Below are positions 1-64,000 of a stretch of DNA of 64,000 bases, piece after piece (the first letter of the stretch is position 1; every line of letters begins with the position of its first letter). This DNA comes from Telmatactis stephensoni (Eukaryota; Cnidaria; Anthozoa; Actiniaria; Isophelliidae): NCBI GenBank assembly GCA_029948255.1, contig JALIZF010001274.1:146229-210228 (forward strand), written 5' to 3'. The notes under the pieces were generated by a model. It did no database searches. It was not told where the DNA came from and saw only the letters and a program-made list of their open reading frames with translations. A program made the translations under genes and the position numbers.

Positions 1-1054
1 AGATTGATGTTGGTGGGGAATTATAAGAAATGGCAGTTTTGAATTTTTTCTGTTTCTCATTTCATTAACAAACCAAATGATAACTTTTAAAATAGATCAC
101 TCATAGCCACGATTACATGAAGGGCAGTAAGTGAAGTTGCACATAGCTTATAACCTTTTATCAAGTTTCAACTAAAATGGTCATAGACCATCATAGCTCG
201 GTCAAACATTGATGAAAATAGGTGTAGTTGTAAAACTATTATCTTAATTCATAAAAAGCTATTGTACCTATTTAAATTCACTTTCAATGATATTTAACTT
301 TCATAACGTTTTGAGGTGTTGGGAGTGTCAGCTAGTGTTGTGTAATTTTGATTAGTTTTACATTTTAAACTTAACTTTCATTTGCACTGTCTTCCACTGA
401 TGAGACAAGGACATTTTGAATTTAATAGAGTACCATGGTTAGCAAAGGTTGACATCTATTGTATTTAAAATTTGTCAACTGAGCACTGCACTTTTTTTTA
501 TAAAAAAAGATATATACCCTTTTTCAGTACATACTATGACTGAAGTACTTTGTAGTCACATTTTGACACATTTCACAATTTGTATCATCAATTGATGAAC
601 CATACTAAATATTTAAGGGAACTTTTTAAAGCAAAAATCCACTACTTTTAATTATTTAGAATAGAGCAACGAATATCTTGTTTTTGTAAAAGTGTTATAG
701 ATGTTTGAAATTCAATTTGGTAGAGATCATTATTGCACAACAGAAAATCTACATTACTATGAATACTATTAATATTAGTATTTTCTTCATAATTCACTGG
801 GAGTATTTATAACTAAGCCCTGTAGACTTCCAGTTCATATGAACCTGGTTTTTATATGTCCTGGCATTTAATTGAGAAAATACAATAAAAGTAAAATCTT
901 GTAGTTTGAACATGAAATAAATACACAAAAACCATTTCATATTAGCTGACACTACTGCCGCTACTGCTGCTGCTCCTCCTTCTCCTCCTCCTACTACTTA
1001 AATGGTACTATCAAGTTTGACAATAGAGTATAATGTTTAACTGGGGTTAGTTTA
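1..1054. other. AT-rich DNA without a recognisable gene
   Basis: No open frame longer than about 60 codons and no recognisable domain was seen on either strand. A short run of CTG/CTC-type triplets occurs near 955-1000. I see nothing else worth annotating. Confidence 0.6.
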
Positions 1055-1845
1055 TCATGCATGGTATTAGATATCTCCAACATGCAAAAATATACCAGTT
1101 TATTCAACTTTTTATTTCACTATATATCTCAAGTGTTTGCTGTAAAGACTTCTACAACGACGTTTTTGACACAATAACAAATCGTGTATTTTTTCGTTCA
1201 TGTTTCAGATGTTTTATCTATTACGTGACCAAACACGCATCAGGTCAAATAGAGCCTTGGTTCCATGAAAATATATAAATAAATTGTCTGGCCAAAACTG
1301 TGTTAAAATTCATTACAAAAACCTCTCAAGATCTCTCGAGTGCTTGAATGAAAAATATAATTGACTTGCCTCTATATGCGTTCGTTTAGCAACATGTAGG
1401 GTGAGAAATTCGTAGATTTCCAGCTCAAAGGAATTCCCCCGAGTCGCGAGAGCTTCAGTTTTCAAGTACTCCATTGAGAGTTTGATATTTGGTCAAAGTA
1501 TTGGAGATAAAGCTCAAAATAACAGCCCATTCTGAAGCTCTTATAAGTGTCTAGGTATATCTCGAATTAAAAGCTCCAAATTACATTGTGCTACTGCAGG
1601 AAAAGCCTGTCTCTGAAAGCTATTTTCTTTGTAGTCGGCCATCTTGCATTCCTAAAGTTCCTCGCTGGCGTTCACTACGGAGGTGATGAATGAAGGGCAT
1701 TGTTTTTTACGTTCTTAACCAATCAGGGGTGTAACACCTGACCGATTGCGCAAGAATGCTGCATTCTCGAGACGAAAACAGGAAGAAGAGAAAAACATTT
1801 GCAGTTTATAACTCGTTCCCGGCCTAAAGGCCTGGGCACGAGTAA
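1055..1845 (+). repeat. Dispersed direct repeat, copy 1
   Basis: About 790 bp that recurs as a diverged direct copy at 2380-3164. Both copies share the segments around GATATCTCCAACATGCAAAA, the stretch with GTGTATTTTTTCGTTCATG, the CCTCTCAAGATCTCT stretch, and an end in CCTAAAGGCCTGGGCACGAGTAA. Short open frames inside it are conserved only as well as the DNA and look incidental. It is probably an old transposon or a local duplication; no protein domain identifies the family. Confidence 0.6.
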
Positions 1846-2034
1846 AAAATAGACCTCTATGAGGCCATGTGGTTACTGGCCTCAAATCCAAATATAGATA
1901 TAGACACATTTCAAGGCCTGTCCCTGGTTGGGGGTGGGGGTAGAGGTTTACTTCGACTAGTGCATACACACACACACACACACACCGACTTTGTCCTAGT
2001 GCCCTTCGTAAGTTTATTGAAATTCAATTTATTT

Positions 2035-2200
2035 TTATGTTCTATTTGACCTGATGCGTTTGGTCACGTAATGGATAAAACATCTGAAACGTAATTGAAA
2101 TGAACGAAAAAATACACGATTTGTTATTGTGTCAAAAACGGCGTTGTCTTTACAGCAAACAATTGAGATATATAGTGAAACTAGACGCACACGTGCGTTC
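2035..2200 (-). repeat. Inverted partial copy of the same repeat
   Basis: This segment is the reverse complement of part of the flanking direct repeats (compare 1120-1260 and 2445-2580). It matches the regions around ACAAATCGTGTATTTTTTCG and the CATCAGGTCAAATAGA stretch. It sits between the two direct copies, so the family is present three times here in mixed orientation. A short CA run (about 1968-1984) lies just before it. Confidence 0.6.
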
Positions 2201-2379
2201 ACTCGTGCCCTGGGAGACCCTTTTAGGAGATGCTTCAATGACCGGCCCCGTTCGTACTCTTCCCAGAGCCGTTTCACGCATTCTTCACTTAACCGTAACA
2301 TAATAAAGACCTTTTTTGACCTTTTTAAAGAATATCTGATTAGTCAATTTGTCTGTCAGCAGCTATTAGTGTTTGCCTT

Positions 2380-3164
2380 TATGCATGGATATTAGATATC
2401 TCCAACATGCAAAAATATACCAGTTTATTCAACTTTTTATTTCACTATATATCTCAAGTGTTTGCTGTAAAGACTTCTACAACGACGTTTTTGACACAAT
2501 AATAAATCGTGTATTTTTTCGTTCATGTTTCAGATGTTTTATCCATTACGTGACCAAACGCATCAGGTCAAAATAGAGCCTTGGTTCCATGAAAATATAT
2601 GAATAAATTAAATTGTCTAGCCAGAATTTCGGTGTTAAAATTCAGTACAAAAACCTCTCAAGATCTCTTGAATGCTTGAATGAAAAATTTAATTGACTAC
2701 TTGCCTCTATATGCGTTCGTTTAGCAACATGTAGGGTGAGAAATTCGTAGATTTCCAGCTCAAAGGATTCACTTCTTTATCGCAGGAGCTTCGGTTTCAA
2801 GTACTCCATTGAGAGTTCGATATTTGGTCAAAGTATTGGAGATCAAGCTCAAAATAACAGCCCATTCTGAAGCTCTTATAAGTGTCTAGGTATATATCGA
2901 GTTAAAAGCTCCATTTTCTATTGTCTCACTGCTGGAAAAGCCTGTCTCTGAAAGCTATTATTTGGGTTGTCCGCCATCTTGCATTCCTAAAGTTCTTGAC
3001 TGGCGTTCACTTCGAGGGCCTTCGAAGAGTTCGCACTAGCTCGCTCAAAGGTGATGAATGAAGGGCATTGTTTCTTACGCTCTTAACCAATCAGGAGCTT
3101 TAACAAGTGACCAATTGCGCAAGAAAGGCCTCTTCTGGCCTAAAGGCCTGGGCACGAGTAATAA
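2380..3164 (+). repeat. Dispersed direct repeat, copy 2
   Basis: Diverged copy of the 1055-1845 repeat with small insertions and deletions, ending in the same CCTAAAGGCCTGGGCACGAGTAA segment. A third occurrence of the GGGCACGAGTAA end lies near 3566-3582, and related ends occur near 28706 and 29733, so this terminus belongs to a dispersed family. Confidence 0.6.
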
Positions 3165-4645
3165 AAAGTTGAATAAACTGGTATATTCGCAGGTAATATT
3201 TTTGCATGTGAGATAATAGCTGTTGAAAGACAAATTAAAGATCTTTACTACTGCGGCTTGTTGAACTACAGGCAACCAGTGTACGGTTCGACGTGCGTCT
3301 TGTTAAAACGTTTATTAACGACAACATGTCAATCGCTCTTACTCTAGCGGCAGCTAATCTAAATGTCCTTTTTACGCCGATTTTGGGCTTCTTTTACATG
3401 GGCATGAGTGAACGCACGAGTGCGTCTAGTTAATAATTGACTTAAACACCCTCGGACGGGCGCACGAGGTTTGGATATCTTTCGGGTTGACATTTCGTGT
3501 CTATTCCCGAATTACGCACGCACGCATGAAGCCCATAGCATAGTAAACATTTGCAGTTTATTACTCGTGCCTGGGCACGAGTAATGAAGGTAATATTACA
3601 GTTCAGAATATGTCAAACTCTGACCCTTGCGGTTTCAAAGCTCCAAAGCCCGGTCAAATACACAAAAACATCATATTTCAAGAGGTCATTATTTTGTAAA
3701 CAAGGCCAATGGTAAACAAAGCGCGGCACGTCGCTGGTTCGCTCGCGGGAGTTGTCCATTTTACAAGCAAAATCACTTCTTTAAATTATTACAGAATTCA
3801 ATGACTGATTGAAGTTTTAATTTGGTCAATAAAAGTCTATTTTTGAGTTCATAAAATAAAAACAACCTAAACAGACTTCAGTCGGGTGCATTAAGATTCG
3901 AGACAGCGCTTCGCTCACGTACATTTTACTTTAAGCTTAATATCAACTAATTCAATAAGCTTGTATATTAGTTCAATAGATTTGAAAGACTTACGGGTGA
4001 ACTTTGAGTACGTTCAAAGGGCTTGTTTTTTCGACTTCTTCCCTCCAACTGTAACCTGTGTAACTCAGCATGCCTGACATCTTTGTTTATTCAAACGTGA
4101 CCCGAGAAGTGACCATGAGGTGATCACGTGATGTACAAAGGAAACCCATAAGACCTTTCATAACCCCAAGGCGGGCTCTGATAAAATTCTTTTAAAATTA
4201 AGGGAGTCTTTACATGGCACAAGGACCATCCTAGCAAGCGAACCAACTTTACTTTTAGTTTTCATGACAATTTTTCGTCACCCGAAGCAAGCCGAAGCAG
4301 AGTTCAAAGAATGAAGGTCACCCGAGCTACCACAGGAGCCCCAAAATTAGCCGGTTCCTAATCCTAGTTGGCGAAGTATCTCTACTTTTTCCGTTTTATA
4401 CATGGCCGAAACATATTCCCAGTGCCTAGGATATTCCTACCGGCGAGACAGGATGATCCTAGTAGTAGGATGATCCTAGTACCCGAAATGAAGACGCAAA
4501 TCGAGTATTTTCGAGGTACAGAGACCGCTGACGAAAGTATCGCGGGTACGACTTTACAAGGCATTTTCGGGAAAATGAAATTTGGTTCTGAAAGAAACTT
4601 CAGAAGTGGAGGCGATTTTCGCGGCGACTAAGGCTATTTTTAGTA

Positions 4646-4753
4646 ACTTCGCCATCGCGCGCGCAAGGCTGTCAAACAATAGAATTCAAAAGCCGAAAGC
4701 AAACGGTCCCGTCCGCGCGCACGTCCAGAGCCTTGCGCACGCGATGGCAAAGT
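4646..4753. mobile_element. Small inverted-repeat (MITE-like) element
   Basis: The outer about 25 bases are inverted copies of each other. ACTTCGCCATCGCGCGCGCA on the left matches the complement of the stretch ending CACGCGATGGCAAAGT on the right, with a few mismatches. The interior has no coding capacity. It is a candidate non-autonomous DNA transposon or a simple hairpin; no target duplication was established. Confidence 0.45.
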
Positions 4754-4941
4754 AAATAAAAGTAGTCTTATCCGCCACGAACATCGCGACGAACAATCTG
4801 GGAGCGGTCCACAGTCCCGATATCTGCAATGTCAAAGATTAAATGCGCCGACGATAAGTTCAGTCGACATTTTTTACAACCCCTAATACGAACAACCCGG
4901 GCCTAGTCATTTTAAAGGCTTATGTTTAACAGGGGGAGGAG

Positions 4942-5448
4942 TACTCCAGTCCCAGACTCTCTTTCTTGCCGCTCCAGGACTCGCGGAGAAAGAGAGTCCA
5001 GTATAACTTGCATGCGCATGTCAGCTTAGTGACCACGCGATCACCACATTCATGTGGTGATCGCGTGGTTACAAATCCTAAAGTCATCTAATGATTCAAG
5101 ATGGCTGAAGAAGAAAGTGTTTTGTATACACGATACCAGTCTCATTTTGGAAAGCCATTTGTTGATTCAGTGAGCTATGCACTTGGAAAAACCAACTATA
5201 ATCTTTTACCAAAGTTTGAGCAGTTACAGGCCATTTACGGATGGACAGTTGTGAAAGACGTATTTGTGAATTTTTCGATACGCATCACTACCACTGCTAC
5301 CAAACACTTACATTTGCATATTGCAAGCTCGCAAAATACTAATTAATCAATTGATTAGCTCATTTTGCACATGCGCATGCAAGTTATACTGGACTCTCTT
5401 TCTCCGCGAGTCCTGGAGCGGCAAGAAAGAGAGTCTGGGACTGGACTA
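4942..5448. mobile_element. Long-TIR transposon with a gene fragment (Mutator-like candidate)
   Basis: The first and last about 80 bp (4942-5021 and 5369-5448) are almost perfect inverted repeats. They start TA(C/G)TCCAGTCCCAGAC and run inward to ACATGCGCATGC. The element is flanked by the 9-bp direct repeat GGGGAGGAG (4933-4941 and 5449-5457). Long TIRs with a 9-bp duplication are typical of Mutator-like elements, but no transposase is present, so it would be non-autonomous. A further 18-bp perfect palindrome lies at 5032-5070. About 50 bp at 4793-4846 reappears just outside the right side at 5497-5550, showing additional local duplication. Confidence 0.55.
5101..5346 (+). CDS. 81-codon ORF inside the long-TIR element, possible helicase fragment
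   Basis: An ATG-initiated open frame lies between the inverted arms of the 4942-5448 element. The middle, with LPKFEQLQAIYG followed by VKDVFVN, resembles the region just before the Walker A motif of RecQ-type helicases. The Walker motif itself is absent, and the frame continues into unrelated sequence and stops. I read it as a captured first-exon fragment of a host or transposon helicase gene, not a working protein. The resemblance is short, so the identity is tentative. Confidence 0.3.
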   Translation: MAEEESVLYTRYQSHFGKPFVDSVSYALGKTNYNLLPKFEQLQAIYGWTVVKDVFVNFSIRITTTATKHLHLHIASSQNTN

Positions 5449-5599
5449 GGGGAGGAGGGGTCCATCTTGCCAGGTCCCACACGGCCATAAATACAATCTG
5501 GGAGTGGTCCACAGTCTTGATATCTGCAATGTCAAAGATTAAATGCGCGCTAACATTGTTCGTTATTTTAAAGCCTACTTTCTACGGAAGGCGGTGACA

Positions 5600-6876
5600 C
5601 TAAGGTGACCAACCTCTCCCCCTAACAATTAATTTTGCCTTTGTTAATTTAGTCCCAAAATATTCAGTTCCTCTTCCCTTCCCCAGTTCCCTCCCCCTTC
5701 ACGCGCATGTGCGAACGGGTTCTTGAAACGCGCGCAGTTTTATGGCCAATGAAATTCAGTTGACTAATCTTGTTGTTTGAACAGCAAGCAATGCTAGGAA
5801 ATTGAAAGCTTATTAGAAATGACATAAGGAAATTGAAGAAAATACTGAATAATGTCACATGTCAGTTTATTGGCGCTGTAAGGCACATTACTCAAAGAGA
5901 CCTTTGCATAAAAATAGCAGTCTAAATTTAATGAGATAAGAAGACACCAAAAACAGAGCATCTGTATCTAGCTAAAGCGTCATATGCCAAAATAGAGGCA
6001 CTATAATGTCTATTTTAAAAGATCAAGGATATACTTTCGTATTTGTATCATATTACTGATTATTTCGGTCACAATATCCAATTACTCCTAACTGACAAAT
6101 CTTGATTTGTAATATACTAAGAATGAAAGGTATGAAGTTCCTTTTTCTTTACTAATTAAAAAGTAGTTGTACGTTACGTTACTCGTTACATCTACGTGCG
6201 CTGACAAGAATCGTAACGTTACGTTACGTAATTGTAACGTTACGTTTTAATAGATCGATTTCACTGCCGTCATCGAGAAAAATAAAGTCGGTTTCAGAGC
6301 ATCAAATAAAATAAAAATACTTGTACCTCAAAGAACAACTAAATCTTTGCAACTCTAGAAAATATTGAGTCAAAAGAGCTTTTCACCACGAAGATACGAA
6401 TGTTTGAATGTGGGCTTGTTGTTGGTAAGAATGTATGAACACCAATATGGCGACCATAAATACCAAGCATCGAAATGATATTAAAAATACATTTATTTGT
6501 TCATTTTATTGATTATATATATAGAAAATGACAATTAAGTTCATTGCCAAAGCAAATGAGGTGAAATTTGTCGCAAATTGATGTGTTCTTACGGCGTTTG
6601 AAAATGCGTGACTGCATGGCGTGACACAATTTTGGTGCCGATAATTTGCCAAGCGATGAACAGAATCAGACCAAATTTCCAGAGACGACTTCTTTTCATG
6701 ATACATACAAAATATCAGGCAATCAGCTTTCTCCGAATTTTAGTTTAGATTTTAGTCCTCTCGTGACGTCACGTGAAATCGATCTATAGTAACAAAATGT
6801 AATAAAAAAAACAATAATCTCTTAGCAGCAGCATAGTAGTTTCTTCATGTACTGGCACTTACACTCACTACCTCTA
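5600..6876. other. Non-coding DNA; GTAACGTTAC-rich patch
   Basis: No supported gene. Around 6170-6245 the palindromic unit GTAACGTTAC or TAACGTTACG repeats several times. The rest is AT-rich with no recognisable protein. Confidence 0.5.
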
Positions 6877-7041
6877 TAGAGTGATTTTCACCGGACTGTG
6901 AAATACATGGAAATAGCTACTAAGCTAATAGACACTAGTAGACTCTACACCCACTGTTTTCTTTTGTTACAATACAACTATTAGACACTATTAAACACTG
7001 ACTATTAGTAATTGTTTCACATTCCGATGAAAATCACTCTA
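6877..7041. mobile_element. MITE, family with TAGAGTG ends, copy 1
   Basis: 165 bp with inverted termini. TAGAGTGATTTTCACCGGA on the left matches the complement of the right end, CCGATGAAAATCACTCTA. The ends are related to those of the elements at 13817-13978 and 23158-23307. A TA next to each end may be a TA target duplication. There is no coding capacity. Confidence 0.6.
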
Positions 7042-9210
7042 TTAAGGTTTTCTCTGGGCCCTATAATTAAAGTCGCCTTAAATCTCGCAAAGACGCCTTA
7101 TTAAGGTGGCTCGATATATAGGTTTTATTGACCATGCTTCCGCTTTTAATTCCACGAATTGAGCAACTTACTCTTGACCAACCAGAACGGTTTTTACACT
7201 AGTTATTGGACTTAAATCAAGGATTACATTTTTGTCTATTTCATTTCGATTTGTGTTGCCATAGCGACGGTATAAACAAAGATGGTTGAAATCAAATTTT
7301 CTAAAATATACTTCGAACTCGAGCAGCTCTGGACAAGGGACTATATGAGCAATAAACTACATAATAAAGCAAAGGGCTGGCACGGTAAAAACAAAATTCT
7401 GTGTGTTTTGTAGAAAGGCTGGGATCTCGGCAGACTAATTAAAGAGACCCTTGATTACTAGGTATGAATTCATGAAATACACGAAATACTCAAAACAAAC
7501 CGCTTGAATTTTGGTTTTGCAGTTCTTTTGTATGATAGCATACTTTATAAAAACTATTTTTCTGAACTGATATTTGATTCTGCCGAAACAAAAAATCAGC
7601 GCAGCCGTATTAAGTATACGGGATATCAGTAAGGATAAATGTAACTTCCAGGCATTCTCGGGGCACACTTTTGGCGGTCAATCGTGCTCGCGTTTCTTAG
7701 CTTCTCCATAGATTTTTGTAAAATTCGTTCTTTTTGACGATTGGCCGAATCCAGCTAATTCAAACTAATAAACTATTTACCCTTCGCTTAGAATTCATCA
7801 ACTCAAATGTACTCTTTTTCTCTTTTTTGGCTAGATTTTTTATCAGTTAGCTGTGTATGCTCTTCGAGTGTAGATTTTTTATCTTAAAAATGCAAGCAAA
7901 AATCTACACGAGCTCGAAGAAGCTTAAACATCTAGCTCACACATTTACGAGTGATAGACCATTCGTAGAGTAATTGGTTTTTGTTTTTTTGTTTTTTTTT
8001 GTTTTGGAAAAAAAAGTGATTATAACTGATCTAATGACGAGTACGAGTAATTTACGTTTTCGATGAGAACCTATTATCACAAAAAATAGGGCTAGACTCT
8101 TTTCCGTAATTAAGTTAAGGTAGTTCGAAACCCTTGCTACTGCGCATCTCCACGCGCATTCGAGCGCACGCACTTTTAATTTATTAAAGAACATTCGCTT
8201 GTCCGTGGGAAGTCTACGAGTCAGCGATTAAAAAGCAAAGAAATTTTACTTTTAGCGAAGAAAAATAACATTTTATTGACCAAACTCTGCAAATCTTTCT
8301 ATCACAAAATATATATTGTACACTGTGCAAAGTAGGGGCAAAAGCTCGAATTTAGCAAATATTATTGGTCGTAAAAGCAGGCAAGAACAACGGTAAAATG
8401 GCGGATTGTTGGTGTTCATTTTCGAATAGTTTTATCCTTTGTTCTTCTTTAACTCTTTAAATGATACGGTGATCCCCTGATTTAATGAATGATTTGCTAA
8501 GATTTGATAAGCTTTTCATATAAAGAAAAAAAGTACACTGCTTAAGATTTTGAGTAGATTTATCATTTTTCTGTCTTATCCTTCAAAAACGTGTATTCTG
8601 GAAGGCCATTTTCGTATATTATTGTTGATATTTCGCTTCTTCGCCAATTTTTCCCTAAAACCTTTGTACCAAGTGTTTTTCTGCATCATAGGCTAATTCT
8701 TTGTTTGCTTTTAAATATGTTTGGTTGTTCTAATTTTTATAATTTGACCAGATATGTCGCAAGGCCATTTTTCGTAAAAAGTGTCTAAAACACCCCACAT
8801 CTACCCCCTCATATCTCAAGAGTGACCTCGGTGACCCCCTTTTTATTTCACATTTTTATTTCAACCTACGCACCTCTTTCTTCGGAGGAATTTTGAAGGG
8901 AAGTTTATCGTAAAATTCATGAGTCCTGAACTACTTTAAGCCAAGCTATAGTGCTCCATTCTTTAATCGGTTAACGCCATAGATATAGTCTGTCGTTGGT
9001 TTAATATTGAAACATTCATTTATTATTTGAACACAGACAGGAAGGTTATTATTATCTCGCTTTGAGCCAAAAATCAATCAATTATTACAGGTGCATTTTT
9101 GAAATTCATTAAGCGAATTCCCCGAAGAGTAGTTGATTAATGTAGGTAGTATATATTGTTGTGAATCTGATCACGACTTTAGCCACATTTACACGACACC
9201 AAAAAACGGC
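7042..9210. other. Non-coding AT-rich interval
   Basis: Only short incidental frames occur. A hairpin lies near 7870-7912, where GTGTAGATTTTT is answered by AAAAATCTACAC. No domain, RNA gene or long repeat was recognised. Confidence 0.5.
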
Positions 9211-9420
9211 AAGGCAAGGATGATTTTCGGCAAGGATGAATTTAATTTTTGATCGCAAAATGATAATTTTTTTAATTTTTTTGTTAATTTAAACGGCACT
9301 GTATGATTTGTCATTGCCTATAAAGATAATACTAGCCAGAACAGTGCCATTTAAATATAGAATTCTGTCACTTTCCGTACAAAAAGCAAATTCATCCTTG
9401 TCGAATATCATCCTTGCCTT
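9211..9420. mobile_element. MITE-like hairpin element
   Basis: About 33-bp inverted ends. The left begins AAGGCAAGGATGATTTTCGG and the right ends with the complementary stretch finishing CATCCTTGCCTT. The interior is AT-rich and non-coding. It is a likely non-autonomous DNA transposon. Confidence 0.55.
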
Positions 9421-9500
9421 GGCGTTGACTTTTATATCAACATCAATCCACCTTGATTACGTATAGCGTGACATTCGAAAATATCTTTGTTGTTGTTGGT

Positions 9501-9818
9501 TTTTTTTTCTTTTCTTTTCTTTTCTTTTCTTTTCTTTTCTTTTCTTTTCTTTTCTTTTCTTTTCTTTTCTTTTCTTTTCTTTTCTTTTCTTTTCTTTTCT
9601 TTTCTTTTCTTTTCTTTTCTTTTCTTTTCTTTTCTTTTCTTTTCTTTTCTTTTCTTTTCTTTTCTTTTCTTTTCTTTTCTTTTCTTTTCTTTTCTTTTCT
9701 TTTTCTTTTCTTTTCTTTTCTTTTCTTTTCTTTTCTTTTCTTTTCTTTTCTTTTCTTTTCTTTCTTTTCTTTCTTTTCTTTTCTTTTCTTTTCTTTTCTT
9801 TTCTTTTCTTTTCTTTTG
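9501..9818. repeat. (TTTTC)n pentanucleotide microsatellite
   Basis: An almost uninterrupted run of TTTTC units over about 318 bp, with one-base slips near 9700 and 9760. It opens long meaningless frames (Lys/Arg/Glu on one strand, Phe/Leu/Ser on the other), which are not genes. Confidence 0.95.
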
Positions 9819-9829
9819 AAAAAATGGGG

Positions 9830-12350
9830 CTATCATCAAATTTATCATATCAATAATGTAACACTCCAAAGTTTCGTCGCGATTGTTTCAAAAATGAATT
9901 TAACTAAGGTTTAAGTGATAAAAAGTCTAGTAGGCGAGCTTAATTGTCCGTCCACCTTACATTTCTTTGTTGAATGTCCAATTTTCAAACGCACATAGAT
10001 GTTCCATTTTGTAATCAATCTCGAAATTTTGCACTTTTTGCATTTCATGTTAGTGTGACAAATCTGATGGAGAACATTTTTTAATTAAACCAATTATTTT
10101 AAAATGAAATGACAGTATAATTATGGTAAGATGGTCATTGAGTTTAGGGACAGCTACCCCCTAAGTGACACTTTCATTGTATAATCATGCACATTGAAGT
10201 TTCAAACTCGTTTTTAGTAATTATACAAGCCTATAATGAACTGATCATATAAATTATTTATACAAGCTAAGAAAGAAAAACATCAATTTATACGAAAGAT
10301 TGCTGTCTAGCTTGAAACAATCTACCGAAAAGGTGTTTTGCACAGATCTTATTATTGATCTTTCCAAACAAGAAAATACTGAGTAAATAGATTCAATTCA
10401 GCTCCCATTTTTCAGTTGTCACTTTCTTAAAATATCTGTATAATTAATTTGGCATACAGTCTCTGTAGGCTTTCAAAAATATGCAATCAATAATTCATGA
10501 GATTTTTCAGTTTTTTTCTTCTTTTCAATCACGAAAATACTGAATAAATAGATTCCGTTCAGTTCAGTTTCAATTTTTTAGTTATGAATTTCTTAAAATA
10601 TCTGAACAGTTTGGCATACAATTCAAGAATGTGTAACAATACACGAGGTTTCTCAATTTGCTTCAGTTTTACATAATGGACAAAAACTGAATATCTTCAA
10701 TTTTTTCCAACCCACAAAACCGAAGGATTCTGCGACGTTTAATTTGACAGCATTTCCCTTTGTTACTATCTCTGGATGACACTTGTAAATTTTACATGAA
10801 CTTTCGAGAATGCGCCATTATAGTTTTTTTCAGATTTCCTTACTTTTAAAAGGATCGACCGAAAAAATATAATTCTTCTTTACCGGCTTATAATTATATC
10901 CGGATAATATCTGTGTAGTTTTACACTTTGCTATACATTTTATAAGAATTCATATCAATAAAAAATGTAGAAAATAATGTAATTAAACATTAAATGAATA
11001 CACTCTTATTTGCTTTTTGACATATTGATTAACGTCAAGGTTGTTTTTCGTACTGCCCGTGTATGATTACAGCAAAATTACTATTTGTTTGAAACATTTA
11101 TGTCGTTTACATAATGGCATTTGTTTTTCACACTTGTTAAAATGTGTTATACTTCTTCCTCAAGTTTTCCTGAAGCTTTTTATCGTTTCAAATTTCCTTT
11201 CTCCGTTTTGTTTTAAGCACGTCTAGCAGGTGAATCATGTCGTGAGAGACCTTCAAACATAAAACTAATACCTCTTCAATAAAGCAAACTATTGGACAGC
11301 GAAATTTCTTTATCTCAAAAATTAGATCACCTATTTTGTTTTTCAATAGCCTTACTATTCAGCTAAATTAAAATTTCAATAGTATTTTTTCAAAGAACTA
11401 TAAGAAACATCAAGCAGACTGTCGCCTTTGATTAGAAATGTCCAAAAGTTTTAATTGGCAAACTCGGTGTTGTCAGACCTGAATTCATTTACCTTACAAC
11501 TTCCTTGCGAGTCAAACAAGTGACTACGGTTCTTTCTCTGTCTCTCGGCAATTAGTGCAATTTTAGCTGTATTTGCCAAAATAATATTCAGCCGCTACAC
11601 GCCACGATCTGGTTAACCTAATGGAAATAGACTTTCACAAAAAGACAATCAAACTAAGCACATAGTCATAATATTTTTCTCCGAAAGAAATTGCCTTGCG
11701 ATTTCCAAACTGGTTTCTGGGATATATTGTTAATGAATCGTAGGAGGATACAGTATTTGCGCACAATGTACTCATTGAATATATAGTTACACCGCTTAGA
11801 AGATTGAGAAAAGTTCACCGTTTTAATCTATTTGACTGAGGTCATCTTCCAAGTCGCGAAAAAACGCATCGGCGCCGGATATCCAGTGTGTTTCTAGACT
11901 CTAATAGTCTCTAATTAAATCGATAAAAGAAGTTGCAAGCTAACGTCATCTCTTACGAGATAAAAAGACTTTATATTCAAGTTCATTACAGTCCCAACCC
12001 ACATTGAAGCGCTTATATGGTCAGAACATTATAATTTAGAAGGTAGTTATATCAGATCTGGCCTTATTAATATTCGTCTGGCGAAGCCAAATTTCTAGCG
12101 CTAAAGACATTAAAGGCCCAGAAGCAGAATTTTAGCCAGTACTATATTGTGGCACATGCAGGATATCCCTGGTCTTATTAGCATCGATTTGGCGAAGAAT
12201 TAAAGACTCAGGCACCAAAGGAAGGAAACGCGCTCAGAAAAAAAAGAATCCCATACATAGCAGTAAAGCCTCAGACAGAAGCTAAACAACGTTAGAGTCC
12301 CTCAAGCAGCGTTCGTCCATTAACATACTGTGGTATTTATCATCTCTCAA
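9830..12350. other. Intergenic DNA upstream of the first GPCR gene
   Basis: No supported gene. An imperfect tandem duplication of about 160 bp is visible at about 10370-10520 and 10535-10680 (both contain GAAAATACTGA(G/A)TAAATAGATT). The last 350 bp before 12352 would include the promoter of the receptor gene, but I cannot point to a clear TATA box. Confidence 0.5.
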
Positions 12351-12351
12351 A

Positions 12352-13362
12352 ATGAGCAACAACTTAACAGAGAAACCAATTATGCCTCCAACACCACATT
12401 ACATCTGGTATTGGTCTGTCCGTTGCATTATTGCTGTTGTTGGATGGTTCGGCAATGGGATGGTGATCTATATCATCATACGGTCCAGTCGCTTACAGGT
12501 CATTTCCAACTGGTTTATCTTATCACTAGCTGTTGCAGATCTTTCAGTGACTCTGATAGTTGCTGTGCCGGAGTTTTTCTGTAGTGTTGTGTATTTCAAC
12601 TGCGACTGGTGGAAGATCAAGGTCCTTTATGATGTATTTCTATACGCTTCAGTTCTGAATCTCTGTAACATGACATTTGACCGATATTTCGCTATCGTTC
12701 ACCCTCTAAAGTACCAGCGCTTTATGACTAATTCCTTACTTTACGGTATCTTGGCGGTAACATGGGTTGCGTCTATTATAATCCCCTTGCCGTATTACAT
12801 AACCCTTCAGATGAAACAATACAAGGCCTTTTCTACGCTACAAATGCTGGTTCGTCTTCTTCTTGAGGTCGTACCTTGTTTTCTTTTGTTAGTGACATAT
12901 TCACACATGGTTTTTATAGCGAGAAAGCAAATGCAACGAGTGCAACAACAACGTCTTCAATTATCCCACAACTACAAAGGTATATGTCACATCCATCTAC
13001 GTCCTAAAGGTTCTGTACGCGCAGTTGGAATTGTAGTATTGATATTTGAACTCTGTTATGCTATCGCCGCATATAAAGGATTTCAAAATTATGTGGAATT
13101 CGCCAAAGTGTCTGACCAAATTGTCGCTGTTGCACGGATGTTATACCATCTTAACTCAGCTGCAAACTGCATTGTCTATGCTCTGTGCCGAAAAGACGTC
13201 CGTCAGGAGATAATAAAAGCCTTTTATTGCCGTGAACAAGTTGAGAAACCAGAGCAAATTTCTATGAAAGAACCAAAATCAAGCTGCCAAAAAGTCGAGA
13301 GCGAAAGACCTGATAAAAAGCAGACATTTATTCAAAGGAATCAAGATTTAGTAGCCATGTAG
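12352..13362 (+). CDS. Rhodopsin-class (class A) G protein-coupled receptor
   Basis: A single-exon frame of 336 residues, a usual size for a short class A receptor, expected in the plasma membrane. An extracellular N-terminus with an NLT glycosylation site is followed by seven hydrophobic segments. Visible landmarks are GN at residue 35 in helix 1, LAVADL around 59-64 in helix 2, DRY at 110-112 closing helix 3 (DRYFAIVHPLKY), and NSAANCIVY in place of NPxxY in helix 7. The usual CWxP of helix 6 is absent. The tail is charged and Lys/Gln-rich. The pattern recalls amine or melanocortin-like receptor expansions in cnidarians, but the ligand cannot be assigned. The start at 12352 gives a normal N-terminus. 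Confidence 0.85.
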   Translation: MSNNLTEKPIMPPTPHYIWYWSVRCIIAVVGWFGNGMVIYIIIRSSRLQVISNWFILSLAVADLSVTLIVAVPEFFCSVVYFNCDWWKIKVLYDVFLYASVLNLCNMTFDRYFAIVHPLKYQRFMTNSLLYGILAVTWVASIIIPLPYYITLQMKQYKAFSTLQMLVRLLLEVVPCFLLLVTYSHMVFIARKQMQRVQQQRLQLSHNYKGICHIHLRPKGSVRAVGIVVLIFELCYAIAAYKGFQNYVEFAKVSDQIVAVARMLYHLNSAANCIVYALCRKDVRQEIIKAFYCREQVEKPEQISMKEPKSSCQKVESERPDKKQTFIQRNQDLVAM

Positions 13363-13816
13363 TCGCCAAAAACGTTAGAAAAAGCAAAGAGCAATTCAAA
13401 GGAACTCTTGTGAAATCACGCGCACTATTATGGGAAAATGCCATCTGCGTCGAACGGCTAATGGCTTTGTATATTACGACAAGAATATTTTACCTTTGTG
13501 AATGGATCCTTTGTTTATATACACACAATAGAAGGCTACTTTAAATGCAACCACTGTTTAATCTGACTTTAATACGAGCGTCTAGTTATATACTACATTC
13601 AGCTTCCCATTTAATTCTTCATCTATTGCTACAATGCCATTGTAAATAGGCCCACATTGACGTACATAGAGAAACAACAAACATTAATCATAGTGATCTT
13701 TACCCTTATACGGGACAGTGTTTGTGTAGCCCCAGTATATCAGTGTCAAGGGACTGTAATAATATTGGTTCGTTTTACCGAGGGCTTGTTATAGCGGAGT
13801 GAAAACCCGTACTTCC
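13363..13816. other. 3' flank of the GPCR gene, no further gene
   Basis: AT-rich sequence downstream of the receptor stop codon, probably 3' UTR and spacer. No gene or repeat was recognised until the small inverted-repeat element at 13817. Confidence 0.5.
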
Positions 13817-13978
13817 CAGAGCAGATTTCGTATGACGGAGTGTGAAAACGGCACCGCACGGTCACGCACGGTCACGCACGGTTACGGCAAGAATTTCGAA
13901 TGTTTTTATAGACAACACGGCACTGACACGGTCACGGCACGGCGCGGTCCGTTTCACACTCATACGAAATCTGCTCTA
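13817..13978. mobile_element. MITE, TAGAGTG-end family, copy 2
   Basis: About 162 bp with inverted ends. AGAGCAGATTTCGTATGA on the left matches the complement of the right end, CATACGAAATCTGCTCT. The GC-rich interior repeats CACGGTCACG. The same design, including an ACGGCACxG(A/C)C interior, recurs at 23158-23307. No coding capacity. Confidence 0.65.
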
Positions 13979-14339
13979 AAACGTTGCGGAAAAATTGGTT
14001 CGTTAAAGAGATCGGGCTAGCGTTATATCAAGCCTCTGTGCTACCAACATCCTGCACCTGTTTTCCCTAAGAGCTAATTTGGGTAATACATTAGCAATCG
14101 CCAATTTCCCTAAAACTAAGCCGGAGATCCTATTATACACGCAATCACCAACCGATTGACAAGTTAGATTTTCCATGTATTTTTTAGTCGAAAACGTGAC
14201 TGAGTGCACGATCTGTACTTGGTATGCTGGTCAAGTTTTCTTTCTTACAAGAAATCCTAGAAATCCTACTTTTGAAAATTGTAAAAGACCCATCTGTTTT
14301 ATGTAAATCAGTACTTGTCCTCTGGTCCTAACTGATTTT

Positions 14340-14441
14340 TAGCTTTTTAGTTATTTGTTAGGGCCAGTGCCTTTAACTATTCATTATATTTTTTCTTTTT
14401 TGTTATAATCTTATTTTAAACTTTATGGGCACAAATAAAGA

Positions 14442-14480
<39 letters not shown>
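14340..14480 (+). repeat. Retroposon-like 3' tail ending in (GTT)n
   Basis: A TTAGGGCCAGTGCC segment is followed by CTTTATGGGCACAAATAAAG and then a perfect GTT trinucleotide run (about 14442-14480). A related architecture, GAGGGCCACAAGTTTAT then GTGCTACCCTCAT and AATAAAG, occurs near 38150-38215 and 40182-40240. This suggests 3' ends of a LINE or SINE family. No reverse transcriptase is present. Confidence 0.45.
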
Positions 14481-14682
14481 AAAAAAACAGTGGTAGCTCT
14501 ACTAAGCGGACCCCTTTATTAAACGGACACTACAGTAGCTTAGGTCCCGCAACCTTCCTTGGAAGCAGTTAGCTGCAATAGGTTCTATTGATTTTTAAAT
14601 TCATTCAGTAACTCGTCGTGTGATCTTGAAAAAGAATTTACTTGAGGATATGTTTGTTTTCAAATGGTGATTCAAGAAGAGT

Positions 14683-14933
14683 AAGAAGAAGAAGGAGAAG
14701 AAGAAGAAGAAGAAGAAGAAGACACTAAGAAGGAGGGGGGGAGAGACGGAGAAGGAGAAGAACAAGAAGAAGACGGAAGGAGAGGAGGAGGAGGAGGAAG
14801 AAGAAGTATAACTGAGAAGAACAAAAACAACAATAACAACAACAACAACAACATAGAGTGATGAGTAGAGAAGGAAAGAAAAAAGAAAGAAAGAAAGAAA
14901 GAAAGAAAGAAATGGCAGAAGAAAGAAATGGCT

Positions 14934-14966
<33 letters not shown>

Positions 14967-14980
14967 ACAGAATGAAAGAA
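14683..14980. repeat. Purine-rich (GAA/GAAA/GGA)n low-complexity tract
   Basis: Stretches of GAA, GGA, AAC and GAAA repeats cover about 300 bp. The frames read across this tract on the minus strand (Ser/Phe/Leu-rich) are by-products of the repeat. Confidence 0.85.
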
Positions 14981-16051
14981 GAGCAGAAGGTATACTTAAA
15001 CATTGAAAACTGAAATGACGCACTATAACTAAAGCAAACGCATGCATGATGTTGATAGCACGTGTGTTAGTGAAGCACTCAAGATCATCGATCAGACTGC
15101 ACAAGCCATGTACCCACGTAGTTTGAAATTCAAATGAAATTCGCACAGTTTCAGTAAAAAATTAAGCTATATCACGCTTTGATGACATTCTAAAATAATA
15201 ATCTTATTAGAAAAAGAGTTCAGCATCAAGTTTAATTTGTGATTTCGGTAACTGTAAGATTGCAAAGTTTCGTCTTAGGTGATTACAATGGAAAAAGTTG
15301 TATACATTAATTTGAGAATTAGAAATTTTACAAAAACAAAAACGATTGCACCATGATGGCTTTCATATTGTAATGCAAATTAACCATGAGGTCTTTCCAG
15401 GGGGCAAACATTGGAGAAAAGACCATTTTTAAAAGATCGGCTCGTCCTAAAGAACTATATTTGTATACCAAATATTGTTTCACACTATCCAAATCATGTC
15501 AATAAAGCAGCTGAAATCTCCTGATTTGAAGTTTTTTGCCCCCTCAGTAAGCACGTGACTGATATTACAATGTGAATACCATCATGGCGTCTATTGTGAA
15601 TAAAAGTGGATCTTTGTTTACAATGTTTGTTTACAATTTTCAAGTCAAGAAAATTACATTCTGAGCTCAAAACTTAAAACAGCTTATTGATATAAGCAAA
15701 CTACGAAATTCTTAGCTATTGTATATTGCATGCAATATTAAGCGAGAAGTCAGCTTTCAAATTTCTGTGTTGAATTAGCGCTAAAGAGCCATACATCCTT
15801 TGTGAAAATGATTAAAAGATTTTTTAAATCCGCATCGCGCAAAACCTATTTCATGTGTAAAAAGCTCATATTTGCAAGGAAAGCCATGCATCCTAAATGT
15901 TTAGCGTTGATTTGGTGTTAGTTTATATTAAACAAGATAGTAAAATTTAGAGTATTTGAAGCCGCATCACGCATATACTATTGCATGTGTCAAGCTCAAA
16001 TTTGCAAGGAAAGTAATAATCTTGCCATGCACTTTCAATATTCAAAGTTTG
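14981..16051. other. Spacer before the satellite, with a short imperfect repeat
   Basis: No gene. At about 15780-15900 and 15945-16035 two diverged segments share AAATTTGCAAGGAAAG and CATGTGT(A/C)AA(A/G) motifs. They look like a degenerate tandem repeat leading into the satellite at 16052. Confidence 0.4.
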
Positions 16052-19000
16052 GTCCTTTTTGACCTTATTTTCAAGTACAAAACGCGATTTTCATCAAAAA
16101 TTTCACGTTCCTATCGGAAAAATAGCATTTTGAAGAAAAATGCAAATTGGCCGAAAAATGCAAATTTGACTTTTTGCGAGATTTTCGAATTTTTCGTAAG
16201 TACATGTATTTTTGACCTTATTTTCAAGTACAAAACGCGATTTTCATCAAAAATGTCACGTTCCTATCGGAAAAATAGCATTTTGACGAAAAATGCAGAT
16301 TTGCCGAAAAATGCAAATTTGATTTTTTGCGAGATTTTCCCATTTGGCGTAAGTACATGTATTTTTGACCTTATTTTCAAGTACAAAACGCGATTTTCAT
16401 CAAAAATTTCACGTTCCTATCGGAAAATAGCATTTTGACGAAAAATGCAAATTTGCCGAAAAATGCAAATTTGACTTTTTGCGAGATTTTCGGTTTTTTC
16501 TCACAAAAAGTCCTTTTTGACCTTATTTTCAAGTACAAAACGCGATTTTCATCAAAAATTTCACGTTGCTATCGGAAAAATAGCATTTTGACGAAAAATG
16601 CAAATTGGCCGAAAAATGCAAATTTGACTTTTTGCGAGATTTTCGGTTTTTTCTCACAAAAAGTCCTTTTTGACCTTATTTTCAAGTACAAATAGAGATT
16701 TTCATCAAAAATTGCACGTTCCTATTGGAAAAATAGCATTTTGACGAAAAATGCAAGTTGGCCGAAAAATGCAAATTTGACTTTTTGCGAGATTTTCGGT
16801 TTTTTCTCACAAAAAGTCCTTTTTGACCTTCTTTTCAAGTACAAAACGCGATTTTCATCAAAAATTTCACGTTCCTATCGGAAAAATAGCATTTTGACGA
16901 AAAATGCAAATTGGCCGAAAAATGCAAATTCGACTTTTTGCGAGATTTTCGGATTTTTCGTAAGTACATGTATTTTTGACCTTATTTTCAAGTACAAAAC
17001 GCGATTTTCATCAAAAATTTCACGTTCCTATCGGAAAAATAGCATTTTGACGAAAAATACAAATTTGCCGAAAAATGCAAATTTGACTTTTTGCGAGATT
17101 TTTGAATTTTTCGTAAGTACATGTATTTTTGACCTTATTTTCAAGTATAAAACGCGATTTTCATCAAAAATTTCACGTTCCTATCGGAAAATAGCATTTT
17201 GACGAAAAATGCAAATTGGCCGAAAAATGCAATTTTGACTTTTTGCGAGATTTTTGGTTTTTTCTCACAAAAAGACCTTTTTGACCTTCTTTTCAAGTAC
17301 AAAACGCGATTTTCATCAAAAATTTCACGTTCCTATCGGAAAATAGCATTTTGACGAGAAATGCAAATTTGCCGAAAAATGCAAATTTGACTTTTTGCGA
17401 GATTTTGGGTTTTTTCTCACAAAAAGTCCTTTTTGACCTTCTTTTCAAGTACAAAACGCGATTTTCATCAAAAATTTCACGTTCCTCTCGGAAAAATAGC
17501 ATTTTGAAGAAAAATGCAAATTGGCCGAAAAATGCAAATTTGACTTTTTGCGAGATTTTCGGATTTTTCGTAAGTACATGTATTTTTGACCTTCTTTTCA
17601 AGTACAAAACGCGATTTTCATCAAAAATTTCACGTTCCTATCGGAAAAATAGCATTTTGACGAAAAATACAAATTTGCCGAAAAATGCAAATTTGACTTT
17701 TTGCGAGATTTTTGAATTTTTCGTAAGTACATGTATTTTTGACCTTATTTTCAAGTATAAAACGCGATTTTCATCAAAAATTTCACGTTCCTATCGGAAA
17801 ATAGCATTTTGACGAAAAATGCAAATTGGCCGAAAAATGCAATTTTGACTTTTTGCGAGATTTTCGGTTTTTTCTCACAAAAAGTCCTTTTTGACCTTCT
17901 TTTCAAGTACAAAACGCGATTTTCATCAAAAATTTCACGTTCCTATCGGAAAATAGCATTTTGACGAAAAATGCAAATTTGCCGAAAAATGCAAATTTGA
18001 CTTTTTGCGAGATTTTCGGTTTTTTCTCACAAAAAGTCCTTTTTGACCTTCTTTTCAAGTACAAAACGCGATTTTCATCAAAAATTTCACGTTCCTATCG
18101 GAAAAATAGCATTTTGAAGAAAAATGCAAATTGGCCGAAAAATGCAAATTTGACTTTTTGCGAGATTTTCGGATTTTTCGTAAGTACATGTATTTTTGAC
18201 CTTCTTTTCAAGTACAAAACGCGATTTTCATCAAAAATTTCACGTTCCTATCGGAAAAATAGCATTTTGACGAAAAATGCAAATTGGCCGAAAAATGGAA
18301 ATTTGACTTTTTGCGAGATTTTCGAATTTTTCGTAAGTACATGTATTTTTGACCTTCTTTTCAAGTACAAAACGCGATTTTCATCAAAAATTTCACGTTC
18401 CTATCGGAAAAATAGCATTTTGACGAAAAATGCAAATTTGCCGAAAAATGCAAATTTGACTTTTTGCGAGATTTTTGAAGTTTTCGTAAGTACATGTATT
18501 TTTGACCTTCTTTTCAAGTACAAAACGCGATTTTCATCAAAAATTTCACGTTCCTATCGGAAAAATAGCATTTTGACGAAAAATGCAAATTGGCCGAAAA
18601 ATGCAAATTTGACTTTTTGCGAGATTTTCGGTTTTTTCTCACAAAAAGTCCTTTTTGACCTTATTTTCAAGTACAAAACGCGATTTTCATCAAAAATTTC
18701 ACGTTCCTATCGGAAAAATAGCATTTTGAAGAAAAATGCAAATTGGCCGAAAAATGCAAATTTGACTTTTTGCGAGATTTTCGAATTTTTCGTAAGTACA
18801 TGTATTTTTGACCTTCTTTTCAAGTACAAAACGCGATTTTCATCAAAAATTTCACGTTCCTATTGGAAAAATAGCATTTTGACGAAAAATGCAAAATTGC
18901 CGAAAAATGCAAATTTGACTTTTTGCGAGATTTTCGGTTTTTTCTCACAAAAAGTCCTTTTTGACCTTATTTTCAAGTACAAAACGCGATTTTCATCAAA

Positions 19001-19336
19001 AATTTCACGTTCCTATCGGAAAAATAGCATTTTGACGAAAAATGCAAAATTGCCGAAAAATGCAAATTTGACTTTTTGCGAGATTTTTGAATTTTTCGTA
19101 AGTACATGTATTTTTGTCCTTATTTTCAAGTACAAAACGCGATTTTCATCAAAAATTTCACGTTCGTATCGGAAAAATAGCATTTTGAAGAAAAATGCAA
19201 ATTGGCCGAAAAATGCAAATTTGACTTTTTGCGAGATTTTCGGTTTTTTCTCACAAAAAGTCCTTTTTGACCTTATTTTCAAGTACAAAACGCGATTTTC
19301 ATCAAAAATTTCACGTTCCTATCGGAAAAATAGCAT
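16052..19336. repeat. 153-bp satellite array, about 21 copies
   Basis: The marker GACCTTATTTTCAAGTAC starts at 16061, 16214, 16367 and 16519 and continues at about 153-bp steps to 19336. Two sub-types alternate irregularly, differing in the last about 20 bp: TTTTTTCTCACAAAAAGTCC versus ATTTTTCGTAAGTACATGTA. The period is a multiple of three and the unit lacks stops in one frame, so the array opens frames of up to 460 codons on the plus strand, and others on the minus strand. Several units lack one A, which breaks that frame, so translation is unlikely. Copies are very similar, implying recent amplification. Confidence 0.95.
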
Positions 19337-19903
19337 ATGCTAATGAAATGCTTATGCTAATGAAGCAAAATTAAAACATTGACGTCACCAACGATCAGAA
19401 AGAGGAAGGAACGATTCTATAACAATCAGCTGAATCAAATACTGTGATACAATCCTGATCCATAAGAAAAACACGTTGCTATTTTTTCTTGCTTTTCGAG
19501 TGCTCTACATCCTCACTAGTGTTTATGAGTCAAACGATTGCTTTATATTGGTTTTATAACATATATTTCCCTAGACGTTTTGACATGTCTCTGTCCTCTG
19601 ATATAAACATATAGTAGTTAGCCAATCAGCGTGCGTTATATCTCAAACAGTTTATAATACATCCACGATATAGAATATCATATCATAATACCAAGGCCAA
19701 ACCTCTTCATCAAATAGAATACATTACTTTGAGATTCATTTAGATTCATTCATAAGCTCTGACAGAACGCATATCAGATAAGCATCAAGGTTGTCATAGA
19801 TACGATGACGTCAATAAGAACCCTATGCTGTCGACAAAATAACATCGTTTGTCCAGTTTCGAGGTATGTTTCAGATGCCACATAGAAAGAAACTAGAACG
19901 AGA
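19337..19903. other. Spacer between the satellite and the second GPCR
   Basis: Unique AT-rich DNA. It should contain the 3' UTR of the minus-strand receptor gene. Nothing else was recognised. Confidence 0.5.
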
Positions 19904-20884
19904 CTAGATGCTCGAGGCACTCTTCTTTAGAGAAACAAAACTAAGTCTGAAACTTGTGTCAGCTTCGTAGTTACGGTGGCCAAGACACATAATTGATAGC
20001 TCTCGTCTAATATCAGACTTATACAAAGCGTATGCCACAAAATTGACTGCAGAGTTTACATACACCATAACTGTCGAGATGAAAATAACTACATCCGGGA
20101 CATTTTGGAGTAGAACTATTTTCTTGAAAGTGACGTATGTTGACAAAGAGTAACACAAAATGAAAAGCGCGGTGACAGCACCAATTACTTTCACAGCAGA
20201 TCTCTCATTGCTTCGGTAACGGGAAAACTTTCCGAGACCATGATTAAAGTTAAGTTGTGTCATCATATGAGTTACACGCTTCAGGTGTCGGCGCCCAATT
20301 AATATCATATGAATGTATGCCGCTAACAGCAAGACAGCAGGCACCAGTTCCATTACGACACAATAAGCAATGAGGTAGATTCTTCCATATTCCTTGTTAA
20401 GTGCCCAGTGTGCACTAAACGAAAAAGTGCACGCTAAAAACCACGAAATAATAATAAAAGTCGCAATACGACATTGAGTCATTAGCCCTTGGTATCTAAA
20501 TGGGCAGACAACAGCTATATACCTATCAATTGTCATCAGACAGAGGTTGGTCACAGAGGCATTAAGAAAAGTATTCAGAACTGAGAAAGCTAATTGCGCT
20601 TGGCATTTGGCCCCAAATTTGCACACTAGGCCGAGAGGGAAGTTGATGACTCCGACACAAAAGTCTGATATCAGTAAATTTAAGAGGAACCAGTTCGGAG
20701 TCGAGTGTAGACGAGATCGGTAGACAATTAAGAAGATTATAATGCCATTGCCTATAGAGGTTAACAATGCAATACAGCCACGAATTGCCCAGTACCATAA
20801 CGACCGCGATAAGTCCTCGTGAGAATAATTCGGTTGCCTTGTTTCGTTAAATGTAGCATTTGTCATGAAACCAAAAGAAGACAT
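19904..20884 (-). CDS. Rhodopsin-class G protein-coupled receptor
   Basis: A single-exon minus-strand frame of 326 residues. The N-terminus has NAT, NET and NYS glycosylation sites, followed by seven hydrophobic helices. Landmarks are IGNGIIIF in helix 1, LLISDFCVGV in helix 2, IDRYIAVVCPFRY at the end of helix 3, and NSAVNFVAYALYKSDIRREL through helix 7 into helix 8, again NS instead of NP. It resembles the receptors at 12352 and 30239 in length and in WYW before helix 1, so the three appear to be diverged paralogues. Ligand unknown. Confidence 0.85.
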   Translation of the reverse strand: MSSFGFMTNATFNETRQPNYSHEDLSRSLWYWAIRGCIALLTSIGNGIIIFLIVYRSRLHSTPNWFLLNLLISDFCVGVINFPLGLVCKFGAKCQAQLAFSVLNTFLNASVTNLCLMTIDRYIAVVCPFRYQGLMTQCRIATFIIISWFLACTFSFSAHWALNKEYGRIYLIAYCVVMELVPAVLLLAAYIHMILIGRRHLKRVTHMMTQLNFNHGLGKFSRYRSNERSAVKVIGAVTALFILCYSLSTYVTFKKIVLLQNVPDVVIFISTVMVYVNSAVNFVAYALYKSDIRRELSIMCLGHRNYEADTSFRLSFVSLKKSASSI

Positions 20885-22450
20885 TTCAATTCCCTCCTGT
20901 TGGGCACTTGACCGGCGCTTGCCTCTAGTAAGCTTGTATTAAAATGTTTGTCGTTTGCTTTTGAACGAATACAAACGTAGTTAATTGAAATTAGAAAGTA
21001 CCGTTGTACACTTGAATTGCGCTTGATTTGTATCAAAATGTTTTTGTTTCTCTTTCCCTTTTGTTGAAGTGTTATTGATATCAGTCACACTATTCCAAGT
21101 GGTTCCCACTATTCGTATAATACACTTTGATCACCAAATGCGAATAAAGCTTTCAAAAATTCCAGGTTTTCTCCAAACACTGGTGCTACGTTTTGGCTAC
21201 ATGCAAAGTCTTTGCCAACTATTACGTTTGTTGCACGAGTAAACTAGAGTTAAGAGGTTAAAAATATTCAACTGTTCCATTAACCAAATTGTTCAATTAT
21301 ATCAAATGTAAGCGTTTTCTCTATGCATTTCCTGCTTTAATCCGTTCCGGTAAATATTTTCATACCATTTTCAACGGTAGCAGTTTCCCAGTGTTTTCGA
21401 TCATTGACCAAATTTGCACCCAATTCTCCAAATTAATTAACTGATGTTTGCTTTCAAATATGCTCGTCCATATACGTTATTTTTTGAACTTTCAGTTTCT
21501 GCGCCACGTGCCACCTCTCCTTTCTGCTACAAAGCTACAAAGTGCTTGTGTCGAGAAAATCTCTTTTTGGATAAAAACCCACTTGTACGTTTATTCTGTC
21601 TCGGCCTTCTCTGGAGTATGATTCGCTGGTTTAATGAGTTCCTCTAGCAGATGTTTGAGATAAGTGAAAAGAACCTCAGCGAGCTGTTAACGGAAGGACG
21701 CAAAAAACCTAGATTTTATCGCTATGGATCTAATCATTATTGCTTTTCTGGCGAGCTTCTCAAGAATAGTGAGAGGCTATGTAAAATATTAAAAAAATCA
21801 TTTGATATTGATTTTTTCAAGAATTTCAAGAAAAAAAGCATCCCCAAACAGGTTAATCAAATATGATTGTCAAGTCACTTTTCAAAGGCAAACAATGCAA
21901 ACTCACTCTTAGTGTTTAATAGCTGTGAAAATTAAAATGCGATGTTAGGTAAATAAAAAATCGTGTTAGCTTTGTACGAACGTCAGTCAGTCATGGAGCA
22001 ATCGCTTAAAAGATCTTAAAATATGAAAACTTCATCAGTACACCGGACGCCATTTTGCCGGCATTTTCTCATACCCAATAAGTGTGGATCCTGTGTGGAT
22101 CATTTATTATTCAAATATATTAAGTTCATTTGACCACCTTTATTAGAGACGCTTAAAGTAGAGAAGGTCATGACTGAATATTCATTTATTTCTTTTGGTT
22201 TGGATTATCCATCCATTCCTTAAAAGCCACTTATCTATCAAAGACAGTTGCAAACGGCCACTAACAATAATTCTGCCAGTGCCACTTATCGTTCACATAT
22301 TTATTAATTCCCAAATTCGTTGATTCGATGGTACTTATAGAACAGATGAGATGAAATAAGATGATAATAAGATAAAGTATAATAGACAAATAGATAAAAT
22401 AGAATAAGATAAAATAAAATCTGAAATAAAGAGGCATAATATAAGATAGA
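20885..22450. other. Intergenic DNA with no supported gene
   Basis: Upstream flank of the minus-strand receptor gene, then AT-rich DNA. Two frames of about 70 codons at 21444-21866 show no domain and no start context, and I do not call them genes. Confidence 0.5.
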
Positions 22451-22460
22451 ATAAGATGAA

Positions 22461-23104
22461 GTAAAATAAATAAATAAATAAAATAAAATAAAATAAAATA
22501 AAATAAAATAAAATAAAATAAAATAAAATAAAATAAAATAAAATAAAATAAAATAAATAAAATAAAATAAAATAAAATAAAATAAAATAAAATAAATAAA
22601 TAAAATAAATAAATAAAATAAAATAAAATAAAATAAAATAAAATAAAAATAAAATTAAAATAAAATAAAATAAAATAAAATAAAATAAAATAAAATAAAT
22701 AAAATAAAATAAAATAAAATAAAATAAAATAAAATAAATAAAATAAAATAAAATAAAATAAAATAAATAAAATAAAATAAAATAAAATAAAATAAAATAA
22801 ATAAAATAAAAATAAAATAAAATAAAATAAAATAAAATAAAATAAAATAAATCAAATAAAAAATAAAATAAAAATAAAATAAAATAAAATAAAATAAAAT
22901 AAAATAAAATAAAATAAAATAAAATAAAATAAAATAAAATAAAATAAAATAAAATAAAATAAAATAAAATAAAATAAAATAAAATAAAATAAAATAAAAT
23001 AAAATAAAATAAAATAAAATAAAATAAAATAAAATAAAATAAAATAAAATAAATAAAATAAAATAAAATAAAATAAAATAAAATAAAATAAAATAAAATA
23101 AAAT
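22461..23104. repeat. (AAAAT)n microsatellite, about 640 bp
   Basis: Almost pure AAAAT or AAAT units, irregular before 22870 and nearly perfect after it. It is preceded from about 22350 by a degenerate GATAA/AATAAG-type tract. Confidence 0.95.
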
Positions 23105-23157
23105 ATTATTATAATTTATTTATATATAATATTATTATAAGATATTGAGGCGCAATA

Positions 23158-23307
23158 TTAGAGTGGTTTTCGTATGAGTGTGAAGCGGACCGCGCCGTGC
23201 CGTAACCGTGTCAGTGCCGTGATGTCTATAAAAACACTCGAAATTCCTGCCGTAAACGTGCGTGACCGTGCGGTACCGTTTTCACAGTCATACGAAATCT
23301 ACTCTAA
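23158..23307. mobile_element. MITE, TAGAGTG-end family, copy 3
   Basis: 150 bp with inverted ends. TTAGAGTGGTTTTCGTATGA on the left matches the complement of CATACGAAATCTACTCTAA on the right. The interior contains GCCGTGCCGTAACCGTGTCA, matching copy 2 in reverse orientation. It is inserted directly beside the AAAAT microsatellite. Confidence 0.7.
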
Positions 23308-23522
23308 CATAGCAATGGCTTTGTATCGCCATGTTTTGGGTAAAAACAACGCCACAACCAATATTTGGAGCGACTACCAAGAAAGGAACTTGGCCAGAAA
23401 GTATTATTCAACAAATTAAATGTCCAAGCGTTCTCGACAACCTTTCTCTCTCACCGAAATAATATTGACAGTTTGAGTGCGTGTGCATAGAACTGTGAAA
23501 TTGAACGGGACCTTTCTCTATA

Positions 23523-23781
23523 GTCCAGTTTCCAGTTACTAGAGACCGCTGAGCTTCCTGACAAAAGGCGCATTTATACAGGGTTAGCCTCCTTTTCAAG
23601 AAAGACCCATGGGAGTAAACGCGATTTGTTTTTGTTTTTGTTTTTTTGTTTTGTTTTGTTTTGTTAACAACAGAAAAAATTTAGTATACTCCCTTGGGTC
23701 TTTCTTGAAAAGGAGGCTAACCCTGTATAAATGCGCCTTTTTTCAGGAAGCTCAGCGGTCTCTAGTAACTGGAAACTGGAC
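23523..23781. mobile_element. Inverted-repeat element with about 90-bp arms
   Basis: The left arm (23523-23612, from GTCCAGTTTCCAGTTACTAG to GACCCATGGGAG) is matched by the reverse complement at 23686-23781 with few differences. The loop holds a GTTTT run. It is a foldback or MITE-type element. Confidence 0.7.
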
Positions 23782-23846
23782 TTGCTTGGTTTCAAACAGC
23801 TGTTGAATGTCATTATCCGCCTCAAATGTTGCATTGGATGAACACC

Positions 23847-24236
23847 CGTGGGGAGACTCCATTGTAAAAGGATCGGGTATGCTCGTCGTATCTCTTAGGG
23901 GTAAAAATCAGCGATTTGGTATCTTTTAGAGTGTTAAAATTGAAGTTTAGAATTTCACGAATTCCCTAGTATCTTTTAGGGTATCGAAAGAGCCCATCGC
24001 TTATTATCTTGTTCTCAAATGGAAGAAATTTACCCAACAAAAGCATGTCGACCATCCAATTTTATGTTCATAATAATAATGTTCGTTAGCTTGTTATCGC
24101 TGGGTTTTTTAGGGGTTCAAAATCGTCCGGCCACGCCCTTTTAAAAAGACTTCTGGTATTTTTTAGGGGTATTTTTGAAAGTTTCCGACGAGAGTGACGA
24201 GCATACCCGGTCCTTTTACAATGGAGTCCCCCCACG
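23847..24236. mobile_element. MITE-like element, 390 bp
   Basis: The ends are inverted: CCGTGGGGAGACTCCATTGT at the left, and the complement of ACAATGGAGTCCCCCCACGG at the right. The similarity extends inward through AAAAGGA(T/C)CGGGTATGCTCGTC. The interior has diverged TCTTTTAGGGGT-type repeats and no coding capacity. Confidence 0.7.
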
Positions 24237-24416
24237 GAAGATGAACATGGACCATATTCTGTGCTCTCAACCACAGAATATCAGGGAACCCAGCAATTTT
24301 ACTTCGTCCGCCCGATCTATTGTCAAATCACAAGATCTTGTAAAGTAAATACAAACTGTAAGACTGACCAGAATTATCTTTTGCGTATTATAAGACTGAA
24401 TTAAGCCGTTTCGATG

Positions 24417-24671
24417 TATAGACGACTTTCAAAAATGGCAGACTCATTGTTCGCGAGAACGAGGCCAGAAAGGCCTCCAGAATTATCATGGCATCAAATA
24501 ATTCTAAGTATATCTTGTAAAATGTACGTACAGAAATTAGGTATTTGAAAAGGAAGAGGAACACATCGTCTTTGATAGCAATAGAAGTGTCGCCACGCTT
24601 ATTTTCTTGTAACAATGCCTTTGTGGCCTCGTTCTCATGCACTAAGCCGCCATTTTTGAAAGTCGTCTATA
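24417..24671. mobile_element. MITE-like element, 255 bp
   Basis: Perfect inverted ends of at least 23 bp, TATAGACGACTTTCAAAAAT and its complement, continuing into GGC. The inner segment has further imperfect pairing (GCGAGAACGAGG with CCTCGTTCTC). Non-coding. Confidence 0.7.
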
Positions 24672-24792
24672 GACCCTTTCCCTTATGACGTGTTGACCTA
24701 CATTCACAAAATTTCTCTGAGAATACAAAGGCAATAGTGAAAGTTACTATAACAAAAGAAGCTACGGTAAGGATTCTGGATGTGTACAGATG

Positions 24793-25172
24793 AGGCCACG
24801 TCCACACGGAAACGTTCGAATTCTCGTACGTAAACGTTGAAATTTTTGATCATTGACATGTTTCCTCCACACGAAAACGCTCATCATTTCCATTGTAAGC
24901 GCTTAATTTTTGAAAACAAACTTCAAAGTGACTATTTTTGCTCATCTATCGTTTCTCTATGGACAGTCGTATATGGCTATTTTAGAAAACGCTAGGTAAA
25001 AATATAGTCACTGCGCATTTTATTAGTACCAGGGATCCACGAGGCCGTTTTCACATCGTTCTCGTGTGAACAGGCAAAAACGATAAGGAAACGATCGTGT
25101 AGACGGACTGAACGTTTTAGTCGTTTACATTTAGTCGTTTACACAACGTTTCCGTGTAATTAAACTGGGCCT
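24793..25172. mobile_element. MITE-like element, 380 bp
   Basis: Inverted ends AGGCCACGTCCACACGGAAA and the complement of TTTCCGTGTAATTAAACTGG, followed by GCCT. The interior contains several AACGTT/AAACG motifs. This is similar to common non-autonomous DNA transposons; no transposase. Confidence 0.55.
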
Positions 25173-25548
25173 GAAACGTCATATGAGTTAAGATTTATTG
25201 AGAAGCACAATCTGGATAAATTTTGACGAAATTTATCACGATTAATTAAATATATTATTTATGGCAAAACACAGATATCTACCTGTATGTGAATATACTT
25301 CAAATGAAGTGTTCTCTTAACTGGGGTTCTTCCTTTGTTTAAAGTGTTGTACAGTGAATAAGACCAACAGGAAGAACTTTCTCAATGACACCTGCTCTTT
25401 TTGAAGAAATTGTTTTATTGGTTTTGGCTTTTGGGGCACAGGTTGTTTGCCTAAGGACCGGGGCAAATGGCTTCAACATTTGCTTCAACATCCGTTCAAT
25501 TTTGTTGAATAGCAATGTTGAGACCGTTTGGCACATCCTTTCAGCCGG

Positions 25549-25632
25549 TTGAATCGATGTTGAATCGATGTTGAATCGATGTTGAATCGATGTTGAATCG
25601 ATGTTGAATCGATGTTGAATCGATGTTGAATC
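25549..25632. repeat. 11-bp tandem repeat (TTGAATCGATG)n
   Basis: About seven to eight perfect copies of TTGAATCGATG, followed by a G-run at 25648-25665. Degenerate flanking sequence (TTCAACA..., GTTGAA...) shows a wider, older version of the repeat on both sides. Confidence 0.9.
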
Positions 25633-25669
25633 GATGTTGAATGAGTTTAGGGGGGGGGGGGGGGAGGGG

Positions 25670-26151
25670 CAAACGCTTTCAACCAGGTTTCAACATAGAT
25701 TGCTCATTCAACAAATCGAACGGTCGTTGAAGCAAATGTTGAAACCGTTTGCCCGGGCCTTTACGGAGACAAATATTCCCAGGAAACTCTGCGGCCTCAC
25801 CTTAATTTGACCATTTTAAAAACTGCCTACAATAATTCCTTTTCTCAAGGTTTTGCGTGTGCATTTGAATTTCAACTTTAGCCTTGTTTCAAAGCTATCA
25901 GCTGAAACTAGGGAATTTATAAGAGGGAGTTGCAGACGCAACTGAATATATTTTGGTTGTTAGGGTAGGTATCCAGGATTATCTTCAGGAGGGGGTGCAC
26001 CGTCTTCAGGAAGGGGTGCACCATCATATAAATAGGAAACTGCGGAGAGATTATTTTGGAAAAATATTGAGAAAAAAAGGACTCAAAGTCGTCCCCGGAT
26101 GGGTGCGCACCCCCTGCACCCCTCCCTTAAATCCGCCCCTGTAGGGCTAGT
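25670..26151. other. Spacer without a gene
   Basis: A short direct repeat of AGGGGGTGCACC or AGGGGTGCACC occurs around 25988-26023. No coding region is supported. Confidence 0.45.
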
Positions 26152-26302
26152 TTTTACGAGCGATGGAAGCAGAAGCGGAAGCAACATAGGCAGACTCAGT
26201 GTTGCATTTCTCACCTAGGTGTGAAAATAAGACAATGAACAGTGCATACCGAGTCTGCGTATGATCCTTCCGCTTCTGTTTCCCTCGCTCGTGAAAACCA
26301 GG
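26152..26302. mobile_element. MITE-like element, 150 bp
   Basis: Inverted ends: GTTTTTACGAGCGATGGAAG on the left and the complement of CTCGCTCGTGAAAAC on the right. Pairing of GCAGAAGCGGAAG with CTTCCGCTTCTG extends it inward. A diverged related half (GCTTGCGCTTATGC, GTCGCTAGTGTGAAC) lies just downstream at about 26390-26425. Confidence 0.55.
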
Positions 26303-26459
26303 ATTTAGGGTACACAATAGCGTATTGCTCATTATAAGTTTTTGTTTTTTCTCACACGAGTGATAAATGCGCCACTGAGTCTGCGTATATTGCTTGCGCT
26401 TATGCTTATGTCGCTAGTGTGAACTGGCCCGCAGGCTTGATGTACCGTACGCTATTGCG

Positions 26460-27420
26460 GTAACTGGGTTGGCCACTCTTAAGCCACAAAAGCTTTTACT
26501 GTTTTCAGCTAAAACTTTTCAGGGAAAAAAACTCTTGTACGTTTTAGAACAACAATCTAACGTCCCATTTTTGTTAAAATTGAGGCAACCCAGCACTGGT
26601 CAACACTCACAAAGGAAATTAATAAAAGCAACAAATTTCCTTCAAGATGGTGAGAGCTATGTGTTGGTGATGTGATAGTATTGTAAACATCAGATTTACA
26701 ATCAAGGTTAATTTGCCATTCTGGGTTGAAATTTGATCATGAAGGAAAAATCTTGTGTGTTCTAAAACAACAATTTTTAAAATTTCTCACTTTTACTAAA
26801 ATTGAGGCAATCCGACACTCTCACGGGAAATCTATAAAAACCGCACGTAACTTAGTTTTGATGTCACTGATTTTCGACCAATCAGCTGAAGCGACATTTG
26901 AGATAATTTATTCAGTTGTGTCTCCATCTCTTTCCCTCACCTATCAGGAAAAAAAATTCGTTTGTCGTGACACTTCAACTAATTAAGGCCCGCCAGTGGC
27001 TCGTCCAGTAAACAGGACTCGTTATATTCACTTTGACGTGTAATTAAGAAGTCTGCTTTTTGTGAGACGACGGCACCGGATGGAGACAACTCAATCTCAA
27101 AACAATAAATTCGGAAAAACACACACAGTTGCCATGGTAATTACCAATACCCAGTCCACACCAACTTGAAAATTGCTGGGTAATTTCAACTATTCCTTCG
27201 TGAAGCAAAGGAAAAAAAAAGTAGTAGCCGTGTTGGATAAAATAAAATAAAATTGTCTTATTTGAATATTGTTAGCTTTTCTTTTATCTGCACAGGTTTA
27301 AAAGCTATGTCAGTTCACTTTTCGAAGTAGTTGAGTGTAAAGCGATTCAACCTCGCGGTCAGTTGTTTTTCATCAAATTTTCAGAAATTTCTTAGGTTAT
27401 ATTATTAATAATAGCATGTT
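26460..27420. other. Spacer with two diverged tandem segments
   Basis: Segments around 26520-26640 and 26745-26860 share (T/A)CTTGT(A/G)(C/T)GTT(T/C)TA(G/A)AACAACAA and AAAATTGAGGCAA. This indicates an old tandem duplication. Frames of 68 and 86 codons cover them but show no domain. Confidence 0.4.
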
Positions 27421-27428
<8 letters not shown>

Positions 27429-27454
<26 letters not shown>

Positions 27455-27525
27455 ATATTTCAAAATTGACCCAAATTTTGTTTAACAACTTTGAAATATC
27501 ACTCGTGGTATTTATGCCAAATATC
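27429..27525. repeat. Near-perfect hairpin, 36-bp arms
   Basis: GATATTTGGCATAAATACCA on the left is matched by TGGTATTTATGCCAAATATC on the right, and the pairing continues inward apart from a CTCG/CGAG block. It may be the remnant of a foldback element. AT-rich AAAAT/AAATT runs follow at 27550-27665. Confidence 0.65.
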
Positions 27526-27969
27526 AGAACAAACCATGCTATTACCTATACTAAAATAAAACAAAATGAAATAAAATGTAATAAAATAAAATACAAAAAA
27601 ATAAAAAAATAAAAAAATAAAATTAAATTAAATAAAAATTAAATTAAATTAAATTAAATTAAAATAAATGTTTTGTTGAAGTGCATCCAAAATGGCTGCC
27701 GTGACGTCACAATACTCAAGATTCAGACTGTTTACATTTAGAAGTGTCAGAATATATAAAGCATAAGCAATTTGGAATAAAATATTTATTATTTTGAAAT
27801 AGTTTGCTAGTAATATTCAATTATGAATAAAATGTAATATTTGAAGGTCAAAGAATAGCCTATGTACACAAATTGGGAGGCTGTTTGATGATTACCAACA
27901 TAATAGCATGGTTGCCTCGGATTCTATTGTTCCGAGAGGAGCATTTAATGGCTAAATGCCCCCTCACTG

Positions 27970-28075
27970 CTACTAATCGAACCTCATGCATAAGCATTAG
28001 GTACGATTAGTAACTAATCGTACCTAATGCATAAAACATGAGGTACGATTAGTAACCAATCATACCTCATGTTTA
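27970..28075. repeat. Nested palindromes with TACGATTAGT units
   Basis: The unit ACTAATCG(T/A)ACCTCATG or ACCTAATGCATAA appears four times in alternating orientation within about 105 bp, so several hairpins can form. No gene. Confidence 0.5.
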
Positions 28076-28555
28076 TGCAAGAGTCCAACTATGGATACGT
28101 CCCTGAGAAATTTCCTGAGGACACATCCGCAGCTAGCAGTACTTGAATTATGCAAATTAGCTTCAAGTAACCTTTCAGTGTAGTCTAAACCATGTGGGAT
28201 GGATTACAATACTATTCAGCATGCTTGTCACATTTGGGATGGACTGGAATAATCTTGCGCATGCGTGGCACGACAATGTTATCACACAACGCTTTTTTAT
28301 TTTCAATATTATTTGGTGAATATAAATAACTGTTTTAGACAAGTGAGTTGTAACGAGTTGTAACGAGTGAGTTGTTTCCTTTGTGTTAGGTCTTTCTTGC
28401 ACTTAGTTTTGTACTGTTCTGGTTGAGTGATAGTGTCTAAATAGAGTTCCCTATAGAGTAATAACAGCACTTTTAATTTATTCATTTGTAACTTGTTATT
28501 TGGTCCAAATCGTTCTAGTTTTCCTATATACTTCCTCGGCAACCATACTATTACA

Positions 28556-28684
28556 AAGTAATAGCATGGCTATTTCGGTTGATTAGTGATTAAATGTCGG
28601 CCTACGGCCTCGGGACTTCCACTAAACCTCCCTCGGCTTCGGGTACATTTAATCACTAATCAACCTCATAGCCATGCTATTACT
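28556..28684. repeat. Foldback element
   Basis: AGTAATAGCATGGCTAT near the left end and ATAGCCATGCTATTACTTA at the right end are complementary. Inside them GTTGATTAGTGATTAAATGT pairs with ACATTTAATCACTAATCAAC. It forms a near-perfect 130-bp hairpin. A related ATAGCATGG end occurs at 27901. Confidence 0.65.
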
Positions 28685-29039
28685 TATAATTATAAATCCA
28701 ATTATTACTCGTGCCAGGTCTCTGGCCGCACGAGGTAAAAAATGCAGCGAGTTTTGTATTCACTACTTCCCGTCGACCTTCCCATCATGCCTTTCACTAA
28801 CCACATGGCCGAGTCTGCAATTAATGGGTCAGAAGTTATCTTTTCTAATCCTGGCTGTGGGTTTCCTGTCACTAAACCACATGGATAACAAGCCAAAGCT
28901 GAAAAATACCGACGAAAATATGGACTTTGGGGGCCAAACTGTGTACCATGACAAGCGAAATCTGACATTCTTCACTCGTCAGAATGTTCAGATTGTTGCT
29001 AAGTTGTATTTTAATGATTAGGAGATCTTAAACACTGAG

Positions 29040-29395
29040 ATCATCAACACTTCCACTCGTGAGGGAGCTGTCCTAGCAGCAAAAAATGAGGAGACTATTA
29101 ATAATATTGGGGTAGCGACCTCTTCCATTTGTGAGGGATGAACTGTCCTAGCACGAGTGACTGTTCGATTAACAGTCAATAACGAAGAGACCATCAGAGT
29201 GAAAATGGTCGCTACCCCTTCCATTCGTGAGGGAACTGTCCTAGCAGTGACTGTTCGATTAACAGTCGATAACGAAGAGACCATCAGAGTTAAAATGGTC
29301 GCTACCTCTTCCATTCGTAAGAGAGCTGTTCTAGCAGCGGTTGCTCAAAGAGCAGCCATTAACGAAGAGACCACTAGTGAAGCCGAACAGTCAAA
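29040..29395. repeat. 90-bp minisatellite, about four copies
   Basis: CTGTTCGATTAACAGTC starts at 29161 and 29251, and related units (CTTCCA(C/T)TCGTGAGGG...CTGTCCTAGCA) flank it on both sides. The period is a multiple of three and keeps a frame open on each strand. No known protein repeat is recognised, and the outer units are degenerate. Confidence 0.7.
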
Positions 29396-29439
29396 GTATT
29401 ACAAAACAAGCAAAATATTCACAAGATGTCACTGAGTAT

Positions 29440-30238
29440 TACAAAATAATGAAGGTGTCATTCTCATTTGATGTACATAAATTTAATGTTATTTTATTCA
29501 ATGCAATAGTTGAAGTCAAGTTCTTAATTAATGAAATAAATACCAATGTTGGATATTATTTTATTGTGTTGTTTTGTGTATTATACTTGTGTCAAAAATA
29601 TTGTGTATCCATGAGGCAATTAATACTTTCAGGTGATATTGAGCTAATGTTTTAAAGACCTTTTTTCACCATGATCAATGTTTATTTATTTCATATCATT
29701 GACCGAAAGAGCCTTGACAACTCATTTTCAGGGCACGAGTCAACCCTGGAATCAGGGTCTCGTTTTCAATAAGAACAACTAATGTCATCGTGCTAGATAT
29801 ATATCAATTAATTTCAAGAACTAAAACAGAAATTTCCTTTCTCTGTCTGCTGTCGATAGAAGAATGTTTTGATATAAAAAATTCGCATCAGTTTTAGTAT
29901 AAATTTAGAATATTTCAAAAAAGTCTTAATGGTAATATCGTTCTGTGAACGTGAGTTTTTATTGACATAGCCGGTTATTAGATTGAAATTCTTTGGTAAA
30001 TTAATTAAGCATGCATAATTATGAAGTTCTCAAAAACTTACCCACGGAGGAAAAATAAAATACAATAAAATAACGCTATCCATGACAAAAACAGATTTTA
30101 TGGACTGACGAGACCATAACATCAAATTATAATATTTTTTATTAGAAGGGTGGGGAGGGGGGATTCTATGCTGAAAAGTTCTTTAAATGCTAAAAGGTGT
30201 ATACGGAAAACAAGTTCCATCAATTTTTCTTAATTGAT
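29440..30238. other. Spacer and 3' flank of the third GPCR
   Basis: AT-rich DNA. The GGGCACGAGTCAACCC end of the dispersed repeat family is visible near 29733. No gene was recognised. Confidence 0.45.
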
Positions 30239-31171
30239 TCATAATGACCCATTAATGAAAAAACGAAAACGCAAGATAAGAGGCTTCCGAAATTCCTTTT
30301 TGAGAAATGCGTAGACCATAAAGTTCACCGAAGAGTTGACATAAACAAATATCATTGAAATGTCTCGAAAAAGATGAGTTCTATTACAAATATTAAACTC
30401 TCTGCAAAAGGAATAGACAATATTCAAAGAATAGCAAAATATGAACAAAAACACAATACCGCCTAATACCCTCACTGATGTTAGATTGTGGGTTTTGTGG
30501 GAAGGAGTTTTTGTTTGAACGCTAATGCTGGTCGTCGAATGATTATAAGCAACTTGCAGACGCTGTGATCTCTGCCGTACGATTTGTCGTCGTACAACCA
30601 GAAATATTCTTGCAAAAGCAAAAAGCATGATAAGGCATGGAGGTAGTCCTAGCACTAGAGTGAAAATCAGTCGATAAACTCGATCCCTCGAGAAAAGAAT
30701 TTCCGTGCTCTCATAAAGCCAAGTCAGTTGTACAAACGAGCAGAAGAAAGCAAAAATCCATGCAAATGCTATTAACAAGACTGCTGATCGCTTCGTTATG
30801 ACAGTCTTGTACCGCATAGGGTATAATACAGCTGTGTAGCGATCCAATGTCATGACAATTAAATTAGCCATAGACGCGACCAACAAGAAGTTATAAAATA
30901 CTACTTGTAGCTGTAGCTCACACTGTACAATCTTGCTGCATAGAAACAAAGTTGGTGTTATAAATAGACCGACGCACAAGTCAGCGACAGCTAGAGATAA
31001 GATAAACATATTTTGTTTTGTACGCAATTTAGAAGTCGACCCAATGATGTATATAACTACAGTGTTGCCTATGACAGATAATAGAGATATAAGAAGCGTA
31101 AGGATCCAGTACCAAAGTTTATGATTCTCAAGGGGCCATATTTCTTCGCTACCATTACTACGGTTATTCAT
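30239..31171 (-). CDS. Rhodopsin-class G protein-coupled receptor
   Basis: A single-exon minus-strand frame of 310 residues. An N-terminal NRS/NGS glycosylation region is followed by seven membrane helices. Landmarks are VIGNTVVIYII in helix 1, LSLAVADLCVG in helix 2, LDRYTAVLYPMRY at the end of helix 3, and NSSVNFMVYAFLKKEFRKP through helix 7 and helix 8. As in the other two receptors of this window, NPxxY is replaced by NSxxNxxxY and no CWxP is seen. The third intracellular loop is Ser/Thr/Arg-rich. Role: plasma-membrane signalling; ligand unknown. Confidence 0.85.
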   Translation of the reverse strand: MNNRSNGSEEIWPLENHKLWYWILTLLISLLSVIGNTVVIYIIGSTSKLRTKQNMFILSLAVADLCVGLFITPTLFLCSKIVQCELQLQVVFYNFLLVASMANLIVMTLDRYTAVLYPMRYKTVITKRSAVLLIAFAWIFAFFCSFVQLTWLYESTEILFSRDRVYRLIFTLVLGLPPCLIMLFAFARIFLVVRRQIVRQRSQRLQVAYNHSTTSISVQTKTPSHKTHNLTSVRVLGGIVFLFIFCYSLNIVYSFCREFNICNRTHLFRDISMIFVYVNSSVNFMVYAFLKKEFRKPLILRFRFFINGSL

Positions 31172-32590
31172 GATAGAACTGCTTCACAATTAAAAGACGT
31201 CAAAGAAAAGGTTCTTTAGGAAAATTTTCTTTAAAGTAAATGTATCCAGCTGTTAAGGTGTTCTGTTATCGCAGGTGTAATAATATCCCCATAAACTCCA
31301 TGCAATAAAACAGTTTTTCTGATTGTACGTAAACAGAAGAAGATGGTACTTGATGGTAATCCGTAATGCTGGTCAAGCTGTATTTAGGGCTGCACTCGGT
31401 TTTGATCTTCAGATAAGAGACAGGAGCTTTTGTGCACCGAAGGTCCACTCTTTTCAAAGGTTTTTAATTAAGAAAATGATTATTCATGAAATGTGCTTCA
31501 TCTGTTGTAAATACATCTTTAGCTAAATGTGAAAGGAATCCTTGTCTTGTCAGTGGCAATTATTGATGAGCGATTCCTCGGGGGGTTTCCACTGGGTCCT
31601 TTGTCGTTGCTTTGTTGCTTTCTCCCTTCAACAAGAACTTTTTGCAAACACTTCGTGAAGTGCGTCACACTGTGGATTGAAACTCGGTGAACTTTCACCA
31701 GTCAAATTAAAACGGCGAAGGAGTTCCTCAGGCGTCACTTCCGGGCCACTTCTTATCTAATACAACATGATCAAAAGAGCTGCTTTGGCAGTTTTAACGG
31801 TACAAGTTCCCAGGAGGAAATATTCTTGAGTCTTTCTTGGTCTTTGCAACACAAATGATCAGTATTTGACTTGAAAGTGATATGAGCTTAAAAGCACAGT
31901 TTAAACTTCCTGAAAGGGAATTGTCCGAAGGATTGTCAGTTTGTCAAAACTGACCCAATGACTTGAGAGAAATGTTGTCAACCAATCCGTGAATTAATAG
32001 TTGAATCCACTTCGGTCTATAATCAAATGAATACAAGAAGTAAACAAAATTGGAAAACCGTGCAGCGGGAGTCCAACTTGTTTATTCAAAAGTCCCGTTA
32101 CTTTAATCGTAATTATTACAATTTCTGAAAAAATAAGAGACAAGATTAGCATTTGAGGGTGTTAATTTTTAAATCAAAATTTACATAGTAAAATTCAACA
32201 CCTTTCTGCTAGTTGCTTTGCTACAGTGATTTGAATAAGTTCTATGATTGGCTGATGAATTTGAAACAGTATGATCGGCTCATGCAACTGTCCGATTACC
32301 AGATTATAAGTTAAGTGAAAATAGAGCAGTGTTTACACCAATCAGATTTCAGGAAATTATGAAACATATAATTAAATATATATGTTTAATTCCATAGTTT
32401 AATAAGATATATTATCTTTTTTCACACAACAGTATGTCACACTCGCTACCGCTTTAATATGGAGAAACATAAATAAATATGTATAATAGCATGCAGTTGG
32501 GAAAATAATCAAACTCACCTTCATATATATACTTGATTGATCACCATACACATAAGACATCGAAGCTTTTGGAAAATGCTGACTCTATCA
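31172..32590. other. Intergenic DNA without a supported gene
   Basis: Promoter flank of the minus-strand receptor gene and AT-rich spacer. No domain or long repeat was found. Confidence 0.5.
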
Positions 32591-32599
32591 TTATGACTA

Positions 32600-33560
32600 T
32601 CAAGACTGTTCCGCACAAAATTCAGCGTGAAATGTCTAAAAACTGATTCACTGTATACAATAATAATCACCTGTGCAGCGTGATATTTAATCAGTGTGAA
32701 ATCAGTCTGATGTCGATTGTCTCTTTGTGAGCCAAACTTCCAGAGTACACTAGATGATCAAAATATCCCGCATTAAACATCAAAGTTCTTAAAGCACTGT
32801 TTCTTTTTGCACAATTTCAGTTGTGAAGCCGGTTTGTCTGAAAGTCGATCCACTTTACGGCATTAATCGACTGTGCAGCGCCAAATTCAACTGGGAAAAT
32901 CAGTCTGATGTCGATCACCTCTTTGTAAATGAAACTTCCAGAACCGACAATTGATTAAAATGTCTAAAATGTCTATTATGTAGTACTATACTAACACTGT
33001 TCTGCACAAATTCCAGCTGGGAAGGTTGTGTGAAAGTTGATGTATTTTACAGTACGTAATAACCGGCCGAGTTTTCGCCCCTATATTCAATAGTGAAACT
33101 AATCAGTCTACTGTCGATGGCCTCTTTGCGAGCGAAACTTCCAGAAAACGGACGATTAAAATATCCATTAAACTTCAAAGTTCTTATAGTACTAATATCG
33201 TTCTGTATATATTTCATGCAACTATGAAGTTTGACTGAAAATCGATGCACTTTAAAGTATTAATCGACTGCTCCACGGCAAATCCAATTGTTGAATCAGT
33301 CTGTTAGTTCATCTCTTTGTGTCAATGAAACTTCCTGAACGCCTTTGCAATATTAACATCCATTAATCACCGACATTCTTGTAATACTGAACAGTGACTC
33401 TTGAATTGCAGGACACTCAATGTACCACATCTAAACGGTTGAATTTCAATAGTGAAGTCAATCTTTACTTGCAGTCTGCATGAATGAAATTATTAAGGTA
33501 CCGATTAAACTCGTGAGGCAGCTGTGTCGATCACCTCTTGTGAAAGAAGCGTCCAGAAAG
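32600..33560. repeat. Old degenerate tandem repeat, period about 190 bp
   Basis: CAGTCTGATGTCGAT, CTCTTTGTGAG or CTCTTTGTAAA, AAACTTCC(A/T)GAA, CATTAAAC(A/T)TCAAAGTTCTTA and TAATCGACTG recur in the same order four to five times with heavy divergence. It is an ancient satellite or decayed repeat; no reading frame is preserved. Confidence 0.55.
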
Positions 33561-34837
33561 ATGTTGCTCTTCTGGATGTCAAATTTCCTGGACGAACATT
33601 ACGGTTCAACTCCAATAGTAAAATCAATATAGTCTGCCGAACCCGCTTGTATCAGTCTTATTATTATTATGCTGATCAAATCGTGAGCTGCTTTAATCAA
33701 GACGTTCCTGACAATGACTTTTAGCATTCGTTCTTGACAACCATTTTGTTGACTTTGAGATTTCATATATCCTATCTGATTGGGCGCAACAGTCGACAGA
33801 GATGACAAACTATTACAGGTGGAAAAACACACGGGTGGAAGAATAAAAGATTTGTTTTGAGTAACCGTTATTGCAATAAATCCTTTCGCTGATAACATCA
33901 TGGCAATCTTTTGATTCTTTCACAAGTATCTCAAGGCGTAAGAGGTTTTTAAATAAGAATCACAATAAATGACTCTGAATCAATAGGGCATCATAATTCC
34001 TACGTATCCTATTGACTAAAGAGCTTTTTCTTTCATAAGTTAGATATGCATAGAAGATTTTATTTTTGTCGGCGTGGACGGTCACTATGGAAACCCTAAA
34101 ATATATTTACAAAGGTAACGGCGGCGGCCTTTACAATTACGACAGCATCTGATCAACTGGAAATGAGATAGAGTTGTTATGCTATGAGCTTCTTTTAATT
34201 TAAAATTCAGTATGAATAAGCCTGAAACTTAACCTGCTTTATCAAATAAAGTTTGATTGGTTGATGATTGTATGGCAAATCTTCTCGAAACCCAGACTGA
34301 AAGAGATTGTTATTAGTCCCAGCCTGATTCATATTACAACCTGATAAGTCAAATTAGCAAAGGGGGGGGGGGGGGGGGGGGGCAGTCAATGGAAAGGTTA
34401 AACTTCAAGGTCCAGTTCCCTCCAAAATATGCTTATTTCCTAGTTTCCCAAGGAAGAACTTTTTGGGACAAAAGCACGTGGGAATTTGTCCAGCAACTAG
34501 AAACAAAAACAAACTTCGCCCAAGTGCGAAATATACTTGAGATAACATTTGAATATTGTGAATGAAATTAAAACTTTAAAGTAATGTCAATGACATCATC
34601 ATTCAGATGAAGGCTAAAGTCTAAAATTTTAGGGGGGGCAATCGTCCCCCTCCCCCCCCCCCCCCCCCTCGCTCGCTACGCCTCTGGCAGGGGCGTAGGG
34701 AGGCCTGAACAAAAAAAAAGGGGGGGGGGGGGATTTTCTTAAGATCAAGTCCCTGCCAAAATATGCTAATTAATTCCCCAGGAAGAATAGACTAGGCACA
34801 AAACTGAAAAGTCCATCGCAAAAAGTGCAGAAGGCAT
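33561..34837. other. Spacer with G and C homopolymer runs
   Basis: G-runs at 34361-34382 and 34719-34732 and a C-run at 34651-34668 are present. The two G-runs share neighbouring sequence (AGGTCCAGTTCCCTCCAAAATATGC versus AGATCAAGTCCCTGCCAAAATATGC, compared in short blocks). No gene. Confidence 0.5.
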
Positions 34838-35165
34838 TTTGGGGTAGAGGCTGGTAACATAACTATTCTAAACTAATTTTTCATGCTGAATCCGAATATG
34901 ACAGTTGCCAAGACGTACCCTGCAATCTTATACGTGTAAATGACGTATTTTGTGAATTGCTACAGTCATTTCATACTAACGGCTTTTTCATGTAATTCCA
35001 AAAGTTCCCAAACTTAAACACAATGACCATAGCTGGAAAGAGCACATCAAAATCAGTAAAACTGTGAAGTTTGAAGGATATAAATTGAAAAGTCAAGGAG
35101 ATACGAATTTTCAAAAATCGAAATTTGCCTTGTATCTCTTGCATAACTGTAAGAGTTTTCATACA
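34838..35165 (+). repeat. Dispersed repeat, copy 1 (second copy at 40562-40855)
   Basis: About 320 bp shared with 40562-40855 at high identity. Both carry GGCAT(T)TTGGGGTA, CATGCTGAATCCGAATATGA or its variant, TACAGTCATTTCATACTAAC, and GACCATAGCTGGAAA. The same orientation and the absence of coding features suggest a transposon-derived repeat. The second copy lies in the spacer of the inverted duplication. Confidence 0.7.
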
Positions 35166-35943
35166 AAATTGCGTTTTTTGAAAATTTGAACAATTTTGCT
35201 GGGGGGCGCTGTGGGAGATTAAAACAAAAAATTCGCGCGTAAAAGTACGACATTCCAGTAACTGATGGTTAATTATTCAACGATCGCTAAAGTGTAAAAT
35301 TCCCTAACCGGATCCAATTCACACAGTAACGTGTTGGTAATGACTACTACTGCTTAATGTGCCTTCTATACAAATTTTGCGCCCACAATATAACTCGAAA
35401 GTGCGGAGTTCTGGCCCTTGTTTCAGCTTTATACTGACTTTGTTCGACGTGTGATATTTTCCCATCTGGGTTGCCTTCAATTTAAATCATTATTCACAGC
35501 GCACTCGCGGTAGGTAGACTGCTTATATCTCACTATTTCGTTAGTTGAAGATAATTTTGAAGAACGAAATCGCCAACGAAATGTTCCATGCCAACAAAAA
35601 AATTAATTCTTGCATTCGATCTGAAATGATTTCAAACCACAAACGCAGACATGCGCAGACAAATTGTACACATGCTCTCACTCGGACCTTTAATAAAACA
35701 CGAAAAATTTCAACAGATGCACTAATTTACATAACAGTCGTGATATATAGATAACAGATAACAGATGTATACAATAGAATTATTGAAATTGATTGAAATA
35801 TGCTATGAGTATCTAATAAATATGTAAACATTCTCTAATGTATTGTCTATAAATTCAAAATGTCCCTCTATATGTATAAACAAACTAATGCGCTACATAA
35901 TCAGTTGATTGACAGGTGTTTTTGGAATACAGTCTCAACTAGT

Positions 35944-36015
35944 GGCCAGAGCGGGACTCAAACTCGGGGTCGCCAGATTCCAAGACCGACGCTCTGACCA
36001 CTCGACCATGCTGCC
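35944..36015 (-). other. tRNA-like sequence (SINE head or tRNA pseudogene), copy A
   Basis: 72 nt on the minus strand with an A-box-like TGGTCGAGTGGTC and a B-box-like GAGTTTGAGTCC. The would-be anticodon loop is CTTGGAA (anticodon TGG). The acceptor and T stems contain mismatches, so a functional tRNA is unlikely. The same sequence lies at 44637-44708 downstream of the other IFIT-like copy. A tRNA-derived SINE head is the likeliest reading. Confidence 0.55.
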
Positions 36016-36094
36016 TCCTATACATGATAGATCATCAAGCAATACACAATTTCTCGCATGGTCTTTTAAAATATCAAGGCATACAGTCTCTTCC

Positions 36095-37789
36095 TCAGGT
36101 GTTATTTTGCTCTTTCAGAATTTTCACCCATTCCAAGATTTCTTGGCCTTTAATCACCTCTTCTTCGTTATCGGAGAAGATCTTTTCTTCTGCAAGCTCT
36201 GCAAGATGATCGTATGTTAACTTTGAGTCCTGGAAAGGTTGACGCTCCAATAAAGCCTTGAAATAGTAAGTGGCCAGATGTTTGGAATATCTGTCCAAAA
36301 AGTTGGCATAACTCTTGTGAAAAGCTGCTTTAACTTCATCATCGTCATCATCATCATGATCATCATGGCCAACTCTCAGAGTTTCTTGAGCCAATCGAAA
36401 CTTGGTGTCAGCTTTATGAAGCAGCTCATCATCCTGGATTTCCTGGAACTGCTCCAAAACTTGTAGAGCTTCTTGGATTTGGACGCTGGACAGTTCGTGA
36501 TTGGCATCACGAGACAGTTTTTGAATGCCATCCACTGCTCTTGAGAACTTCTCATACTCGTTAAGGTGCATTTTAATCAATGCTTTAGCTGATCCGTACT
36601 TCTTCAAGTAAAGAGCATAAGCACTGTAAATAAAGGTATTTAGTGTAAACTCGTTGTCTATAGATGAGCATATCAATTCACTGAAAAGACTTTCCAACTT
36701 TATGAGCATTTCAGTAGAAACTGTTGGCTTAATGACCCCTCCTCCTTGGAATTCACATCTAGCATCATACAACTTCCACAAATCCAAAGCGGGGATAACA
36801 TACTTCTTGTTAGTACACCATGCCTTCTGGAGTTTCTCTTCAGCCAGTAAAAAAATTCTTTCTTTATCAACTGGAGATTTAGTGGTAAGGTATTTTCTTT
36901 TCAAGAGCTGCCCATGCATACAATGTCAGAACTTTATCACTGTGCGGTGTTAATTCCAAGAGCTTCCGTAGAATTGATTCAGCTTTGTTCATCTTGGAAA
37001 CGTTGTTCCCTGCAGATGAAGTGTAAAATTGAGCCACCTTTCGCAATACAATGGGATTTGTACCCCCAGCATTTTCTGCCTCTTCAGCATATTTTTTGCC
37101 TGACTCTGTCCAAAATCGCGATGAACTTTATTCAAAAACAGAGCAAGGCTAATGGATGCCTGGGCCTTAAGAATGGGAGCATTGCTTGTTATGGCTTTTG
37201 CTCTCAAGCCTTGCCAAATTTCTTCGACTTCTTTGGCTGCAGCATCTTCGTTAGGAATAATTTTCTTTGAGCTAAACAGCAATTTTTGCATACATTTGGC
37301 TTTGGTAAATTTAAACGGCACACTGTCTGGTCTTTTCCTTAGAGCATCATCTATGCAACGTTTTGCTTCTTTAAATCTTTCAGTGTTAAAGCCACCACTC
37401 ACAATAGCAAACGCTTTTTCGGCTCGGCTACTTCTGGGATGCTTTCGCTTCTTCTTCCTTGTAGGATACTATTTGCTTGAAGAAGATTTTCTTCGGCTTC
37501 TTTTTTCGCTAGCCAAGCCATACAAGAAAATGTTACAACCCTTTGGTCGTCGGTTGTGGTCTTTTCGAGTGCTTTGTTAAAGAAAGATCGGGCCTTTCCA
37601 AAATTTTTCAGTTTGGTGTTGTAATAACCATTTAGGTTGCACCACTGCACTTCAAAGTACTGATCATCGTCGTAGTCCTCTTCAAGATCTCATCTCTACA
37701 GTACGACCAGGAACATCCTGTTCAAGTTTTTTCCAAGTAAAGTGACATGAAAGATGTTCAAGCTGCTTGTGCAAAACTTCGAATTCCAT
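36095..37789 (-). pseudogene. IFIT-like tetratricopeptide gene, broken copy A
   Basis: Minus-strand copy of the intact gene at 42881-44557. It begins at 37789 with the diagnostic SCHFTW segment and then breaks. An early deletion near 37690, a frame change near 37400 and a 4-base insertion near 36915 divide it into at least four frames (37789-about 37690, 37650-37399, 37402-36989, 36919-36095). The last segment has an expanded aspartate run (GATCATCATGATGATGATGA-type codons near 36340-36365) missing from the other copy. Similarity to copy B runs the whole length at high identity, so this is a recent duplicate that has lost function unless spliced. Confidence 0.8.
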
Positions 37790-37959
37790 GTTGAGTTCAA
37801 ACTTTGTCTTTGTCTTTTTCTTGTTATTCGATCCCTTACCAGTCAGCAAATTAAATGAAAGCTTTTAAGAGCTACGTCTCTTTTATACTTTGAAGTGATA
37901 TTATTTTTTGCTCAATGACGTAGGATGTTCCGGGGAAAAAATTGGAATTCCAAGAAACT

Positions 37960-38245
37960 GTTATGAGAATCAATCAGTTCATTTAAAAACGCGCTGAAGA
38001 AGCACTACTTAGAAATACAAAAAGAAATGCCTCATTTCAATCCTTAATTATTAATTTTTATTTATCACATTTCCTATCGTTGCATGTTATCTTGAACTTA
38101 TTGTAAATAGTTTTATATATATTTAATGCTTGTTACTTAGTTTTTAGAATGAGGGCCACAAGTTTATAAGTATTCTATGCCATTACGTGCTACCCTCATT
38201 AAATAAAGACTTTATTATCATTATTATTATTATATTAATAATGGC
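37960..38245. mobile_element. Retroposon-like insertion in arm A
   Basis: Absent from arm B. It ends in GAGGGCCACAAGTTTATAAG, GTGCTACCCTCATTAAATAA and an ATT/TTA run. The same tail occurs at 40182-40240. Borders are approximate. It is a likely SINE or truncated LINE inserted after the duplication. Confidence 0.45.
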
Positions 38246-40956
38246 TAATGTCACGCTGTGATATTTTCATTTGTCGTCAAGATACGACGCAGAGGGAAAA
38301 ACCCTAAAAAGGTTAAATGGTCATTAAAGAATTCTATAGCAATTTCGAATTCATCGACCAATGCAACCTCCACGTGCAATAAGAAGGCCAGGAATGTTGT
38401 GCAATTCAAACTTTTCTTCCTCGTTTTCTTGTTCTTCGATTTTTCAGCAAACAGCTAATGAAAACTGTGAAGATCTACGTATCGCATTTTATTGGATGTT
38501 CCGGGAAAAAAAACTTGATTCGAATTCAAAAATTTTTTTTTTACAAATGAGCATTGTCATGCTGTGATATTTACATTTGTCTCCATGCTATGACGCAAAC
38601 TAAAAAAGTTTGAATATTCTGTATATGTTCTCCAAAAATTCATCGACCAAAACAATATTCAAGTGCAACAAAGGACGTTACAAATGTAGGCTTCTCTTAA
38701 CGGTAATTTCTTACAGATTATATTTTTAGTTTTATAATTTTTCCGTGCCAAAATTTATATGAAATCCTAGCTTTAACTATACGTTGTCAAAAGAATGTCA
38801 GCTCCAAAGATTGTTTTCTTGGGTGATTTTTATGTCTTATGGGATCTCAAGGAGATTATAGACAACTCATGTTGCTATAAAATTTATATAATTTTATCCA
38901 AAACAAGTGATTCGAAAGTGATATTTAAGGATATAATGCTGAGATTGCAGATTTTGGCAGATGTTCTAGAGGGCAGATTCAAGGAAAATCCCTCGTTGTT
39001 CTTTGAATTGTCAACAATAAAACAGAAAAAATGTATACGCCGTGCTGTTCATGCATGCCATGAAAGTAGGAAATTGTATTTTTAACCCAATGTTCTTCGG
39101 TGCAAATATACCTCTTCTTTAATAATGTCGAAAATGTTTTGCATACTGGTTGTGGTATTCATCTACTTAGTGATGCAGATAAAATCAATCAATCAATCAA
39201 CGGTGGTTTAGGAAAATATTCAAGTTCTTTATTCACACACAAATTATACAATACACATACATAATTGCAAGGGAAAAACATACTTATAAAATCACTACAT
39301 GATTGCAAAAATAAATACATCATTGTTTGTAAATAAATAAAATTTATTTAATCACTAATATCCCTCAGGGTCATGGTATTACTTATAATAAACGGCCCGC
39401 GAAAACGCCCTGTAAAAGTCCCTTTTTTCATTTTCACTGAAAGTCTATTTCTCTAAAGAGTCTATTGCATATCACATTAATGTTTATCCATTCATAATAT
39501 AAAGAAAAAGAAAAGAAAAGAAAGAAAGAAAGAAAGAGATAAAAGATTCACGTTTTCAGTTTTTAGTCCAACTATCTTTTCTTGACTAAGATGAGGTAGT
39601 ATCTAAACGTGATCTAAAACCTTTCACTATTTTTTCTTTTCACTTATCTGATCACATATTAGTAACTATAGACCATCGACTTTTTTAGCGAAATTGCCTC
39701 ACGTGATTCCTCCTCACATGGTTTGAAGAAACAGTTTGGCAAAAATTAATTATGCTTATCAAGAGTGTTTCATTGGGAGTATAGTTGTGACGAATGACGC
39801 TTAAAAATGTTTCTTTTCGACGGTTGACGGTTAATTCTACTCTTTGACGGTTAAAATAAACCAATTGAATATTACTAACCAATAGTTAAAGGGGTACTTC
39901 GATGAAAATCGATAAAAATTTAAAATGAATTGAAACTTGGTTCAATGTATCTATATGTGACCAATAATCACCAAGCAATGTATTTTCATCAAATTCCAAA
40001 GGTACAGATAAAAAGTTATCACGTATTTTAGCATCTACATTGTGTATCTATGACGTCATAAGTACAACCCTATTGTTCTTTTCGATCTTAAACCAAAATG
40101 TCTTGGTGATAATATGAATAAAATGCAGTATTTTTGGGATAGTAGGTTTTATGTTTATCTATATTGGTCGTTAATTCTAGAGGGCCACAAGTTTATTAGC
40201 CTTTGGCTATTTAGTGCTACCCTCATGAAATAAAGGATTTATTGACGTCAACTTAGGAATTAACCACTTTCCAATTTTGACCTACTTTCATCCAAGTACC
40301 CCTTTAACCATTAATTTTTATGAAATTACATTGCTAGTTGTTGCTACCGTTGTTTAACTTGCCCATTGTCATATATTGCGGTTTAATGTTTAACCAGGAA
40401 ATACAATGAATCTGTGAAGGGATTAGTTCGAAACAATGTGCAAACTTCTATGACCTTTATCAAAGTTTTGCATGAATGCATTAAAACAGTGAAAATGTTA
40501 CTAGACCTTTGCACCAAGGGTTTACTCGTAGACTAGGCGCATATTCGAAAACTCAGACACCTGGAGGCATTTGGGGTAAAAGCTGGTAACATAACTATTC
40601 TAAACTGATTTTTCATGCTGAATGCGAATATGACTGTTACCAAGACGTATTCTGCAATCTTATACATCTAAATGACGTATTTTGTGAATTGCTACAGTCA
40701 TTTCATACTAACGGCTTTTTCATGTAATTCAAAATTCAAACCATGACCATAGCTGGAAAAAGCACATCAAAATCAGTAAAACTGTGAAGTTTGAAGGATA
40801 TAAGTTGAAAAATCAAGGAGATACGAGTTTTGAAAAATCGAAATTTTGTATGAAAATACTTGTTGTTGTGCAAGAGATATACCAACAAATTTCGATACAT
40901 GCATTTATTAATTATATACATATCGAGATCTACTTACTAAAATTCATTGCTCTCAG

Positions 40957-41071
40957 CCAATCAGAATGCGCGTATCGTTTTCTTCACGCTTGAGAAAAAC
41001 GATACGTCCAATCAGAAGCCGCGTATCGCTTTTTTCACGCGTGAGATAAACGATACGTCCAATCAGAAGCG
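40957..41071. repeat. 51-bp tandem repeat with CCAATCAGAA and CGTATCG units
   Basis: CCAATCAGAA occurs at 40957, 41008 and 41059. Each of the first two copies is followed by GCGTATCG(T/C)TTT, a CACGC stem and AACGATACGT, so each unit can form a CGTATCG/CGATACG hairpin. Three CCAAT boxes spaced at 51 bp could act in a promoter, but no confident gene follows. Confidence 0.6.
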
Positions 41072-41178
41072 ACTTCATATCTGATGAAAATTTTTCTTCA
41101 GCACTTTTTATCGAAGGATTTTCAGTCTTGGCTGTTCAATTAATCTTTATTTAGTGAGAATTCAAGCAGATAATAAGC

Positions 41179-41505
41179 TCATTCATCACAAAAGTCATCG
41201 ATGTCATGCAAAATAAGAACTCTATGGGGAAAAAGATTTTCAAAACCATGCTGTGCTGCGGCAAAAGCGAAGGAGGATTCACGGCCGGCAGTTTCAGAGT
41301 CACTGAATGGAAATTTAGTCCAAATGAGCTCTTTCGGTAACAAATGCTTGGAGAAAAACACTGATAAATCAAGTTCAAGATAATTTATTTCAAGTTTTGA
41401 GGGACATTTGAAACGCCAGGTATGTTTAACGGGCGTGAATTTGACCGTAAGTTTGTCTTTGAATGAACTCAAATTCTTCGCATTGCTCGTTTTGTAAACA
41501 AACAC
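41179..41505 (-). CDS. Hypothetical 108-residue ORF
   Basis: An ATG-initiated frame starting MFVYKTSNAK with balanced composition, directly facing the CCAAT-repeat region. No domain, signal peptide or membrane segment was recognised. It could be a first exon or a repeat-borne frame; evidence for translation is weak. Confidence 0.2.
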   Translation of the reverse strand: MFVYKTSNAKNLSSFKDKLTVKFTPVKHTWRFKCPSKLEINYLELDLSVFFSKHLLPKELIWTKFPFSDSETAGRESSFAFAAAQHGFENLFPHRVLILHDIDDFCDE

Positions 41506-42329
41506 CTGTCAGTGAGCAAAAAGTCCAAGTTACACTGAAAAGAATTATAATTTTATACTTTAATTCACTTTATATAAATACATATTAGTTTTGTTTTGGT
41601 TTGACGTCTGTTTGTTATTTAAACTTTGTTTTGAAGAGTTTTTTGTGCTTTTTGATATCACAAAATCTTGACCGTGAAAAAGCAACCATTTTCACAGCAA
41701 AACGACAAAAATTTATCGAAATCTCGATTTGTATATGATAAACAGAAACTGACACCATGGAAAGTGCTTTGTACCGTTTATATTCACTCGTTGTTTTGTA
41801 TCATAAAACTCACTCGCTCGTTCCTCGCTCGTTCATGTTATGATACTTCACAACTCGTGAATAAAAACCGTACACGCGCACTTTCCATGAAGTGTTCTCT
41901 GTGTACAGCACGGCGTATACATTTTTTCTGTCATTCTATTGTTGACAATTCAAAGAACAACGAGGGATTTTCCCTGAATCTGCCCTCTAGAACATCTGCC
42001 AAAATCTGCAAATCTCAGCATTATATCCTTAAATATCACTTTCGAATCACTTGTTTTGGATAAAATTATATAAATTTTATAGCAACATGAGTTGTCTATA
42101 ATCTCCTTGAGATCCCATAAGACATAAAAATCACCCAAGAAAACAATCTTTGGAGCTGACATTCTTTTGACAACGCATAGTTAAAGCTAGGATTTCATAT
42201 AAATTTTGGCACGGAAAAATTATAAAACTAAAAATATAATCTGTAAGAAATTACCGTTAAGAGAAGCCTACATTTGTAACGTCCTTTGTTGCACTTGAAT
42301 ATTGTTTTGGTCGATGAATTTTTGGACAA

Positions 42330-42880
42330 CATATACAGAATATTCAAACTTTTTTAGGGACTTTCCCTTATGCGTCATAGTATGGAGACAAATGTAAATA
42401 TCACAGCATGACAATGCTCATTTGCAAAACAAATTCTTTTTGAATTCAAATCAAGTTTTTTCCCCGGAGCATCCAATGAAACGGAATACGTAGATCCTCA
42501 TAGTTTTCATTAGCTGTTTGCTGAAAAATCGAAGAACAAGAAAACGAGGAAGAAAAGTTTGAATTGCACATTATTCCTGGCCTTCTTATTGCACGTGGAG
42601 GTTGTTCATATAGAGTTCTATAATGAATATTCAAACTTTTTAGGGGGTTTTCCCTCTGCGTCATAACGCGAAGACAAATGTAAACATCACAGCGTAACAT
42701 TACTCATAATAGGTTCTTGGAATTCAAATCAGATTTTTTTCCCGGAACATCCTACGTCATTGAGCAAAAAATAATATTTCTTCGAAGTATAAAAGAGACG
42801 TAGCTCTTAAAAGCTTTCATTTGCTGACTGCTAAGAGATCGAATAACAAGAAAAAGACAAAGACAAAGTTTGAATTCAAC
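42330..42880 (+). promoter_or_regulatory. Duplicated promoter region of the intact IFIT-like gene
   Basis: Two tandem versions of a region of about 285 bp are visible (about 42335-42600 and 42620-42900). Both contain GAATATTCAAACTTTTT, a kappaB-like site, TGCGTCATA, GACAAATGTAAA(T/C)ATCACAGC, TTTTTTCCC(C)GGA(G/A)CATCC and a leader-like GAA(T/G)AACAAGAAAA. The kappaB-like sites are GGGACTTTCC at 42357-42366 and GGGGTTTTCC within 42643-42654. TTCCCGGAA near 42740 fits the STAT-type TTCNNNGAA pattern. A TATA box TATAAAAG lies at 42788-42795, 85-95 bases before the ATG. Factor binding is inferred from motifs only. Confidence 0.5.
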
Positions 42881-44557
42881 ATGGAATTTCAGGTTTTACA
42901 GAAGCAACTTGAAAATCTTTCATGTCACTTTACTTGGGAAGAACTTGAACAGGATGTTCCTGGTCGTACTGTAGAGATGAACATTGCAGATCTTGATGAA
43001 GACTACGACGATGATCAATACTTTGAAGTTCAGTGGTGCAACCTAAAGGGTTATTACAACACCAAACTGAAGAAATTTGAAAAGGCCCGATCTTTCTTTA
43101 ACAAAGCACTCGAAAAGACCACAACCGACGACCAAAGGGTTGTAACATTTTCTTGCATAGCTTGGCTGGCGAAAAAAGAAGCCGAAGAAAATCTTTTTCA
43201 AGCAAATAGAATCCTACAAGGAAGAAGAAGCGAAAGCATCCCAGAAGTAGCAGCCGAAAAAGCGTTTGCTATTGTGAGTGGTGGCTTTAACACTGAAAGA
43301 TTTAAAGAAGCAAAACGTTGCATAGATGATGCTCTAAGGCAAAGACCAGACAGTGTGCCGTTTAAATTTACCAAAGCCAAATGTATGCAAAAATTGCTGT
43401 TTAGCTCAAAGAAAATTATTCCTAACGAAGATGCTGCAGCCAAAGAAATCGAAAAAATTTGGCAAGACTTGAGAGCAAAAGCCATAACAAGCAATGCTCC
43501 CATTCTTAAGGCCCAGGCATCCATTAGCCTTGCTCTGTTTTTGAATAAAGTTCATCGCGATTTTGGACAGAGTGGTAAAAAATATGCTGAAGAGGCAGAA
43601 AATGCTGGGGGTACAAATCCCACTGTATTGCGAAAGGTGGCTCAATTTTACACTTCATCTGCAGGGAACAACGTTTCCAGGATGGATAAGGCTGATTCAA
43701 TTCTACAGAAGCTCTTGAAATTAACACCGCTCAGCGATAAAGTTCTGACATTGTATGGGCAGCTCTTGAAAAGAAAATACCTTAACACAAAATCTCCAGT
43801 TGATAAAGAAAGAATTTTTTTACTGGCTGAAGAGAAACTCCAGAAGGCATGGTGTGCTAACAAGAAGTATGTTATCCCCGCTTTGGATTTGTGGCAGCTG
43901 TATGATGCTAGATGTGAATTCCAAGGAGGAGGGGTTATTAAGCCAACAGTTTCTACTGAAATGCTCATAAAGTTGGAAAGTCTTTTCAGTGAATTGATAT
44001 ACTCATCTATAGACAACGAGTTTACACTAAATACCGTTATTTACAGTGCTTATGCTCTTTACTTGAAGAAGTACGGACAGGCATTGGTAAAAATACACCT
44101 TGACGAGTATGCGAAGTTCTCAAGCGCAGTGGATGCCATCCAGGAAATGTCTCGTGATGCTAATCAAGAACTTTCCAACGTCCAAATTCAAATCCAAGAA
44201 GCTCTACAAGTTTTGGAGCAGTTCCAGGAAATCCAGGATGATCAGCTGCTTCACAAAGCTGATGTCAAGTTTCGATTGGCTCAAGAAACTCTGAGAGCTG
44301 GCCATGATAAAGATACCGCCAAAGTAGCTTTTCACAAGAGTTATGCCAAGTTTCTTGACAAGTATTCCAAAGACCTGGCTATTTATTATTTCAAGACTTC
44401 ATTGGAGCGTCAACCTTTCCAGTCCTCAAAGCTTACATATGATCATCTTGTAAAGCTTGCAGAAGAAAACATCTTCTCCGATAACGAACAAGAGGTGATT
44501 AAAGGCCAAGAAATCTTGGAATGGGTGAAAATTCTGAAAGAGCAAAATAACATCTGA
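42881..44557 (+). CDS. IFIT-like tetratricopeptide repeat protein, intact copy B
   Basis: 558 residues, all helical and TPR-like. The N-terminal LENLSCHFTWEELE segment matches the CHFTW signature at the start of vertebrate interferon-induced proteins with tetratricopeptide repeats. TPR-type helix pairs follow (for example YNTKLKKFEKARSFFNKALE around residues 58-77, and FKEAKRCIDDAL). The length is in the upper range of the family (about 470-500 in vertebrates). IFIT proteins act in cytosolic innate immunity, some binding viral RNA 5' ends; that role in this host is inference. The start is set at the ATG of 42881 because the upstream in-frame extension has no ATG and matches leader sequence. 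The gene is intronless after the ATG. Confidence 0.8.
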   Translation: MEFQVLQKQLENLSCHFTWEELEQDVPGRTVEMNIADLDEDYDDDQYFEVQWCNLKGYYNTKLKKFEKARSFFNKALEKTTTDDQRVVTFSCIAWLAKKEAEENLFQANRILQGRRSESIPEVAAEKAFAIVSGGFNTERFKEAKRCIDDALRQRPDSVPFKFTKAKCMQKLLFSSKKIIPNEDAAAKEIEKIWQDLRAKAITSNAPILKAQASISLALFLNKVHRDFGQSGKKYAEEAENAGGTNPTVLRKVAQFYTSSAGNNVSRMDKADSILQKLLKLTPLSDKVLTLYGQLLKRKYLNTKSPVDKERIFLLAEEKLQKAWCANKKYVIPALDLWQLYDARCEFQGGGVIKPTVSTEMLIKLESLFSELIYSSIDNEFTLNTVIYSAYALYLKKYGQALVKIHLDEYAKFSSAVDAIQEMSRDANQELSNVQIQIQEALQVLEQFQEIQDDQLLHKADVKFRLAQETLRAGHDKDTAKVAFHKSYAKFLDKYSKDLAIYYFKTSLERQPFQSSKLTYDHLVKLAEENIFSDNEQEVIKGQEILEWVKILKEQNNI

Positions 44558-44636
44558 GGACGAGACTGTATGCCTTGATATTTTAAAAGACCATGCGAGA
44601 AATTGTGTATTGCTTGATGATCTATCATGTATAGGA

Positions 44637-44708
44637 GGCAGCATGGTCGAGTGGTCAGAGCGTCGGTCTTGGAATCCTGCGAGCCGGAGTTCGAGTCTCG
44701 CTCTGGCC
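44637..44708 (+). other. tRNA-like sequence, copy B, at the viral junction
   Basis: 72 nt matching 35944-36015: A-box-like TGGTCGAGTGGTC, loop CTTGGAA, B-box-like GAGTTCGAGTCT, ending CGCTCTGGCC. Stems contain mismatches, so it is probably a tRNA-derived SINE head. The next base, 44709, starts the terminal repeat of the viral element. Copy A continues at this point with unrelated ACTAGTTGAG, which fixes the junction to within one base. Confidence 0.6.
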
Positions 44709-44799
44709 AGCAGCAGTAAGGGTTTATCTCGATCGCGCCTTGTGATTTACAGGGCCTGCCTGTATAGATCTAGGGGTGTCCACATCAGGGATTCTCTGC
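44709..44799 (+). repeat. Left terminal inverted repeat
   Basis: 91 bp starting AGCAGCAGTAAGGG and ending GGGATTCTCTGC. It matches the reverse complement of 63060-63150 with about 8 mismatches (about 91 percent). The outer ten bases are identical and three of the next four differ. Confidence 0.9.
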
Positions 44800-44873
44800 A
44801 TATTTCTAGGGTGTTTTTGGCCAAAGTGATTAAAAGACTGCTGCTGGAGAGTAAAAGAAATAAGTGTTATATA

Positions 44874-45464
44874 ATGTGTTGCAATGCCCCTCAAGTAGAT
44901 TACGAAAAGTATACAGTTTGCTCTAATTGCCTGCGACGTGAAATTAAGCCCCCAGAGCCGAGGCCTTTAAAGTGTTGTGGTAGGCGAATGACCATAGAAG
45001 AAGACACTTCGGCCGTGTGTGAAATCTGTGGCCGTATAGTTTTTAATGCGGTGCCCTGTGCTACCTTTGGTCAATGTTATGCTAACGGCGGTCGTAAAAA
45101 GACGCCATATAAGAGAATTATTTACTTTAGAAAGTGGATGCGAATTATTTTAGGTTTAGAGCCAGTCTATGTTGATAAGAAAACCTTACGGCAGATAAAA
45201 GCTCATCTCAAAGAACCCACGCCACAGGGTTTGAAAAAGACTCTAAAAAAATTAAAGCTACAAAAATATAATAATGGCATTTCTTATATTTTGTCAGAAA
45301 TAACCGGAGAAAAAATTCCCGACGTTTCTATGCAAATTATGCGTAGGGCCGAGAGTATGTTTATTCAGCTGCGGGGGGAAATCCCTTATTACCCTGACGT
45401 CATCTACAAAATATTTTATGACATCGACCCCAACCACCCCCTATTGAGATGGATTCCTGGTTGA
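44874..45464 (+). CDS. VLTF3-like viral late transcription factor
   Basis: 196 residues starting at an ATG embedded in TTATATAATG; the longer upstream frame only reads through the terminal repeat and lacks an ATG. The first about 70 residues hold cysteine pairs of a zinc ribbon (CSNC, CCG, CEICG). Then come YKRIIYFRKWM, TPQGLKKTLKKLKLQKY and a C-terminal YPDVIYKIFYDIDPNHPLL block. This order and spacing fit the VLTF3 family of nucleocytoviruses, which directs late gene transcription. It is the leftmost gene and is followed by a strong terminator-like hairpin. The identification is by motif pattern only; the core looks shorter than in giant viruses. Confidence 0.75.
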   Translation: MCCNAPQVDYEKYTVCSNCLRREIKPPEPRPLKCCGRRMTIEEDTSAVCEICGRIVFNAVPCATFGQCYANGGRKKTPYKRIIYFRKWMRIILGLEPVYVDKKTLRQIKAHLKEPTPQGLKKTLKKLKLQKYNNGISYILSEITGEKIPDVSMQIMRRAESMFIQLRGEIPYYPDVIYKIFYDIDPNHPLLRWIPG

Positions 45465-45523
45465 TGACTCATCGGGACTTCCCCTTTGAGAATAAAAAAG
45501 AGCAAAACTGGCTTTTTGGCCAG

Positions 45524-45587
45524 AAACCCCGTCGGGGAATAGATCGACTCGGAAGCTAATGCGTATTCCCCGACGGGGTTTTTTGAC
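45524..45587 (+). terminator. 17-bp perfect hairpin followed by T-run
   Basis: AAACCCCGTCGGGGAAT (45524-45540) is exactly complementary to ATTCCCCGACGGGGTTT (45565-45581), with a 24-base loop and six T after the stem. Each arm is itself close to a palindrome (CCCCGTCGGGG). It lies about 60 bases after the VLTF3-like stop codon, so termination of that transcript is the simplest reading. Confidence 0.6.
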
Positions 45588-45725
45588 TTTGTATTTTAAT
45601 TTCATATTTTTTTTGTATTTTTGTTTGACTTTGTATTGATTTTAATTTCATTATTTGTGACACTTTGGCCACTTCTGTTTCATTGTTTGACTTTGTATTG
45701 TGGAACTCCTCGTCGCGAGGCTGAA

Positions 45726-45802
45726 CCACTATATATCGACCGGTTTTATATTAATTGCCGGTCGTACAATGGTATATAGTGGAGGGGATTCACTATATAC
45801 CA
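45726..45802. repeat. Alternative stem-loops around CACTATATA
   Basis: CCACTATATA (45726-45735) pairs with TATATAGTGG (45773-45782), enclosing CGACCGG (45737-45743) paired with CCGGTCG (45758-45764). TGGTATATAGTG (45770-45781) can instead pair with CACTATATACCA (45791-45802), giving two mutually exclusive folds or a cruciform. Confidence 0.55.
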
Positions 45803-46051
45803 AGGGTCTGAGAATGGCAGCCTGAACACAGACGAACTCGAGACTCCCCTCAGATCTCAAGTCCGCCCGCCTCAACACCACCATTCTCGGACAATACTAT
45901 ACTTTTTCTATAACCTACTTATAGCTGAATTTCGTGATGAAATTATCCGTGTGGGAGTCATTGCCTCACTGCGCATATTCAGTACCGACGACAGCTGAGT
46001 GACGTTCAATATGCAAATTAAAGCCCATGGGATTTTTCTCGAAGTGAATAT

Positions 46052-46657
46052 TTATTGATTTAGTTTTTGTTTTATTTCTTGCATGGCTTCGCTGTAGATT
46101 TTCTTGCGTAGTTCGGGATCGTCTTTTTTAAAAACTTCGACTCTAGTTTTTTGTCGGATTTCATTTTTTAATTGCTCGTATTTATTGGACTCGGCCATAA
46201 TTAAAGCAAATTCATTCTCATCAATTCTGTTATTATGTAGAGCTTTCGAAATGAGGTCTGAGATTGTATTTATTTTAGATTTGCATAACATTGTTGTTTT
46301 CTCGTGTTTCGAAACCTTTTGGGTTAATTTTTTAGTCGCTACCGTGGCGACGGCTGAAATAATTCCACAGAGTCCCCCAATCGCGCTTAAAGGGATTCCT
46401 ACTAGAATTCCTGGGCCCGTTAAAGATGTGGCAATCCCCGAAGTTGTTAAAAGGGCTGATAAACTACCGGAAGATAAAGCAATGGCATGGGTCACAGAGC
46501 GTGTTTTATTGTATTTTTTACGCACGCCGTCGTAATGTTTGACCTCGGCGCCTAATTCAGAAAGGATCATATTGATTTTTTGAAGTCGAAAACTTTCTCC
46601 ATCAGAAATGACAGGGTATAATGGGGCAGAGGGTTCTTCTCGTATCACATCGGTCAT
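46052..46657 (-). CDS. Candidate membrane protein with hydrophobic hairpin
   Basis: 201 residues. A charged N-terminus and predicted helix (about 25-50) lead into a long Gly/Ala/Ser/Leu/Ile-rich hydrophobic core (about 57-108: SGSLSALLTTSGIATSL, then ILVGIPLSAIGGLCGIISAV), which could be two membrane helices. A Lys/Glu-rich helical C-terminus follows. The start codon shares the palindrome CAT-TATATATA-ATG with the divergent gene at 46666. No family was recognised; a virion membrane protein or membrane-active protein is possible. Confidence 0.65.
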   Translation of the reverse strand: MTDVIREEPSAPLYPVISDGESFRLQKINMILSELGAEVKHYDGVRKKYNKTRSVTHAIALSSGSLSALLTTSGIATSLTGPGILVGIPLSAIGGLCGIISAVATVATKKLTQKVSKHEKTTMLCKSKINTISDLISKALHNNRIDENEFALIMAESNKYEQLKNEIRQKTRVEVFKKDDPELRKKIYSEAMQEIKQKLNQ

Positions 46658-46668
46658 TATATATAATG
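46655..46668. promoter_or_regulatory. Bidirectional initiator shared by two divergent genes
   Basis: CAT-TATATATA-ATG is a perfect 14-bp palindrome. Its outer triplets are the start codons of the minus gene (46657) and the plus gene (46666). Only 8 bp separate the two ATGs, so any leader would be extremely short or arise from inside the facing gene. Confidence 0.7.
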
Positions 46669-47937
46669 GTACAATACGAATGGCATAGGTTTAGAACCGC
46701 TTACCCACATGCTGATTTTAAAAAGTTCTCTGCCGGGCCTCAGAGTATTGAATTCGAACACGATGGAATTGCTGTCGATGTGTTTAGAGAAGATATTACG
46801 CCTGATGGACCTTTTCCAACGGCATTGCATCACTATGGCGACGCAAAATTAAATGCGGCGCTTTTAAAGGCCTTAGGTCCTAGAGATCCTAAAAACAAGA
46901 CCGTTAAGATATCTCCATCGTCGTGGCCTAAGGATTTTACAGTCGCTAGAATAAATTATGCAGTGCCCTCTGTGGCTTGGCATATTATGCCGTCTAAGAC
47001 TAATTTCTCCCATTTGACATTAGAAGTGGCGCCGGGTAAAAAGATACCTTTAAAGGTGCGTAACGTGTTTAAAAAGAGTGAGACAGAATTTAAATCTGCA
47101 GCGGCGGCAAAAAAATGGCTAAAAGGGCCAAGTATGACTTACTGGGCGCAACAGTTAAACTTTGCCGTATGGGCGGCGACGGCGGGCTGCGGTGTGGGTT
47201 TAGATATGCTACAGCGGTGTTCTTTTTTACAGTTTCATGTAATTTTTACTATTCGCCGCATTCTACATGAATTGGGAGCGCCTTTGCCGGGCGATCTTAG
47301 CTTTGATGCCTACGACACACATTATAAAGAGGCGGCCTTTGAGAGGCTATGTAATGAATTTAAAATCCACAAGGACTTTAGGTTCTTAGCGCCCAACAAT
47401 GGCGGCGTTGGCGATCCTTATGGCTACGATTACGCAGGGCTTAACATAGAAGAAGGCGGCTGGCCTAACCCTGAGAATAGATTTAGAGATGAAGGTAAGC
47501 CTAAATATGGCGGGCCTGAGATAGAAGTGTTAAAAGATTCTCGCACTCCTAGACAATACGATTGGTTTGTATTGCAAAAAGGTGAAGGTCTGGTAAATCT
47601 GGCCCGCCTAAATAGAAGCATAGAGGCCTACGTTTATTGTGTGCTGGGGGCGCAGGTAGATACACGCTCGCCCATCATAGCCGCTGGTGGTGCTAGTCAA
47701 GAAACACAACAACAGTTCTTAGTGCTCTTTGAATCGGCCGTCATAGAAAACGACATTGCCAAGAGCATACAAAGGTATCAGTTTGCCGTCCAAGAGGCTA
47801 AAGTGCGCTTAGACTACGCCATAGCCCCAGGTTGTTGGCTAATGCCGAGCGATTTAGTGATTAATACTCACTCTGTCGTGGGCTATAACAATCTTTTACA
47901 AAAGGCTACTGAGGTGATGAAAGTTTGGCATCAATGA
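46666..47937 (+). CDS. Conserved-looking viral protein of unknown function, 423 residues
   Basis: The start is taken at the ATG that ends TATATATAATG; the 15 upstream codons of the open frame lie inside the divergent gene. The protein is soluble, aromatic-rich and intact. Noted segments are WPKDFTVARINYAVPSVAWH (about 83-102), MTYWAQQLNFAVWAATAGCG (about 150-169), a Gly/Pro/Asn-rich middle (APNNGG, YGYDYAGLN, GGWPNPENRF) and a helical C-terminus. No catalytic motif was recognised. The size and its place near the capsid block suggest a virion component, but this is a guess. The C-terminal codons overlap the start region of the next small frame. Confidence 0.75.
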   Translation: MVQYEWHRFRTAYPHADFKKFSAGPQSIEFEHDGIAVDVFREDITPDGPFPTALHHYGDAKLNAALLKALGPRDPKNKTVKISPSSWPKDFTVARINYAVPSVAWHIMPSKTNFSHLTLEVAPGKKIPLKVRNVFKKSETEFKSAAAAKKWLKGPSMTYWAQQLNFAVWAATAGCGVGLDMLQRCSFLQFHVIFTIRRILHELGAPLPGDLSFDAYDTHYKEAAFERLCNEFKIHKDFRFLAPNNGGVGDPYGYDYAGLNIEEGGWPNPENRFRDEGKPKYGGPEIEVLKDSRTPRQYDWFVLQKGEGLVNLARLNRSIEAYVYCVLGAQVDTRSPIIAAGGASQETQQQFLVLFESAVIENDIAKSIQRYQFAVQEAKVRLDYAIAPGCWLMPSDLVINTHSVVGYNNLLQKATEVMKVWHQ

Positions 47938-47950
47938 CATCAACGGCGAT

Positions 47951-48151
47951 TTGAAGCAGCGTAAAGTGCCACACTTTGATAAGCCGCCGAAGAAAAAGCC
48001 ACCGCCTAAGAAAGAAAAACCCACCCTCGGCCCACCAGAGAAAAAGCCTATTAAGCCGCTGCCGACTATAAAAGAAGAATACGACCATGATCTTTTAAAG
48101 GGCGGCATTACGGCGGCGGCGGTGGGGCTGGGCTATTTTATGCTACGGTAA
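47951..48151 (+). CDS. Small basic protein with C-terminal membrane segment
   Basis: About 66 codons with no ATG start. The frame opens in the tail of the preceding gene and reads KQRKVPHFDKPPKKKPPPKK, a second Lys/Pro block, and then a C-terminal hydrophobic GGITAAAVGLGYFML. Lys/Pro-rich tail-anchored proteins of this kind are often minor virion proteins or DNA-condensing proteins. Absence of an ATG means the start is lost, uses another codon, or is frameshifted near the A-run at 47919. It converges with the coiled-coil gene, their ends being adjacent. Confidence 0.5.
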   Translation: MKQRKVPHFDKPPKKKPPPKKEKPTLGPPEKKPIKPLPTIKEEYDHDLLKGGITAAAVGLGYFMLR

Positions 48152-49597
48152 TTATATCTTTAACTTCTTTAAAAGTACGGCGCCTATAGCTACGACAAGA
48201 ATCCAAATATTGTTGCCGACAAACTTCAGCAATTCGCCGCCGGTCTTCAACACCAAAGATAAGACGCTGCCTAATAGACCTGGCACGGCGGCGGCCATTT
48301 TTTTACCTAGCGCGGTCAGGCCTTGACCTATTTTTTTAACACCGGCGCCGACACCTTTTAAAGAGGTTAATATGACTCCTATGACACTACTTATAGCCAC
48401 GGCAAAGGCCGCAGGAATGCCATATTTCAAAAGGGCTCGTTTTATTTTTTCTTTGGTGGTGAGGCCTAATTCTCGCTCGCGGTTTTCTACTTGGTGCTCT
48501 AATTCTTCTAAGCGCTCTTGGAGTTCTTGGGCCCGTCTTTCGGCGGCCTCGCGTTCTTCTTCGGTGCGGTTTTCATCGGCGGCTATTCGACGGAGTTCTT
48601 CTATCTGGCGCTCTAAGTCTTCTAAGGCCTGGCGGTCTTGTCTGTTTTGCTCTTCAAGGGTGCGCACTCTATGTTCTAACTCGGCCTTTTCTGTTTGCGC
48701 GGTCGCGAGTTCAGACTGAAGGGTGGCGGCGTCAGTTTTGGCCATCCCTAACTCTTGGGTGGTTTCGTCTAGCGCCGCGCGGGCCCTGTCTCTTTCTCGC
48801 AGGGCTTTGTTGGCCTCGGTGACAATGATATTTCTTTCTTCTAAAATAGAATTGTAGCGTTGTTCGGCATCTTCGAGGAAGTTTTCTGTCTCTAGGTTGT
48901 GGCGTTCTTCGTTGGCCGCCAAGGCTTTTTCGTATTCTTCCTGGACGCGGTCAAATCGGGATTGTAGATTAGACAGGGCCTGGGTTTTGACCGCAAGGGC
49001 TTGTTCGGCCTCGCCTAGTTGATCTTCTAGGTCGATGGCTCTCTTTTGTAATGCGATCTTTGCATTGTGCTCTTCCAATAGCTCTAAGAGGCCTCTCGAT
49101 GCCATTTTAAATCCCTTGAGCGCCTTTACCGTTTCTCTAACCTCGCCTTCTTTAGTGAAAAGGGGCTGTGGCTTAGTCCATTTGCCTTGCCTCTGTTCGT
49201 TGGGAAACGAGATGTAAACTTGGCCCTTCTGCTCAGTTAGTCTTACATAATCGAAGTTAAAGTGTTCGTATAATTCTAAGAGGCGTTTTTCGGCCAGTTC
49301 GACCGGAGTTTGAAGAGTTTCTTTTAGTGTTTCTTCATCGCGAAATTTGTTAAATTCTTCCATTTGAAGGTACTCAGGGATTGGCTCGTCGGGATGCAAA
49401 CGCTCGTAGTCATGTTCGAGGCCGCGGATATACTTGTATGCGTCATTGCCAAAACGACGAAGGGCATCTCTAAAGACGGCGAACCTGTTTCTTTTCCCTC
49501 TTTCTATCTGTAGATTTAATTCTTCTTCGTCTTCGTTATTGTCGTCTTGATCCCTGTGTGTGAGGGGGTCAAAATCAGGATCTATTTCGCCTTCCAT
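48152..49597 (-). CDS. Coiled-coil membrane protein, 481 residues
   Basis: An acidic N-terminus (about 1-30) and a globular part (about 35-165) precede a continuous coiled coil from about 170 to 375, rich in Glu, Gln, Arg and Leu (for example EEREAAERRAQELQERLEEL). Then come a hydrophobic helix (YGIPAAFAVAISSVIGVILT, about 392-411), a Gly/Ala/Lys-rich amphipathic stretch and a second membrane helix near the end (NNIWILVVAIGAVLLKKLKI). The layout suggests an elongated membrane-anchored virion or fusion-type structural protein; no family assignment. The start codon lies in the shared palindrome with the capsid gene. Confidence 0.75.
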   Translation of the reverse strand: MEGEIDPDFDPLTHRDQDDNNEDEEELNLQIERGKRNRFAVFRDALRRFGNDAYKYIRGLEHDYERLHPDEPIPEYLQMEEFNKFRDEETLKETLQTPVELAEKRLLELYEHFNFDYVRLTEQKGQVYISFPNEQRQGKWTKPQPLFTKEGEVRETVKALKGFKMASRGLLELLEEHNAKIALQKRAIDLEDQLGEAEQALAVKTQALSNLQSRFDRVQEEYEKALAANEERHNLETENFLEDAEQRYNSILEERNIIVTEANKALRERDRARAALDETTQELGMAKTDAATLQSELATAQTEKAELEHRVRTLEEQNRQDRQALEDLERQIEELRRIAADENRTEEEREAAERRAQELQERLEELEHQVENRERELGLTTKEKIKRALLKYGIPAAFAVAISSVIGVILTSLKGVGAGVKKIGQGLTALGKKMAAAVPGLLGSVLSLVLKTGGELLKFVGNNIWILVVAIGAVLLKKLKI

Positions 49598-49609
49598 ATA
49601 TATATAATG
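49595..49609. promoter_or_regulatory. Bidirectional initiator between coiled-coil and capsid genes
   Basis: CAT-ATATATATA-ATG. The two start codons face away from each other with 9 bp between them, the same design as at 46655-46668 and 55615-55625. Confidence 0.7.
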
Positions 49610-50863
49610 ATCAGCTCAAAGATAGATCCCAGTATTCTGCCCAAACAGACCGGCGGCTTAAAGGCCTGAAAGGACTTTTCACCGCGTTACTTTACGCCCT
49701 CTAGTGCAAACCCAGGGGAGACATTATACGTCAGCGTCCCCACGCTCTCGGAAAATCTTCTCTTAGTGCCTGGTACCCTGGCGCTGAGGTTTGATTTGGC
49801 CATACAACCATCAACGGCCGACAAACGCTATTGCGTCAATAACATCGGCCGCAACATAGTAAATCGCATGAAAGTTAAATTTGCCGGAGAATGCCTTTTA
49901 GACCTAAACCGCTATGACCTTTACCACACTTACAAAGATCTATTCATGTGGCCCAAAGAGAAAGATGTGCTGGTGGAGCAGGGCATTGGCGGCACAGATT
50001 TGAGAAAAATAAGAAGTAAAATTGTCACAGGCAGTGAGCCCTCTAACGCCGCAGATGAAAAAGCACTATTAGCCGCCTATGGAACAAAGTATGTGATTCC
50101 TTTAGATTTTGAGATCCTAAAGAACCATGGGGTGTTGTACATCTAGTCCTTAGGTAGTGAAATGCAGTTCGAAGTTACGCTCGCAGATACTACCAACATC
50201 CTACAGCAGGACACTGCAGAATCGGCTTTGTCTGGCGCTATTCATCCCTACAGCCTGACAAACCTAGAGCTGCAGTATGAGACAATTCACAGCGATGTCT
50301 TAGCCCGCAGTGCAGCAGCCGAATATTCTGCCGGCAAAGCATTTCTTTACGATCATGTGACCTTGCATAAAACTTTTAGCTTCAATGAGAAAAAAGATGA
50401 GTTGATTACCCAAACAGTTAATATCCCCAGGAGATCTCTGTCGGGACTGCTGTTGCTCTTCGTAAAGCCCTTTAGCGCTGGAAAGAGAGATTCTGAGGCA
50501 TTTGTAAATCCAGACATTACCGATGTAAAGGTTAATATCAATGGAGTTCCGAACAAGGTTTATTCACAGGGATTAAAGCCAACCGACATCTATAGAGATG
50601 TTGTAAGGCGGTTTGGTGATCACATAAGCCCCACACAGTTCTTCCATGGCAGTAAATATGCCCTATGGGTTGATCTAAGAACCACTGAAGACAATGATAT
50701 CCACGGCCAGGGCTTAAAACTGGTCAGCACACAAGACGGCGTCACTCTGGAGATAAAACGTACAAAGAATAGTACTGATAAGAGTATCAACTGTTACATC
50801 TTTGTCGTCAGCGATGCGCAAATGAATGTCGAAGGGAATCAATTACAGTCTATTGCCTATTAA
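49607..50863 (+). pseudogene. Candidate major capsid protein (double jelly-roll type), two in-frame stops
   Basis: One reading frame of 418 codons begins at the ATG of TATATATAATG (49607). It is interrupted by TGA at codon 21 (49667-49669) and TAG at codon 180 (50144-50146) without a change of frame. The composition is beta-rich with few Cys. The second half contains IPRRSLSGLLLLFVKP, FVNPDITDVKVNINGVPNKV and, near the end, a CYIFVVSDAQMN segment. I recognise this pattern as an abundant capsid-like protein of cnidarian polinton-like elements; the double jelly-roll fold is inferred, not shown. Position next to a virion-type membrane gene fits. This copy cannot make a full protein without readthrough. 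Confidence 0.6.
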
Positions 50864-50924
50864 AGGTCGCGATTCACGACCCTTTCAACAGGATTTTAAG
50901 ATTAAAAAATCACACTGATATACA

Positions 50925-51734
50925 ATGTTACGCGTTTTTGAAAACCCAAAACTAAATCTAAAACTCAATACCCTCAAAAAGGGAGATGAATTGTATTTTA
51001 AAGCAAAAGACGTTGCTAAGGCCTTAGGCTACAGTTGTGCAAAAAATGCTATAAGAGACCACGTATCTGAGGAGTACAAGAAATCCCTGTGTGATATAAG
51101 GGGGCATCGAAATAATGCCCCCTTGAATGAGCAGCCAAACACCGTCTATGTTACTGAGCCTGGCCTGTATGAGTTAATTTTTAGCAGTAAGCTGCCCAGC
51201 GCCGTAGAATTCAGAAAGTGGGTGTTTTCAGAGGTGTTGCCGCAGATACGCAAAACTGGCTGTTATGAGTTCAAAAAGGATATAAGGGCCATCACGTGCT
51301 TTAAGATCGAAAATGAGTTTGACTTACATAAAAAAGTAATAGATTACATCCGCCGCTTTCATAATCTTCTCATCGTCGCCGGCCTCGGAGAAAACCAAGA
51401 TACCCAGCAAAAGCGAATACAAAGTTGGCAAAAGGGCTATCAGAAGGGGCAGCCAGATCTTATAGTGCAAAATGCTCATAAAAATTATAACGGCTTCTGT
51501 ATAGAATTAAAGACGCCTAAGGGCACTGGAGAAGTCTCTGAAGCCCAAAAAGAAGCATTACGAAGATATGAACAGCAGGGTTATCTTACTTTGGTCAGCC
51601 ACGACTATGATGAAATAGTTGATGCCTTAAAAGAATACTGCAGCGGCCTAAGGGTTCCTTGCCCGCGCTGCCCACGGCGCTTTAAAAGCGAAGAAACCTT
51701 GGCGGTGCATATGAGAGTTATACATCGGCTTTAA
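50925..51734 (+). CDS. BRO-N / VRR-NUC / zinc-finger fusion protein
   Basis: 269 residues starting in TATACAATG. Residues about 1-118 form a BRO-N domain (YFKAKDVAKALGYSCAKNAI, then VTEPGLYELIFSSKLPSAVE and FRKWVFSEVLPQIR). Residues about 135-238 look like a VRR-NUC nuclease (KGQPDLIV, CIELKTP and SEAQKEALRRYEQQGY, supplying the D, ExK and Q of this PD-(D/E)XK family). The last about 25 residues are one C2H2 finger (CPRCPRRF...LAVHMRVIH). BRO-N domains bind DNA in large DNA viruses, and VRR-NUC enzymes cut branched DNA, so a role in resolving replication intermediates or in targeting host DNA is plausible. Confidence 0.8.
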   Translation: MLRVFENPKLNLKLNTLKKGDELYFKAKDVAKALGYSCAKNAIRDHVSEEYKKSLCDIRGHRNNAPLNEQPNTVYVTEPGLYELIFSSKLPSAVEFRKWVFSEVLPQIRKTGCYEFKKDIRAITCFKIENEFDLHKKVIDYIRRFHNLLIVAGLGENQDTQQKRIQSWQKGYQKGQPDLIVQNAHKNYNGFCIELKTPKGTGEVSEAQKEALRRYEQQGYLTLVSHDYDEIVDALKEYCSGLRVPCPRCPRRFKSEETLAVHMRVIHRL

Positions 51735-51758
51735 AGGTAAAAACATCTCTATGATATA

Positions 51759-52076
51759 ATGATCAGCGTCTCAGAATTTAACAATGCCATCAAAGAAGCC
51801 GAAACCATGACAAAATGGCGCGATTTAGAAGTCGGGCGCATTTATAAGATTGTGGACTATGATGTCTATGAGTTACATGCGGCCGAGACGATGAAGCTGA
51901 CCCTTGAAGATGGCGATAATAAGCTTTACACTATGTGGGCGCCGCAGCGGGTAAAAGAGACTTTAGAGGGCAAAGAATATACTCATATACGGAGTAATGG
52001 GCTTAAAAAAGGCCGCAATAATAGCCATTGGAGCTTTAATGCGGTCAAAATAGAAAAGAAAGATATGTTCTCTTAG
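51759..52076 (+). CDS. Hypothetical 105-residue protein, possible OB-type fold
   Basis: Starts in GATATAATG. It is beta-rich with alternating hydrophobic positions in LEVGRIYKIVDYDVYEL and LEDGDNKLYTMWAPQRVKE, ending WSFNAVKIEKKDMFS. The pattern resembles a small single-stranded DNA-binding OB domain, but no signature residues prove it. It lies between the nuclease gene and the zinc-finger genes, in the replication/regulation block. Confidence 0.6.
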   Translation: MISVSEFNNAIKEAETMTKWRDLEVGRIYKIVDYDVYELHAAETMKLTLEDGDNKLYTMWAPQRVKETLEGKEYTHIRSNGLKKGRNNSHWSFNAVKIEKKDMFS

Positions 52077-52083
52077 ATATATA

Positions 52084-52249
52084 ATGAGCGACGGCCAAGA
52101 GATTTACATTGACAGCGAAGAATGGACTTTAAGTTCCTCGGACAGGCGACTACAGCTCCTTGTCATCTTATGACAGCGAAGATGAGGTATTTACTTCATC
52201 GGGGCCTTTTAGGCTCATAGAAAAAACCACTTACGAAAGGTGGTGCTGA
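52084..52249 (+). pseudogene. Small acidic Ser-rich gene with a frameshift
   Basis: Starts at the ATG of GATATATAATG, only 7 bases after the preceding stop. The first frame runs 29 codons (MSDGQEIYIDSEEW...) and ends in TGA near 52171. The downstream frame shifted by one base continues with SSYDSEDEVFTSSGPFRL and ends at 52249. Both halves share the acidic Ser/Asp/Glu style, so one gene of about 54 codons appears broken near 52140-52150. Confidence 0.45.
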
Positions 52250-52342
52250 AGTCAACGAAAAAAAACTATATAGTGCCGGTTGGGGCTTTTTTTTATTCTA
52301 AGGTGTATCGTTATTTGAGGTTAAAATATTTTCTATTATATA

Positions 52343-52882
52343 ATGCAAAGCTGTCCAAACTGCCCAAGAACTTTCTATGATATTGATCGTCTTTATTACC
52401 ATGTCGAAAATATGGTGTGCCTTAAAAATAGGCCCACATGCGGCGATTGTAATAAGACTTTCACCGCCCTTGAGAGTCTAAACTATCATCTCCAAAAAAG
52501 AGTCTGTCACAAAGAAAAACCAAATAAGACATGCGGCGTCTGTCATTGGACCTTTTATTCGGTCAAAAATCTTAAAGATCACATAGAAAAAAACGTATGT
52601 CTTAGAGAACGGCCCAATACCACATGCGACACTTGTAATCATACGTTTTCTACGCCCCAACGGCTTAAATATCATATCGAAAAAAAGGTATGTCTTAAAG
52701 AAAACTTGACATGCGGCGCTTGTAATAAGACCTTCGCTACGCCGCAAAGGCTTAAATATCATACCAAGGCAAAAATCTGTCTTAAAGAGCGGCCAAATAC
52801 AACATGCGGCTCTTGTAATCATACTTTCTCATCCGCCTGGCGGCTTGAATATCATAAACAAATAAAAGGATGCGGGCGCTGA
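52343..52882 (+). CDS. Protein of six tandem C2HC zinc fingers
   Basis: 179 residues, starting in TTATATAATG. Six modules repeat about every 28 residues, each with the form Cx2C-(aromatic)-x-L-x2-H-x4-6-C, for example CPNCPRTFYDIDRLYYHVEN and CDTCNHTFSTPQRLKYHIEK. The fourth ligand is Cys instead of the usual His in all six. The protein consists of little else, so DNA or RNA binding is the likely role, perhaps in viral or host gene control. Modules 4 and 5 are most alike, pointing to internal duplication. Confidence 0.8.
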   Translation: MQSCPNCPRTFYDIDRLYYHVENMVCLKNRPTCGDCNKTFTALESLNYHLQKRVCHKEKPNKTCGVCHWTFYSVKNLKDHIEKNVCLRERPNTTCDTCNHTFSTPQRLKYHIEKKVCLKENLTCGACNKTFATPQRLKYHTKAKICLKERPNTTCGSCNHTFSSAWRLEYHKQIKGCGR

Positions 52883-53009
52883 AATCCATTTGAAAAGTAA
52901 AATAGGCGCCCGACGCCGTTGACACGGGAAGACCTTATAAAAATCACATAGAGAGAGATGTAATTTTTTTTTCTATGGCGATGGGACGCCGCCATCATCT
53001 TAGAATATG

Positions 53010-53279
53010 AAAAAAGTTCTATTTCGCTTTAACAACGGTTTGTTTTTTTGTATACTTTTACGAAAAAAAGTTCTATTTCGCTTTAACAACGGTTTGTTTT
53101 TTTGTATACTTTTACGAAAAAAAGTTCTATTTCGCTTTAACAACGGTTTGTTTTTTTGTATACTTTTACGAAAAAAAGTTTATAATGGATTTAACAACGG
53201 TTTGTTTTTTTGTATACTTTTACGAAAAAAAGTTTATAATGGATTTAACAACTGTATCTTTTTTTGTAGACTTATTTAT
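53010..53279. repeat. 54-bp direct repeat array, five units, upstream of the finger gene
   Basis: Units start at about 53016, 53070, 53124, 53178 and 53232. The first three contain GTTCTATTTCGCTTTAACAA and the last two GTTTATAATGGATTTAACAA. All continue with GGTTTGTTTTTTTGTATACT or a near variant. The two variant units carry TATAATGG, close to the gene-start motif. An open frame crosses the array only because the unit is 18 codons long. Confidence 0.9.
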
Positions 53280-53287
53280 ATCTATAT

Positions 53288-53968
53288 ATGGAACGGTGTA
53301 AAAAGTGTCAGAGAACATTTACTTCTGCCGCGCGACTTAAACAACATATAAAAACCAATTCCTGTGGCATTAAATGTCACCGCTGCCAAAAGAGCTTTTG
53401 CCGGCCGCAGAGTTTACAAAACCATTTAGAAAGAAAGGTGTGTTTAAAACCTAAAGTAATACAATGCGGCTTCTGTAAAAAGATATTCGCCTGTAAACAA
53501 CGGCTCGAAAAGCATATGGAAAAGTGTCTTAATCACTTCTGCGGCGATAAAGAATGGCACGAGAGTAGGTGTAACGAAGAATATAATCTTAATGACGTAG
53601 ATTGTTATAATTGCGGCGACTTACTCTTCAGATGCAAATGCCGGGAAGATTATATACGCGCGCTTGTCTTGGAAAAAAAATCCATTGACCGGCGATTTAC
53701 ATCGGGTGCCTATTTTGACAAGATAGAAGGAACGCCCTGGGAAAATGTTAATTACTGGTCTTCTGAACATATAGGTGGCTGCGGCGCCGTTAGAAACTCT
53801 GAAGAACATATAATGGGCTGTCTCTTTCCTGTTAAAGACCGCCAGCCCAAAGAAGATATAATTATAGAAGAGGGTTATTATGGGTACAACAGTTGTTACT
53901 GCTGCGGTAAATCATTTTCTTCGAAACAGAGATTAGAATATCACTTAGATCACCTCGTATGTCAATAA
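53288..53968 (+). CDS. Zinc-finger protein with C2HC modules and a cysteine-rich middle
   Basis: 226 residues, starting in CTATATATG. Three C2HC fingers lie at the N-terminus (CKKCQRTFTSAARLKQHIKT, CHRCQKSFCRPQSLQNHLER, CGFCKKIFACKQRLEKHMEK). A middle of about 100 residues has CYNCGDLLFRCKC and charged segments, and one more finger closes the protein (CYCCGKSFSSKQRLEYHLDH). The finger style matches the gene at 52343, so the two are relatives. It is flanked by 54-bp repeat arrays in opposite orientations. Confidence 0.8.
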   Translation: MERCKKCQRTFTSAARLKQHIKTNSCGIKCHRCQKSFCRPQSLQNHLERKVCLKPKVIQCGFCKKIFACKQRLEKHMEKCLNHFCGDKEWHESRCNEEYNLNDVDCYNCGDLLFRCKCREDYIRALVLEKKSIDRRFTSGAYFDKIEGTPWENVNYWSSEHIGGCGAVRNSEEHIMGCLFPVKDRQPKEDIIIEEGYYGYNSCYCCGKSFSSKQRLEYHLDHLVCQ

Positions 53969-53994
53969 ATGTTAAAAAATACTACGGCGGGCTT

Positions 53995-54160
53995 AATAAG
54001 TATACAAAAATACATACTGTTGTTAAAGCGAAATAGAAGTTTTTTTAGAATAAGTATACAAAAATACATACTGTTGTTAAAGCGCCCTAGAAGTTTTTTT
54101 TTAGAATAAGTATACAAAAATACATACTGTTGTTAAAGCGCCCTAGAAGTTTTTTTTTCG
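53995..54160. repeat. 54-56-bp repeat array, three units, inverted relative to the upstream array
   Basis: Units start AATAAGTATACAAAAATACA at 53995, 54049 and 54105 and contain GTTGTTAAAGCG. This is the reverse complement of the CGCTTTAACAAC core of the array at 53010-53279. The finger gene is thus enclosed by inverted arrays. Confidence 0.9.
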
Positions 54161-54164
54161 TAGT

Positions 54165-54344
54165 CTATCCCTCGCCTTGATAAATTCCATCGTCTTTAGT
54201 CCGATGGGCCTTTAGATCGGCCGTACAGCGGTGGCCCACAAACTCTGCTTCTCTGTAGATTTCATTGCAGTGCAAACAGCGCATTTTCTTCTCTTCTTCG
54301 GGAATGACACAATCACTCGACGGCGACGACGTTAAGCAGTCCAT
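54165..54344 (-). CDS. Small 59-residue cysteine/histidine protein
   Basis: Starts at the ATG of TAGATATATGG, four bases after the stop of the preceding minus-strand gene. It is acidic at the N-terminus and has MRCLHCNEIYREAEFVGHRC, a Cx2C...HxxC arrangement that could bind one zinc ion. It shares the single-finger theme of its neighbours and is in line with three upstream minus-strand genes. Confidence 0.55.
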   Translation of the reverse strand: MDCLTSSPSSDCVIPEEEKKMRCLHCNEIYREAEFVGHRCTADLKAHRTKDDGIYQGEG

Positions 54345-54348
54345 ATAT

Positions 54349-54945
54349 CTAAAGCATTGATGTGCGTCCTGGGGGCTTTTTGCCGGGGTGTTTGGGTGCG
54401 GGTTTTTTATCCTCTTCTTCGACCGGCATAGAGGCGGCCCTGCCGATGGGCTGTGGCGCCATAGTATTATTTTTTTGTTTTATTGCTCCACAAAGTGGGA
54501 TGGCGCTCATAACGCTGATGGGTTTGTGGCTGTAGATCTTGTCCGCCGCAGGTTTTCCATTAACAAACGCACCATTGAGTCGAGTGCCGCCATCGCTTGA
54601 CATAAGGCGAAGCTTTACCAGCCCTTTGCAATGGGCCACTAAGTGAAAAGTCACAGGTGTCAAATCTTCCCCGCTCACAGTACATGGCTCATAAGAAAAA
54701 TGAACTGGCACCCTTTTGTTTGTGGTGGTTCTGAAGGGTATTATGGGCTGATTCCCACTGTCGACAAGACTAAAGCCCACATTGGCGCCATTGCCGGTGT
54801 TAATACTAACCGTGCAAAGAATGATATAATAGCCTTCAACATCTACAAAAAAACCATCAATATCCATCCACTCATCTTTTTCAAAATATTCTTTTTCAGC
54901 TAAGTAATAACTCACCTCTTGAGTTGTGGAATAGGGATTTTCCAT
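54349..54945 (-). CDS. Beta-rich candidate minor virion protein, paralogue 1
   Basis: 198 residues; ATG in TATAAAAATATAATG. Residues about 1-140 are beta-rich and align with the next gene upstream (54953-55405): shared TTNKR(V/E)P(V/A)HFS(Y/F)EP and VTFH(L/T)VA, and the W-(M/Q)-(D/N)-(I/V)-x-G start. The C-terminal about 50 residues are Pro/Lys-rich and low in structure, an added tail. A single jelly-roll or similar capsid-associated fold (penton, spike or cement) is a reasonable guess, not proven. Confidence 0.6.
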   Translation of the reverse strand: MENPYSTTQEVSYYLAEKEYFEKDEWMDIDGFFVDVEGYYIILCTVSINTGNGANVGFSLVDSGNQPIIPFRTTTNKRVPVHFSYEPCTVSGEDLTPVTFHLVAHCKGLVKLRLMSSDGGTRLNGAFVNGKPAADKIYSHKPISVMSAIPLCGAIKQKNNTMAPQPIGRAASMPVEEEDKKPAPKHPGKKPPGRTSML

Positions 54946-54952
54946 TATATTT

Positions 54953-55405
54953 TTATAGCGAAAGAACCGTCAGAGTGCTAATGGTCATGTGATTATAAGG
55001 CCTATCTCTCTTGTCGGCAATTCCATTGACGCGAAGTTTGCCCGAGTCATCGGCCCGCACTTGAAGCTGGACTTTTTTCTTCACTTCGGCCACCGTATGA
55101 AACGTGACGACGCTTAAATTCTCTGTAGAGTTGATCGGCGGTTCAAATGAAAAATGGGCCGGCTCTCGTTTATTCGTCTTAGCGCGCATAGGTAGAAAGG
55201 GTTTCCCGTCGTGATCCACAAATTGAAATCCCGCATTCACATGGCTCTCGGTACTAATACAAATACTACAAAGAATCAATTTTCGGCCGGGATAATTCAC
55301 ATCCACGCTCAATCCGGCCACATTTTGCCAAGACCCCAGATTATAATCTGCTTCGGTATCTAAAGCCGCATAAACACAATCTGCTCCTGGGCCGTAAGGG
55401 TTCAT
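54953..55405 (-). CDS. Beta-rich candidate minor virion protein, paralogue 2
   Basis: 150 residues; ATG in TAGTATATATG, six bases after the stop of the upstream minus-strand gene. It aligns over most of its length with the 54349-54945 product but lacks that protein's Pro/Lys-rich tail. The plus-strand gene at 58486-58839 has a similar beginning (NPY..., W-x-(D/N)-(I/V)) and size and may be a distant third member. Confidence 0.6.
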   Translation of the reverse strand: MNPYGPGADCVYAALDTEADYNLGSWQNVAGLSVDVNYPGRKLILCSICISTESHVNAGFQFVDHDGKPFLPMRAKTNKREPAHFSFEPPINSTENLSVVTFHTVAEVKKKVQLQVRADDSGKLRVNGIADKRDRPYNHMTISTLTVLSL

Positions 55406-55410
55406 ATATA

Positions 55411-55617
55411 CTACATCGGAAGCCTCATAAAGTCGACGACGGCTTCTTTACCCCACATAGCTAAGGTCACTAAGGCCGAGAACCTTTCGGCCGTTTTATT
55501 GGCCGCCAACTCTTCTTTGAGCCGCTTTACTTCTTCTTGCAGATCCAACACCTGCTCTTCTAGACTTCTTTTTTCTCGTATAAATTCAGCAGCCCTTTGT
55601 ATTTGCTCCACACTCAT
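55411..55617 (-). CDS. Small coiled-coil protein
   Basis: 68 residues. A strong coiled coil (REKRSLEEQVLDLQEEVKRL, about 14-40) is followed by a hydrophobic helical end. The start codon lies in the palindrome shared with the ATPase gene. It is the first of four minus-strand genes spaced by 3 to 7 bases. Function unknown; perhaps an oligomerising virion or scaffold protein. Confidence 0.6.
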   Translation of the reverse strand: MSVEQIQRAAEFIREKRSLEEQVLDLQEEVKRLKEELAANKTAERFSALVTLAMWGKEAVVDFMRLPM

Positions 55618-55625
55618 ATATAATG
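55615..55625. promoter_or_regulatory. Bidirectional initiator between coiled-coil and ATPase genes
   Basis: CAT-ATATA-ATG: two divergent start codons with only 5 bp between them. This is the third and tightest example of the shared initiator in the element. Confidence 0.7.
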
Positions 55626-56228
55626 AATGCAGAACATATTCCTTGTAATGCTCTTATCGTAGGACCCACAGGTTGCGGTAAGACTCAGTTTGTCGTAGAA
55701 CAACTTTTAGGTCCTTTTAGATACAAGTTTGACTACATTGTACTCCTTTGTCCTACTTATGTAAATAACAAAACTTGGAGCGGTATAGGCATAAAAGACG
55801 ATGACTTCTTTGTAGGATATCCTAGACCCCAATGAAATTGTCTAACCACTTGAAGTTCTGGCAATAAAGCATTTCCACACGACACACAAACCCTACTTAT
55901 TCTTGATGACATTGCTTGTGGGTGACGACGTTAAGAAAACGCACGTCGTAGTTAATTAAATCTAGCATTTAGCGGCAGACACGACAACATCTCTGTTTGG
56001 TTACTCTCGCAGCAGTTAACAAGTGTTAGTAAGTCCTTCAGGGAAAACATCGGTGCTCTAGTGGTATTTTACACTCCTAGTAAGAGCGACTTGGAGACCA
56101 TTCTTTCAGACTATGGTGGAGAAATAACTAAAGAAGAACTCCATAAATTTATGCGGCATTTAAAAACACATCAACATTCTAAGATGATCTTCTCTTTGAG
56201 GTATCCTTATAATGTTTCTATAGTTTAA
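55623..56228 (+). pseudogene. A32/FtsK-type DNA packaging ATPase, degenerate
   Basis: Residues 14-21 are the Walker A loop GPTGCGKT, then KFDYIVLLCPTY. Further on are an acidic Walker B-like LILDD and the family-typical AFSGRH...VWLLSQQLTSVSKSFREN, which together fit the A32-like packaging ATPases of polintons, adintoviruses and nucleocytoviruses. Codons run from 55623 to the TAA at 56226-56228. However, stops occur from 55833 onward, and the segment 55835-55960 also changes frame at least twice. The gene cannot yield an active enzyme. Its normal length would be about 200-250 residues. Confidence 0.75.
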
Positions 56229-56232
56229 ATAT

Positions 56233-56628
56233 ATGGAGATTGAGCAGCTCATCGATGAAATTCCCACGCAGCTGGATGAAAATGACTTCAAAGAACAACT
56301 CAACATCCTAGTGTTCTCTGGGAAGTGCTAGGAGATGATTGGCAAAGAGCTTACCCACGAGCAAGTTAATAAGTTATCCGAAGCGGAAGTCAAGAAGTTC
56401 CACAAAAGATACGAGGCTGCTCTTGCAAGAAAGACTACGGATGCCGTAGCCGACTCACCCATTAAGCTAGCCACTAAGATGCTGGGACTTGCACTACCCA
56501 TTGACGACGTAGAGCAACTTCAAAAGGACATAAGAGAAGACTATATCATTGCCCAAGAACTTAAAATCACCTGTGGGTGGTTGTCTTTGAAGTGCGGTAA
56601 GTTAATGTGCGTTAGCATCTCTAGGTGA
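56233..56628 (+). pseudogene. Helical hypothetical protein with in-frame stop
   Basis: Starts at the ATG of AAATATATG, four bases after the ATPase stop. After 32 codons a TAG (56329-56331) interrupts the frame. It reopens immediately as MIGKELTHEQVNKLSEAEVK and continues to 56628 with heptad-like helical sequence. The next ATG frame (56628-56759) overlaps its stop codon. Unknown function; it follows the packaging ATPase. Confidence 0.5.
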
Positions 56629-56759
56629 TGTTGCCCAACATCATTGACTTGAAAGAACTTACCACTTCTTGGAGCGACTTCAAGAAGTCACGACTAAGTC
56701 AGCCGCAAGTCACCGCAAGTCCGCCACAAGAACTTGATCAAGTCGAGTCAAGTTCTTAG
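56628..56759 (+). CDS. Possible 43-residue ORF or displaced C-terminus
   Basis: ATG overlaps the stop of the preceding frame (GGTGATGTT). It encodes MLPNIIDLKELTTSWSDFKK and then a Ser/Pro/Gln-rich end that merges into the CAAGTC-type repeat. It may be the C-terminus of the preceding gene displaced by a frameshift. Confidence 0.3.
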   Translation: MLPNIIDLKELTTSWSDFKKSRLSQPQVTASPPQELDQVESSS

Positions 56760-56845
56760 ACAAGTCGCCGACAAGTCATTTTCCAAGTTACTTAACAAGT
56801 CGCTATAAGTCATTTTCAAGTTACTTGATAAGTCGTCAAGTCCTT
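56665..56845 (+). repeat. Short-motif cluster of (C)AAGTC / CAAGTT
   Basis: CAAGTC, TAAGTC or CAAGTT appears some fifteen times in about 180 bp at irregular spacing, including two similar blocks with CATTTTC-CAAGTTACTT. No frame is open throughout. It could be a decayed coding repeat or a protein-binding cluster. Confidence 0.5.
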
Positions 56846-56850
56846 AATAT

Positions 56851-57177
56851 ATGAGTGACACCGAGCAGAAAGAAGATACTACTACCCCCGCCGCGGCCGA
56901 ACAAAAGATCACCAAGCCAAAGGCACCCGGCCGAGTAGCGGCGGGGAAAAAGCTGGCCGAGCTGAATAAAAAGAATAAAGCCAAAAAAGACCCTTCTTCG
57001 GAATCTAGTGACGGCTGGGATATCAATCCGGGCTACGTCATCGGCGGCCTTGGCCTTTTAGTGGCCATGGGCAGCTTATACCTACAGTGGAAATCACAGA
57101 AGCCCGCCGTGCATCTTGAGCCCGTAATACACCAGCCTAAAGAAAAAAAGCGCTCTAAGATCCCTGAGATGGAATAA
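56851..57177 (+). CDS. Small membrane protein with charged arms
   Basis: 108 residues; ATG in TTAATATATG. A Glu/Lys/Ala/Pro-rich, Ser-containing N-terminal half is followed by one transmembrane segment (GYVIGGLGLLVAMGSLYLQW, about 69-88) and a basic tail. Short single-span proteins in a row at this position are typical of virion membrane or capsid-associated genes. No family recognised. Confidence 0.6.
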   Translation: MSDTEQKEDTTTPAAAEQKITKPKAPGRVAAGKKLAELNKKNKAKKDPSSESSDGWDINPGYVIGGLGLLVAMGSLYLQWKSQKPAVHLEPVIHQPKEKKRSKIPEME

Positions 57178-57197
57178 AAATCTGTGATTTAGTTCAA

Positions 57198-57214
57198 AAA
57201 TCTTCGATTTTTTA
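57198..57214 (+). terminator. Short hairpin before the next gene
   Basis: AAAAATC-TTC-GATTTTT forms a 7-bp stem with T-run. A similar one, AAAAATCAGATGATTTTT, lies at 57440-57457, directly after the next stop codon. Both precede TTAATATA start motifs, so they may separate the transcripts of these small genes. Confidence 0.4.
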
Positions 57215-57221
57215 ATATAGC

Positions 57222-57440
57222 ATGTCCAATAAAATAATGAAAACCGTTGAAGAAGCCGCCGTCCTCACCTCCATTGTCGCCGCCGTTGGCTGGGTCGGCA
57301 AAAAGGCCCTAAAAGAAACCTTCACTGGCGATCCCAGCAGCAGCATAATGAACTACGTTAAGATGACCGCCGCCGTCGCCGGCAGTATCGCTGTGAGAGA
57401 TTACCTGATCAAAGAAAAATACATACCCAATAGTATCTAA
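57222..57440 (+). CDS. Small protein with hydrophobic segments, 72 residues
   Basis: ATG preceded by TTAATATAGC, a variant of the element's start motif. It contains AAVLTSIVAAVGWVGKKAL (about 9-27) and MTAAVAGSIAVRDYL (about 48-62). Two amphipathic or membrane helices are likely. The next small protein shares the VIAGSIAAAL theme, hinting at a common origin. Confidence 0.55.
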   Translation: MSNKIMKTVEEAAVLTSIVAAVGWVGKKALKETFTGDPSSSIMNYVKMTAAVAGSIAVRDYLIKEKYIPNSI

Positions 57441-57464
57441 AAATCAGATGATTTTTAATATATA

Positions 57465-57566
57465 ATGGTTAGTGTCATCGCCGGAAGCATCGCCGCAGCC
57501 TTAGCCTTTACAGGCGCCAACTACGGCGGCCGCTATTTAGACCAACTGATTACACGGCGACAGTAA
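57465..57566 (+). CDS. Mini membrane protein, 33 residues
   Basis: Starts exactly at the ATG of AATATATAATG and ends in TAA. The sequence begins MVSVIAGSIAAALAFTGANY and ends with an arginine pair, a single hydrophobic helix with a basic end. It is too short for ordinary gene finding. The perfect start motif, the preceding hairpin and the position in a row of small membrane genes support it. Confidence 0.5.
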   Translation: MVSVIAGSIAAALAFTGANYGGRYLDQLITRRQ

Positions 57567-57568
57567 AA

Positions 57569-57892
57569 ATGAATTAGCCGCCGAAAGAAAACGCCACTGA
57601 TCTGGCCATGGAAGCCTATGAAAATGCCCTCGCCGCCTATAATAAAAAAAGACAAGCCTACCGCGACTGGTTAGATGAAAATTACCGCGATAAAATGCAG
57701 GCCGATAAGAATTTCCAAAACACCGATTACGCCTTTAAGCTCTACGCACAGACGCATCCTCACTTTGCTCTGAAAAAGCCACCGCAGTTTAAAGATTATT
57801 ACACACCTTCTAAAAGGCAAAAAAATAATGAATTAATGTTTCTAGGCATTTCAGGCCTGGCCATCGGAGGCGCCGTGGCCTATTATATATGA
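57569..57892 (+). pseudogene. Tail-anchored small protein, possibly interrupted at codon 3
   Basis: A 94-residue frame from the ATG at 57608 is rich in Tyr, Lys and Ala (YNKKRQAYRDWLDENYRDKM) and ends in one membrane segment (LMFLGISGLAIGGAVAYYI). Thirteen codons upstream, in the same frame, lies another ATG (57569), followed by AAT and then TAG (57575-57577). If that ATG was the original start, this copy has an early stop. If 57608 is used, the gene is intact. Neither ATG has the TATATA motif. The last codons hold the start motif of the next gene. Confidence 0.5.
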
Positions 57893-58486
57893 TCGTCTTT
57901 TTGAACAGCGACCAGAATCCGTTTACAACTTATTTAAACCCGCCGATCAGAGCCCACAAGATCCGACTTGTGAGTTGCTCTTTGTACAATTCTTGGCATA
58001 ATTTGATAGCCGGCGTTGTAACAAAAAGCGGAACGCAGCACCTCATTCCTAATTCGCATTACACGCCGCAGACGCTGGCCAAAGAAGTTGCGCAAACGCG
58101 ATGTCGCTTTAACAACAGGGCTGCCCCACGAATGGAGCCTTACACACGACAAAAGCACCACACTGAATCAGCGCATTAAAGACCTGATCGGTTATAAAAA
58201 GGTGACGCTGGCCGGTCAAAATATCGACACATTTCATTAGAATGTCCCTTCTAATTATGAAATCCATTGTGACTTAGTTTATACATATGAAAATGGCAGT
58301 CGTTCGAATGTGATGGCTAAATTCCCGCCCAAAGGAAATCCGTTTGACCTGGTAGAATATCGCCCCATTTCTTTGGACTATGATATTTGCGACTTGGTGA
58401 CAGAAGTAAATATCACCGTCAAAGTCGATGGAAAGGTTGTCGATTTTAACAGACGCCAAATTAGTCTTGTCTTGGAATTTATATAA
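57889..58486 (+). pseudogene. Candidate minor capsid/penton-like protein, frameshifted
   Basis: Starts in TATTATATATG, overlapping the previous stop. The N-terminus (MIVFLNSDQNPFTTYLNPPI, then LVSCSLYNSWHNL) resembles a class of about 200-residue proteins found in cnidarian polinton-like elements. The first frame ends at 58179. A second frame, entered somewhere between 58080 and 58125, continues through KVTLAGQNIDTFH, meets TAG at 58238-58240 and reaches the TAA at 58484-58486. So there is one frameshift and one stop. Assignment to penton or minor capsid is a guess from layout. Confidence 0.45.
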
Positions 58487-58839
58487 TGAACCCCTATCTG
58501 ATTCCGGCAACTCAATTAATAGTTAAACAAAACCCCACAGATGGAGGCAAATATAATAGCCCGCTTTGGACGGACATCAAAAATCTAAAAATAAACGCCG
58601 CGGGTTTTAAAAGCGGCATTCTTTTTTGTAACCTAAACCTCGATTTAAAAGGACAAGCCAGCATTCGAATAACAGGCGAAAGCACTGTCGGAACAATCCC
58701 TATTTACCCAATAAAACAAACAGGTATGTTCTCCGCCCAACTCCCCATCCTGGATCCGCAAACTATTCGAGTCCAAATCGCAGTGGCCAGTGGAGAGGTT
58801 TCTGTTTTTACGTCGAACTTGATGGCCTTGTTTTTATAA
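58486..58839 (+). CDS. Small beta-rich candidate virion protein
   Basis: 117 residues. The ATG overlaps the previous stop codon (TATATAATG, TAA sharing one base). Beta-rich: NPYLIPATQLIVKQN, PLWTDIKNLKINAAGFKSG, and a hydrophobic end. It is similar in start and length to the proteins at 54349 and 54953 and may be a distant member of that group. No catalytic features. Confidence 0.55.
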   Translation: MNPYLIPATQLIVKQNPTDGGKYNSPLWTDIKNLKINAAGFKSGILFCNLNLDLKGQASIRITGESTVGTIPIYPIKQTGMFSAQLPILDPQTIRVQIAVASGEVSVFTSNLMALFL

Positions 58840-58844
58840 ATATA

Positions 58845-59815
58845 ATGCCCCGCGTCGAAGACAAACTTAAGAGGATTTATTATGGGCCCGAAGGCTATTG
58901 GCGAGGAGCCTCGGCTATTAAGAAACTTGCTGTAGCGGCTAGAGTCTCTGAAGACACAGCGAAGAACTGGTTAAAAAAACAAACCCTTTGGCAGGTTTAT
59001 CTTCCCGCGCCCAAGTATATTCCCAGACCCAGTTTCACTGTGAATGTGCCCAACGAAGTTCATCAGGCAGATTTACTTTTTTTGCCGCACGATAAGGTAA
59101 AGAGAAAAACTTACAAATATGCCTTGACTGTCGTGGATATCGCCAGCAGATACAAGGACGCTGAGCCCATAACCAGTAAGGATTCAGGAGAAGTCGCGGA
59201 AGCGCTAAGTAAGATTTATAAGCGCGTTTTAAAATGGCCAAAGCTGCTGCAGGTTGATGCGGGCACAGAGTTCATGGGCGTCGTCACTAAAACGCTAAAA
59301 GACCATGATACTAAGATCAGGAGAGCTGAAGCAGAGTACCACCGGGGTCAAAGCCTCGTTGAAAGATTTAATCGCACCCTAGCGGAACGGTTGTTTGGAT
59401 ATCAGTATTGGAAAGAACTAGCAGATCCATCCAAAAGCAACAGGGAGTGGGTGCAGAGACTTCCAGAGGTCATTAAGGCTTTAAATAATGAGGAAACAAG
59501 GGCAACGGGAATGAAACCTAAGGATGCCATAAAAAGAAACACGTCGAACACAAATCCTACGTTAGGAGTTCAAGAGCAGTAGGAATGAAAGAAAAAAAAT
59601 TAGGTGACGTCACGGTTCGATATCTCTATCAGCCTGGGGAATTGGAAGGAGGATCCAAAAGAGCTACGGATCCGAATTGGTCTTTGAAAACTTACCAGAT
59701 TCAAAGTCGTATAGCTAAAGAAGGACAACCCAGTGTTAGTATTATCTACCAGATGGTCCCAAGCCGTGGATTTGTTAAAGAAGAGCTGCTCATCGTTCCT
59801 AAAGATTCAGAGTAG
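58845..59815 (+). pseudogene. DDE integrase (retrovirus/polinton type), one frameshift
   Basis: Starts in AATATAATG. An N-terminal helix-turn-helix-like part (about 20-50) precedes the rve catalytic core: D76 in HQADLLF, D138 in LQVDAGTEF and E173 in SLVERFNRTLAERLF. The spacing D-x61-D-x34-E is the canonical D,D(35)E arrangement. The first frame ends at the TAG of 59580-59582. The C-terminal domain (VRYLYQPGELEGG..., SRGFVKEELLIVP) continues in another frame to 59815, so a frameshift lies just before 59580. The total of about 320 codons is normal for this class. It would catalyse insertion of the element ends. It converges on the polymerase gene with a 9-bp overlap. Confidence 0.85.
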
Positions 59816-62800
59816 TGCTGCACCACGCGCCTGATTACACTCTAAGCACGTCAAACGTATATTACCTACAGAGTGACCTTTCTTATTATTTAAACGGTCC
59901 ACAGAAAATTGCTGATCGTCGTTTGGTTCAAAATCCCAGAGTAGCGGTATGTTACACTTAGCACACCTTGCGTTGGGTTTATAAACATCGGCGACGCAAA
60001 GGTCAAACTCTAATTTTTTGTGCTCATCGTGCCACTTATAACGCAATAGCTTCTTGTTAATATTCTGCTTAGCTATTTCCTCGGGCGTATTATCGTACCG
60101 CATTGCCGGCCCCCATGCCCTTTTCAACTGTGCCGCATATTCAACCCGACTGACGGCCGTATAGATCAGATTGCTCCAACAGAGCCGCTGATCAATAATC
60201 CACAGATTTTCTTTTATAGTCAATCCCTGCGCGCTGTGGACGGTCATACAATAACCCAGCCGCCAATCTGGATGTTTCATAATTTTATCCACCAACGCCA
60301 GCGGCACCCACGCTATATCGTGTTTGACGGCATTTTCTAAGATCACCTGCGTATAAGGCACCGTAATTGATTTTTTTTGTCTTGTATCGCGTGGCCTATA
60401 AGACACCGGCACCAAATGCGAAGTAAACTTTTCCCGATGCCGCCTTAACAGATCTTTTTCAATTCTCGCCTGCACCGCCCTTTTACTACTAAGCACCAAA
60501 TCCGTCGGCCGCCACTCCTGCAAAAACACCTCATAATCCCGCGCCTTCATATTTTTCCTCATACATTTACACTGCTCAACATCGGTTAAACCTCTCAATG
60601 CCCTTTTAAACTTCTTTATCTTCTCATCTTTACTTCTATAATCGGCTTTTATTTCTTCATGGTAAAACTCCTTTAACCACTCATGCGGCATTTCTCCCGC
60701 AATAGGCGGCGGCTGACACGGATCGCCCGCAAATATCACCTGCGTTTTCCCCTTTAAGAACTCTACAAACTCCTTCAGCATCGGCAGCGGCACCGTACAA
60801 ATCTCGTCCCAAAGAATAACCGGCGGTATCTCTTTTATCGCCTCAGGAACCCATTTCTCTCCATTATATCTGAAAAAGCTATGATAAGTCTGTGCATCAT
60901 ACCCCTGTGCCACCAATTCCCTTTCCAACCGATGCGTCGGCGTCAGCACTTTCACTTTCGGAAACAGCCTTAACACTCTCGTCGTCTTCCCGCTTCCGCC
61001 GGCCCCATAAAGATACGAAACCCTTTTATAGCTTATCGGATCTTTAACACTAGGCCATATTTTCTCTGTCACTTCTCTATTGCCCTCTCTATGCGCCCCA
61101 TGGTATTTTACCCTTTCCCGCCACGTCCTCATCTCTTCATTTTTAATCCGCCATTGCCCGCTCTCAGCCATCTCATCTTTGACATAATACATTTTCATCT
61201 TCTCTAAAACTTCCGGTCGAATATACAAACTATCCGTTGCTACCCTGGGTATATCATCCTTATCAAACCTTAACAGCATCGTTAAAAGGTTAATATGAGC
61301 ATAAGACAGCATCGACGCCCTTAAATGATAATACTGCGCCCTATAATCGTGGTAATAACACAACACTTTGCCCTCACTAAAATCCTCTACCCGCACCATA
61401 GTATTTTCTTCATGCGCCTTTTTTATTAGAAAGTTCAATTCTTCATCATCCGTTACCAGCCGCCGTTGCATATGTTTTTCTCCCGCTCTGGCCCCTTGAG
61501 TAAACTTGCCAATAACAATCCTTGCCGCGTGGTTGTCTTCAGGCAGCCACTGCGTCTTATCACCATGGCAAAGAATCGCCTCATGCGCCGTGTACTCTAA
61601 AAGACCATTTTCTTCAAAGAACTTTAACAACGGCACCGGTAACCAACCTTTTTCTTCAATATGCTTACCATACCACGCGTAAATAATAGGATGTAGATCT
61701 TCTTTAAACTTCCACGTCGTTAACTTTACAAACCCATTCGCCGGCGCCTCATAACGCCCATCCAGAGCCACTCTAAAGAACTGAGAATCCGGATGTCCAA
61801 AGCGCTGATAAAACGGCTTACAATCCCCGAGGCCCTTAAAGCTGGCCGGATAACAATGTTTCATGTCCAGCGACACATAATCTTCTTTTTTATACTCCAT
61901 ATTCCACAGTCCGCCGTGTCCATGCTCTACGCACGCCAGCGCAATCTCCGGCAACTCTTTCGGCGTCGGCTTCCAATGATTTCTTTTTCTGGCCGCTACA
62001 AAATCCAAAGAACTACTACAAAAGACTTCTTCTCTAAAATCCTCGCCCAAAACTTCACAGGCCTTCTTTATTCTTTCATCTTCTACCTGCGGCCGATAAA
62101 GCGTCCCATCTTGCGTAATAAACTGTGTTCCCTCCGCATCTAACAGCCAAATAGAATTCTCTTTAATAAAATCACTGCCGTCACAAAGAATATTGCCGTC
62201 GATATCAAATTCTGTCCATAGTGGATTTACTTCTTTATAGACCTCAACTTTCTTTTTCCTTGGAAATCTCACATCTCGCCACGCATGACCATTATGCTGA
62301 TAAATCTTGATCGCCGGTCCGGCTCCGTTATATTTTGTAGTGCCGGGATAGATAAATCCGCCCATAATGTCTAACACAGCTATTTTTCTTTTTATGGCCA
62401 CTTCTAATTTCATAATCGCCTCTATAGTCCCGCCCGACCTTTTTGTATTCCATTCCCACTGTCGTATCGCCTTTCTACGCGCGTCAGTCAAACATCCGCC
62501 GCCCTTTGTCGAATCCGTGAAATACTCTCTAATAAGTTTGGCAACACAGTTACCTGGATGCCTCATCGGCTGTAGCTTTTTTACGTCTGGCTCTTTTAAT
62601 TTATAACCCTCGTAAATCACAACAGTAACCGGATAAGCTTCGTCGTAATACAAAGAATCAATGCCCACTAAAGCACCGGGCCTGGTATCTTTATTTAAAA
62701 TGAATATATCTTTTCTGTTACTGGCTCTAATGGGGTTTCTTCCTTTTTCAATCACCCACCGATTGCCATCGTGTTTTATAAATGCCAACTGAAGACGAAA

Positions 62801-63007
62801 ATCCCCGTCGGGCAGTTTATCTATAATTTCCTCCGCGCGCGCCTCGGTCATCGAAGCATCTGTATCTTTCTCTATAAACGTTGTAAAAACAATATTTGCA
62901 TCTGTGTCATCAATGACACTTTTTCTGAGCCGCGCTATTTCTCTGGAGGCAATGGGAGGCAAAGAGCCATCTAAGTCAGTTTTTAATAACCAGTCGATCA
63001 CGTCCAT
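59807..63007 (-). CDS. Family B-like DNA polymerase - SF1 helicase - HNH fusion protein
   Basis: 1066 residues, uninterrupted; ATG in TTTATATATATG. Residues about 370-600 carry polymerase B-type palm motifs: SLDMKHCYPASF (motif A, about 379-390), HLRASMLSYAHINLL (motif B region, about 561-575) and VATDSLYI (motif C, about 589-596). No exonuclease motifs were evident in the N-terminal 350. Residues about 660-960 are an SF1 helicase: Walker A GAGGSGKT (668-675), ILWDEI (731-736), FAGDPCQPPP (759-768), TVHSAQGLTI (922-931) and IYTAVSRV (948-955). The C-terminus (1015-1062) has Cx2C, VDRLNNKKGH, N and Cx2CN, an HNH-like zinc module. It is the probable replication protein of the element. Polintons normally carry a separate, longer protein-primed polymerase. 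Confidence 0.75.
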   Translation of the reverse strand: MDVIDWLLKTDLDGSLPPIASREIARLRKSVIDDTDANIVFTTFIEKDTDASMTEARAEEIIDKLPDGDFRLQLAFIKHDGNRWVIEKGRNPIRASNRKDIFILNKDTRPGALVGIDSLYYDEAYPVTVVIYEGYKLKEPDVKKLQPMRHPGNCVAKLIREYFTDSTKGGGCLTDARRKAIRQWEWNTKRSGGTIEAIMKLEVAIKRKIAVLDIMGGFIYPGTTKYNGAGPAIKIYQHNGHAWRDVRFPRKKKVEVYKEVNPLWTEFDIDGNILCDGSDFIKENSIWLLDAEGTQFITQDGTLYRPQVEDERIKKACEVLGEDFREEVFCSSSLDFVAARKRNHWKPTPKELPEIALACVEHGHGGLWNMEYKKEDYVSLDMKHCYPASFKGLGDCKPFYQRFGHPDSQFFRVALDGRYEAPANGFVKLTTWKFKEDLHPIIYAWYGKHIEEKGWLPVPLLKFFEENGLLEYTAHEAILCHGDKTQWLPEDNHAARIVIGKFTQGARAGEKHMQRRLVTDDEELNFLIKKAHEENTMVRVEDFSEGKVLCYYHDYRAQYYHLRASMLSYAHINLLTMLLRFDKDDIPRVATDSLYIRPEVLEKMKMYYVKDEMAESGQWRIKNEEMRTWRERVKYHGAHREGNREVTEKIWPSVKDPISYKRVSYLYGAGGSGKTTRVLRLFPKVKVLTPTHRLERELVAQGYDAQTYHSFFRYNGEKWVPEAIKEIPPVILWDEICTVPLPMLKEFVEFLKGKTQVIFAGDPCQPPPIAGEMPHEWLKEFYHEEIKADYRSKDEKIKKFKRALRGLTDVEQCKCMRKNMKARDYEVFLQEWRPTDLVLSSKRAVQARIEKDLLRRHREKFTSHLVPVSYRPRDTRQKKSITVPYTQVILENAVKHDIAWVPLALVDKIMKHPDWRLGYCMTVHSAQGLTIKENLWIIDQRLCWSNLIYTAVSRVEYAAQLKRAWGPAMRYDNTPEEIAKQNINKKLLRYKWHDEHKKLEFDLCVADVYKPNARCAKCNIPLLWDFEPNDDQQFSVDRLNNKKGHSVGNIRLTCLECNQARGAALL

Positions 63008-63059
63008 ATATATAAAGAATTATTTTAATCTCAAATCGCAGTTTTTTTGCCAAAATGGC

Positions 63060-63150
63060 GCAGAGAATCCCCGATGTGGACACCCCTCGATCTATGCAGG
63101 CAGGCCCTGTAAATCACAGGGTGCGATCGAGATAAAACTATACTGCTGCT
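63060..63150 (-). repeat. Right terminal inverted repeat
   Basis: Reverse complement starts AGCAGCAGTATAG and ends GGGATTCTCTGC. It pairs with 44709-44799. The polymerase start codon lies only 53 bp inside it. Confidence 0.9.
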
Positions 63151-64000
63151 ACATTTTTCGATGACCGCGCGCCTTTCGAAAAATCTCAGATTTGGGCAAT
63201 TTGGGCAATTTTGAAAAAGTGCCAAAATTTTGCCTAACTCTCCTGGAAATCAGGTTCTGTTCACTAATTTAGTGTTCTAGAGATGTCTTCTGCCTTTTGG
63301 GCTGCAAAAATCCAAAATCCCAGTCGGGTCCAATTTTGACATTTTTCGATGACCGTGCGCCTTTCGAAAAATCTCAGATTTGGGCAATTTTGAAAAAGTG
63401 CCAAAATTTTGCCTAACTCTCCTGGAAATCAGGTTCTGTTCACTAATTTAGTGTTCTAGAGATGTCTTCTGCCTTTTGGGCTGCAAAAATCCAAAATCCC
63501 TGTCGGGTCCAATTTTGACATTTTTCGATGACCGCCCGCCTTTAGAAAAATCTCAGATTTGGGCAATTTGGGCAATTTTGAAAAAGTGCCAAAATTTTGC
63601 CTAACTCTCCTGGAAATCAGGTTCAGTGCACTAATTTAGTGTTCTAGAGATGTCTTCTGCCTTTTGGGCTGCAAAAATCCAAAATCCCAGTCGGGTCCAA
63701 TTTTGACATTTTTCGATGACCGTGCGCCTTTCGAAAAATCTCAGATTTGGGTAATTTTGAAAAAGTGCCAAAATTTTGCCTAACTCTCCTGGAAATCAGG
63801 TTCTGTTCACTAATTTAGTGTTCTAGAGATGTCTTCTGCCTTTTGGGCTGCAAAAATCCAAAATCCCAGTCGGGTCCAATTTTGACATTTTTCGATGACC
63901 GTGCGACTTTCGAAAAATCTCAGATTTGGTAATTTTGAAAAAGTGCCAAAATTTTGCCTAACTCTCCTGGAAATCAGGTTCTGTTCACTACTTTAGTGTT
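63151..64000. repeat. 179-188-bp satellite array reaching the window end
   Basis: ACATTTTTCGATGACCG starts at 63151, 63339, 63518, 63706 and 63885. Units of 188 and 179 bp differ by the presence of a second GGGCAATTT. Identity between units is very high. The first unit begins exactly at the outer base of the viral terminal repeat. No coding capacity is apparent. Confidence 0.95.

What the first reader, a model, noticed from the sequence alone, without database searches (positions are those of the whole stretch)
44709..63150. A VLTF3-encoding polinton-like virus integrated in a cnidarian-type genome
TIRs, DDE integrase, A32-type ATPase and a capsid-like gene place it with polinton-like or adintovirus-like elements. 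The VLTF3-like factor, polymerase-helicase-HNH fusion and many tiny membrane genes make an unusual set. VLTF3 is regarded as a nucleocytovirus hallmark, so an 18-kb integrating element carrying it could be an intermediate or an under-described lineage.
Basis: partly seen in the sequence, partly recalled or inferred. Interest (0 to 1): 0.9.

Follow-up and report, generated by a model that had tools for sequence, protein, structure and literature searches.

The report
Small integrated virus with giant-virus regulator
An 18-kilobase virus-like element sits in an animal chromosome and combines the copying and inserting machinery of small polinton-like viruses with a capsid, a late-gene regulator and start-site signals that look like those of giant viruses.

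Summary
In detail: an 18.4-kb element (44709-63150) with 91-nt terminal inverted repeats lies in animal DNA. VLTF3 is real (Pfam E=4e-10, above cut-off; 17 relatives). The capsid family is a double jelly-roll scoring best against Nucleocytoviricota capsids; the window's capsid and A32 ATPase genes are broken. The large protein is the known Tlr1-type fusion (protein-primed polymerase, SF1 helicase, HNH); with the rve integrase this makes a Tlr1-type polinton-like virus, not a classical polinton. New here: 18 of 21 gene starts carry TATA directly before ATG (background 3-4%), and in three divergent gene pairs the whole 5-9-bp spacer between start codons is a TATA palindrome. [quoted passage not shown] Prior art limits novelty: VLTF3 was reported in ~30-kb adintovirus-like elements of Amoebidium and once in the cnidarian Exaiptasia. 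How VLTF3 would recruit an RNA polymerase is inferred. Host species, target-site duplication and other copies in this genome were not established. New variant of a known kind.

The parts
44637..44709 (+). degenerate tRNA-like sequence ending at the left junction
   Evidence: Rfam RF00005 full length, 17.7 bits, E=0.29, below the gathering score of 29; also present in the unoccupied paralogue ending at 35943
44709..44799 (+). left terminal inverted repeat
   Evidence: 91 nt, 91% complementary
44874..45464 (+). VLTF3-like late transcription factor, intact ORF
   Evidence: PF04947 E=4.2e-10; 17 relatives; alignment A1
46052..46657 (-). 201-aa membrane protein
   Evidence: ORF; hydropathy 2.26
46658..46665 (.). 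8-bp TATATATA spacer between divergent start codons
46666..47937 (+). 423-aa protein of unknown family (the ORF table starts it at 46621)
   Evidence: ORF; no PHROG at E<=0.1, no Pfam or NCBIfam family at E<=0.01
48152..49597 (-). 481-aa protein with a long charged middle part and a C-terminal hydrophobic segment
   Evidence: ORF; hydropathy 2.40; PHROG tape-measure hit E=7e-9, which may reflect coiled-coil composition
49598..49606 (.). 9-bp ATATATATA spacer between divergent start codons
49607..50863 (+). double jelly-roll major capsid gene, broken: frame change near the start and one in-frame stop
   Evidence: pieces; relatives, alignment A3; fold of a relative
50925..51734 (+). Bro-N + VRR-NUC + C2H2 fusion
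   Evidence: PF02498 E=1e-28, PF08774 E=4.5e-5 (0.1 bit above cut-off), zf-C2H2 E=1.3e-4 (below cut-off)
51759..52076 (+). 105-aa protein, unknown
52343..52882 (+). C2H2 zinc-finger protein
   Evidence: zf-C2H2_4 E=1e-17, five stretches
53288..53968 (+). C2H2 zinc-finger protein
   Evidence: zf-C2H2_4 E=2.5e-10
54349..54945 (-). 198-aa protein, paralogue of the next
   Evidence: blastp 37% over 153 aa, E=5e-31
54953..55405 (-). 150-aa paralogue; a minor capsid or penton-like role is a guess
   Evidence: no Pfam family
55411..55617 (-). 68-aa protein
55618..55622 (.). 5-bp ATATA spacer between divergent start codons
55623..56228 (+). A32-type packaging ATPase gene, broken by frame changes
   Evidence: PF04665 on two pieces; pieces
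56233..56628 (+). small gene, perhaps interrupted by an in-frame stop, or starting at 56335
56851..57892 (+). four small ORFs (108, 72, 33, 94 aa), each with a hydrophobic segment (1.57-1.87)
57889..58486 (+). unknown gene, perhaps broken by frame changes (judged by eye from the frames, no relative at hand)
58486..58839 (+). 117-aa protein
58845..59582 (+). rve/DDE integrase
   Evidence: PF00665 E=1.1e-7; transpos_IS481 E=2.3e-16, below cut-off
59807..63007 (-). protein-primed PolB palm + SF1 helicase + HNH fusion, intact 1066 aa
63060..63150 (-). right terminal inverted repeat

Best explanation
It is an endogenous, partly decayed polinton-like virus of the Tlr1-helicase type in an animal chromosome that also carries a giant-virus-type late-transcription module. 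Shown by computation: TIR-bounded 18.4-kb element, rve integrase, pPolB-SF1 helicase-HNH replicase, A32 ATPase, double jelly-roll capsid family, VLTF3, and a TATA(TA) element abutting most start codons. Inferred: the linear genome is copied by the protein-primed fusion enzyme, inserted by the integrase and packaged by the ATPase; transcripts start inside or next to the TATATA element and are nearly leaderless; VLTF3 directs an RNA polymerase there. No RNA polymerase gene was recognised, so the enzyme would come from the host or from a co-infecting giant virus; the second would make it a virophage-like dependent of a cytoplasmic virus. I give about 0.85 to the identity and 0.5 to the VLTF3-TATATA link.
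Against: The TATA rule was noticed on the same data on which it was tested, and I chose the 21 starts by hand. Transcription start sites are unknown. DNA of one relative only was at hand (L001, decayed): near its polymerase start TATA ends 3 nt before an ATG, one base outside the window I used, so it does not count by my own rule. VLTF3 was found in 17 relatives, the capsid in 37 and the polymerase in 45, so VLTF3 may be confined to one branch. The rve score is 0.1 bit under its cut-off. No tree against reference viruses was made. No target-site duplication was found.
Confidence: 0.72

Rival explanations
1. A Tlr1-type PLV as above, but the TATA elements are ordinary AT-rich translation or host RNA polymerase II signals and VLTF3 has another role, for example as a DNA-binding regulator.
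For: No RNA polymerase gene was recognised among 23 distinct element sequences scanned with Pfam, and no ORF of the element other than the replicase is longer than 481 aa. [quoted passage not shown] paper not read).
Against: A polymerase II TATA box lies about 25-30 bp upstream of the start site (PMC5294985, passages); here it touches the start codon, and in three pairs there are 5-9 bp between divergent start codons.
Confidence: 0.25
2. A classical polinton or adintovirus that captured VLTF3.
For: rve integrase, TIRs, A32 ATPase; adintovirus-like elements with VLTF3 reported in Amoebidium (PMC11244446, passages); an adintovirus protein is at rank 14 of the viral fold search with the capsid model.
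Against: The polymerase-like ORF is a pPolB-SF1 helicase fusion, and no stand-alone pPolB was recognised; no Ulp1 protease match among the sequences given to Pfam; capsid model scores higher with giant viruses than with virophages.
Confidence: 0.1
3. A very small relative of Nucleocytoviricota (mriyavirus-like) that gained an integrase and a PLV replicase.
For: VLTF3 and a capsid fold scoring best against Nucleocytoviricota; TATATA initiator as in ASFV.
Against: 18 kb against 35-45 kb for mriyaviruses (PMC11253617, start of abstract, passages); no match to a RuvC-like resolvase or VLTF2 among the sequences given to Pfam.
Confidence: 0.15
4. A fragment of an integrated giant virus.
For: VLTF3, A32 ATPase and a giant-virus-like capsid together.
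Against: Matching TIRs at both ends, own integrase, and the replicase is the PLV type.
Confidence: 0.02

Closest known systems
Tlr1 element of Tetrahymena and Tlr1-helicase PLVs (pPolB-S1H)
   Same: Integrated element with rve integrase, pPolB palm fused to SF1 helicase with a C-terminal endonuclease, double jelly-roll capsid (PMC11071308 and PMC12721341, passages)
   Different: C-terminal HNH rather than Tlr1's GIY-YIG; animal host; VLTF3; TATA-ATG element
OmPLV of the dinoflagellate Oxyrrhis marina
   Same: Bro-N + VRR-NUC fusion, A32 ATPase, TIRs, affinity to giant viruses and mriyaviruses (PMC12721341, passages)
   Different: OmPLV has helicase before polymerase, a tyrosine recombinase, and the word VLTF3 does not occur in the paper's main text; here polymerase first, rve integrase, extra C2H2 finger on the Bro-N protein
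Adintovirus-like elements of Amoebidium
   Same: Integrated, terminal repeats, capsid genes and VLTF3 (PMC11244446, passages)
   Different: About 30 kb, adintovirus-type DNA polymerase B, Dam methyltransferase, ichthyosporean host
Mriyaviruses
   Same: Small viruses with VLTF3, ATPase and giant-virus-like capsid (PMC11253617, passages)
   Different: 35-45 kb, with VLTF2, RuvC and HUH endonuclease, none of them recognised here
Exaiptasia VLTF3 and cnidarian polinton capsids
   Same: VLTF3 in a cnidarian genome (PMC5294986, passages); cnidarian capsid genes fall outside the main Maverick-Polinton cluster (PMC10120064, passages)
   Different: The Exaiptasia gene was described as isolated among host genes; I could not check whether it belongs to this family

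Membership tests
Tlr1-type polinton-like virus (Preplasmiviricota) | pPolB palm fused to C-terminal SF1 helicase | tested here: met
Tlr1-type polinton-like virus (Preplasmiviricota) | motif C with its first Asp replaced | tested here: met
   VATDS in 31 of 32 members of A2
Tlr1-type polinton-like virus (Preplasmiviricota) | GIY-YIG or HNH at the C-terminus | tested here: met
   PHROG 1035 E=3e-9 at 995-1064; Pfam HNH in 6 of 32 members at E<=0.1, best 0.023
Tlr1-type polinton-like virus (Preplasmiviricota) | vOTU protease with catalytic Cys and His before the palm | tested here: inconclusive
   NCVA in 24 of 32 and HNGHAW in 28 of 32 by simple pattern; invariant C154 and H238 in A2; the domain was not folded or searched alone
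Tlr1-type polinton-like virus (Preplasmiviricota) | double jelly-roll major capsid protein | tested here: met
   on an intact relative, P0064, 82% identical to the second window piece
Tlr1-type polinton-like virus (Preplasmiviricota) | packaging ATPase, rve integrase, TIRs | tested here: met
   rve score 0.1 bit under its cut-off; that TIRs belong to Tlr1 itself is recalled
Tlr1-type polinton-like virus (Preplasmiviricota) | minor capsid / penton protein | tested here: inconclusive
   candidates at 54349-55405 and 57889-58839 have no family match
Polinton / adintovirus (Polintoviricetes) | stand-alone pPolB with exonuclease | tested here: not met
   the only ORF over 481 aa in the element is the helicase fusion; whether its N-terminal part keeps exonuclease remnants is open
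Polinton / adintovirus (Polintoviricetes) | Ulp1-type maturation protease | tested here: inconclusive
   no match at E<=1 in the 20 sequences scanned; divergent ones could be missed
Pox_VLTF3 family | profile match above the curated score | tested here: met
   40 bits against 25; 13 of 17 relatives carry the same precomputed domain
Mriyavirus / Nucleocytoviricota | VLTF2 and RuvC-like resolvase | tested here: inconclusive
   no match; no dedicated search
Mriyavirus / Nucleocytoviricota | genome of 35 kb or more | tested here: not met
   18.4 kb between TIRs
Asfarvirus/poxvirus-type late promoter | A/T initiator element at the transcription start, next to the start codon | tested here: inconclusive
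   sequence element at 18 of 21 gene starts; start sites not mapped

The most novel reading that the evidence does not exclude
A lineage of integrating animal viruses under 20 kb that joins a polinton-like replication and integration module to a giant-virus morphogenesis and late-transcription module (giant-virus-type capsid, VLTF3, TATATA initiator) and expresses divergent gene pairs from 5-9-bp leaderless bidirectional promoters, using an RNA polymerase borrowed from the host or from a helper giant virus of animals.
Probability: 0.35. Interest if true: 0.9.

Novelty: new variant of a known kind. Interest (0 to 1): 0.74.

Why it matters
VLTF3 has been treated as diagnostic of giant viruses (PMC11253617). 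Finding it in a small integrating element together with the matching cis-element would suggest that a late-transcription switch is a portable module, bears on whether giant viruses arose from polinton-like ancestors or exchanged genes with them, and predicts either an unusual use of host RNA polymerase or an undiscovered giant virus of the host. The start-site prediction can be checked in RNA data.

Tried and rejected
Giant-virus fragment: rejected on TIRs, integrase and replicase type. Relatives in IMG/VR: six scans (VLTF3 single and alignment, capsid alignment, polymerase alignment, 423-aa protein, integrase) gave pattern matches but no confirmed relative. Prokaryote genomes: one scan with the polymerase alignment gave 8 loci; L001, a 3,152-bp contig in an archaeal MAG, is a decayed relative and probably a contaminant; the other seven match only 43-82 residues of the helicase end and were not used. 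Solved structures by sequence: no match up to E=1 for the VLTF3 alignment and only two ribosomal-protein rows at E about 0.5 for the capsid alignment. Among Pfam matches of the capsid alignment, RNA_pol_Rpb1_3 came up in 3 of 22 members (best E=0.0065); taken as chance. Target-site duplication: none; the unoccupied paralogue ending at 35943 agrees up to the left junction but the right flank is a tandem array, so the site cannot be compared. TP, exonuclease and vOTU domains and a minor capsid protein: not settled. The top 50 VIA rows for the replicase model are SF1-helicase-bearing proteins (RecD, Pif1, Dda, UvrD, TraI, Helitron transposase, schlafens, herpesvirus helicase and others; that schlafens carry such a domain is recalled) and two phi29 rows; an absent family is not excluded. 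VLTF3 tree: not made, no reference sequences at hand. Promoter count: of the 53 ORFs I took 20 starts as genes by eye, leaving out antisense and repeat ORFs, and replaced the TTG that the table gives for VLTF3 by the first in-frame ATG after the TIR (44874); 47951 (TTG start), listed, was dropped. 46666, 49607, 56233 and 57465, which carry the element, were seen through it, are not among the 21 and stand in the 567 background ATGs. Papers: PMC5499653 (the Tlr1 fusion paper) is not held. That an animal PLV with VLTF3 is not in print rests on the searches only; all papers were seen as listings or passages, none in full.
Full report
What is there. The window is animal-type DNA: three rhodopsin-family receptor genes, each in one ORF, and a TPR-protein gene lie to the left. 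GC is 0.25-0.44 in the 2-kb windows left of the element and 0.37-0.48 over it. TIRs of 91 nt (91% complementary) bound 44709-63150. About 86% of the element is covered by my gene calls, broken ones included. No further copy was found in the rest of the window.

Edges. The TPR gene and its downstream DNA are duplicated in inverted orientation at 35943-38956 (90-92% identical). That copy has no insertion, and its match to the left flank stops at 44709, the left end of the element. This point is also the 3' end of a degenerate tRNA-like sequence, 44637-44709 (Rfam tRNA, 17.7 bits, below the gathering score of 29; ARAGORN found no tRNA). On the right, a tandem array of 179- and 188-bp units starts at 63151, the first base after the TIR. 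The right flank is therefore not collinear with the empty paralogue, and no target-site duplication could be read.

VLTF3. PF04947 is matched by the region after the zinc-binding-type cysteines, 40 bits against a cut-off of 25. Seventeen relatives at 54-83% identity were found, 13 with the same domain precomputed, with conserved cysteines. One close relative, P0002, starts with the eight residues MDAIDWLL that also open the polymerase relatives P0018-P0020. The simplest reading is that in that relative the repeated ends reach into both terminal genes, so VLTF3 and polymerase sit at opposite ends of one element there as well; its DNA was not seen.

The TATA-ATG rule. At 18 of 21 gene starts the last six bases before ATG, with its A, contain TATA; this holds for 21 of 567 other ATGs of the element and 52 of 1525 ATGs in 44.6 kb of left flank. 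The three exceptions are 56335, 57608 and 59585. The 21 starts were picked by eye from the ORF table (see Tried and rejected), and four further TATA-bearing starts are counted in the background. In three divergent pairs the start codons are 8, 9 and 5 bp apart and the spacers are TATATATA, ATATATATA and ATATA; of all CAT-N(2-12)-ATG pairs, 7 of 57 in the element and 1 of 164 in the flank have TATA in the spacer. These pairs serve the 423-aa protein, the capsid gene and the ATPase gene and their partners. The full-length close capsid relatives P0064-P0067, P0069 and P0070 start at the same methionine as the window's capsid gene. There is no room there for a polymerase II TATA box 25-30 bp before a start site (distance from PMC5294985, passages) outside the neighbour's coding sequence. 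ASFV late promoters need TATATA at -1 to +5, and poxvirus late promoters use TAAAT at the start site (PMC5294985). The ASFV transcriptome paper found its own late motif upstream of only 17 of 55 late genes, 4-12 bp from the start site, and suggests that B175L and B385R may act as proposed for vaccinia A1 and A2 (PMC7163114, passages); that B385R and A2 are VLTF3 proteins is recalled. The VLTF3 of Exaiptasia was grouped with Asfarviridae (PMC5294986, Table 1 as seen). Hence the proposed mechanism: VLTF3 plus TATATA initiator, polymerase borrowed. The element precedes replication genes (polymerase, integrase) as well as capsid genes, so a simple early/late division is not visible.

Against this reading. 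The rule was found and tested on one element. L001 is the only relative with DNA at hand; near its polymerase start TATA ends 3 nt before an ATG, one base outside my window, so it is not a hit by my own rule. VLTF3 has fewer and closer relatives than capsid or polymerase, so the module may mark one branch only.

Novelty. The chassis is known (Tlr1-type PLV). VLTF3 in small integrated elements has been seen in Amoebidium (PMC11244446), although PMC11253617 states that VLTF2 and VLTF3 were not detectable outside Nucleocytoviricota. Cnidarian capsid genes outside the main Maverick-Polinton cluster were noted (PMC10120064). [quoted passage not shown] In the ten searches made I saw no listing of an animal PLV with this gene set or the TATA-ATG architecture; the library lacks most subscription papers. 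I file it as a new variant of a known kind.

Noticed in passing
35943-38956 (-) and 42000-44709 (+): Inverted duplication of a TPR-protein (IFIT-like by eye) gene, 90-92% identical; the copy at 36 kb is an unoccupied counterpart of the left insertion flank.
   Followed up: yes
63151-64000: Tandem array with units of 179 and 188 bp starting at the first base after the right TIR and running to the end of the window.
   Followed up: partly
44637-44709: Degenerate tRNA-like sequence whose 3' end coincides with the left element end; may reflect target choice, one case only.
   Followed up: partly
52999-54110: Inside the element, head-to-tail repeat units (read in the 53007-53351 ORF) and an inverted copy flank the second zinc-finger gene.
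   Followed up: no
12352-13362, 19904-20884, 30239-31171: Three rhodopsin-family receptor genes, each in one ORF.
   Followed up: partly
15956-19343: Long tandem repeat that reads as repetitive ORFs; also a simple-repeat stretch at 9432-9914.
   Followed up: no
L001:364-2769: A 3,152-bp contig filed under an archaeal MAG (JAADDH010000070.1) holds a decayed relative of the fusion polymerase, probably contamination.
   Followed up: partly
protein P0095: A capsid relative named as Bartonella sp. CL32QHWL-2, probably contamination from its host or sample.
   Followed up: no
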